Below, one piece after another: positions 1-38,978 of a stretch of DNA of 38,978 nucleotides. This DNA comes from Tannerella sp. (lineage in GTDB: Bacteria; Bacteroidota; Bacteroidia; Bacteroidales; Tannerellaceae), in the NCBI GenBank assembly GCA_031276175.1, contig JAISNP010000022.1:1-38978 (forward strand). The letters are read 5' to 3'. The position numbers and the translations under genes were made by a program. How positions within the stretch are numbered: position 1 is the first letter of the stretch; every line of letters begins with the position of its first letter. The notes under the pieces were generated by a model. That model was not told where the DNA came from, did not search any database, and worked only from the letters and a program-made list of their open reading frames with translations.

Positions 1-653
1 TAGGCTTCCAGTTCGGCTGCCGTGAAGGCGCCTTCTTCGCACATCGCCAGTGCGCGGCGGATGTCGTCATTCTCTTTCAGGTCGTCGGAGACGTCAAGGC
101 AACTTCTCTCCGTTTCTTTCAGAAAGCGAAGCCACAGTACCGCCATCCGACGATCCGCCCATTTCTCGGGAACAAACTTGGGCAGTTCTACCAGCACAAA
201 TTCCAAGCCCTTGATGACTTCTTCCGTGTTTTTGTAGTTCACGATGCGGTAGTGATGATAAAACTCCGTCGTCTTGCGGTCGAAAATGTCGTTGAGGATG
301 GCCAGACCGTAAACAGGTTGCAGCAGGGAATAGTGTTCGTTTTCGTCCAACTGCCGCACATAGGCTTTGGAGGCATTAAAAACCATCCGGCTGGAAAAGG
401 CACTGTTCCACAGCATCTGCATCTCCACGATGAACTGACGTCCGAAGTTGTCTTTGCAGCGGACGTCTACGATGGAGTTTTTCTTTGCCGGATTTTCAGG
501 CACCTGTTCCGCCCGGAGGTATTCAAGGCTTTCTATCTGCTGATTTGCCTCCAGCGGCATCAGGGCATTGAGGAAACTTTTCAGCAGATCGGGATGATCG
601 CCGAATATTCTTTTGAAGGGCAGGTCGTTTTTAGGGTCAAGATAGCGTACCAT
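1..653 (-). CDS. Rpn family recombination-promoting nuclease / PD-(D/E)XK transposase-like protein (3' end outside window)
   Basis: The reverse strand is open from an ATG at 653 through the window edge, giving 217 complete codons and no stop, so the C-terminus is missing. The N-terminus ([19 protein letters not shown]) and the block around residues 63-79 (D63, then GRQFIVEMQ with E77 and Q79) are the PD-(D/E)XK nuclease signature of the Rpn/PDDEXK_2 family. Known members are DNA endonucleases linked to recA-independent recombination. It is a clear paralogue of the gene at 4620-5498, with catalytic residues at identical positions. It has its own promoter (TTG-N20-TATTTTTG, 694-724) and follows the GH43-GH95 gene across repeat array 1. 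The start at 653 is chosen because the homologous start is used in the paralogue. Family assignment is secure; cellular role is inference. Confidence 0.9.
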   Translation of the reverse strand, partial: MVRYLDPKNDLPFKRIFGDHPDLLKSFLNALMPLEANQQIESLEYLRAEQVPENPAKKNSIVDVRCKDNFGRQFIVEMQMLWNSAFSSRMVFNASKAYVRQLDENEHYSLLQPVYGLAILNDIFDRKTTEFYHHYRIVNYKNTEEVIKGLEFVLVELPKFVPEKWADRRMAVLWLRFLKETERSCLDVSDDLKENDDIRRALAMCEEGAFTAAELEA

Positions 654-693
654 AAATGTATTGTCTCTTAGAGTAATTATAATTAATGTCTTA

Positions 694-724
694 CAAAAAT
701 AGGCCTTTTCCGTGTTACCTCCAA
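694..724 (-). promoter_or_regulatory. Bacteroidota-type promoter of the partial Rpn gene
   Basis: On the minus strand a TTG (724-722) is followed after 20 bp by TATTTTTG (701-694), matching the -33 TTG / -7 TAnnTTTG consensus of Bacteroidota primary sigma factor. The predicted transcript start lies near 687, about 34 nt before the ATG at 653. Confidence 0.65.
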
Positions 725-911
725 AATTATTTCCTTTTTCGTTATAATGTCTTCACATTCCGTCATTTTTTCCCTGTTTTGCGGTAACTCACCTTTGCCG
801 TGATCGGGTATGCCGGACTGGTATAAACGATTTCGTTTTTTTTACATTTCCCGCCGGCAGATTTTCCGACATAATGCGCATTAACGACGAAACGGCGCCC
901 CTTATTGTCGT

Positions 912-1100
912 AAACGTGCGCACGAATGGCGCAAACGTGCGCAAGAATGGCGCAAACGTGCGCACGTTTGGCGTAAACGTGCGCAAGAATGGTGTAAACG
1001 TGCGCACGAATGACGTAAACGTGCGCACGTTTGGCGAAAACGTGCGCAAGAATGGCGTAAACGTGCGCACGTTTGGTGTAAACGTACGCACGTTTTGAGC
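912..1100. repeat. 21-bp palindromic tandem array 1 (9 units)
   Basis: Nine consecutive units of exactly 21 bp start at 912, 933, 954, 975, 996, 1017, 1038, 1059 and 1080. Every unit begins AAACGTGCGCA (AAACGTACGCA in the last). Units 3, 6 and 8 complete the palindrome AAACGTGCGCACGTTT. The others have an altered right half (CACGAAT or CAAGAAT), so full and half palindromes are mixed. A spacer of about 5 bp (GGCGT-like) separates palindromes. The array sits in the 628-bp gap between the 3' end of the GH43-GH95 gene and the Rpn promoter, which holds no recognisable gene. Because 21 is a multiple of 3, heptapeptide-repeat reading frames run through it on both strands; I read these as by-products. 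Confidence 0.95.
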
Positions 1101-1281
1101 AGAAAAAGACCGCTATTCAATAGTAATCGGATTAATTATCAATAATTTAATCGAAAACAAAATTATGACGTGAAGATACGGAACCCTCGAAAAGCCCGAT
1201 GCCGAGTTTCCGGCACAGGCAAACGCCGTCCACAGTCTTTTAGAAGTGAAAGAAAATAAAAATCGTGATTACCTGCTCACG

Positions 1282-4200
1282 TTATTTACTATTCACCGGC
1301 TTCAAGTTGCCGTCCACCGTAATTGATTCTCCTTTTGCGAGCTTGTAGACGGCGGTTTTGCCGCCCGCCCGCAGATGCAACTTGCCGCCGACGTCGGCGC
1401 GGATATGCGCCTGCGTCAACCGTCCGTTTTCCCACGCCAGATCGACCGTGAATCCCCCGCGCGCACGCAGTCCTTTCACCGATCCGGAAGCGAAGGCCGC
1501 CGGCAGCGCGGGAAGCAATTGCACGTCGAAACTGCCGTCGGCAGCAGGCAGGTGACTCTGTACGAGCATCTCGGCGATGGCCGCCGTAGCGCCGAAGTTG
1601 CCGTCAATCTGGAACGGCGGATGGTCGTCGAACAGGTTGGGGAGCGTCTTGCGGCTCAGGAGGACGGAAAGGAGCGTGAAGGCATGATCTCCGTCATGCA
1701 GGCGGTTCCACATGTTGATTTTCCAGGCCAGTCCCCATCCCGTACCGTCGTCGCCGCGTGCGACAAGCGTCTTGCGGGCAGCTTCGGCCAGTTCCGGCGT
1801 GCCGACGACGGTAATCTGGTTGCCGGGGTGCAGCCCGAAGAGATGCGAGGTGTGCCGGTGGTGCGGTTCGACTTCCCGGTAGTCTTCCGCCCATTCGAGG
1901 ATGCGCCCCGTTGCGGGGCTGATGCGGACAGGCGGGAGGCGTTTGAGCGTTCGCTCACATTCGGCGCGGAAGTCTTTGTCGACTTTCAGGATGTTGGACG
2001 CTGCAATACAATTGGTCAGCAGGTTGTGAATGATTTCGAGATCCATCGTAGCGCCGTAGGTGAAGACCGACTGCGAGCCGTCCGGGAGGTAGAAGGCGTT
2101 TTCGGGCGAGTAGGAAGGGTTGGTCACGAGTTTTCCGGCGTATGCCGTTCCCGCCGGCGCTTCCACGAGGAAATCCAGGATGAAACGGGCGGCGCCTTTC
2201 ATGACCGGCCATGCGCGACGCGCAAGGAAATCCCTGTCTCCCGTGAAGCAGTAATGTTCCCACGGATGTTGCGCCAGCCACGCCGCCCCCACCGGCCATA
2301 TGCCCTGCGGCCCGTCGGCAGGCGCGGTGAAGCCCCATGCGTCGGTCAGGTGATGTACAACCCATCCGCGAGCGCCGTAGACAGTTTGCGCGGTTTTCTC
2401 TCCCGGCGGGATCATCACGTCGGTCAGGTCGAAGAGAGGCGTATGCAGTTCCGAAAGATTCGTAATCTCCGCCGGCCAGTAATTCATCTGGAAATTGATG
2501 TTGGTATGATAATCCGCATTCCACGGGGCGTTCATCTGCCATGCCCAAAGCCCCTGCAGGTTGGCGGGCATCCCGCCGGGACGAGAGGAGCCGATCAGAA
2601 GGTATCGCCCGAACTGAAAGTAGGTTTCGACCAGTCCGGGGTCGGGCGTTCCGTTCTTCCGCGCCAGAGCGAGGCGTTCGTCGGTCGGAAGGCTTTCCGT
2701 TTCCGGCGCGACGCGCCCCAGTCGGAGTGCGACGCGGTCGAAATACTGCCGGTGGTCGGCAATGTGCGCCGCCTTTATCGCGTCGTACGACTTGGTAACA
2801 ACCGTGGCAATCGCGTCCTCGCATTTCCGCTTCGGGTCTCCCGAAAAATCTTCTACGCCGCGCGCCAGATTGTCCATTCCGGGATAGTCGGTCGCTCCGG
2901 CGATGTAGAGGATGAGTGCGTCGGCGTCTTTCACGGTAAGCCGGCGGTCGTCCGTTACGGCAACCACACCGTTCTCGGCTACGGCTTTCACCTGTGCGGC
3001 AAAGCTGACGCCTCGCGGTTTGCCGTCTTTATCTTTCGTAGCGATACGACCGCTCAGGCGGAGGGAGTTCGGGTCGGAAGGCACGGCTTCGGTATGCGCG
3101 TCCTGCTCGCGCCGCAGATTAAGCGAGAGATTGATTTTCCGCTTTTGGTCGGCAGTGATACGGACGACGATGACATGATCGACAGCCGAAGCGAAATACT
3201 CGCGGGTATAATTTACTCCGCCGGAGGAGTAGCGCGTTTGCGCAACGGCGGTAGAGAGGTCGAGGCTGCGGACATAGCCGGCGGCCTCGCTTTCGGGCGT
3301 ATCAAACCAGAGTTCGCCCAGCGACTGGTAGGACTTGACGTGTTTGGGGACGCCCATCATCGTCTGTTCGGCCAGTTTGACGGCTTCGTTGTTTTTGTTT
3401 TCAAACAGCAGTCGCTGTACTTCGGGCAGGGCTTTCAGTCCTTCGGGATTGTTGGGGTTGAGGGGATATCCGTCCCACAGGGTGTTGTCGTTCAGTTGCA
3501 GGCGTTCGTCCGCTACGCCTCCGAATACCATCGCGCCCAGATGTCCGTTGCCCAGAGGCAAGGCTTCTTCCCAGACTTTGGCGGAACGGCGATACCAGAG
3601 TACGTTCCGGCCTTCGGGCCTGGCGCCTCCGTTGTCGGTGAACCGTGCACGGTCTGTCCACGATGCAGATATTAGCGTGTTCCGCCGGCTTGCTTCAAGT
3701 CCCAGCGTGGGAATCACCTTTTGTATTGAGCCGTCGGGATTGAAATAGAGTTTGTCGAAGCAGACGGAGCGCAGGTTGCCGCGTCCCGAAATATCGCAGG
3801 TATGATAGAAGAGATACCACTGCCCTTTGTATTCGACGACGGATCCGTGGCTGGTGTCGGAACTGACGGCATCCAGCAGGACGCCGCGATACTTCCAGGG
3901 GCCTAACGGTCGGTCGGACGTAGCGTAGCGCAGGCGGTTACGGCCCCGCTGATTGTCGGCATACATGAGGTAATAGGCGCCGTCTTTCTTAAAGACCCAT
4001 GCCGCTTCGTGGAAGTCTTCCAGACCGGTCATGTCCTGCAGGGCGCCGTCGAGTTCAATCATATTGTCTTTCAACTTGCCGGCCTTACATTTCGAGCCGC
4101 CGCCGTAATAAAAATAGGCCTGCCCGTCGGTATCGACGAAGACGCACGGGTCTATCATGGCAAAGGAGTCGATGTCGGCAAAATAACCCTGCACCTCAAA

Positions 4201-4611
4201 TCCTGCGACGGGGCTTTTACTCGTCGCCACACCGATTTTCCACGTATTGTTCCAGTCCGTACCGCTCGGATGCGGGAAATAAAAATAGTATGTCCCGTTT
4301 TTGAAGGCGCAGTCGGGCGCCCACATGAAACCGCCTTCCTTTCGTCCCCAGGGCACCTGGCCGGAGTGCAGTATTTCGCCATGGTCCGTCCAGCGCGCCA
4401 TGTCGTCGGTAGAATACACGTGGTAGCGGTCCATCAGGTCGCAGCCTCTGGGCGGATCAACGTCGTGCGAGGGATAAACGTACAGCCGTCCGTCAGCCCA
4501 GACGTGGGCAGAAGGGTCGGCGGTATAGAGGTCTCTTACGAAAGGATTGTTTTGGGCAAACGCCCATTGAGCCATAAGGAGGAGGCTCAGGAATGTAATT
4601 GTCTTTTTCAT
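1282..4611 (-). CDS. Secreted GH43-GH95 fusion (beta-xylosidase/arabinofuranosidase-like plus alpha-L-fucosidase/galactosidase-like)
   Basis: This is a 1109-residue two-domain glycoside hydrolase. Residues 1-20 are a Sec signal peptide (QWAFAQ cleavage region). Residues about 21-305 form a five-bladed GH43 propeller with all three acidic residues visible: D32 in TADPSAHV, D154 in MIDPCVF, E202 in DFHEAAW. Residues about 337-1100 are a full GH95 domain (GH95 enzymes are usually about 780 residues), with N704 and N706 in HTNIN and D1003 in FQIDGNFG, the residues known to act in GH95 alpha-fucosidases. GH95 includes alpha-L-fucosidases and alpha-L-galactosidases; GH43 removes arabinose, xylose or galactose. 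Together they would trim branched plant or mucin-like glycans in the periplasm. The GH43 half is a close paralogue of the free-standing GH43 at 5561-6586. It starts 8 bp after the stop of an Rpn gene. Exact substrate is unknown. Confidence 0.93.
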
Positions 4612-4619
4612 CTTGTTTG

Positions 4620-5498
4620 TTATTTTGTATTGTTGTTGTTCGTTGCAGCGGAGGAGGCAAGTATTCCCGCTATTTGCTCGCGGTTTAAGCCGGTAATGGC
4701 CTGTATCTGTTCCTCCGTCAGCCCGAGGCGCGCACTGTTTATGACTGTTTCCGTCAGGCTCTCCGCCCGGCCTTTCTTCTCTCCTTCTGCCAGGGCGTCG
4801 ACATAGTAGGTGCGGGTGGTGAGGATGATGTCCAGGTATTTGTCATACGTGTTCAGTTCGGCTTTGGTGTAGGAATTGCGTTCCAGATATTTTACGGCTT
4901 CTCCGGTTATTTTTTCTTGCAGCAACTCCGGCGGCACCTGCTCCGTGTCGCCCTTGATGCGTGTCAGGAATGTCAGCCACAGATCGTAGAGTTTCTTTTC
5001 GGCACGGTTGGTAGGACGGAATTTGGGCAGCTCGATGAAGATGAGTTCCAATCCTTCGATCTGCTTCTCCACATTTTCAATGTTGACTACCTTGTAGTCG
5101 TGATAGTAAACGGAGGGGTCGGGGTCGAAGGTGTCGTTGACGAAGTTCAGCGCGTAGACGGGCTGTATGAAGCGGTAATCGCCGCCCGCGTCCAATTGTC
5201 TGACGTAGGCTTTGGAGGCATTCAGCAATACGCGGCTTTTGAAGCTGCTTGTCCACTGTATTTGCATTTCGACGATAAACTGCCGTCCGAGGCAGTCGGT
5301 GCAGCAGACGTCCACGATGGAATCTTTCAGCACGGGGATTTCAGGTACCAGTTCGTTGGACTGGTATTTCAGGCTGACGATCTGCCGGTCTTTCTCCAGC
5401 GGCAGCATACTGTTGAGCAGGCTCATGCAAAGGTGTTCGTGTTCTCCGAAAATACGTTTGAACGTCAGGTCGTTCTTGGGGTCAAGATAATGCGGCAT
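4620..5498 (-). CDS. Rpn family recombination-promoting nuclease / PD-(D/E)XK transposase-like protein
   Basis: A complete 292-residue member of the Rpn/PDDEXK_2 family. The N-terminal [19 protein letters not shown] block and D63 ... GRQFIVEMQ (E77, Q79) are the nuclease core; the C-terminal 60 residues are a charged helix followed by a short helical repeat ([12 protein letters not shown]) common in this family, ending in a poly-Asn tail. The start at 5498 is preferred over the in-frame ATG 30 nt upstream because it aligns with the paralogue at 1-653 and is preceded by a promoter. The gene lies between two GH43-containing genes in the same direction, with its stop 8 bp from the next start. 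Known family members nick DNA and promote recombination; whether this one acts on nearby repeats is speculation. Confidence 0.9.
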
Positions 5499-5525
5499 AA
5501 TTTCTTTGTGTTTTGTTTCACCGGA

Positions 5526-5556
5526 CAAAGATAACGCTTAGTTATTACATAAACCA
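5526..5556 (-). promoter_or_regulatory. Bacteroidota-type promoter of the complete Rpn gene
   Basis: On the minus strand TTG (5556-5554) is followed after about 20 bp by TATCTTTG (5533-5526), the TTG / TAnnTTTG pattern. It lies in the short gap just after the stop of the upstream GH43 gene, so the Rpn gene can be transcribed independently of the enzyme cluster. Confidence 0.6.
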
Positions 5557-5560
5557 ATTT

Positions 5561-6586
5561 TCATTTGATTCCGTTGCTTGTCGGGATGACCTTTTTAATC
5601 GTGCCGTCGGGATTGTAATACAGTTTGTCGACGCAGACGGAGCGCAGCCAGTCGTTCGGCTCGCCGTTTTTTCGCGAGAGCGCGCTGTTGTGGTAGAAGG
5701 CATACCACTGTCCTTTGTATTCCACGATGGAGCCGTGGTTGGTGTAGCTGTCCGTCGGATCCATATAAATACCCTTGTATTCCCACGGGCCGAGCGGACT
5801 TTTGCCGACGGCATATCTCATGCGGTTGTCGCCTTTCACGCCTTCGCGGTCGTTGTTTTCGTCGTGGTTGTCGGAATACGAGAGGTAGTACGTGCCGTTT
5901 CTTTTGTGTATCCATGTCGCTTCGTGGAAGTCTTCCAGGCCTTCCATTACTTTCATTTCGCCGTCGATTTCCGTCATGTTGTCTTTCAGTTTGCCGCCTT
6001 TGCATACGCCTCCTCCGCCGTGGTAGAAGTAGGCCTGTCCGTCGTCGTCGATAAATACGCAGGGGTCGATAAGCGGGTCGATGCCGTGAATGTAGCCGAT
6101 CACTTTGAAGTCGCTCGCCGGTTTTTTGCTTGTGGCTATGCCGATTTTCCACGTGCGGTTCCACGGGTCTTCGCTCGGATGCGGGAAATAGAAGTAATAC
6201 GTGCCGTTTTTATAGACGCAGTCGGGCGCCCACATGAATTTTGCGTCATTCCGCAGGGGTTTTCCCCACGGCACCTGATCGGCGCGGAGGATTTCGCCGT
6301 GATCGGTCCAGTTCACCATGTCGTCGGTGGAGAAGACGTGGTATTCGTCCATCAGGTCGCAGCCGCGCGGAGGGGCGATGTCATGAGAGGCATACACGTA
6401 CAGCCGTCCGTCGTCCCAGACATGGGCGGAAGGGTCGGCTGTGTACATGTGTTTGATAAAAGGATTACCTTGTGCCGCGACATGGATAGCGCAGCAGATA
6501 AGCAGGGCAATTGCCGCGAGCACGGGATACGGACGCCGTTCGGATCGACGGCATCTCGGTTTGATGGATAAGAATGTCTGTTTCAT
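5561..6586 (-). CDS. Secreted GH43 family glycosidase
   Basis: A 341-residue single-domain GH43 enzyme. The N-terminus is long and Arg-rich before a hydrophobic core (residues about 22-38), a Sec signal with an extended n-region; no better internal Met exists. The catalytic triad of GH43 is present: D51 (TADPSAHV), D174 (LIDPCVF) and E222 (DFHEATW). It is highly similar to residues 20-305 of the GH43-GH95 fusion, including GRLYVYASHD and PPRGCDLMD blocks, so the two arose by duplication. Likely an arabinofuranosidase, xylosidase or galactosidase acting on side chains; subfamily cannot be fixed by eye. The next gene downstream is an Rpn nuclease, the same neighbour order as for the fusion gene. 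Confidence 0.93.
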   Translation of the reverse strand: MKQTFLSIKPRCRRSERRPYPVLAAIALLICCAIHVAAQGNPFIKHMYTADPSAHVWDDGRLYVYASHDIAPPRGCDLMDEYHVFSTDDMVNWTDHGEILRADQVPWGKPLRNDAKFMWAPDCVYKNGTYYFYFPHPSEDPWNRTWKIGIATSKKPASDFKVIGYIHGIDPLIDPCVFIDDDGQAYFYHGGGGVCKGGKLKDNMTEIDGEMKVMEGLEDFHEATWIHKRNGTYYLSYSDNHDENNDREGVKGDNRMRYAVGKSPLGPWEYKGIYMDPTDSYTNHGSIVEYKGQWYAFYHNSALSRKNGEPNDWLRSVCVDKLYYNPDGTIKKVIPTSNGIK

Positions 6587-6677
6587 AATGCTTTTAATTT
6601 ATAGTTGAAATGTTATGCGGGTTTGGTTCTCCGCTCTCCGGACAGGCAGAAGCGGGTTAATTTTCGGTTTTAAGTCG

Positions 6678-6733
6678 CATACCAGCGGCAGAATCGTGTT
6701 TCCGTCTGTTTTTGCGGTTCTGCCGCAGGTATG
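6678..6733. repeat. 16-bp inverted repeat (long hairpin) between GH71/99-like and GH43 genes
   Basis: CATACCAGCGGCAGAA (6678-6693) pairs with TTCTGCCGCAGGTATG (6718-6733) with one mismatch in 16, around a 24-nt loop. In minus-strand RNA it would form a strong hairpin in the 203-bp gap between two co-directional genes. There is no clean U-tract directly after it in the minus direction, so a simple intrinsic terminator is less likely than an RNA-processing or stability element, or a small inverted-repeat insertion. The rest of the gap shows no gene. Confidence 0.8.
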
Positions 6734-6789
6734 AAGCAGGTTTACGATTTTTTTCCTTTTTCTGTGCATCGCACTTGCGTCGGAATGAA

Positions 6790-8049
6790 TCAATATTCTC
6801 TTTGAGGTGTTTTAAAATTCAAAGGTTTTCGTCTTTTCAGCATTTCGGATGCTTCTCCGGTTAGCCACAGATAATAGTCGGAGGGCATACCGTCCAGATC
6901 GGCAAACTTTGCCGTGTTGCTTACCGGCGGATTGTCGGTCACTTTGAAGATGGCGGTGCCTTCGTTCACTTCGTCGAACATGGCGACGTAGAGCATTTCG
7001 GCGCCGGCATTTATCGCTGTGGATATTTGTTGCCAGTAGAAGCGTCCTTTCTGTCGGGGGATGGAGCCGACGGGTTTGACGTCGTCCGGAAATTCAAAGC
7101 GGCTGAGATTATGCCAGCTGAATCCGGGCGTTACGCAGGGGACGTAGCCGACGCCGTTTTGCCGGCACCATTCCATGTCGGCGATAATCACATCGCGGTA
7201 GCGATCCATATCGTTGTGCAGCAGGGGCGAGAACCGCTGTACCATCCAGGGCATGACGAGGTCGGCGCTGCGGATAATGGTATGCAGGTAAGGGTCGTGC
7301 ACGCAGTCGGCATTCAGTTCGCGCCAGAAGGTCGGCACGCCGAGCATTACGCTGCATCCGCCGTATTCGGGGTCGTTATGAAGGAAGTCGATGAAACGTT
7401 CGATACCGATGTTGCGAATATCGTACGGGCGGTCGGGGAATCCTATGCCCCAGATTGTGACAAGCGGTTTCCCGTTGTAGAAAATATAGGTCTGGGCGCC
7501 TTCCTGATTCGTCACTTTCAGTGAGTCGACCAGATATTTCCAGTCGTCGATCAGAGCGGAGCAGTCTTCGTTTCGGGCTTTCAGTCCCGACAAGTCGTAC
7601 ATGATTCCCACGGCGCGCTGATATTTCGACGCCGCCTCGAAGGCATTTTTGATGACCGTAGCGGGGCGTGCGCCGGGCTTGGCGCTGTTGAAAAACCGCT
7701 GCATGAATACGCCGTCCAGCCCGTATTCTTTCATCCATCGGAAATGCAGGTCTGCGGTACTCTTATCGGTGGAGCTGAAGAAACGGGCGACGGAGCCGTC
7801 GGCATGTTTCAGTCCGGTGGGATACGTCTTTTCGTATTCGCTCACGTCAGGCCACATGTCGATGCGCACCTGCGTCTCGTCGGGATACATCACGCCGCCG
7901 GCCGGCGCCCTGAACCAGCCCTGATAGCCGGCCATAATCAATCCCCTGTAATCGGGATAAAGCGTGTTTTTGGAATGTCTGTTTTGCGACATTCCCGTCG
8001 TTGCGATACTGCTGCAAACGACAATAAGCATGAACAGTCTGATTTTCAT
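6790..8049 (-). CDS. Secreted GH71/GH99-like glycoside hydrolase
   Basis: A 419-residue protein starting at the ATG at 8049 (MKIRLFMLIVVCSSIATTG, a Sec signal). The frame stays open upstream through repeat array 2, but that extension is only heptapeptide repeat and is rejected as coding. The sequence fits the GH71/99-like TIM-barrel group often annotated in Bacteroides as xylosidase/arabinosidase: GLIMAGYQGWFRAP near the start, LDGVFMQRF, and a C-terminal YVAMFDEVNEGT at residues 354-365 where E360 or E363 is the probable acid. GH99 members are endo-alpha-mannosidases/mannanases; the activity of this related group is not settled. It lies between GH2 and GH43 genes in the same direction, separated from GH2 by array 2. 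Confidence 0.85.
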   Translation of the reverse strand: MKIRLFMLIVVCSSIATTGMSQNRHSKNTLYPDYRGLIMAGYQGWFRAPAGGVMYPDETQVRIDMWPDVSEYEKTYPTGLKHADGSVARFFSSTDKSTADLHFRWMKEYGLDGVFMQRFFNSAKPGARPATVIKNAFEAASKYQRAVGIMYDLSGLKARNEDCSALIDDWKYLVDSLKVTNQEGAQTYIFYNGKPLVTIWGIGFPDRPYDIRNIGIERFIDFLHNDPEYGGCSVMLGVPTFWRELNADCVHDPYLHTIIRSADLVMPWMVQRFSPLLHNDMDRYRDVIIADMEWCRQNGVGYVPCVTPGFSWHNLSRFEFPDDVKPVGSIPRQKGRFYWQQISTAINAGAEMLYVAMFDEVNEGTAIFKVTDNPPVSNTAKFADLDGMPSDYYLWLTGEASEMLKRRKPLNFKTPQREY

Positions 8050-8162
8050 ATTTGTTTGGTTTAAAAATTTAACGAATATCGTACTCCACGCCTGATAAGC
8101 AGGAAAGGATTTATTTTTCATAGCCTTACGCTTGCGGTGCGAAGATAAAACCCACTCCGGAT

Positions 8163-8414
8163 GCCTTAACTCGGCGCCTCTCGGAGTTAACTCCGAGCCG
8201 CGCAGAGTTAACTCCGAGCCTCTCAGAGTTAGCTCCGAGCCTCTCGGAGTTAACTCCGAGCCTCTCAGAGTTAGCTCCGAGCCTCTCAGAGTTAACTCCG
8301 AGCCTCTCAGAGTTAACTCCGAGCCACGCAGAGTTAACTCCGAGCCACGCAGAGTTAGCTCCGAGCCTCTCGGAGTTAGCTCCGAGCCTCCCGGAGTTAA
8401 CTCCGAACGGCAAA
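8163..8414. repeat. 21-bp palindromic tandem array 2 (12 units)
   Basis: Twelve 21-bp units start at 8163 and every 21 bp up to 8394; the first and last are degenerate. The core is GAGTTAACTC, extending to CGGAGTTAACTCCG where the preceding unit ends in CG; four units carry GAGTTAGCTC instead. The linker alternates between CTCTC, CGCGC and CACGC types. The array lies in the 405-bp gap between the 3' end of GH2 and the start of the GH71/99-like gene; the remaining gap sequence holds no gene. Heptapeptide-repeat frames run through it on both strands. Confidence 0.95.
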
Positions 8415-8425
8415 AACTTGGTTGA

Positions 8426-8447
8426 GGTATCATATCCGATACACATT
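8426..8447. repeat. Array-flanking sequence shared with array 3
   Basis: Starting at 8426 the sequence GGTATCATATCCGATA continues as C-ACAT and matches the first 21 bases of the terminal inverted repeat of array 3 (17776-17796) in 20 positions. The match extends outward on the array side by GGTTGA, shared with the reverse complement of the left end of array 3. Only the right side of array 2 carries it; I found no convincing partner on its left side. It lies just beyond the last degenerate repeat unit and 8 bp before the 3' end of the GH2 gene, where no plus-strand gene begins, so it is not simply a promoter. Confidence 0.75.
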
Positions 8448-8454
8448 TAAAATT

Positions 8455-11400
8455 TTATTTGTTCTCCGGATTTGTAAATGAAACTTTCAACTGATGCAGG
8501 AATGTATCATTATTTTCACATCTGAAACCGGCATTGAATCTGTTTTTGTCTTCCGGTCCTATGCGCAGTGTAATTTTGTTCCATCCCTGCCGTAACGGTA
8601 ATTCTCTGTATGTACTGTTCCGATTTGTTTTATTGGCGGCATGATACGGTTTGTCGTTCAACAGAAGGGCGTTTTGCCGGGTATCCACATATAATGTCAA
8701 TTCAGGCATATTGGGTTCAATCAGCAAATCGTCCAAAGGACGGGGACTGAATATCCAGCAATCTACAACATATTCGTCGGCTTCTTTTCTGAATTTGTCT
8801 TTTGCAGTTGCCGGAAATTGCAGATTGCCGTCGCGCAAGAAAAATATATCGGCAGCATTCGTATCGGTTTGCCGACAGGGAATCCCTGCCTGCTTCAACA
8901 GGAGCGCCAGTGTGTTATATCCCTTTTCCGAGTTGGTAAATTCAGTCAATGTACTCACATAATAGTTTTTGTATTTGACGAATGCGGGCGCGGCTCCCTT
9001 TTGTTCCCTTTCGGAGCGGACGACAGCGGCTGTTTTCAGTTCTTCGGGCTGTTTGTTCCATTTGCGCCAATCGGTATTGCAGGCATTCAACAGAATATCT
9101 CCTTCGTTGACAAAGTCGCCTGAAAGTCCGTATTGCGAAGCATCACTGTTTTGAATTTCGCAGAAGTAGAAATCCGAATTTGCCAGTCCTTTAAACCATG
9201 ATTTCTGTTCAGGGATAAAAGATGATATTTTACGTTCCTCCAGAGCGACAGGTAAAGGTAAGATATTGTTGTATGCGTTTACTGTTTGAGGTACAATTCC
9301 CCAAATCCAGACGTCAGCGCCTTTGGCAGCGCTTTGCAGCAGTTTTTTCTTCTCTGCTTCCGTCGGGATTTGACTGCCGTCAACGATATACAACCGCTGT
9401 TGAGGAGTCGTCGCCTTAGTTGTGAAATTCACTCCCTGCATATCCATTATGCGCTTTAAACAGGCATTTTCACTGCCTGTAAACACGACTTCCCGATACG
9501 TATCCGTCGAAATATTCATTTTCCCTGTCCGGTTTTGCGCTGCCGGGTTATACATATAGGGTGATTCTGCCGGTTTTTCCGGCGCATAGGCTGCGCGCAT
9601 GGCGTCGTACATCGGCCAGGGTTGATACAGCGGCAATGCCGGGTCGTATCCCGGATTGAATGTGGTGCAGTAGGGACCCATCCGTTCGGGCTGTATTCCG
9701 GGAAGTCCTTCTTTATAATCCGTAAAAAAGATACCGTCTTCGGTTAAGGAAGGAGCGGCTGTCAAATCTTTCTTTCCGAGCGGAAGCGGTTGAAGCGCAT
9801 ACCATGCCATATTGAATACCGAGACGTAAGAAGCTCCCATTTTGCGCTGAGCGGCTATCAGGCTGTAACATTCGACAGCCAAGCCTTTCATACGTCCGTA
9901 TTGAGAAGTATAGGCTTCTTCGCCGTTGTATTTCGACACCTGTTCGGGAGTGCCGTAATAAGCCATGCTGTGTTCTCCGATACCCCAGGGTTTACCGATT
10001 TCCGCCCAGCGTTTCATCGAGTTTAAATCGCCGTAATGACCTACTGTTGTCGGCAGAATACCGTCGCCGTCATCTTCGCCGTCGGCGGATATCCAGGGAC
10101 GGGTAGGGTCGTTTTTCATCACAGTATTTCGCCAGTCTTCCCATGCCTGCTTTTGATACGGCATCAATTCCGGCCGGTTATAGACGTGGAGTATTACGGG
10201 TTTGTTTTCGTTGCTGATACTCCATCCGAATACGGAAGCATGATTTCTGTCCCGCAATACCAGGCGTTCGAGGTGTTGTTCGGAGGCTTCCCAAAACTTG
10301 TCGGAGTCCAGTTTAGGTCCTCCGTCGCTTGCCCAGTTGGCTGTTTCATTCAGGACGCAAATACCCATTTCGTCGGCAACATCCAGATAAAAACGGGGAT
10401 ATACCTGCGCATGAGGTCTCACCGCATTCCCGTTCATTCCTTTGATTGCAGTAAACCATGCCCAGGCGTACCGGCGGGTCAGTTGAGGCACTCCCATAAA
10501 ATGCCACGAATCACCTTTCAGTTCCACCGGTTTTCCATTTAAACATTGCCGTGTTCCCTGGAAAGTCCATTCCCGCCATCCGAAGCGTTCATATTTGGTA
10601 TCAATGACTTGCTTTTTATTGTTTACAAACAGACGCAGAGCGTACAGATTGGGATGTTCGGGCGTCCAGTAAGCCAGGTCGCCTTCCTTAACCGGAACCT
10701 GCAGGATTGTTTTGGTTTTCCCTCCGGCGGCTACCGTCAGCTTTACCGCTGCGATATCCAATGCTTTTAAACCTAATTTCCAATCGGGTACAGGAGCGGA
10801 ATGGATATCTGTTCCGGCTTTGTTTACCCATTCGCTGATAAGCCCCTGAAGTTGAATGTCCGCTTTTTCCGCAGTATTATTCTGTACGGTAACTTCCAGT
10901 TCCAAAAGATTTTTTGATACCAGCGGCTTTACATATATATCCTCCACATGAATTGGAGGCAATGCAATTAAAAATACGTCTTGCCAGATACCGGCAATAT
11001 GGTATCCCCACATTGAACCGGCAGGTACAATACGTCTGCCGATGGTGGCACGGTCTTCAAACAAAGACTGGCTTCTTACGCCAACCATGATTTCAATGGT
11101 TTCTCCGGGTACAGCCATACGGGTAATATCCACGTCAAACGGAAGAAAAAGGTCGAAATTTTCGCCGGTTTTCCTGTTGTTTACATAGACCTCCGTAAAG
11201 CCGGCGACGGCTTCGAAGTGCAGCCTGATTTGCATGTCTGTCCAGTCGGAAGGGACAGTGACCGTCTTTTTCATCCAGGCCATTTTCACGTCTTCCCATA
11301 CTTTGGGATAGGATGGATAGTTGCGATGGTCGGGACCTTCCGAACCGCGATTGGCAAAGGCGTTGATGTTCCAGGGCGAAGGTATTTTTATTTTCGTATT

Positions 11401-11784
11401 ACTCCACGCATTGCCGGCAGGCAGGGGTAATTCGGACGCTGTCCCTTTTCCCTGCACATAATTTTCGGGCAGTTCTACGGCTTGAAAATTCCAAAGTCCG
11501 TTCAGGCAGATTTCTTTTCGATATTCTTTTTCCGTTTTATTGACGAAGCCTTCATGCGGCGCAAACGTTTTACTGTAGATGGTTTGTCCGTTCAGGGAGA
11601 AAACGGTTGTACATAAAAAGATACACAACAGAATAGAAGATCCCCACCGGTGATAGCGATTCGTCAAATCGCATCCGCGAGGCGGGTTGACATCGTACGA
11701 AGGATTATTCCGGGCAAACGCCCACCAATCTGTCAGGAAGATGTTCACAAGTGACAGAATGATTCTTATCAATCTAATTTTCAT
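8455..11784 (-). CDS. GH2 glycosidase (beta-galactosidase/glucuronidase-like) with a GH43-derived N-terminal graft
   Basis: A 1109-residue protein. Residues about 65-1000 are a GH2 enzyme: jelly-roll domain (LNGLWNFQ, about 95-250), immunoglobulin-like domain, then the TIM barrel with acid/base E526 in SISNEN and nucleophile E604 in GIGEHSM. The C-terminal 400 residues are additional beta-rich domains. The first 45 residues are odd: a signal peptide ending WAFARNNP and the stretch DVNPPRGCDLTNRYH match the N-terminus of the neighbouring GH43 enzymes with about 25 residues deleted; a second hydrophobic segment (SSILLCIFLCTTVF, about 48-62), probably the original GH2 signal peptide, follows. 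No ATG exists at the junction, so the fused start at 11784 appears to be the only normal one. Export and anchoring of the product may therefore be altered. Confidence 0.9.
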   Translation of the reverse strand: MKIRLIRIILSLVNIFLTDWWAFARNNPSYDVNPPRGCDLTNRYHRWGSSILLCIFLCTTVFSLNGQTIYSKTFAPHEGFVNKTEKEYRKEICLNGLWNFQAVELPENYVQGKGTASELPLPAGNAWSNTKIKIPSPWNINAFANRGSEGPDHRNYPSYPKVWEDVKMAWMKKTVTVPSDWTDMQIRLHFEAVAGFTEVYVNNRKTGENFDLFLPFDVDITRMAVPGETIEIMVGVRSQSLFEDRATIGRRIVPAGSMWGYHIAGIWQDVFLIALPPIHVEDIYVKPLVSKNLLELEVTVQNNTAEKADIQLQGLISEWVNKAGTDIHSAPVPDWKLGLKALDIAAVKLTVAAGGKTKTILQVPVKEGDLAYWTPEHPNLYALRLFVNNKKQVIDTKYERFGWREWTFQGTRQCLNGKPVELKGDSWHFMGVPQLTRRYAWAWFTAIKGMNGNAVRPHAQVYPRFYLDVADEMGICVLNETANWASDGGPKLDSDKFWEASEQHLERLVLRDRNHASVFGWSISNENKPVILHVYNRPELMPYQKQAWEDWRNTVMKNDPTRPWISADGEDDGDGILPTTVGHYGDLNSMKRWAEIGKPWGIGEHSMAYYGTPEQVSKYNGEEAYTSQYGRMKGLAVECYSLIAAQRKMGASYVSVFNMAWYALQPLPLGKKDLTAAPSLTEDGIFFTDYKEGLPGIQPERMGPYCTTFNPGYDPALPLYQPWPMYDAMRAAYAPEKPAESPYMYNPAAQNRTGKMNISTDTYREVVFTGSENACLKRIMDMQGVNFTTKATTPQQRLYIVDGSQIPTEAEKKKLLQSAAKGADVWIWGIVPQTVNAYNNILPLPVALEERKISSFIPEQKSWFKGLANSDFYFCEIQNSDASQYGLSGDFVNEGDILLNACNTDWRKWNKQPEELKTAAVVRSEREQKGAAPAFVKYKNYYVSTLTEFTNSEKGYNTLALLLKQAGIPCRQTDTNAADIFFLRDGNLQFPATAKDKFRKEADEYVVDCWIFSPRPLDDLLIEPNMPELTLYVDTRQNALLLNDKPYHAANKTNRNSTYRELPLRQGWNKITLRIGPEDKNRFNAGFRCENNDTFLHQLKVSFTNPENK

Positions 11785-11790
11785 ATCTGT

Positions 11791-13044
11791 TTATTCTTTG
11801 AATACCCCCATCATCCGATAATAGTTTTCCAGTTGTTTAAGCATGATTTTTTCTCCCGCTCCTACTTCTATAAGGTCAGGTCCGTTGTCGGCTCCATATC
11901 CGCCGTAAGCAGCCGAACGGACGTCGGGGAGATAAATCGGCCATTTACCGCCGTTCCAGGTGTAACCGAAGAGGAAGGGCACGAGGCCGTAGGGCTGAAA
12001 TTCGCGTTTCCAGTCGATTTGGAATTTGATGAACGGTTCGCCGGGAACAGTGGCAATCACATAGCGGCTGTTGATGGAAATCACGGAGAAATGCACGTTG
12101 TAGTGCAACTTTTTATCATAACGCCCCGTGAAAAACAATGAATCGGCATACACCTTGATGTCTGCCGCATCGTGAGGATTGGGATACAGTTCTCCGGCAA
12201 GTTTCACCGTTTCGATGGAGAGGAGTTTGCCCATGCGGTCGATCAGGTCGTAGTTCGAGGGGCGCGGGTCGTCGGGACCCGTTCTGCCGCCGTCTTTGAA
12301 AAGTGGCGCCTGGTTGCCGCCGCCGCCCTGCACGAACAGGCAGGTGACGGTATTGTCGAAAGATTCTTCGGTATATTTGGCGGCATAACCCACATAGTCG
12401 GCCGAAATCTCGAAATTGTTCCATGCCACGTCGGGATGGCAGGCATAATTCATAATCAGCACGCGAGGCGTTCCGTCCGTGTCTTCCAGTTTGATGACGC
12501 CCACAGCATTGTCTACCGGCCCGTGCGGGATGCGTTCGGGATTGACTGCACGATAATGCTCATCGCCCAGCCACGATTCGCGCGCCCGTCCGTCATCGCG
12601 AAGAATCAAACGGTTGAAGCCGAGCTGCGGGAAATAGCGGTAGCCGCCCGATATGCGTGCTTCGAACATGCTTTCCGACGCCGTCTGCATTGCCGACGTA
12701 ATCCGTTCTTCCATAAAATCTATGGGGCCGGCTTGCGCGGAATGAGTATGTTGCGGGCAAAAATATACCTCTTTCAGGTGGAACCGATTTTTCAGTTTTC
12801 CCGCCAGAGGGATATTCGTATAACCTCCCAAATCAAGGGAAACAAACCCGATGCGGGAATCTCCCGCTTCGAGAATCAGTGCTCTCGCGTACAGCGAATC
12901 GTGCACGGGATAACGCGGATTCGGCGGAGTGATATTCACTTTGGCCGCTCCGGCCGACAGCCTGTCGGCGGCAGACGTTAAATTCGGACGGATTACCATA
13001 CATCCGAAAATCAGCAGAATTGACAAGCGCTTAATTTTTTTCAT
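11791..13044 (-). CDS. Secreted neutral/alkaline ceramidase-like hydrolase
   Basis: A 417-residue protein with a Sec signal peptide (residues 1-25, ending LTSAAD). The body resembles the N-terminal catalytic domain of neutral/alkaline non-lysosomal ceramidases: SAGAAKVNITPP at the start, CPQHTHSAQAGP (zinc-ligand His and neighbouring residues) and NYACHPDV. It is much shorter than true ceramidases (about 650-750 residues) because the C-terminal domain is absent, as in many Bacteroidota homologues found in glycan-degradation loci. The substrate is therefore uncertain and could be a sugar ester or amide rather than ceramide. Its stop is 7 bp from the GH2 start, consistent with an operon. Confidence 0.75.
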   Translation of the reverse strand: MKKIKRLSILLIFGCMVIRPNLTSAADRLSAGAAKVNITPPNPRYPVHDSLYARALILEAGDSRIGFVSLDLGGYTNIPLAGKLKNRFHLKEVYFCPQHTHSAQAGPIDFMEERITSAMQTASESMFEARISGGYRYFPQLGFNRLILRDDGRARESWLGDEHYRAVNPERIPHGPVDNAVGVIKLEDTDGTPRVLIMNYACHPDVAWNNFEISADYVGYAAKYTEESFDNTVTCLFVQGGGGNQAPLFKDGGRTGPDDPRPSNYDLIDRMGKLLSIETVKLAGELYPNPHDAADIKVYADSLFFTGRYDKKLHYNVHFSVISINSRYVIATVPGEPFIKFQIDWKREFQPYGLVPFLFGYTWNGGKWPIYLPDVRSAAYGGYGADNGPDLIEVGAGEKIMLKQLENYYRMMGVFKE

Positions 13045-13092
13045 TTGTGTATGCTGCTTTAAAACTGTTTATTATTATGCAGGTGACGACAA

Positions 13093-14412
13093 TTATTGTT
13101 CCGTCCCCAGGTTGCCTTGGATGTAGACATTCTTTGCCTCGTTAATAATGTTCACTTTTCCTCTGACCGTATTTTCGCTTACGATTGCACGCGACACGCG
13201 ATTGCCGACAGATACCTGCGGCGCATCCTGCATGAAGTCGCATCCGCGGATGACGACCGTGCCGCTGTTTGCCCGAATGGCCGGCCTGTTTTCTTTATTT
13301 CTGTCCCACTGGACGAAGATGCAGTCGGAGAATCCGACCGTTCCGCGACCTTCTATCACGGCGTTTTGATTGCATGGCCCCCAGAAGGCGCAGTTGACGA
13401 ACCGCACGTTGCCGCGGTTGGCTTCCGTCACGACGACCATTGTCGGGTCGACGCCGTCCATGGCCACAAATTCGCCGTTGGTGATGAGCAGGCCGTAAGG
13501 CGCGCTTTGTTCGACGAGTACGGAGTTGTGGCAGGCATCGGCGCCGATGCCGAGGAAGTTACCGTTACATGCGCCCCTGTCGCCGGAGCTTGCGCCGAAC
13601 TTGTATCCCGTCTTATATCCGAAGCAGAACGTATTCAGTACGTAATGCCAGTCGGTGCGCTCGAAGATGAATGCTTCGCCGTTTTCTTTTTGCCAGTTGA
13701 GGAGCGTCGGCTTCATGCTCCACCAGGGATTCCAGTGTACGTTTTCGATTCGTCCGATGTCGTATATCCCATCCACAAAGATACCGCGCCGCAGGGCTTG
13801 TCCGCTGATGTTGCGGATAAGCGCGCGTTCGTTTTTCGAGGCGTCGATGGCATTGTAGGGATTGAGCATTTCGACGTCGAGCAGGGCAGGATTTTTCCCT
13901 CTCATGGCGACAGCCCAGGGATAGGCGTCGGGGATTTTATCCGGGTCTTGAAGCGGCCAGTACATGACGACGCCCCGCAGCGTGCTGTTGGTATTAAGCG
14001 TGATGCACGGAGCGGCGTGTTCATTGCCGCGGTTGCCGGTGACGAGCAGCGTCGTGCCGTCGTCGCCCGGACGCGGCAGTCCGGCGTTGCGGATGCCGTT
14101 GTGCGACGGAACGGATTCGATGCTTCCTTTCAGCGTGACGGCTTGGGGAACATTCAGCGCGCCTTCCAGCAGATATGTGCCGCGGGGAATATACACCGTG
14201 CCGCCCCGCGTGCCGAACGAGTCCATCGCCTTCTGAAAAGCTTGCGTATCGTCTGTTTTGCCGTCGCCCTTCGCGCCGAAAGCGGTTACGGAGACGACAT
14301 CGACCGATTCGGGATACGGCTCGATATTCGTGTTTTTGTTTTGTGAAAAAGAAAAGTTGCCGGCAAAAAGCAGGCAGGCGAGAGTGAGTACATAAGATTT
14401 AATACGTTTCAT
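13093..14412 (-). CDS. Secreted right-handed beta-helix protein (pectate-lyase superfamily)
   Basis: A 439-residue protein with a Sec signal (residues 1-23, FSFSQ). Residues about 36-75 (VVSVTAFGAKGDGKTDDTQAFQKAM) are the canonical entry motif of the pectate_lyase_3 / GH28-like beta-helix fold; short repeating beta-strand turns follow to the C-terminus. Such proteins are polysaccharide lyases, rhamnogalacturonan-active hydrolases or epimerases. I see no specific catalytic set that identifies the activity. It is sandwiched tightly in the operon (10 bp to the alpha/beta hydrolase, 48 bp to the ceramidase-like gene), and a pectin-related role fits the neighbours. Confidence 0.82.
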   Translation of the reverse strand: MKRIKSYVLTLACLLFAGNFSFSQNKNTNIEPYPESVDVVSVTAFGAKGDGKTDDTQAFQKAMDSFGTRGGTVYIPRGTYLLEGALNVPQAVTLKGSIESVPSHNGIRNAGLPRPGDDGTTLLVTGNRGNEHAAPCITLNTNSTLRGVVMYWPLQDPDKIPDAYPWAVAMRGKNPALLDVEMLNPYNAIDASKNERALIRNISGQALRRGIFVDGIYDIGRIENVHWNPWWSMKPTLLNWQKENGEAFIFERTDWHYVLNTFCFGYKTGYKFGASSGDRGACNGNFLGIGADACHNSVLVEQSAPYGLLITNGEFVAMDGVDPTMVVVTEANRGNVRFVNCAFWGPCNQNAVIEGRGTVGFSDCIFVQWDRNKENRPAIRANSGTVVIRGCDFMQDAPQVSVGNRVSRAIVSENTVRGKVNIINEAKNVYIQGNLGTEQ

Positions 14413-14421
14413 GAGGATTTA

Positions 14422-15909
14422 CTATTTGATGGTTTGTAATATCAGGTTTGCGATTTTGTGCGGGTCGTTTGGTTCGGTGGGGTAGTGTCCCCTGCCGTGG
14501 TCGATGACAACGGTCATTTTGCCGGCGGGGTAGCGTTTCTTCACTTCGCCGGTCTGGGTTTTCAGGTTCGGGTCGAGGCTTCCGCAGACGTGTATCAGCG
14601 GTACTTTTGCCGAGGCCAGCGGTTTCAGGTTGTCGATGGGCTGCACTTTTGCGGTCGACGCGCGCAGAATCGGGTTTTCGCCGTATATGCACGATACTTT
14701 ATCGGGGTTTTCGATTGCCCATACATACATTTCGCCCGTAGCAGCTCCCCGGCCGGCCAGCACGGGCTTGGGGGCGAAGCCTTTTCCCGTCAGATAATTG
14801 TATACGACGTCCCAGTGCCTGAGAATGGGGCCGTCGGCATTATAGGGCACGGGAGCGACGACGATATGAAATCCTGCAGCGAGGAGTTCCCCGTCTACTG
14901 CCGAATTGCCGTCCGGCCGGTCGCAACGGAAAACCCACGGATTGCCCGCCGCCGCCTGTTTGGGTGCATACACGGTGACGGAGCCTTCCACGCCTTCGAG
15001 CGAAAAAGTATATTTATCGTAGCTGCCCGTGAAATAAGGCCCCCATCTGCTTATCCATACTTTTTCGGATTCGGCGTATTCGTAACCGGCTTTGGTGAGG
15101 TAAAAATGCTTTTTCACGTACCTTTCCGGCAGGAATATGGGTTGTTCGCTTTGTTTTTCGTTGAAACTTTGTTCGATAAAACCGGCAATGATGTCCGGGT
15201 TGTTCAGGCTGTGGGGATGATGCGCCGTGCCGTCTTTGATGAGGACGGACATGCGTCCTTCGTTTGCATGATAGACACCCTGAACGGCATACGTGTTGTG
15301 CAGGATGGGGTCGATGCTTCCGCAGATATTCAGGATGGGGACGTCGTTTTGGGCAAGCAGGTGCATCGACATCAGGCTTTTTTGCGACAGTCCGGGATTG
15401 TCGGCGCAGATGGCCGAAACCTTGTCTGGATGATTCGTTCCCCAGGTATAGGCATTTGCGCCTCCGCGGCTCATTCCGATAAACGCCGGTTTGGGAGACA
15501 GGCCGTATTCGCCGACGAGGAAGTGATACCACACGTCCCACGTTTCATCCGGGTCGGTAGTAATATAAGCGATGTGAAAGCCCCGTTTCAGCAGTTCGAT
15601 TTCCGCCTGCGGGGCGTGATCCCAGTAGCATCCGCGCCACGACCATGGTTTGCCGTCCGCCGCCTGCTTCGGCACGACTACGATGCAACGTCTTGTGCCC
15701 TTTTCGGGCGCCTTGACGCCGTTTCCTTCCTGCGGCGTGGCCTTGACGGGCTTTATTTGCAGGGTCGTTTCGCTGATTACATAGTCGTAACGGTCGAAAC
15801 CGTGCCATTGCGTGTTTTCGCCGCGAACGTCCTGTGCACGGCAGGGGTAAAATACAAATAACAGCATTCCAAGCGCTGTCAACTTCATTGTGTTGATCTT
15901 TGATTTCAT
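14422..15909 (-). CDS. Secreted protein with two tandem alpha/beta-hydrolase domains, the second lacking the nucleophile
   Basis: A 495-residue protein, twice the usual length of an alpha/beta hydrolase. After a signal peptide (cleavage near residue 26; the ATG at 15888 is an alternative start) come two homologous domains. Domain 1 (about 72-250) has the nucleophile elbow GMSRGG with S147, CGSIDP (D200) and GTAHH (H230/H231). Domain 2 (about 305-495) keeps CGSLDP (D446) and DHGRGHYP (H475), but its elbow reads AGRGAA, with G388 where Ser is expected. Domain 1 is probably an active esterase on a decorated glycan; domain 2 probably binds or is structural. The homology of domains is seen in the repeated KQAA-GxPW, GFHI and NPDKVS blocks. 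Confidence 0.82.
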   Translation of the reverse strand: MKSKINTMKLTALGMLLFVFYPCRAQDVRGENTQWHGFDRYDYVISETTLQIKPVKATPQEGNGVKAPEKGTRRCIVVVPKQAADGKPWSWRGCYWDHAPQAEIELLKRGFHIAYITTDPDETWDVWYHFLVGEYGLSPKPAFIGMSRGGANAYTWGTNHPDKVSAICADNPGLSQKSLMSMHLLAQNDVPILNICGSIDPILHNTYAVQGVYHANEGRMSVLIKDGTAHHPHSLNNPDIIAGFIEQSFNEKQSEQPIFLPERYVKKHFYLTKAGYEYAESEKVWISRWGPYFTGSYDKYTFSLEGVEGSVTVYAPKQAAAGNPWVFRCDRPDGNSAVDGELLAAGFHIVVAPVPYNADGPILRHWDVVYNYLTGKGFAPKPVLAGRGAATGEMYVWAIENPDKVSCIYGENPILRASTAKVQPIDNLKPLASAKVPLIHVCGSLDPNLKTQTGEVKKRYPAGKMTVVIDHGRGHYPTEPNDPHKIANLILQTIK

Positions 15910-15974
15910 TTTGTTTTGTTTTAAATACTTTTATGCTATTCCTACTATTATGTCATGTGATGTTCCGAAATGTT

Positions 15975-16061
15975 CATTAGCATCCGCATGTCATCTCCCA
16001 TCCTTTCCACCGTTCGGAGAATCTCCCTTCGCCATGCGGTTTCAATTGACGGACGCTAATG
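15975..16061. repeat. Imperfect inverted repeat between esterase and double-hydrolase genes
   Basis: CATTAGCATCCG (15975-15986) pairs with CGGACGCTAATG (16050-16061) in 11 of 12 positions, enclosing 63 bp that contain a second pair, CCGCATG (15984-15990) and CATGCGG (16033-16039). It occupies the 195-bp gap inside an otherwise tight operon. It could be an RNA hairpin or the remnant of a small inverted-repeat element. Confidence 0.55.
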
Positions 16062-16108
16062 GATATTTTGGAATTGTATCCGTTATCTTCCTTTTTCATG
16101 TCGCTCAT
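15977..16108 (-). CDS. Possible 43-residue small protein translationally coupled to the esterase
   Basis: A short frame begins at an ATG that overlaps the esterase stop codon (ATGA, 16108-16105) and ends at TAA/TGA about 43 codons later. The peptide starts MSDMKKEDNGYNSKIS and is hydrophilic and charged with two Cys near the end. The overlap favours translational coupling, but the frame lies wholly in the inverted-repeat region and has no recognisable domain, so it may be fortuitous. Confidence 0.25.
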   Translation of the reverse strand: MSDMKKEDNGYNSKISISVRQLKPHGEGRFSERWKGWEMTCGC

Positions 16109-17418
16109 TTGATTACTCCCAGCTTTTCCAGCGTCCAGTTTTCGAATGCGGCGTTTTGTTCGGGGAAATGCCAGTGAGCTGTTTCGGTGTATACTTTCAG
16201 CGTTTTGTCTGCACGGATGACGTTGTATGCCGAAAACATGGTAGTAGGCGGGCAAGCGGTGTCGTTGAATCCCCATGTGAAATATCCGGGTGTTTGCAGC
16301 GTCCGGGCAAAATTCACCACGTCGTAATATTTGGCCGTTTCGAGCAACTGTTCGACGTGTGGACGGTTCTTCAGCCCCGGCCATCCGCCCGGTCGTCCGT
16401 GCATGAATCCGGACAAATCGCACGTGCCGGGATGCCTCGAAGCAAAACATTTTATGCGCGGGTCGAGGGCAGCCGTCACCACCGCCAGGGCGCCACCCTG
16501 ACTGCCGCCTATTACTGCGACGTTCTGTCCGTCGAAGGCCGGCAGGGTGTAAATGAAATCGACAGCCCGCCGACATCCGACGTATACACGCTTGAAATAA
16601 TATTTGTCTTTGTTGTCCATATTGTAAAACGCATAGCCGTTGAGCGCCGCCGAAGCGAGATCGCCGTAAACATGCTGCGGCAGGTTGACGGGGATGCCGT
16701 GTATGCCTATTTCCAGCGTGATTACGCCGCGGCCGGCGAGCGCCCTGTCGCCCGTGAACGAATGTACGCCGGCGCCCGGAACGCGCAGTACGGCCGGATA
16801 TGTCCCCGGCTGCTTCGGTATGCAAAGCATCCCGTAGATGTAACTGCCGCGGGCGTCGTTCTGGAAGCGGATATGGTACACGTCAAGGGCGGACGTGCAG
16901 AGGTCGGGTTGCAAGGTCAACAGCGGTTCCAGCGGAATTTGTGCGGCATCGGCTTTCGCCCTGTCCCAGAAAGCCTTAAAATCGTCGGGCATTACCTGCG
17001 TCGGGAGGATGTTTTCAGGCTCATAGCCTACATTCGTGTACGATGAATAAGTCGTATTGTCTATCGTGAAACTTGCGCGCACGGTCTGGAAACCGGGCGA
17101 TTTCAATCCGGGCGTCTTGAGTTTGGCCGTCGCGTTTTTAATCTCCAGTTTCAGTTTTTTCACCGGCGGCATGGCTTCCGGTCCGTATTCGCAATCGACG
17201 GTGATGTTGTTAAGCGGCGTCTTGTCGCGAATCACGGAAATCTCAAACTCGGCATCTTCGCCCGTGCGGTAAATCCAGTCCGCCCTGTCGGGTTTCACCG
17301 TCACGGTATAAAGCGTCTGAGACGGTTGCGCAAACAGTGCGACCGTTCCCGTCAGGCAAACGATACCGGCGAATAATCTTCTTAAAATTGCGTTCGGCAT
17401 TTTCATGTTACTTTTCAT
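16105..17418 (-). CDS. Secreted acetyl-xylan-esterase-like (AXE1 family) esterase
   Basis: A 437-residue protein with a Sec signal (residues 8-31, ending LFAQ); ATGs at 17406 and 17400 are alternative starts. Residues about 35-130 form a beta-rich N-terminal domain, and about 140-437 an AXE1-type alpha/beta hydrolase: IGGSQGGA with nucleophile S306, WGFNDTACPP with D386, and ETAHWHF with H415 or H417. AXE1/cephalosporin-C deacetylases remove acetyl groups from xylo-oligosaccharides. It is the first gene of the minus-strand cluster and would de-acetylate the substrate before the glycosidases. Upstream lies array 3, divergent from a glycosyltransferase. Confidence 0.88.
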   Translation of the reverse strand: MKSNMKMPNAILRRLFAGIVCLTGTVALFAQPSQTLYTVTVKPDRADWIYRTGEDAEFEISVIRDKTPLNNITVDCEYGPEAMPPVKKLKLEIKNATAKLKTPGLKSPGFQTVRASFTIDNTTYSSYTNVGYEPENILPTQVMPDDFKAFWDRAKADAAQIPLEPLLTLQPDLCTSALDVYHIRFQNDARGSYIYGMLCIPKQPGTYPAVLRVPGAGVHSFTGDRALAGRGVITLEIGIHGIPVNLPQHVYGDLASAALNGYAFYNMDNKDKYYFKRVYVGCRRAVDFIYTLPAFDGQNVAVIGGSQGGALAVVTAALDPRIKCFASRHPGTCDLSGFMHGRPGGWPGLKNRPHVEQLLETAKYYDVVNFARTLQTPGYFTWGFNDTACPPTTMFSAYNVIRADKTLKVYTETAHWHFPEQNAAFENWTLEKLGVIK

Positions 17419-17436
17419 AGCGTGTGGATATTTATT

Positions 17437-17800
17437 TAATATGTATATCGGATATGATACCTCAACCGGCCGGAAGCCGTCGTCCGGACGGGCAAAAGGA
17501 CTTCCGGGTCGTGAAAAGTGCCGGAATCCTCACATGAGTTTGTTTCAACCTCACGTGAGTTTGTTTCAACCTCACGTGGGTTTATTTCAAACACACATGA
17601 GTTTGTTTCAAACACACGTGAGTTTGTTTCAACCTCACATGAGTTTGTTTCAACCTCACGCGAGTTTAAAAAAAACACACGCGAGGATTTTTCGTCTTTT
17701 CCCGGAAAAGGGCTGTTTATTCCGTCGTCCGGACGCCGCAAGAATAAATGACGATTGCGGCTTTCAACCGAGAGCGGTATCATATCCGATATACATATTA
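17437..17800. mobile_element. Array-bearing element with perfect 25-bp terminal inverted repeats
   Basis: A 25-bp sequence at 17437-17461 is repeated in perfect inverted orientation at 17776-17800 (its right copy begins GGTATCATATCC). Inside, both sides also carry a 14-bp copy of CCGTCGTCCGGACG (17477-17490 and 17722-17735), whose core CGTCCGGACG is palindromic, and a second partial match of the outer region (CTCAACCGG / TTTCAACCG). Array 3 lies in the middle. The layout (about 364 bp, inverted ends, no coding capacity) is like a MITE, but no clear target duplication is visible. The same end sequence occurs beside array 2. An alternative is that the ends are twin operators for the divergent genes. 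Confidence 0.55.
17528..17695. repeat. 21-bp palindromic tandem array 3 (8 units)
   Basis: Eight 21-bp units start at 17528 and every 21 bp to 17675, the last two degenerate. The core is CTCACGTGAG (CTCACATGAG or ACACACGTGAG in variants) followed by TTTGTTTCAA. The wider unit AACCTCACGTGAGTTT is a 16-bp palindrome with one mismatch and a 5-bp linker, the same geometry as array 1. It lies between the divergent esterase and glycosyltransferase genes; no gene is visible in this 406-bp gap. Confidence 0.94.
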
Positions 17801-17824
17801 TTAAATTAAAGACGGAAGTATAAA

Positions 17825-19015
17825 GTGGTGAAGCGAATATTGCTGGCAAATAAATTTTACTATCCTCGCGGCGGCGACTGTACGGCTGTCCTGACGACGG
17901 AAGAACTCCTGAAAGCGCATGGCCACGAGGTAGCGGTATTCAGTATGCAGCATCCCAATAATATCTCTTCGCCGTGGGAAGGTTATTTTCCGGAAGAAGT
18001 GTCTTTCTCCGCGCCTCAACTGTCCGGCAGGCTCAAGGCTGCCCGGCGGCTGTTTCGCCCGTCCGACGTGGTGACGAAATTCGAGCGCCTGCTGAATGAT
18101 TTCCGCCCGCACGTCGTACATCTTCACAATATCCACTCCTACCTCTCGCCTGCCGTAGCGCAGGTTGCCGCCCGGAAAGGCATTCGCGTCGTCTGGACGC
18201 TGCACGACTACAAACCGATATGCCCCGCATATTCATGCCTGCGGAACGGCAAGCCTTGCGAATTGTGTTTCACGAACCGCTCCGGCGTCCTTACCCGCCG
18301 CTGCATGAAGAACAGCCGTGCGGCAAGCCTGCTCGCCTGGATGGAGGCGCTGTACTGGAATCGCCGAAAACTGGAACGGATAACCGACGTCTTTATCACT
18401 CCCAGCCTGTTTATGAAGGAAAAGATGATCGCAGCCGGCTTCCGTCCGCAGCAAATCGAAACGCTGCACAACTTCATGTACCGGCAAATTCCCCCGCCGG
18501 CCGGGAAAGGCGACTATTACTGCTACGTGGGACGCCTGTCCGAAGAAAAAGGCCTGGAAACCCTGCTGGAAGCCGCCATACAACTGCCCTATCCTTTAAA
18601 AATCATTGGCGACGGCCCACTGTTCCGCTCCCTGAGCACACGGTATCCGCAGGCGCACATCAAATTTATGGGGCGGATGCCGTCCGAACGGCTGTTGCCC
18701 GTCGTACAGCGTGCCCGTTTCCTTGTCATGCCCTCCATCTGGTACGAAAACAATCCGTACAGCATAATCGAAGCGCTCTGTGCGGGCACGCCGGTGCTCG
18801 GCGCAAGGATAGGAGGCATACCGGAGTTGATCGAAGCCGGCCGCAACGGCGACTTGTTTACGTCCGGCGATGTGGAAGGCCTGCGCAACGGCATCATCTC
18901 GGCCTTTCGCCGTTTTTCCGCTTCGTATCCGTTTGGAGAAATCGCCGCTTCGGCTCAAAATAAATTTAATGCCGAAACGTTTTATGAACAATTAATGAAA
19001 TTATATGACTGCTAA
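17825..19015 (+). CDS. GT4 family glycosyltransferase
   Basis: A 396-residue GT-B glycosyltransferase. The N-terminal half has the KFYYPRGGDC loop and HLHNIHSYLSP; the C-terminal half has YVGRLSEEKGLETLL and the GT4 nucleotide-sugar motif E-x7-E in YENNPYSIIE. No ATG fits; the frame opens at GTG 17825 (or GTG 17828), preceded by GGAAG, and an in-frame stop lies at 17807. It is the first gene of a three-gene plus-strand unit, overlapping the radical SAM gene by 11 nt. It is cytoplasmic and probably adds a sugar to a surface polysaccharide or glycolipid; donor and acceptor are unknown. Confidence 0.9.
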   Translation: MVKRILLANKFYYPRGGDCTAVLTTEELLKAHGHEVAVFSMQHPNNISSPWEGYFPEEVSFSAPQLSGRLKAARRLFRPSDVVTKFERLLNDFRPHVVHLHNIHSYLSPAVAQVAARKGIRVVWTLHDYKPICPAYSCLRNGKPCELCFTNRSGVLTRRCMKNSRAASLLAWMEALYWNRRKLERITDVFITPSLFMKEKMIAAGFRPQQIETLHNFMYRQIPPPAGKGDYYCYVGRLSEEKGLETLLEAAIQLPYPLKIIGDGPLFRSLSTRYPQAHIKFMGRMPSERLLPVVQRARFLVMPSIWYENNPYSIIEALCAGTPVLGARIGGIPELIEAGRNGDLFTSGDVEGLRNGIISAFRRFSASYPFGEIAASAQNKFNAETFYEQLMKLYDC

Positions 19016-20063
19016 AATATATCGGCCGACAGACATGAGCATTATTACAACGTATCGTTGCCCGATGCGTTGCAAAATGTGCGACATATGGAATAATCCC
19101 ACAGAAGCGGACAGGGAAATCCGTCCCGAGGAACTGGAGATTCTTCCGCGCGTGCGGTTTGCCAACGTCACCGGCGGTGAACCTTTCGTCCGCAAGGATC
19201 TGGACAGGATTGTCGCCGTGCTGTTTAAGAAATCGCCGCGAGTCGTCATCTCCACTTCCGGGTGGTTTGAAGACCGGCTCGTACAACTGGCCAAAGAATT
19301 TCCCCGAATAGGCATCCGTATCAGTATCGAAGGCCTGTCGCAGAAAAACGACGAACTGCGCGGACGCCAAGGCGGTTTCGACAAGGGACTGCGCACGTTG
19401 CTCACCCTCCGGGAAATGGGATTGAAAGACATCGGATTCGGCTGTACCGTGAGCAATCACAACTCGGCCGACATGCTTGCGCTTTACCGGCTGTCCAAGG
19501 CGCTGGGAATGGAATTTGCAACGGCTGCATTCCACAATTCCTACTATTTTCACAAGTACGACAACCAAATCACGAACAAGAAAGAAGTCATCGGCAATTT
19601 CGAAAAGCTGATCGAGATGCAAATGCAGGAAAAGCATCCGAAATCCTGGAGCCGTGCGTTTTTCAACAACGGCCTGATTAATTACATCGAAGGCAACCGA
19701 CGGATGCTGCCCTGCGAAGCCGGTTCGATCAATTTCTTTGTAGATCCCTACGGCGAAGTCTATCCCTGCAACGGTCTGGAAAAGCGCCTGTGGATGGAAA
19801 GCATGGGGAATATCCGCCGGGTATCCGCGTTCGACGAAATCTGGAACAGCGAACAGGCGCAGCGCGTACGCGAAAAGGTAAGCTGCTGCCCCAAAAACTG
19901 CTGGATGGTAGGAACGGCCGCGCCGGTAATGAAGAAATACATCCGCCACCCCCTGCAATGGATGATAAAAAACAAAATCAGGAGCCTGCTGCACCGTCCG
20001 CTCTGCCTCGAACGGAAATGGTGCAACGTCGGGCAAAACCCGCAGCAGGGAAGAACGGAATGA
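19005..20063 (+). CDS. Radical SAM protein with C-terminal Cys-rich (SPASM-like) region
   Basis: A 352-residue radical SAM enzyme. The [4Fe-4S] cluster motif CxxxCxxC is C19-C23-C26 (CPMRCKMC), followed by the SAM-binding VTGGEPF (residues 55-61). The C-terminal part has PCEAGSINFF, YPCNG and CCPKNC, typical auxiliary-cluster ligands of SPASM/twitch domains. It overlaps the upstream glycosyltransferase by 11 nt and the downstream one by ATGA, so the three are co-translated. Radical SAM enzymes encoded in glycosyltransferase operons can modify a sugar, lipid or peptide; which applies here is not shown by the sequence. Confidence 0.88.
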   Translation: MTAKIYRPTDMSIITTYRCPMRCKMCDIWNNPTEADREIRPEELEILPRVRFANVTGGEPFVRKDLDRIVAVLFKKSPRVVISTSGWFEDRLVQLAKEFPRIGIRISIEGLSQKNDELRGRQGGFDKGLRTLLTLREMGLKDIGFGCTVSNHNSADMLALYRLSKALGMEFATAAFHNSYYFHKYDNQITNKKEVIGNFEKLIEMQMQEKHPKSWSRAFFNNGLINYIEGNRRMLPCEAGSINFFVDPYGEVYPCNGLEKRLWMESMGNIRRVSAFDEIWNSEQAQRVREKVSCCPKNCWMVGTAAPVMKKYIRHPLQWMIKNKIRSLLHRPLCLERKWCNVGQNPQQGRTE

Positions 20064-21160
20064 AAATCGTAGTCACCGGGCTTAGAGGATTCCCCCATAT
20101 TCAGGGCGGCGTCGAAACGCATTGCGAAGAACTGTATCCGCGGCTGGTGAAGCTGGGATGCGACGTGACGCTGCTGCGGCGCAAGCCGTTTGTCCGCGAA
20201 TCGCCCCCCCTGACCTCCTGGCGGGGGGTAAAGTTCAAAGACATGCGTGCACCGACGCAAATGGGATTCGAAGCCCTTGTCCATACCCTGAAGGGCGTAT
20301 GGTACGCATTTCGCCACCATGCGGAAATACTCCATATCCATGCCGTCGGGCCGTCTCTCGTTGTGCCATTTGCAAAACTGCTGGGGCTGAAAGTCGTGGT
20401 CACACATCACGGGCCGGACTACAACCGCCTGAAATGGGGACGGTTTGCACGTTTCATCCTGCGGACGGGCGAATATTTTGCAGCCAAACGGGCGGACGAA
20501 ATCATTGTCATCTCGACCGTCATCCGCGACCTCCTCAAAGAGAAATACAACCGCACCGGCGGCGTCCATCTCATCTACAACGGCGTGAACATGCCGGAAC
20601 GGACGGAACGGACGGACTACATCCGCAGCATGGGGCTTGTGCCGGGACGATACGTCGTGGCCGTCGGGCGATTCGTGGCGGAAAAGAACTTCGACAAACT
20701 CATCCGCGCCTTTGCGGAGCTGCCGCCGGAGGGATGCCGGCTGGTGATTGCCGGCGAAGCCGACCATCCGACGGATTATTCGGAAGCGCTCCGGAAACTG
20801 GCCGCCGAAAACAATGTCGTGCTCACGGGCATGATTAAAGGCGCCCTGCTGCAGGAGTTGTATGCCCATGCGCGGCTTTTCGTCCTGCCGTCGGCGCACG
20901 AAGGACTGCCTTTCACGCTGCTGGAAGCCATGAGCCATGGCATCGACGTCCTTGTCAGCGACATACCTGCCCATCGCGCCGTCAATCTTCCGCCGGATTG
21001 CTATTTCCGATACGAAAGCGGCGTCGTATCCAACCTGCGCAAAGCCCTGAGCGCCAAATTGTCGAATCCGGCAATGCTTCGCACCTACGACCTTGCGCCG
21101 TACGACTGGGATACGATTGCAAAAAAAACAATCGACGTATACGTGAAAATGATTGATTAA
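20060..21160 (+). CDS. GT4 family glycosyltransferase
   Basis: A 366-residue GT-B enzyme starting at the ATG that overlaps the radical SAM stop (ATGA). The start MKIVVTGLRGFPHIQGGVET, HIHAVGPSL, THHGPDYNRLKWG and VGRFVAEKNFDKLI are typical of GT4 enzymes from exopolysaccharide or lipopolysaccharide loci, and the E-x7-E motif is EGLPFTLLE. Longer in-frame upstream reading is possible but would overlap the radical SAM gene by almost 300 nt and is rejected. It converges with the unknown gene at 21157, the two stop codons overlapping by 4 nt. Confidence 0.9.
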   Translation: MKIVVTGLRGFPHIQGGVETHCEELYPRLVKLGCDVTLLRRKPFVRESPPLTSWRGVKFKDMRAPTQMGFEALVHTLKGVWYAFRHHAEILHIHAVGPSLVVPFAKLLGLKVVVTHHGPDYNRLKWGRFARFILRTGEYFAAKRADEIIVISTVIRDLLKEKYNRTGGVHLIYNGVNMPERTERTDYIRSMGLVPGRYVVAVGRFVAEKNFDKLIRAFAELPPEGCRLVIAGEADHPTDYSEALRKLAAENNVVLTGMIKGALLQELYAHARLFVLPSAHEGLPFTLLEAMSHGIDVLVSDIPAHRAVNLPPDCYFRYESGVVSNLRKALSAKLSNPAMLRTYDLAPYDWDTIAKKTIDVYVKMID

Positions 21161-21867
21161 CGTAATCCTTTTGCGCGCGCAGCCCTGCGATCGGCGCGCA
21201 CCTTCTTCAACAATTCGCGGAGAATATAGTCCTGCGCTTTGACGGCATCCGTTTTCCGGTACAGCAATTTGCCTGCGCGGGAGATTTCTTTCATGATTTC
21301 ATAAAGGTCGTTCATTTTTTCCATATTGGCCTGCATCAGTTCGCTCCGTGCGTTGACGATGGTTAATTGCTTCTGCTTGTCGGCGTTTATCGACAGCGCG
21401 GCGGCATTCAACTGTTTCGGGAAGGCTTCTGGCATTCCGTGCCGCACCAGCGCCTTATGATAAGTATGGAGATTGTCCGTCACAACCCGCAACTGGCGAA
21501 GCATACTATCCACGTCCCTGCTCCGAATCTTCCGGAATAGCTTTGTCAATCCGAATTCGGCAGCGGTAAGAGGCGCGTCGGCTTTGGCAAGTTTTAGATA
21601 GATGGACAGTTTACTGGCCAGCGCTCTAAGATTACGCATCGTTTCATGGAGCCGGGTCGTAGCCGTTTTCAGCATGACGATTTCCGATTCCGGCGACATC
21701 AGTTCCGTGCATATTCCGATTTTATCGTCAACCCCCATCACGTAGCCCTCGTCAAACTGAGGCGACAACGAGGCAAAATCTTTCAAATCTCTTTTCAGAC
21801 TTTCCGAAAGACGGTTCCCGATTACGAGTAACTCCTCATCCGTACAATGATAACTTCTTGCTTTCAT
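21157..21867 (-). CDS. Uncharacterised helical protein
   Basis: A 236-residue protein of unknown family. The ATG at 21867 (MKARSYHCTDEELL) is preferred over one 21 nt upstream. It is cytoplasmic (no signal or membrane segment) and almost entirely predicted alpha-helical and amphipathic, with strings such as LHETMRNLRALASKLS and ANMEKMNDLYEIMKEI, ending in a basic tail (RADRRAARAKGLR). It stands alone on the minus strand between the glycosyltransferase and iron-uptake units; array 4 lies upstream of it. No function is proposed. Confidence 0.8.
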   Translation of the reverse strand: MKARSYHCTDEELLVIGNRLSESLKRDLKDFASLSPQFDEGYVMGVDDKIGICTELMSPESEIVMLKTATTRLHETMRNLRALASKLSIYLKLAKADAPLTAAEFGLTKLFRKIRSRDVDSMLRQLRVVTDNLHTYHKALVRHGMPEAFPKQLNAAALSINADKQKQLTIVNARSELMQANMEKMNDLYEIMKEISRAGKLLYRKTDAVKAQDYILRELLKKVRADRRAARAKGLR

Positions 21868-22065
21868 ATTTGCTTTGTTTCTATACAATACTTATGCCGG
21901 TAAAAGTAATAAAAATATAAATACAACCCATACGTAATTTGAGTTCGATATAAAAAATTAAATACGGATACCACATAATCCGGATTACACAAAGGGCTAA
22001 CTTAATCTTTCGATATTCATTCTTACGAAAAAAAACTGCTGAATATACACAAATTTTTGGCCGAG

Positions 22066-22254
22066 AAACATGAGTCTTTGACCAAGAAACATGAGTCTTT
22101 GCGATAAAAACACGAGTCTTTTGCCGATAAACACATGTCTTTTGTTGATAAACACGTGTTTTTTGCCGATAAACACGTGTTTCTTGCCGATAAACACGTG
22201 TTTCTTGTTGATAGACTCGTGTTTTTTGCCGAAAAATAAGTATTTTTTTGTCGA
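22066..22254. repeat. 21-bp palindromic tandem array 4 (9 units)
   Basis: Nine 21-bp units start at 22066 and every 21 bp to 22234; outer units are degenerate. The best units (22150, 22171, 22192) contain the 12-bp palindrome AAACACGTGTTT followed by CTTGCCGAT; earlier units read AAACATGAGTC or AAACACGAGTC. The array occupies the 542-bp gap between the divergent unknown gene and feoAB. The rest of the gap holds the feo promoter and operator candidate (separate entries) and otherwise no gene. Confidence 0.94.
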
Positions 22255-22345
22255 TAGACAACTGCAAAAAGCTATGGGCGCGGCACACATTATAAATTCG
22301 CTCGAAAAACATGCGGTTCCGGCAGGAAAACAAAACCGATATGAA

Positions 22346-22367
22346 GAATACCCATTTATAGGTATTC
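22346..22367. promoter_or_regulatory. Dyad operator candidate upstream of feoAB
   Basis: GAATACC (22346-22352) and GGTATTC (22361-22367) form a perfect 7-bp inverted repeat with an 8-bp AT-rich spacer. Its right arm covers the position where the -33 element would lie, so a bound protein would block the promoter. An iron-responsive Fur or DtxR/MntR-type repressor would fit the downstream gene; this is inference. Confidence 0.55.
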
Positions 22368-22386
22368 CGAATCGGCCGACATGCAG

Positions 22387-22394
22387 TATTTTTG
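22387..22394 (+). promoter_or_regulatory. -7 promoter element of feoAB
   Basis: TATTTTTG matches TAnnTTTG; transcription would start near 22401, only about 9 nt before the ATG at 22410. No TTG is found at the -33 spacing, where the operator candidate lies instead, suggesting regulated or activator-assisted initiation. Confidence 0.5.
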
Positions 22395-22409
22395 TTTCAA
22401 ATTAGCGTA

Positions 22410-24872
22410 ATGAAATTATCGGAACTTAAAACAGGAGACAGCGGGCTGATCGTCAAAGTAACAGGGCGAGGCGTATTTCGCCGGAAAATCATGGAAATGG
22501 GTTTCATTCGCGGAAAAGAAGTACGGGTAATCCAGAACGCGCCGTTGAAAGACCCTATTCAATATCAAATTATGGGATACGACGTGTCTCTCCGGCGAAA
22601 CGATGCGAGCCGGATCGAGGTGGTCTCTCCGGCAAAACAAACGGACTTTCACGAGGAAACGTCCGAAACCGCATCTCCCGATTACACTTACTCTCAGGAA
22701 GATTTGCACAGCATTGCCTTGAGAAAGGGAAAAACAATCAACGTCGCACTGGTAGGCAATCCCAATTCCGGAAAAACATCGCTGTTCAACTGCGCATCGG
22801 GGGCGCACGAGCATGTAGGCAATTACGTCGGCGTGACCGTAGATGCGAAAAAGGCCGAAATTAAACATCACGGCTATACGTTCAATCTTGTCGACCTGCC
22901 CGGCACATATTCTCTGTCAAGCGCTACTGCCGAGGAAAGATATGTCCGCGACTACCTGAACCATGAATATCCCGATGTAGTCATCAACGTAGTAGACGCT
23001 TCAAACCTCGAACGCAATCTGTATCTGACTTGCCAGCTGATTGACATGGACATGCGTACCGTGATGGCGCTTAACATGTTCGACGTACTGAAGAAAAACG
23101 GGGACGAATTTGACTATCCGTCGCTTTCAAGGATGCTCGGCATACCGATGGTGCCGACCAGCGGACGTACGGGGAAAGGACTTAAGGAACTTTTCGACCG
23201 CATCATCCGGATTTATGAGGGCACAGACCCCGTGTTGCGCCACGTGCATATCAATTACGGTCAAACGCTCGAAACGAGCATCCTGCAGGTAAGGGATGCG
23301 TTGCAGGCAAACGGACGGATTGAAGACAGTCAGTCGAAACGCTATCTGGCCATCAAACTGCTGGAGCGCGATGCCGAAACGGAAGAATATATCCGCCGGA
23401 TTCCGTCGCACGAAAACATATTCAGGGAGAGGGACAAAAGCGTTGCGCAGATTGAAACGCTGCTGCCGACGGAAAGCGAAACCGCCTTTACCGATGCGCG
23501 CTACGGATTCATTTCGGGTGCGTTGCGCGAAACGTTCACGCCGAACAAAATCACGGAAATCACCCATACCCGGATAATCGACACCTTCATGACGCACAAA
23601 GTGTTCGGATTCCCGATATTCCTGCTGTTCATGTGGATTATGTTCGAAACCACGTTCCGGCTCGGCGAATATCCCATGAACTGGATTGAAGACCTGGTGG
23701 GCATTGCCGGCCGTTTTGTACAACTCCACATGGCTGAAGGCCCGCTGAAAGACCTGCTGATAGACGGCATCATCTCCGGCGTGGGAGGGGTTATCGTCTT
23801 TCTGCCCAACATCGTGATTCTTTATGCCTTTATCTCGCTGATGGAAGATTCGGGATACATGGCGCGGGCCGCGTTCATCATGGACAAACTGATGCACCGG
23901 ATGGGACTGCACGGCAAATCGTTCATCTCGCTGATCATGGGTTTCGGCTGCAACGTGCCGGCCATCCTGTCGTCACGGACAATCGAAAGCCGCAACAGCC
24001 GCATCCTCACGATGCTGATTAACCCGCTGATGAGTTGCAGCGCACGGCTACCCGTGTATCTGATTTTTATCGGCGCGTTCTTTGCCGAACATGCGGGGCT
24101 TGTGCTTTTCATTCTGTACGGTTCGGGCATCGTACTGGCCGTCGTGCTGGCGCGACTGTTCAAGCGTTTCTTCTTCAGGGAAGAAGATATTCCCTTTGTG
24201 ATGGAACTCCCGCCCTACCGGATGCCTGCGGCACGCTCGATTCTTATTCACATGTGGGACAAGGCGCAGCAATACCTGCGCAAAATGGGAGGAATCATCC
24301 TGACCGCCTCCGTCATTATCTGGTCTTTAGGATATTTTCCCAGACAGGAAGAAAGGAAGGCACAGTACGAACGGCAGATCGCCGCCATCGGACAGTCAGC
24401 CCTGCCCCCGGAGGAAAAAGAAAGTAAAACGGCCGAACTGGTTCACATGCAGGCCATCGAACATCAGGAAAACTCGTACATCGGACAAATCGGCCGTACC
24501 ATACAGCCCGCATTAAATCCGCTGGGATTCGACTGGAAGATCAGCGTAAGCCTCCTGACGGGAATGATGGCGAAAGAAGTCGTAGTAAGCACACTGAGCG
24601 TACTGTACACGGGAGAGGACACAGACGGGGCGCAGCTGGTCAAAAGGCTTAAGGAAAGCACGGACGCGGAGGGGAATCCCGTATTTACACCGTTAGTCGC
24701 GCTGTGCCTGATGTTTTTCGTACTGATATATTTCCCGTGCATATCGACCATCACCGCCATCGTGAAAGAATCTCATTCGTGGAAGTGGGGCGTATTCGTT
24801 ATTGTATATACCTGCGTGCTGGCATGGTGCGTTTCGTTCGCCGTGTACCGGGCAGGAAGTTTATTCACCTGA
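22410..24872 (+). CDS. feoB: FeoA-FeoB fusion ferrous iron transporter
   Basis: An 820-residue inner-membrane Fe(II) transporter. The ATG at 22410 (MKLSELKTGDSG) is chosen over one 18 nt upstream because it starts the FeoA domain and lies after the predicted transcript start. Residues about 1-75 are the SH3-like FeoA domain. The FeoB GTPase follows: GNPNSGKTS (116-124), DLPG (162-165), NMFD (222-225) and SGRTGKG. The C-terminal half has the Nramp-like membrane core with SGYMARAAF, GFGCNVPA and SCSARLPVY gate motifs. FeoA-FeoB fusion is common in Bacteroidota. It is followed after 15 nt by a small Cys-rich FeoB-associated gene. Confidence 0.97.
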   Translation: MKLSELKTGDSGLIVKVTGRGVFRRKIMEMGFIRGKEVRVIQNAPLKDPIQYQIMGYDVSLRRNDASRIEVVSPAKQTDFHEETSETASPDYTYSQEDLHSIALRKGKTINVALVGNPNSGKTSLFNCASGAHEHVGNYVGVTVDAKKAEIKHHGYTFNLVDLPGTYSLSSATAEERYVRDYLNHEYPDVVINVVDASNLERNLYLTCQLIDMDMRTVMALNMFDVLKKNGDEFDYPSLSRMLGIPMVPTSGRTGKGLKELFDRIIRIYEGTDPVLRHVHINYGQTLETSILQVRDALQANGRIEDSQSKRYLAIKLLERDAETEEYIRRIPSHENIFRERDKSVAQIETLLPTESETAFTDARYGFISGALRETFTPNKITEITHTRIIDTFMTHKVFGFPIFLLFMWIMFETTFRLGEYPMNWIEDLVGIAGRFVQLHMAEGPLKDLLIDGIISGVGGVIVFLPNIVILYAFISLMEDSGYMARAAFIMDKLMHRMGLHGKSFISLIMGFGCNVPAILSSRTIESRNSRILTMLINPLMSCSARLPVYLIFIGAFFAEHAGLVLFILYGSGIVLAVVLARLFKRFFFREEDIPFVMELPPYRMPAARSILIHMWDKAQQYLRKMGGIILTASVIIWSLGYFPRQEERKAQYERQIAAIGQSALPPEEKESKTAELVHMQAIEHQENSYIGQIGRTIQPALNPLGFDWKISVSLLTGMMAKEVVVSTLSVLYTGEDTDGAQLVKRLKESTDAEGNPVFTPLVALCLMFFVLIYFPCISTITAIVKESHSWKWGVFVIVYTCVLAWCVSFAVYRAGSLFT

Positions 24873-24887
24873 AAGAGTGGATGCGCA

Positions 24888-25055
24888 ATGTGGCAGGAAA
24901 TTGCAATCCTCATCATCGGAATACTCGTTTCGGCACGTGCCGGATGGAAGATATATCGCCTGTTCGTACCGTCCGGCAAGCGGTCGTCGTGCGCACATTG
25001 CGCGCATGACTGTCCGGTGAAGGCGCAAGACAAGTGTTGCGACCGGATGCGGTGA
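24888..25055 (+). CDS. FeoB-associated Cys-rich membrane protein
   Basis: A 55-residue protein beginning MWQEIAILIIGILVSARAGW: one transmembrane helix (residues about 4-18) followed by a basic and Cys-rich tail, SSCAHCAHDCPVKAQDKCC, with five Cys. This is the organisation of the small FeoB-associated proteins encoded directly after feoB in many Bacteroidota and Firmicutes. It starts 15 nt after the feoB stop. An ATG 7 nt upstream is out of frame. The Cys set may bind metal; role is unproven. Confidence 0.8.
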   Translation: MWQEIAILIIGILVSARAGWKIYRLFVPSGKRSSCAHCAHDCPVKAQDKCCDRMR

Positions 25056-25209
25056 TTCCGTTTTCACGAAAAAACAGCGCCACGGTCAGGCAGGCGCGAC
25101 GTTTCGGAACGAATGCCCTGCATAACAAATTATCAACTGCTTTTCAGCACACTACATTTCGACTATGTTGCGAAACATATTCCGATGCAAAAAAAAACCG
25201 CAAAAATCT

Positions 25210-25240
25210 TTGTTTTGTCGAAAACTTGTTCGTATGTTTG
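25210..25240 (+). promoter_or_regulatory. Promoter of the glycogen operon
   Basis: TTG (25210-25212), 20-bp spacer, TATGTTTG (25233-25240): a textbook Bacteroidota promoter. The predicted start near 25247 leaves a leader of about 43 nt before the ATG at 25290. The remaining 25056-25209 stretch contains only a weak GCGCC/GGCGC stem that might end feoB transcription. Confidence 0.75.
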
Positions 25241-25289
25241 GTTTGTGATAACAATATACATGTTTATAAACTAAAAATACAGGCAGCTT

Positions 25290-27233
25290 ATGAGTTACCT
25301 TAAATTCGACAAGACGATGTTGATCAATCTCGAAGAATCGCTGCTCAGGGAAGCGCTTCGGACAAACCGGAAAGGCGCATATCACTGTACGACGATAGTA
25401 GACTGCAACACACGCAAATATCATGGCGTGCTGGTGATGCCGGTACCTAAAATCGACGATGATAATCACGTCCTGCTCTCGTCTCTCGACGAGACGGTGA
25501 TCCAGCACGGCGCCGAGTTCAATCTCGGTATTCACAAGTACGGGGGTAACAATTTCAGTCCGAACGGGCATAAGTATATCCGCGAATATACGATGGACGT
25601 AGTGCCGCGCACGGTGTATCGCGTCGGCGGAGTAGTGCTTGCCAAGGAAAAGGTTTTTTCGCGGACAGACAATCAGATACTCATCAAGTATACCCTGCTG
25701 GACGCCCACTCGGCTACCACTCTGCGCTTCCGTCCGTTCCTGGCGTTCCGCAGCGTCAAGGCGCTTACTCACAAGAACGACTATGCCGACTTGTCGTATC
25801 AGGAAGTGCCGAACGGCATCAGGATGTGCCTCTACGAAGGCTATCCCGACCTCTACATGCAGTTCAACAAGAAGCCGGAGTTTGTGTACGAGCCATACTG
25901 GTACAACGGCATAGAATATCCGAAGGAGCAGGAAAGGGGATACGAATACAAGGAAGACCTGCTTGTGCCGGGCTATTTCGAACTGCCCATATGCAAGCAT
26001 GAAAGTATTGTTTTCTGTGCGAGCGACATCCGGCGCCACGGGCTTGCGAGGCTCCCGCAGCAGTTCGAAGAGGAAGTAAAGGAGCGCACGCCGCGTTCGA
26101 GCTTCGTCAACTGCCTGAAAAACTCCGTGCATCAGTTGGCATACCGACCGAACAACGGCACGAACGTCTATCTGCTGGCAGGCTATCCGTGGTTTAAGGT
26201 GCGGGCGCGCGACATGTTTGTCGCCATGCCGGGCGCCACGCTCTGCATCGGCGAAGATCAGTTGTACAGGCAACTGATGCAGACGGCCATCCCCGCGCTG
26301 CAAACGTTCATGCGCGACGGGATGCCGGACAAGGTCATCCGCGAAATCAATGAACCCGACGTATTGCTCTGGGCTGTGTGGTGCATACAGCAATTCAGGT
26401 TCAAGAAGGGATTGGACGAGACGCGGGCGCTGTACGGCGAAACGGTGAACGAAATCGTGGCATACATCACGGCGCAGAGGCATCCCAACCTGAAGGTGGC
26501 CGACAACGGGCTGCTGTACTGCAACGGACGCGAAAGGCCGGCGACGTGGATGAACTCCATGTCGAACGGCAGACCCGTCGTCCCGCGCTCCGGATATATC
26601 GTGGAGCACAACGCACTTTGGTACAACGCGCTTTGCTTTGCGAAAGAATTAAATGGAGATACGCCCACGTCGGAAAATCTCGACAAGTTGATCAGGATGC
26701 TGGACACGTCGTTCCCCTCCACGTTCGTGAACGAACACAACTACCTGTTCGACTACGTGGACGGTACGGAACGCGACTGGAGCGTGCGCCCCAACATGGT
26801 CATCGCCCTTGCATGTGCCTGTTCGCCCCTGTCGCGCACGCAGAAGAAGAGGGCGCTGGACATCGTCACCAAGGAATTGCTTACGCCCAACGGACTGCGC
26901 TCGCTAAGCCCGAAAAGCAACGGATACCGCCCCAACTGTTCGGGGTCGCAGCACGAGCGCGATCTGGCCTATCATCAGGGCGCGGCGTGGCCGTGGCTGA
27001 TCGGAATGTATCTGACCACCTACATCGACCTGTTCCGCCGGGGCGGAGTGTCGTTTGCCGAACGGATGCTTATCAGTCTTGAGGAAGAGATTTCGCAGCA
27101 CTGCATCGGGGCGATCTCGGAAGTGTTCGACGGCAATCCGCCGTTTGCCGCACGCGGCGCCTTTTCGTTCCTGATGAGCATTGCGGCCGTGCTGCAGGTG
27201 ATTGACAAGATAATGACGTATGATGAACAATAA
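25290..27233 (+). CDS. Glycogen debranching enzyme (amylo-alpha-1,6-glucosidase type)
   Basis: A 647-residue cytoplasmic protein. Residues about 17-240 are the N-terminal beta-sandwich domain of bacterial/archaeal debranching enzymes (RKGAYHCTTIVDCNTRKYHG, LSSLDETV), and about 275-640 an (alpha/alpha)6-barrel GDE_C domain with GYPWFKVRARD (298-308), NEPDVLLW, GQ-like HQGAAWPWLIG and the NG...TWM substrate-site block. These enzymes cut alpha-1,6 branches of glycogen. It is the first gene of a three-gene operon: the next start is 15 nt after its stop. Confidence 0.92.
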   Translation: MSYLKFDKTMLINLEESLLREALRTNRKGAYHCTTIVDCNTRKYHGVLVMPVPKIDDDNHVLLSSLDETVIQHGAEFNLGIHKYGGNNFSPNGHKYIREYTMDVVPRTVYRVGGVVLAKEKVFSRTDNQILIKYTLLDAHSATTLRFRPFLAFRSVKALTHKNDYADLSYQEVPNGIRMCLYEGYPDLYMQFNKKPEFVYEPYWYNGIEYPKEQERGYEYKEDLLVPGYFELPICKHESIVFCASDIRRHGLARLPQQFEEEVKERTPRSSFVNCLKNSVHQLAYRPNNGTNVYLLAGYPWFKVRARDMFVAMPGATLCIGEDQLYRQLMQTAIPALQTFMRDGMPDKVIREINEPDVLLWAVWCIQQFRFKKGLDETRALYGETVNEIVAYITAQRHPNLKVADNGLLYCNGRERPATWMNSMSNGRPVVPRSGYIVEHNALWYNALCFAKELNGDTPTSENLDKLIRMLDTSFPSTFVNEHNYLFDYVDGTERDWSVRPNMVIALACACSPLSRTQKKRALDIVTKELLTPNGLRSLSPKSNGYRPNCSGSQHERDLAYHQGAAWPWLIGMYLTTYIDLFRRGGVSFAERMLISLEEEISQHCIGAISEVFDGNPPFAARGAFSFLMSIAAVLQVIDKIMTYDEQ

Positions 27234-27248
27234 ACGCACCACTCGAAG

Positions 27249-28508
27249 ATGAAAGCACTAATGTATGGATGGGAATTTCCGCCGCACATACTGGGCGGAT
27301 TGGGCACTGCAAGTTTCGGACTGATACGTGGGATGTCGATGCAGCCCGACATGGAAATCACGTTCGTGATGCCCCGGCCGTGGGGCGACGAAGACCGGAG
27401 TTTCCTTAAAATCATCGGCGCATGTCATACGCCGGTCGTGTGGCGCGACGTAAGCCACGACTATGTGTCCCACCGGCTGTCGGGATTTATGGAACCGACC
27501 GGCTATTTCGAACTGCGGAATCATATATACGACGATTTCCGTTACTGCCATGTGGACGATCTGGGATGTATTGAGTTTTCCGGCAGGTATCCCGACAATC
27601 TGCAGGAAGAGATAAACAACTATTCCATCGTGGCGGGCGTAATTGCGCGCACGGAGCAGTACGACATTATTCATGCACACGACTGGCTGACCTATCCCGC
27701 AGGGATACATTCGAAGATGGTGAGCGGAAAGCCGCTCGTCATCCACGTACATGCCACGGACTACGACCGCAGCCGCGGCAACGTGAATCCCGACGTGTAT
27801 CACATCGAAAAGAACGGAATGGATCATGCGGACAGGATTATCACCGTGAGCAACCTTACGCGGCAGACCGTCATCGAAAAATACCACCAGCATCCGGACA
27901 AGGTGATTACGGTGCACAACGCCGTCGAGCCGCTCGGACAGGAAATCCTGTCTATTACGGACAAGCGGGGAGTGACGGACAAGGTGGTCACTTTCCTGGG
28001 ACGGATCACGATGCAGAAAGGCCCCGAATACTTCGTCGAAGCGGCGGCAAAGGTGTTGCAAAAAACGAACGGCGTGCGCTTCGTGATGGCCGGCAGCGGC
28101 GACATGACGGACAGGATGATCAGGCTCGCGGCCGCGCACCACATCTCCGACCGCTTCCACTTCACGGGTTTCATGAAAGGCAGGCAAGTGTACGAGATAT
28201 TCCGCGCAAGCGACGTCTACGTAATGCCCTCCGTCTCCGAACCCTTCGGCATCTCGCCCCTCGAAGCCATGCAGTGCGGCGTGCCGTCCGTCATCTCCAA
28301 GCAGTCGGGATGCGCCGAGATACTGAACTATGCCGTCAAGGTCGACTATTGGGACATTGAGGCAATGGCCGACGCCATCTACGGCCTCATCTCCTACCCC
28401 CGCCTGCACGCCTTCCTGCGCGAAGAAGGACTGAAGGAGGCGAACGGCCTCAAGTGGGAACACGCGGGACGGAAGGTACGCCACGTGTACGACAGCATCC
28501 TGCACTGA
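27249..28508 (+). CDS. Glycogen-synthase-like GT4/GT5 glycosyltransferase
   Basis: A 419-residue GT-B enzyme. GWEFPPHILGGLGTASFG at residues 7-24 resembles the glycine-rich glucose-nucleotide loop of glycogen synthases; DIIHAHDWLTYPAG and VIHVHATDYDRSRG are acceptor/donor-site motifs, FLGRITMQKGPEYF starts the second domain, and the E-x7-E motif is EPFGISPLE. With debranching enzyme upstream and GH57 downstream this is the conserved Bacteroidales glycogen operon, so elongation of alpha-1,4-glucan is the probable role. Confidence 0.88.
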   Translation: MKALMYGWEFPPHILGGLGTASFGLIRGMSMQPDMEITFVMPRPWGDEDRSFLKIIGACHTPVVWRDVSHDYVSHRLSGFMEPTGYFELRNHIYDDFRYCHVDDLGCIEFSGRYPDNLQEEINNYSIVAGVIARTEQYDIIHAHDWLTYPAGIHSKMVSGKPLVIHVHATDYDRSRGNVNPDVYHIEKNGMDHADRIITVSNLTRQTVIEKYHQHPDKVITVHNAVEPLGQEILSITDKRGVTDKVVTFLGRITMQKGPEYFVEAAAKVLQKTNGVRFVMAGSGDMTDRMIRLAAAHHISDRFHFTGFMKGRQVYEIFRASDVYVMPSVSEPFGISPLEAMQCGVPSVISKQSGCAEILNYAVKVDYWDIEAMADAIYGLISYPRLHAFLREEGLKEANGLKWEHAGRKVRHVYDSILH

Positions 28509-28562
28509 ACCGAACGACAAAGCACAACTTACATTATATACACACAATAACAACATCACGAT

Positions 28563-29870
28563 ATGAAAACAATCTGTTTCTACTTCCAGATACACCAGCC
28601 GTTTCGTCTGCGGCGGTATCGCTTTTTCGACATAGGCAACAGCCACTATTACTACGACGATTTCCTGAACGAGGAAATATTCCACCGCATCGCCGGGAAG
28701 TGCTACCTGCCTGCCAACCGCATCGTGAAAGAAATGATAACGGCAAGCGAGGGGCGGTTCAAAGTAGCGTTCTCCATTTCGGGAACGGCTATGGAACAGA
28801 TGGAAATATACTCGCCCGAAACGCTCGACAGCTTCCGCGAACTGGCGCAGCTCGACGGCGTGGAACTGCTGGCCGAAACCTATGCCCACTCGCTCTCGTC
28901 GCTCGGCGATGCGGACGAGTTCGAAGATCAGGTCGGGAAACATGCCGACAAGATGCACTCGCTCTTCGGCGTTCGCCCCAAAGTATTCCGAAACACGGAA
29001 CTCATCTATTCCGACGACATCTCCCCGCTCGTTCACCGCATGGGCTTCCGGGGGATGCTCACCGAAGGCGCAAAACACGTACTGGGATGGAAAAGCCCCA
29101 ACTACGTCTACGCCTCAGCCGCCTGCCCGCAACTTAAACTGCTGCTCAAGAACGCCCGATTCAGCGAAGACCTCGCCATACGATTCGCCAACCGCTCGTG
29201 GAGCGAATATCCGCTCACAGCCGACAAATACATCGCATGGATAGCCTCCACGCCCGAAACCGAGCAAGTGTTCAACCTCTTCATGAACTACGAAACGCTC
29301 GGCTCGATGTACGGCGCCGAAACGGGGATTTTTGAATTTTTCAAAGCCCTGCCCCGCTTTGCCGAAAGAAGCGGCATCACCTTCTCGCTACCCTCCGAGA
29401 TTCTCGACGCCAACCGGTCGGTCGACTGCATCTCCGTCCCCTACCCCATGTCGTGGGTCGACGAAGAAAAAGACTGCAGTTCGTGGCTCGGCAACGTACT
29501 CCAGCAGGAAGCCTTCCGCAAAATCAACGAAATAGGCGAACGCGTGCGCCTCTGCGAAGACCGGCGCATCAGGCAGGACTGGCTATACCTGCAAGGCAGC
29601 GACCACCTGTACTACATGAACACGAAACACTACAACCTATTCAGCCCGTACGACAACCCGTACGACGCGTTCAACAACTACATGAACGTCCTGTCCGACT
29701 TCATCCTCCGCGTCGAGGCGCAATACCCGTCCTCCGTCGACAACGAAGAACTGCACTCGCTGCTGACCATGATCAAAAACCAGTCGGAAGAAATCGAGAT
29801 GCTCAAACGCCGGCTGGAAATGTTCCAGAAACGCGAAAACGGAAGCCGTACCAAAAACAGACGAACATGA
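28563..29870 (+). CDS. GH57 alpha-amylase-like protein with altered catalytic Asp
   Basis: A 435-residue cytoplasmic GH57 protein. FQIHQP (8-13) is conserved region 1 and the nucleophile is E146 in FRNTELIY. Region 4 reads LFMNYETLG: N242 stands where GH57 amylases have the acid/base Asp (DYETFG type). The codon is AAC at 29286-29288, one base from GAC. A C-terminal coiled helix (SEEIEMLKRRLEMFQK) ends the protein. GH57 amylase-like homologues with substituted catalytic residues are described in Bacteroidota. It lies 54 nt after the glycosyltransferase gene; it may be a weak enzyme, or an alpha-glucan-binding partner. Confidence 0.88.
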   Translation: MKTICFYFQIHQPFRLRRYRFFDIGNSHYYYDDFLNEEIFHRIAGKCYLPANRIVKEMITASEGRFKVAFSISGTAMEQMEIYSPETLDSFRELAQLDGVELLAETYAHSLSSLGDADEFEDQVGKHADKMHSLFGVRPKVFRNTELIYSDDISPLVHRMGFRGMLTEGAKHVLGWKSPNYVYASAACPQLKLLLKNARFSEDLAIRFANRSWSEYPLTADKYIAWIASTPETEQVFNLFMNYETLGSMYGAETGIFEFFKALPRFAERSGITFSLPSEILDANRSVDCISVPYPMSWVDEEKDCSSWLGNVLQQEAFRKINEIGERVRLCEDRRIRQDWLYLQGSDHLYYMNTKHYNLFSPYDNPYDAFNNYMNVLSDFILRVEAQYPSSVDNEELHSLLTMIKNQSEEIEMLKRRLEMFQKRENGSRTKNRRT

Positions 29871-29909
29871 CGCGCCGATATTTCCCGCTTTATCTTAACA
29901 TGTGTTCGG

Positions 29910-29951
29910 AAAAGAGTCGGAATCGCAGGCAAAAGAGTCGTGCGTGCGATG
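29910..29951. repeat. Possible minimal two-unit 21-bp repeat
   Basis: AAAAGAGTCG occurs at 29910 and again exactly 21 bp later at 29931, in the gap after the GH57 gene. Flanking 21-bp frames (29889 and 29952) are degenerate at best. The period equals that of the five large arrays, but two copies of 10 bp alone could be chance. Confidence 0.35.
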
Positions 29952-30014
29952 CAAAAAAGAATATTGATTATTATCCCGGCTGCAGAATATCATAAGTAAT
30001 ACGGCATAATTGCT

Positions 30015-30022
30015 TACCTTTG
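30015..30022 (+). promoter_or_regulatory. -7 element upstream of the unknown gene at 30041
   Basis: TACCTTTG fits TAnnTTTG; a transcript starting near 30029 would give a leader of about 12 nt before the ATG at 30041. No good -33 TTG at the usual spacing. Confidence 0.45.
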
Positions 30023-30040
30023 CGCCGTAAAAATGAATTT

Positions 30041-30685
30041 ATGGAATTAGACCAACTCGACAAAGTTACATTACATTTCCGCTTCATATGCCCTCTCGAA
30101 GAATACCGGGAAGTGCAAACTCTGATTACAATGATCGGAATCGGACGGGAAGCCGACCTTATGGAAATAAACGAAACGGCAGACCGGCAGATGGGCAATA
30201 TCCTTTCCTTCGGAAAAAAAATGACGGAAGGCACGAAGGTCGTCTCCGACGAACCGGGGAAAGAAATTTCCATTCACTTCAAATGTACTGCCTCCGAATA
30301 TGCCGCAATATTTAAATGTCTCAACCATGGCGCCATATTCTATTCACAACTTCCGCATGAACAAAACATAAACGCCGACAAAGCCATATTGGCCACTCTC
30401 TTTCGCAATCGCCTGAGAGACGCCCTCCTCGTACCCGACATCGAACTACTCATGGAAACCGACGACGCCATATACCTTAAAGATACCGGTAAAGGAAAAG
30501 TATCCATTACCCAAAGCGCCGAATTTATAAGCCAGTACTATGCCGACTGCGGTCGCATATTTTACGTCGACACCGAAAGCCGGTGGGCGGAAATCGTCCA
30601 CCGCCAAGGCAACTTTATGCGCTTCGACTCCATCGAGGAAGAAGAAATCCTGCAACTCATCGCTACCCTGACTCCCGAAAGCTAA
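30041..30685 (+). CDS. Uncharacterised cytoplasmic protein
   Basis: A 214-residue protein with no signal peptide or membrane segment and no domain I recognise. The ATG at 30041 (MELDQLDKVTLHFRF) is preferred because an ATG at 30020 would lie inside the promoter element. It has mixed alpha/beta composition, acidic overall, with an acidic end (FDSIEEEEILQLIATL). It has its own promoter element, and array 5 follows between it and the outer-membrane protein gene. No function is proposed. Confidence 0.75.
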   Translation: MELDQLDKVTLHFRFICPLEEYREVQTLITMIGIGREADLMEINETADRQMGNILSFGKKMTEGTKVVSDEPGKEISIHFKCTASEYAAIFKCLNHGAIFYSQLPHEQNINADKAILATLFRNRLRDALLVPDIELLMETDDAIYLKDTGKGKVSITQSAEFISQYYADCGRIFYVDTESRWAEIVHRQGNFMRFDSIEEEEILQLIATLTPES

Positions 30686-30726
30686 AAACCGCAATACCTG
30701 TACAACCCTGCGGCTGAAAGGTCGAC

Positions 30727-31062
30727 AATAACTTATTTACGGTCGGCAATAACTCGGTTATGGTCGGCAATATTTCATTTATTGCCGTAAATAACTCGGT
30801 TACGGTCGGCAATAACTCATTTATTGCCGTACATAACTCGGTTATTGCCGGCAATAACTCATTTATTGCCGTACATAACTCGGTTACTGCCGGCAATAAC
30901 TCATTTATTGCCGTAAATAACTCGGTTATGGTCGGCAATAACTCATTTATTGCCGTAAATAACTCGGTTACTGCCGGCAATAACTCATTTATTGCCGTAA
31001 ATAACTTGGTTATTGCCGTACATAACTCGGTTATTGCCGTAAATAACTCGGTTATTGCCGAC
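30727..31062. repeat. 21-bp palindromic tandem array 5 (16 units, 42-bp alternation)
   Basis: Sixteen 21-bp units start at 30727 and every 21 bp to 31042, with a degenerate unit after. The typical unit is AATAAC-TCG-GTTATT-GCC-GTA/GGC; where flanks are GGC and GCC the inverted repeat spans nearly the whole unit (arms GGCAATAAC and GTTATTGCC). Between 30748 and 30999 two types alternate, one with TCGGTTA and one with TCATTTA, giving a 42-bp higher-order period. The array fills the 536-bp gap between the unknown gene and the outer-membrane gene; only the promoter element of the latter is otherwise seen. Open heptapeptide-repeat frames cross it. Confidence 0.96.
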
Positions 31063-31176
31063 CGTAATCCGGCTGTCGGCGTAAATAAAAGGCTTGTTTT
31101 TGTAAATGAAATTCATTTGTACCCATTATTTTCTGCAAAATAGACAAAAAAAAACGCCTGTTTGGTTACTTATTGC

Positions 31177-31184
31177 TATCTTTG
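31177..31184 (+). promoter_or_regulatory. -7 promoter element of the outer-membrane protein gene
   Basis: TATCTTTG fits TAnnTTTG; the transcript would start near 31191, about 31 nt before the ATG at 31222. The nearest upstream TTTG (31161-31164) is too close for the usual spacer. Confidence 0.5.
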
Positions 31185-31221
31185 CGACGTATTTTAATCC
31201 ACAGTATAAAATTATTCAAGT

Positions 31222-33558
31222 ATGAAAAAGATGTTTTTAAGTGTAGTCTTTCTGTGCGTTATGGGGGCGGTAAGTGTCAATGCGCAAAACCTCGGCGGTA
31301 AGACGGTAGATGTTGAGACGAATGAACCGGTCGGTTTTGCAACGGTCATGCTGCTGAAGCCGGATTCGAGTTTCGTGGCCGGCACACAGTCCGACGACAG
31401 CGGCGAGTTCCGTATCGAACTGAAAAATGCAGGCGCCGGCGATTTTATCCTGAAAGTGTCATGCGTGGGGTATGCCGACAGCTATACTGCTTTCTCGCAG
31501 TTGGAAGGCAGCCTGCATGTCGGCGAAGTCCCGCTTGTGCCCGTTTCCGTCAATGTGGCGGAGATAGAGGTGAAGGCGGACAGAATCATATCCCGTGCAA
31601 ACAGGCAGGTGATTATTCCGGCTGCGAAACAGAGGGAGTTTTCGGACAACGGGCTTGATCTGCTCAACAGGCTGAACTTAAGAGGCGTCAAAATCGATCC
31701 GCTGGAACAGACCGTATCGAAGTCGGGGGGGACGGTACTGTTGCAAATAAACGGAAGAAAAGTCGACATGCAGGAGTTTATGAGTATTCGTCCTTCGGAT
31801 GTACTGCGTCTTGATTACTACGACGAACCGGGGAGCCGCTATGTGGACAACCCCGACATTAAGGCGATTATAAATGCGGTGTTGAAGCAGAAGACGTCTG
31901 CCGGAGGTACGCTGGCGCTGGATGCCACCAATGCGGTTACTACCGGATTCGGCAACAATCAACTGTCGTCCGGTTATCATTACGGACGGTCGACGTTTTC
32001 GCTTCTGTACACTCAGAACCGTCGACGCTACGACGAAAGACGAACGGACGAAACTGCCGTGTTTCACTATCCCGACCGGGAAGCGCTGTACCGGACGAAA
32101 GAAGGCATCAATGCGCCGTTCGGGTATACGTATCACAAAATAAATGCGGGATACAACTATCTGAATAATGACCGCACGATGCTGAACGTCTCTTTCAGCG
32201 AAAACATAACGGACAGGAACAGGACAAATGCAAATACAATCGGATATGCCGGCGTTGCGGGAGAAACCGTATCGCGGGATGTTTCGGACAGTAAATCAAA
32301 CGCGCCGGCGCTCGATATTTATCTTCAGCAGCAGATGGCGCACGACCAGACAATATACGCCAATGTGGTCGGCACGCATATTCATACCACTTCGGACAGG
32401 AACTACCGTAACGCTAATCCGGCCGAAACGCTGACGGATGTGCGGGAAAGCGTCGCGGGAGATAAATATTCGCTGATAGGCGAAGCCATCTACGAAAAGA
32501 AAATCGCGGAATCGGTCGTTCAGGGAGGAATAAAATATACGGGTTCCAATACGAAAAACAAATATTATCTTCAGGAAAACAGCCTTCTTACAATGAAGCA
32601 GTCCGATTTGTACGCATATGCGGAGTGGACGGGAGAAGCAGGCCGGCTCAACTATACGCTGGGAGCGGGCGCTTCGCACATCGTATTCCGTGAAGGCGAG
32701 CAGGAAACGGACAACTGGATATTCCGCCCGCTGGTACGGCTGGGCTATGCTTTCGACCGGCGGTGGAACATGAATTACGTTTTTCGCATTCGCCCGTCCG
32801 TCCCGCAACTGAGCGATTTGAACGATATAGTCCGTTTCGTGGACGAACAGTCGCTGAAGCAGGGTAATGCCCGGTTAAAACCTTTTGCCGAATATTACAG
32901 TTCGCTCAACCTGACGTTCGACAGCGAACACGCCGGCAGCGGTATTCATCTAAAATACAGTAATGAAACGAATCCGATTATGGAAGATGTAAAATGGAGC
33001 GACAGTCGGCAACGTTTCGTCTATACGACGGACAATCAGCGGCATTTTCGTAACCTTAACGTGGAAGCGGAAGGCGTCTGGTATCTGCCCCTTGAGGCAG
33101 GAAGCGTAAATGCCATCGGGGGATACTCCTTTTTTGAAAGCGCAGGAAACGCCTATACCCACACGCTGCACAACTTCTACCTGTTCATGCAAGTGCAGTT
33201 GCAGTACAGGAAAATGAGCCTTGCGGCAGGAAGCGTCCTGCTCCGTCAGAAAACGCTTTACGGACAGACGGTAGACTTTGATGAGAAAAACACTCAGGTC
33301 TCGTTGAAATACAGGCATAAATCCCTGTCCGCCACACTGGGCGTTTCAAACCCGTTCGGCGGTAAAGGCTGGAAGACATCTTCGCACCAACTGTCCGGGC
33401 TTGCGGAATCAAAAACTCACGTGTATATCGACGATAATACGAACATGGTATTTTTCAATCTGTCGTGGTCTTTTTCATACGGAAACAAATATGCGTCGAA
33501 GAAGAAGCTAATGAACAATTCCGATCTTGATCCGGGCATAATGGATATGGGGAAATAA
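31222..33558 (+). CDS. Outer-membrane beta-barrel protein with carboxypeptidase-regulatory-like domain
   Basis: A 778-residue outer-membrane protein. Residues 1-22 are a Sec signal (SVNAQ). Residues about 24-110 form a carboxypeptidase-D regulatory-like beta-sandwich (GGKTVDVETNEPVGFATVML), about 120-225 a small plug-like region, and 230-778 a beta-barrel of alternating aromatic strands (OMP_b-brl_3 type). It is shorter than SusC receptors (about 1000 residues), and no SusD partner follows, so it is not a classic SusC. Role may be uptake or surface display; unknown cargo. It stands alone and ends directly in a terminator. Confidence 0.88.
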   Translation: MKKMFLSVVFLCVMGAVSVNAQNLGGKTVDVETNEPVGFATVMLLKPDSSFVAGTQSDDSGEFRIELKNAGAGDFILKVSCVGYADSYTAFSQLEGSLHVGEVPLVPVSVNVAEIEVKADRIISRANRQVIIPAAKQREFSDNGLDLLNRLNLRGVKIDPLEQTVSKSGGTVLLQINGRKVDMQEFMSIRPSDVLRLDYYDEPGSRYVDNPDIKAIINAVLKQKTSAGGTLALDATNAVTTGFGNNQLSSGYHYGRSTFSLLYTQNRRRYDERRTDETAVFHYPDREALYRTKEGINAPFGYTYHKINAGYNYLNNDRTMLNVSFSENITDRNRTNANTIGYAGVAGETVSRDVSDSKSNAPALDIYLQQQMAHDQTIYANVVGTHIHTTSDRNYRNANPAETLTDVRESVAGDKYSLIGEAIYEKKIAESVVQGGIKYTGSNTKNKYYLQENSLLTMKQSDLYAYAEWTGEAGRLNYTLGAGASHIVFREGEQETDNWIFRPLVRLGYAFDRRWNMNYVFRIRPSVPQLSDLNDIVRFVDEQSLKQGNARLKPFAEYYSSLNLTFDSEHAGSGIHLKYSNETNPIMEDVKWSDSRQRFVYTTDNQRHFRNLNVEAEGVWYLPLEAGSVNAIGGYSFFESAGNAYTHTLHNFYLFMQVQLQYRKMSLAAGSVLLRQKTLYGQTVDFDEKNTQVSLKYRHKSLSATLGVSNPFGGKGWKTSSHQLSGLAESKTHVYIDDNTNMVFFNLSWSFSYGNKYASKKKLMNNSDLDPGIMDMGK

Positions 33559-33594
33559 TGCCCGGTTGAAATGACTTTGCATCCAACCGGGCAT
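33558..33594. terminator. Bidirectional intrinsic terminator
   Basis: ATGCCCGGTTG (33558-33568) pairs perfectly with CAACCGGGCAT (33584-33594), an 11-bp stem with a 15-nt loop, followed on the plus strand by ATATTGTTTTT. It sits between the convergent outer-membrane and YfhO genes and touches the stop codon of the former. Confidence 0.88.
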
Positions 33595-33621
33595 ATATTG
33601 TTTTTCCGCCTTCACGGAGAG

Positions 33622-36054
33622 TCAGGATTTTTCTTTTCGCCTGAACAGCGTCAGTATTGCGTAAGCGAACAACCCGATCAACACAATCCCGACGACGATA
33701 GAAGCGGTCATCGACACTTTGGCGCCAAGATAATATATGTCGTCCACGCATTTCAATTCGATTTTGTGGTTTCCTGCCGGAACGGCCAGCCCGCGCAGGA
33801 TGTAGTTCACCCGTACCAGCGGAACTTCTTCGCCGTCGATATATGCGTGCCACGTCTTGTAGTATACTTCGGAAAAAACGGCCAGACGTGGCGCGGGACT
33901 GCTGCTTTCGTAGATCAGATAGCCGGGATTGGCGTAATCCGACAGCCGGATGACGGCCGAACTGTCCGTCGCTCCCTGCAACGTTTCCCAGCCGGACAAT
34001 TTGTTTTTCCACACGGTGTCGATTACGGCTGTCTGTGCGGGGTCGAAATCGTTCAGGGCTACAATTTCTTCGTCAGGCGAGTTGACCCACTTCAACGTGT
34101 CTACAAACCATACGTTTCCCAACGCGCCGCCGTTGCGCTGTACCTGCGCCCCCTGCGGCGAGGGAATGATCACATAGCGCCCGTTCAGCATGTTCAATAT
34201 ATTCATGTTGATGCCTTTCGACAGATAATAGTCGATAATATCCTGATAGCGGCGCAACTTGGCCGGGCTGTAACCTCCGATGGATTTGTGGAAATAAGAC
34301 GTTTCGGATTCGTTGTACGTGTCGCGTGCCAGATTCAACACGCGGTAGTTCGGGTCATTGTCCTGAAGTATCTGTTGATCGGCAGGCGTAGGGACGATTT
34401 CATGCGCCTGCTTCCTCGGCACAAAACTGTCGTAGTTGATAAACCGCTTGTCGACCGCCCACAAGTCCGCCAAAATCAGTACGCCGAGGATTGCCGTCAG
34501 GTATGCCGGGCTGTACGGTTTCCGAACGCAGTACCACAAAGCGCCCGCCGCCGAGGCAATAAAGAAGCACGAACGCCAGGCGTCGGAAGTCAGCATATGC
34601 CGTCGATCGGCCAGCAGCGCATCCAGCAGTTCGGGATAGTTTTTATAATTTTCGTCTACAAACGAGGAGAAGCTCATCATCGCGCCTCCGAACAGGGCAT
34701 ATATCAGACACAACCCTCCGGTTATGCCTGCCGAAATATACAGCGGTTTCAGGAATTTGCGCCTGTCTTTCTGTTCCATGAATATTTTCAGCGCCAATAT
34801 GCCCAGTGTGACCATCGTTACTTCGGCAATGACCAGAGACATCGACGGCGTGCGAAATTTATTGTACAGCGGCAGGTGATGAAACAGGAAGTCGTTTATC
34901 AATGGAAAATGCCTCCCCCACGACATTATGACGGAAATAATCGTAGCCGCCAGAAGCCACCACTTTTCGCGTCCTTTCACAACCTGCAATCCGAAAACAA
35001 ACAGGAAACAGATTATCGCTCCTACATATACGGGGCCTGCCGTGAAAGGCTGATCGCCCCAATACATCGGAGCGTTCCTGCAAAACTGGGCTGCCTGACC
35101 TGTCGAGCGCAATACTTTGTAACATTCGGAATCCGTCCCTATATCGTGATGCGAACTTGAGCCGTAGAAATTGGGGATTAGCAAAGTCATCGTTTCTCCC
35201 CTGCCGTAACTCCACTGAAAGGCGTAATCAATGTCCAGCCCCGAAGAAGTTTTTTCTCCTTCCGCCGTAGCCTGCAATACGGCGCCGCCGCGCATGGTTT
35301 CTTTTGTGTAGTCGGCCGTAGTAAGCAGTTTACCCGCGTCCGGCGCTATTGCCAACAGCGCAACCACAACCAGAACAGCCGACGATTTAAAATAATCGGC
35401 GAGAGTATGCTCCCTGACAGCATAAACCAAATAGACAATCGCCAGCAGCAATATCATTATCAGAAGATAATAACTGATTTGCTGATGCCCCCAAACGACA
35501 TTCAGGCCGGTAAATATGAGCGTGACGATAATCCCCCATAAATATTTTTTCCGGTAGCAGAGGATGATTCCCCCGATAATCGGCGCCATGGTCGCCATCA
35601 CCAGACATTTGTTCAGATGTCCTGCCGCAATGATTATAAAATTATACGAAGCCAGCGCATAGGCAATCGCCCCAACAATACTTAATCCCGGTTTGCATCC
35701 GATGGAAATCATGAAAATATAGAACCCGATCAAATACAGGAAGACATAAACCGAATTTCCCGGCGCTATCTTCCAGAATATCCCGGAAATAGAAGAAAAT
35801 ATATTTTCTATGGGAGGCGAGAACGTATAGTTAGCCGGCATTCCGCTAAACATCCTGTTCGACCAGAAGGCATATTCGCCTGTCTGCTGATGATAGTCGG
35901 CCAAATCTTTTCCCCAGCCTCCGACGCTTTTTACATCCCCCTGCACCAGTTCTTTGTTTTCAAATATGTTCGGTGCGAAGTATACCGTATGCAATATGAT
36001 AAAGACCAATACTGCTACGACATGCGGTACGATTGCTTTTAACTGTCTGTTCAT
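33622..36054 (-). CDS. YfhO-family polytopic membrane protein
   Basis: An 810-residue inner-membrane protein of the YfhO (Bact_memb_YfhO) family. About 12 hydrophobic segments run from residue 10 to 560 with an early extracytoplasmic loop (KELVQGDVKSVGGWGKDLADYHQQ), a single segment near 790, and a large extracytoplasmic beta-rich domain between (YFHKSIGGYSPAKLRRYQ, YPGYLIYESSS-like, FSEVYYKTWHAYIDG). The family is GT-C-like and in Gram-positives helps glycosylate teichoic acids with lipid-linked sugars; the Bacteroidota role is unsettled. It is 21 bp downstream of the lipoprotein gene's stop in the same direction. Confidence 0.92.
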   Translation of the reverse strand: MNRQLKAIVPHVVAVLVFIILHTVYFAPNIFENKELVQGDVKSVGGWGKDLADYHQQTGEYAFWSNRMFSGMPANYTFSPPIENIFSSISGIFWKIAPGNSVYVFLYLIGFYIFMISIGCKPGLSIVGAIAYALASYNFIIIAAGHLNKCLVMATMAPIIGGIILCYRKKYLWGIIVTLIFTGLNVVWGHQQISYYLLIMILLLAIVYLVYAVREHTLADYFKSSAVLVVVALLAIAPDAGKLLTTADYTKETMRGGAVLQATAEGEKTSSGLDIDYAFQWSYGRGETMTLLIPNFYGSSSHHDIGTDSECYKVLRSTGQAAQFCRNAPMYWGDQPFTAGPVYVGAIICFLFVFGLQVVKGREKWWLLAATIISVIMSWGRHFPLINDFLFHHLPLYNKFRTPSMSLVIAEVTMVTLGILALKIFMEQKDRRKFLKPLYISAGITGGLCLIYALFGGAMMSFSSFVDENYKNYPELLDALLADRRHMLTSDAWRSCFFIASAAGALWYCVRKPYSPAYLTAILGVLILADLWAVDKRFINYDSFVPRKQAHEIVPTPADQQILQDNDPNYRVLNLARDTYNESETSYFHKSIGGYSPAKLRRYQDIIDYYLSKGINMNILNMLNGRYVIIPSPQGAQVQRNGGALGNVWFVDTLKWVNSPDEEIVALNDFDPAQTAVIDTVWKNKLSGWETLQGATDSSAVIRLSDYANPGYLIYESSSPAPRLAVFSEVYYKTWHAYIDGEEVPLVRVNYILRGLAVPAGNHKIELKCVDDIYYLGAKVSMTASIVVGIVLIGLFAYAILTLFRRKEKS

Positions 36055-36075
36055 TGTTCTTGTTTATTTTTATTT

Positions 36076-36819
36076 TTACTTGTATTTATGCGATATGTTG
36101 TTTTTGCTGTTTTTTTGAAGTTTCGGATATACTTTAATGTCCCGAACAGCAGCTTTTTTGCCAGCCATTTTTTCAGGTTCGCCTTCCGATTCAAGTTCCT
36201 CTTCGGTATATTCCAAGGCGCTTTCAATTTGTTTTCTCAACTTAATCAGGGATTCATCATCCAAATCTTCTTTATAAATTATATCCTTCATGCTTTCATC
36301 AAACAAATAAAGATAGTTGCCAAGGTCGAAATTTCCGCCTTTGCTTTTGCATCTGAATTTATGTTTTACTTGCCATCCACAGAACAAAGGCGAAATTTCT
36401 TCCGAACGCTCTTTTATTAATTTCAATAATTCTTTTGCCTGACTCGACAAAACTTTCATTTGCTCCACACATGTTTCCGCCTCTTTCAATGCTTCTTTAC
36501 ATTTTGACCTCCCGTATGAAGAATAGCTGTCGCTCCATATTTCGGCAGTACTAATTGCATCGTTAGCCTTTTCTCTGTATTTAGCCAATTCTTCTGCATA
36601 ATATCCTATTAAACCGGCTTTTTCTATTATAAATGAGTCTCTGTAAATAGACGTGAAGGCACTATCAATAATTGTTTCAATCGGTTCGAAACTTGAAAAA
36701 TCGTACAACGTTTTGAACATATCATCTCTAATTAGTTTGGCTACCTTATCTTCTCTTGACTGACATCCGGTAAACAAGATGAGCGGTATTGTTACCACGA
36801 ATAATATAATCCTTTTCAT
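36076..36819 (-). CDS. Uncharacterised lipoprotein
   Basis: About 247 residues (ATG at 36819; 36825 is an in-frame alternative). The N-terminus MKRIILFVVTIPLILFTGCQS ends in a lipobox with the Cys acylation site. The mature part is strongly helical, with a coiled region (YYAEELAKYREKANDAISTAE ... KEALKEAETCVEQMKVLSSQ), a Cys pair near FCGWQVKHKFRCK, and a basic C-terminus rich in Asn/Lys. It belongs to a set of three AT-rich unknown genes and is not recognised as a known family. Confidence 0.78.
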   Translation of the reverse strand: MKRIILFVVTIPLILFTGCQSREDKVAKLIRDDMFKTLYDFSSFEPIETIIDSAFTSIYRDSFIIEKAGLIGYYAEELAKYREKANDAISTAEIWSDSYSSYGRSKCKEALKEAETCVEQMKVLSSQAKELLKLIKERSEEISPLFCGWQVKHKFRCKSKGGNFDLGNYLYLFDESMKDIIYKEDLDDESLIKLRKQIESALEYTEEELESEGEPEKMAGKKAAVRDIKVYPKLQKNSKNNISHKYK

Positions 36820-36834
36820 ATCCATATGATTTTA

Positions 36835-37929
36835 TTAGTTTAGTATATCGTCTATCAGTTCCGTTTTTTTGTCTTGTTCGGCGATTATTTTTTCTGCATT
36901 TTCAATTGAAATTAAATTTAATAAGTTATTAATTTCCGGAATATCTATGAAAATTTGCGAACCAGGAATTTGCACGTTTTCTTCAGCAATGGTAATATTG
37001 GGGGTACTAATTGATATAAGATAATTAAGATTGTCTTCAATCTCTAATTCTTCATCATAATCGTCAAACCAACACTTGAAATATACGGTTATAAATCCAT
37101 TATCCACATAGTGTCTTGTATTGTTAAATGACAAAGAAATTTTAGATTCGGCGGTTCCTACTTCTTTATCTGCGGACAATTTGTTTTCAATCGCTTTTTT
37201 TTGCCATGCTATTACCTTCTCCAATAATTCTTTGAATTTATGAGTCTGTTCCTTGTTCAGATGAAGTTTAAAGCTGGCATTACGTCCGTCTACCCTGATA
37301 ATTATCTGTTCTTTTGCCCTGTCGTATTCAACGCTATTTGCACATTCGATTTTTTTGTTTTCTATATACTGTTTTACTTCGTATGTTCCAATCGTATATA
37401 TATCATCAGGTGTTGTTTTTTTATATCGTTTGTATCCATTCAATGTTTGCATAAATTTGCTCAATCCGGATTCCACTACTGCACTATATATCACTCTGCC
37501 ATATCCGCCATAGTCAAATTCTATCACAAATAAATCGCTTCCGAGTTTTTTTTGTGCGGGCAACGTCTTGCTAAGCCCTCCGATAATAGCGCCAATATCT
37601 CCCCAGCGCAATCCTCCAACGGCAGATTTGTTTATGAGGGATTTATCTTTATTTATAATACTTCCGAAACCGGCCGTTTTAATGCTATATACTGCGTCCC
37701 ATGCCGCCTCTACGGAAGTTAAGCCTTGGCTAATTGATATGCCTCTCTCGTATATCTTAAAACGGGTTTTTTTACCGTTGTCCAACCGCGTAATGCCACC
37801 GGACAATACATACAATCTTCCATTTATCTGAGAACTAAACCCTTTGGTTTTATTTCCGAGCCTCTTCCTTGTCGATATTATTGTAATTACTACCGCAATA
37901 ATTGCTATTGTTGAAAATACAACTTCCAT
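36835..37929 (-). CDS. Uncharacterised membrane-anchored protein
   Basis: A 364-residue protein with one N-terminal transmembrane helix (residues about 3-19) followed by a long soluble part. Residues about 37-180 have a beta-rich pattern with a glycine-rich insert (GGLRWGDIGAIIGGLSK); the C-terminal part is acidic (YDEELEIEDN). It has no family I recognise. It is AT-rich, and its stop is 15 bp upstream of the lipoprotein start, so the two are probably co-transcribed. Confidence 0.72.
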   Translation of the reverse strand: MEVVFSTIAIIAVVITIISTRKRLGNKTKGFSSQINGRLYVLSGGITRLDNGKKTRFKIYERGISISQGLTSVEAAWDAVYSIKTAGFGSIINKDKSLINKSAVGGLRWGDIGAIIGGLSKTLPAQKKLGSDLFVIEFDYGGYGRVIYSAVVESGLSKFMQTLNGYKRYKKTTPDDIYTIGTYEVKQYIENKKIECANSVEYDRAKEQIIIRVDGRNASFKLHLNKEQTHKFKELLEKVIAWQKKAIENKLSADKEVGTAESKISLSFNNTRHYVDNGFITVYFKCWFDDYDEELEIEDNLNYLISISTPNITIAEENVQIPGSQIFIDIPEINNLLNLISIENAEKIIAEQDKKTELIDDILN

Positions 37930-37945
37930 ATTACTCTAAGATTTT

Positions 37946-38227
37946 TTAAGTGCTCTCTTTTGGGGGAGCTTCATTTATAAACTTTTTTACGCTATCAATC
38001 ATGACATTGTCCTTTTCGTCCGCCAATAGCGCAAGACTACTCAACCAGATGTTGAAGAACATCTTTTCTCTTGCGTCTATATCAAACTTATAATCTGTGT
38101 TTTGTTCGTAATACTTACTTATCGTGTTAACGCCATTCAACGCCTCTAAAGATAGTTCAACCTTCTTATCGCCGGCTTGATTACTCTGGTGTATATTCCC
38201 GCCGAGTTTAAATGTAATTTTTTTCAT
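37946..38227 (-). CDS. Uncharacterised small cytoplasmic protein
   Basis: A 93-residue protein starting MKKITFKLGGNIHQSNQAGD. It has no membrane segment; the middle is helical (AREKMFFNIWLSSLALLADEK). It is 16 bp upstream of the membrane-anchored gene and shares its AT-rich composition, so it is likely the first gene of a three-gene unit with it and the lipoprotein. Confidence 0.65.
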   Translation of the reverse strand: MKKITFKLGGNIHQSNQAGDKKVELSLEALNGVNTISKYYEQNTDYKFDIDAREKMFFNIWLSSLALLADEKDNVMIDSVKKFINEAPPKEST

Positions 38228-38272
38228 TAGAACTTATTTTTATTCATTAGCGCACGCAAATCTGCAAACGGA

Positions 38273-38848
38273 TTAGAATACATCATTCAAATCAATTTCC
38301 ATGCCGTCGAAAATGCGTACCGGTACTTTTCCTGTTTCGTATAATGTGCCTTTGTCGTATTTCCCGCCCGATTGCAGGAGAAATACCTGCACTGCATGGT
38401 CGGGAAAAACTATCCAGTACTCGCGCACTCCGGCGGATTCATAAAGATTGAACTTTTCGGTAAAATCATATCTGGCTGTTGCGGGCGACTGTATTTCGGC
38501 TATAAAGTCCGGAGCGCCGAGGCAGCCTTTTTCGTCCAATTTGGACGGGTCGCATACGATGCAGATGTCGGGCTGTACGATGGTATCAATCCTGTGATCT
38601 TCCTTCTCGCCGTTTTTGGGAAGGCGCACATCAAAAGGCGCCGGGAAAATCTTGCATTTGCCTCTGTTCTTTTTGACGACATTGCGCAACTCGCCAAACA
38701 GATTTCCGCATATTTCCTGATGTTGCGCTCTTGGAGCCGGCGACATCATCCGAATAAATCCGTCCACAAGTTCGCGCCGTTTATCATCCCACCATGTCAG
38801 GTAGTCGGCATACGTATAGCGTTTGTTGAGGTCTAACGAAAGTTCCAT
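38273..38848 (-). CDS. Uma2-family PD-(D/E)XK nuclease-like protein
   Basis: A 191-residue protein starting at ATG 38848 (MELSLDLNKRYTYADYLTWW); an ATG 27 nt upstream is less likely because the family starts here. It has the Uma2 restriction-endonuclease-like core: YELVDG-like RELVDGFIRMM, VQPDICIVCD (D94), GAPDFIAEIQSPAT (E118, Q120) and the YESAGVREYWIV block. Function of this abundant family is unknown; it is a nuclease by fold only. Together with the two Rpn genes it makes three PD-(D/E)XK genes in the window. Confidence 0.88.
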   Translation of the reverse strand: MELSLDLNKRYTYADYLTWWDDKRRELVDGFIRMMSPAPRAQHQEICGNLFGELRNVVKKNRGKCKIFPAPFDVRLPKNGEKEDHRIDTIVQPDICIVCDPSKLDEKGCLGAPDFIAEIQSPATARYDFTEKFNLYESAGVREYWIVFPDHAVQVFLLQSGGKYDKGTLYETGKVPVRIFDGMEIDLNDVF

Positions 38849-38909
38849 AATAACGATTAAAAAAACTTGTTGCAAAGATAATGAATATGCTTATCTTTTA
38901 CAAATGCTC

Positions 38910-38940
38910 CCCGTTTCATGCAGCGCCTGAGTGAAACGGG
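38910..38940. terminator. Hairpin at the end of a minus-strand gene
   Basis: CCCGTTTCA (38910-38918) pairs perfectly with TGAAACGGG (38932-38940): a 9-bp stem and 13-nt loop, just after the predicted stop at 38942 on the minus strand. The U-tract is weak. Confidence 0.6.
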
Positions 38941-38941
38941 T

Positions 38942-38978
38942 TCAGAAATCGACGGAGATGCGGAAGTTCAGCCGGCGA
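38942..38978 (-). CDS. 3' end of an outer-membrane beta-barrel gene (5' part outside window)
   Basis: The minus-strand frame reads RRLNFRISVDF then TGA at 38944-38942. Alternating hydrophobic residues and a terminal Phe are the beta-signal of outer-membrane barrels, and a terminator hairpin follows. Only 11 codons are visible, so the call rests on the ending alone. Confidence 0.45.
   Translation of the reverse strand, partial: RRLNFRISVDF

What the first reader, a model, noticed from the sequence alone, without database searches (positions are those of the whole stretch)
912..31062. Five locus-specific arrays of 21-bp palindromic units: a candidate undescribed repeat system
Five intergenic gaps each hold a tandem array (9, 12, 8, 9 and 16 units) with an invariant 21-bp period. 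All units are built round a palindrome, but the palindrome differs at each locus: AAACGTGCGCACGTTT, GAGTTAACTC, CTCACGTGAG, AAACACGTGTTT, and AATAAC-TCG-GTTATT. So geometry is conserved and sequence is not. 21 bp is two helical turns, putting every centre on one DNA face, which suits cooperative binding by a dimeric protein, or a hairpin-rich RNA. Each array lies 5' of at least one gene. Ordinary satellite drift or CRISPR (unique spacers) does not explain this. The mechanism keeping the period while sequence diverges is unknown.
Basis: partly seen in the sequence, partly recalled or inferred. Interest (0 to 1): 0.92.

Follow-up and report, generated by a model that had tools for sequence, protein, structure and literature searches.

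The report
Genome-wide 21-bp mirror-symmetric repeat arrays
Five strings of a repeated 21-letter DNA unit in this gut bacterium are samples from roughly 250 such arrays estimated to be scattered over its genome, some carried by small mobile elements, and although their sequences differ widely they share nearly the same spacing and an excess of mirror symmetry.

Summary
In detail: five arrays of 9, 12, 8, 9 and 16 units, all with period 21 and no other basic period. They are not locus-specific. Arrays 1, 2, 3 and 5 are copies of dispersed families, and arrays 2 and 3 lie in MITE-like elements with inverted ends and 9-12 bp target duplications. Stretches of 40 contigs of the same genome (642 kb of 2,794) hold 60 arrays, about 260 per genome by extrapolation: 48 of 60 have period 20-23 and 8 of 60 have 41-42 (TRF agrees). 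A one-contig same-genus genome is dominated by 40-43 bp. Seventy outgroup loci (1,234 kb) have none at 20-23 bp. Over distinct families, dyad symmetry exceeds column-permuted controls and dyad positions are about half as variable as the rest. No G-U strand bias was seen, which favours a DNA-level cause over RNA. The closest known elements are minisatellite MITEs of Porphyromonas gingivalis (BrickBuilt 23 nt, PgRS 41 nt). I file this as a new variant of that kind. The clustering at two or four helical turns and the constrained dyads are the new part; binding by a dimeric protein is favoured but unproven.

The parts
912..1100 (.). Array 1: 9 units of 21 bp, dyad AAACGTGCGCACGTTT; family 1
   Evidence: further copies in own genome at C21, C70, C137, C30, C132, C111
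8072..8447 (.). MITE-like element of family 2 holding array 2; right terminal repeat shared with family 3, left end degenerate; imperfect 12-bp flanking duplication
   Evidence: begins about 22 bp 5' of the likely start codon (8049, inferred) of the minus-strand gene below
8166..8417 (.). Array 2: 12 units of 21 bp, dyad GAGTTAACTC
17441..17796 (.). MITE-like element of family 3 (356 bp) with inverted ends ATGTATATCGGATATGATACC ... GGTATCATATCCGATATACAT
17528..17695 (.). Array 3: 8 units of 21 bp, dyad CTCACGTGAG
22051..22239 (.). Array 4: about 9 units of 21 bp, dyad AAACACGTGTTT, between divergent genes (FeoA-FeoB protein gene on the right); no copy of its flanks found elsewhere in the genome
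   Evidence: no array in the sequence held upstream of FeoB in relatives L009-L013
30721..31056 (.). Array 5: 16 units of 21 bp forming an alternating 42-bp unit, dyad AATAAC-TCG-GTTATT
31057..31216 (+). Conserved right flank of family 5, containing a promoter-like TATCTTTGC box (recalled Bacteroidota -7 type) and ending just before the start codon of the next gene (31222)

Best explanation
These are minisatellites carried by small non-autonomous mobile or intergenic elements that have multiplied in this Tannerella-like lineage to roughly 250 arrays per genome (extrapolated). SHOWN: four of the five unit families are dispersed; two window families sit in MITE-like elements with inverted ends and target duplications; one terminal repeat bounds three unlike arrays; unit number varies between copies; unit length clusters at 20-23 or 40-43 bp across distinct families; units have excess dyad symmetry whose positions vary about half as much as the others, without strand bias. 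INFERRED: each unit is a two-turn DNA site with dyad symmetry (or two such sites in the 41-42 bp class), packed side by side on one face of the helix, most likely occupied by a dimeric DNA-binding or architectural protein that reads geometry more than exact sequence. Arrays spread by transposition, grow and shrink by slippage or unequal exchange, and drift in sequence, while exchange within the array and the two-turn site size hold the period. Identity as a minisatellite element family is about 0.85 likely; the protein-occupancy step about 0.35.
For: Dispersed copies. Ends and target duplications: L097 12 bp, L108 9, L101 9, L122 10, L121 9 (the last a low-complexity T/A run). 58 terminal-repeat sites within 2 mismatches against 0 for the reversed control pattern. 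The same end on three unlike arrays. Period tallies: 60 arrays in 642 kb, 48 at 20-23 and 8 at 41-42; TRF 45 and 10 of 65. One-contig relative G021: 28 of 39 at 40-43 by TRF. Dyads: fold z against column-permuted arrays -2.76 and -2.70 over 41 families (first 252 bases of each array, 40 permutations); variability ratio inside to outside the dyad 0.53 against 0.975 +/- 0.084 (0 of 300) for 38 families and 0.51 against 1.03 +/- 0.15 (0 of 300) for 18 families of G021. No G-U strand bias. Copies of families 2 and 3 range from no array called (L101, L102, L108, complete family-3 elements) to about 18 units.
Against: No autonomous partner with these ends was found. No inverted ends were recognised for families 1, 4 and 5. 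Only 13 of 41 families have a locally significant palindrome, and several have none. Compensatory double changes are only weakly raised (23 against 14.5 +/- 4.0; 14 against 10.1 +/- 4.7), and the variability ratio in the eight most symmetric G021 arrays is not significant (0.86 against 1.005 +/- 0.256). Some families retain remote kinship, so family-level statistics are not fully independent. Nothing identifies a binding protein. Helical phase alone would also allow 31 or 52 bp units, which are almost absent. Mutational quasi-palindrome correction (recalled mechanism) could also lower variability in dyads.
Confidence: 0.6

Rival explanations
1. Pure descent: one ancestral 21-bp array (and one or few 41-42 bp ones) spread and its sequence drifted; the period stays because indels cannot spread through an array as easily as substitutions. 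No selection on length.
For: Among 44 period-21 arrays (946 pairs, copies of one family included) 87 pairs reach z>=3 and 39 reach z>=5; 99% of 150 permuted pairs lie below 2.49; at z>=3 29 of 44 arrays form one component. The same end bounds unlike arrays. A 42-bp unit (L278) resembles a 21-bp unit (z 6.4), and 41-bp units of one G021 locus resemble two 21-bp units here (z up to 9.7, only 15 shuffles).
Against: Families of 20, 22 and 23 bp show no clear kinship to the 21-bp ones (best z 3.8), and the 41-42 bp arrays do not reach the detection threshold at 21, so they are not simple doubled units; P. gingivalis is reported to have its own 22, 23 and 41 nt repeats (PMC4596501). Does not explain low variability in dyads.
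Confidence: 0.3
2. Hairpin-driven mutation: sequences able to form small hairpins slip during replication and so seed and expand arrays, and template switching perfects the palindromes; no function.
For: Excess self-complementarity in most families, similar on both strands; low variability within dyads is also what quasi-palindrome correction would give.
Against: Does not predict unit length clustering at two or four helical turns, nor the very different density in a near relative (G051: 2 arrays of 20-23 bp in 278 kb).
Confidence: 0.3
3. Transcribed hairpin-rich RNA.
For: Strong folding in silico; [quoted passage not shown]
Against: Changes in dyad arms that would leave G-U pairs are not biased to one strand within arrays (74 against 81.0 +/- 3.2 expected in 26 arrays; 44 against 44.1 +/- 2.3 in 14 arrays). 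No Rfam match at gathering cut-offs in the window.
Confidence: 0.1
4. Protein-coding heptad repeats (21 bp = 7 codons); open frames do run through arrays.
For: Open frames run through most or all of each of the five arrays.
Against: Periods of 20, 22, 23, 40, 41 and 43 are not multiples of 3. Open frames are expected in any period-21 array lacking a stop.
Confidence: 0.02

Closest known systems
BrickBuilt MITE of Porphyromonas gingivalis (PMC4596501; abstract, sections 5, 8, 9 and the first of two parts of section 7 read)
   Same: Intergenic element with leader and tail, internal tandem repeat of about two helical turns (23 nt), no spacers, variable unit number, inverted ends, dispersed in many copies, self-complementary repeats
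   Different: One sequence family, 19 copies and 0.44% of the genome in strain ATCC 33277, IS5-type ends GAGACC...; here 44 unit families in the sample, about 250 arrays extrapolated, other ends, 9-12 bp target duplications
MITEPgRS / MITE464 of P. gingivalis (described in PMC4596501 section 7)
   Same: 41-nt tandem repeats inside a MITE, the same length as the 41-42 bp class here
   Different: Its 41-nt repeat is reported without matches outside P. gingivalis; its ends GAGACTGTTGCA differ from those here
REP/BIME elements with RAYT transposases (recalled)
   Same: Clustered palindromic units in intergenic DNA
   Different: Only one Y1 transposase domain match in the whole genome and no single consensus among the arrays; linkage not tested
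Plasmid iteron arrays and the F plasmid sopC centromere (recalled, no call)
   Same: Direct repeats of about 22 or 43 bp in helical register, bound cooperatively; sopC units contain a palindrome
   Different: Single locus on a replicon with a cognate protein; here many chromosomal arrays of unlike sequence and no known protein

Membership tests
Minisatellite-bearing MITE (BrickBuilt kind) | Head-to-tail repeats without spacers inside a short element with leader and tail | tested here: met
   families 2 and 3; not shown for family 4
Minisatellite-bearing MITE (BrickBuilt kind) | Terminal inverted repeats | tested here: met
   family 3 both ends, family 2 right end exact and left end degenerate; not recognised for families 1, 4, 5
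Minisatellite-bearing MITE (BrickBuilt kind) | Target site duplication | tested here: met
   five copies with 9-12 bp repeats (L097, L101, L108, L121, L122); the two window copies imperfect, L102 and L120 without a clear one, L090 cut by a contig end
Minisatellite-bearing MITE (BrickBuilt kind) | Intergenic location | tested here: met
   56 of 59 merged arrays not inside a called gene; the caller drops frames of which an array makes more than a quarter, so small genes made of repeats are excluded by construction; one of the three 'inside' (window array 2) is probably a caller error
BrickBuilt proper | IS5-type ends GAGACCTTTGCA | tested here: not met
   ends here are ATGTATATCGGATATGATACC against those printed in PMC4596501 Table 2, compared by eye
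BrickBuilt proper | Bidirectional promoter activity | not testable with these tools
   needs reporter assays
CRISPR | Unique spacers between repeats | tested here: not met
   units are contiguous
REP/BIME with RAYT | RAYT (Y1) transposase associated with the palindromes | tested here: inconclusive
   one PF01797 match in the genome at C38, not examined for linkage

The most novel reading that the evidence does not exclude
A lineage-wide DNA-organising system: one dimeric (or tetrameric) chromosomal protein recognises geometry, namely dyad-symmetric sites two helical turns long repeated on one face of the helix, with little sequence specificity. Mobile elements that supply such arrays are tolerated or favoured, so that unlike sequences converge on 21 or 42 bp in hundreds of arrays across Tannerella-like genomes, with the 22, 23 and 41 nt repeats of P. 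gingivalis as a parallel case.
Probability: 0.22. Interest if true: 0.85.

Novelty: new variant of a known kind. Interest (0 to 1): 0.62.

Why it matters
Minisatellite length is usually thought arbitrary. Here tens of unlike repeat families in two genomes of one genus fall on about two or four helical turns and carry dyads that vary about half as much as their surroundings. That makes a long-ignored class of bacterial repeats testable: either a protein reads their geometry, or there is a mutational mechanism with a fixed step. It might also explain why MITEs of P. gingivalis carry 22-23 and 41 nt repeats.

Tried and rejected
CRISPR: no spacers. Known RNA family: no Rfam match in the window at gathering score; for one 42-bp array (L263) only matches below each family's gathering score, on both strands. 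Coding heptads: periods not divisible by 3 occur. RNA hairpin: no G-U bias. Elements placed only 5' of genes: convergent gaps are not avoided, 9 of 42 arrays against 7 of 91 array-free gaps above 150 bp (own gene caller, so rough); in G021 2 of 25. Autonomous partner: no inward pair of the ends 1-2.5 kb apart in the list; no transposase search was made beyond the Y1 family. Plasmids and phages: no match to the family 3 element. Empty-site comparison: no array of the sampled contigs had both flanks aligned in the sampled G051 DNA and related loci; in the three searches made, homology to near relatives stops beside the arrays, which may only mean that both lie outside operons. Papers: the nine searches listed nothing that I recognised as 21/42-bp repeats in Tannerella (titles and abstract starts only); PMC7014623 (T. 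forsythia comparison, term search only) has no occurrence of tandem, repeats, MITE or intergenic; PMC5771137 and PMC10969869 were seen as passages; PMC4755523 (188-bp Prevotella repeat) was seen as passages and judged unrelated.
Full report
WHAT IS THERE. A self-match scan over all periods from 8 to 129 finds five arrays in the window, reported only at 21 and its multiples; TRF gives the same five, plus a few short rows of period 9, 11 and 16. Array 5 is a higher-order 42-bp repeat. The window is contig C120 of a 2.79 Mb, 145-contig genome. Its FeoB is closest, at 85-89%, to contigs titled 'Tannerella sp.' MAGs; that these MAGs come from termite guts is recalled, not read from a call.

NOT LOCUS-SPECIFIC. 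Each array except the fourth is one copy of a dispersed family. Searches of the own genome give six further places for array 1, most with some flank, eleven contigs with copies of array 2, a dozen or more places for the element of array 3, some of them leader or tail only, and about eight for array 5. Array 4 has only array-level similarity of 67-78% elsewhere. No array lies in the sequence held upstream of FeoB in relatives L009-L013 (for L009 and L011 only 317 and 409 upstream bases are held).

CARRIERS. The element of array 3 runs from 17441 to 17796 with inverted ends ATGTATATCGGATATGATACC; copies elsewhere show flanking duplications of 12 (L097), 9 (L108) and 9 bp (L101). Three complete copies (L101, L102, L108) hold one or two units and no called array, others up to about 18 units. 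The family 2 element has the same right end, a degenerate left end and duplications of 10 (L122) and 9 bp (L121, low-complexity), with an imperfect 12 bp in the window; L120 shows no clear one. The same end bounds a third, unlike array (L280, unit CATCACATGTGTGATAACTTT). The 16-base core of the end occurs 58 times within two mismatches, against 0 for the reversed control. No autonomous partner was identified.

GENOME SCAN. In stretches of 40 contigs (642 kb) there are 60 arrays with periods between 9 and 70: 21 (39), 20 (1), 22 (3), 23 (5), 41 (3), 42 (5), and 18, 54, 62, 66 (1 each) (22 arrays in the first 252 kb, 38 in the second 390 kb). TRF gives 65 arrays of period 9 or more and about 3 copies, 45 at 20-23 and 10 at 40-43. 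This is about 9.3 per 100 kb, about 260 per genome by extrapolation. Collapsing units at 72% identity leaves 44 families (window included): 35 at 20-23, 5 at 41-42, 4 other. A one-contig genome of the same genus (G021, 200 kb sampled) has 38 arrays, dominated by 42 (18) and 41 (10), or 28 families with 22 at 40-43, 3 at 21-22 and 3 other. Stretches of nine other same-genus genomes (198 kb, some only a few kb, some chosen for a match) gave 6 arrays: 21 (3), 23, 41, 16. The near relative G051 has only two arrays of 20-23 bp in 278 kb by the scan, so density changes quickly. In the family, G010 has 0 by the scan and 2 of 22 bp by TRF in 200 kb, G049 has 0 in 60 kb, and four genomes of other genera have short 20-22 bp arrays. 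Seventy loci, nearly all from other Bacteroidota and two titled as other phyla (1,234 kb), have 15 arrays by TRF, 0 at 20-23 and 1 at 40-43.

DYAD SYMMETRY. A local palindrome exceeding shuffled units at p<=0.05 is found in 13 of 41 families (18-24 and 39-44 bp) of the own genome and 6 of 25 in G021: enriched, not universal. With the whole unit considered, the signal is strong. Folding against arrays whose columns are permuted (keeping repetition, composition and variation; first 252 bases, 40 permutations) gives mean z of -2.76 and -2.70 on the two strands, 27 of 41 families below -1.64 on both; in G021 -1.86 and -1.51, 12 of 25. One array per family: matched fraction under the best reflection 0.615 against 0.506 +/- 0.011 permuted (38 families; 0 of 300) and 0.544 against 0.466 +/- 0.012 (18 families; 0 of 300). 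Heterozygosity in dyad positions relative to others is 0.53 against 0.975 +/- 0.084, and 0.51 against 1.03 +/- 0.15 (0 of 300 each). Families with fewer than three usable interior units were dropped (3 of 41, 7 of 25). Compensatory double changes are only slightly raised, and in the top third of G021 arrays (8) the ratio 0.86 is not significant. Because some families keep remote kinship, they are not fully independent.

DNA OR RNA. Substitutions in dyad arms that leave a G-U pair on one strand are no commoner on one strand than the other within arrays (26 and 14 arrays with at least three such changes), so no strand preference is seen. This favours a DNA-level cause but does not prove it.

WHY THE PERIOD STAYS. 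Two causes can be separated. Descent: among 44 period-21 arrays, copies of one family included, 87 of 946 pairs reach z>=3 (39 reach z>=5, mostly plain family copies), while 99% of 150 permuted pairs lie below 2.49; at z>=3 29 arrays form one component. For example array 5 lies in one z>=4 cluster with ATAACTCGTTTATTGTCGACC and GAGTTTCTGTCGACAATAAAC. Convergence: families of 20, 22 and 23 bp show no such kinship to the 21-bp ones (best z 3.8), though a few 41-42 bp units do resemble 21-bp ones (z 6.4 here, up to 9.7 in one G021 locus); P. gingivalis is reported to have 22, 23 and 41 nt tandem repeats too (PMC4596501, section 7). Lengths of one, three or five turns are almost missing, which points to a site of two turns (a dimer-sized site) rather than to helical phase alone. 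This last step is inference.

GENE CONTEXT. With a simple codon-based gene caller, 42 of 59 merged arrays could be classed: 20 between co-oriented, 13 divergent, 9 convergent genes; 14 at contig edges and 3 'inside' a call, one of these probably a caller error. So the arrays are mostly intergenic but not specifically 5' of genes. Window neighbours include a PD-(D/E)XK transposase-family gene, glycosidases, an acetyl xylan esterase-like gene, a glycosyltransferase and a FeoA-FeoB protein.

CLOSEST KNOWN AND VERDICT. The architecture matches the minisatellite MITEs of P. gingivalis (BrickBuilt, 23 nt; PgRS, 41 nt), but the ends differ from the IS5-type ends printed for them, so this is not BrickBuilt itself. 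New here, as far as my searches show, are the number of unlike families, the length clustering and the measured constraint on dyads. I judge it a new variant of a known kind.

Noticed in passing
window 1282-4611, 5561-6586 and 8455-11784: Glycosidase genes share a GH43-type N-terminal stretch (DVxPPRGCDL...; by eye); in 1282-4611 a GH43 domain is fused to a GH95 enzyme, and the GH2 gene at 8455-11784 begins with a short remnant of the same stretch, suggesting gene-end shuffling or assembly joins.
   Followed up: no
window 3-653; C97, C63, C7, C121: The PD-(D/E)XK (PF12784) transposase-family gene has several copies of 91-94% DNA identity in the genome, the matches ending upstream of the gene but before array 1.
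   Followed up: partly
window 17795, 21929, about 29839-33620; L271 arrays: DNA homology to near relatives (G051 and others) stops beside the arrays in the few cases seen; could reflect operon ends.
   Followed up: partly
L173 and L185, right flank of family 5: The promoter-like flank and gene start that follow array 5 are also found with about one unit or none, so the array seems to have grown or shrunk upstream of a paralogous gene.
   Followed up: partly
L017:8161-8404: A contig of a more distant Tannerella MAG (FeoB 74% identical) carries a 21-bp array of nearly the same unit as family 3 elements here but with different flanks, so unit sequences can outlive or move between elements.
   Followed up: no
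G021 samples L224 and L227: Long 41- and 42-bp arrays lie next to each other, in L224 with related units of differing period, a place to study how period changes.
   Followed up: no
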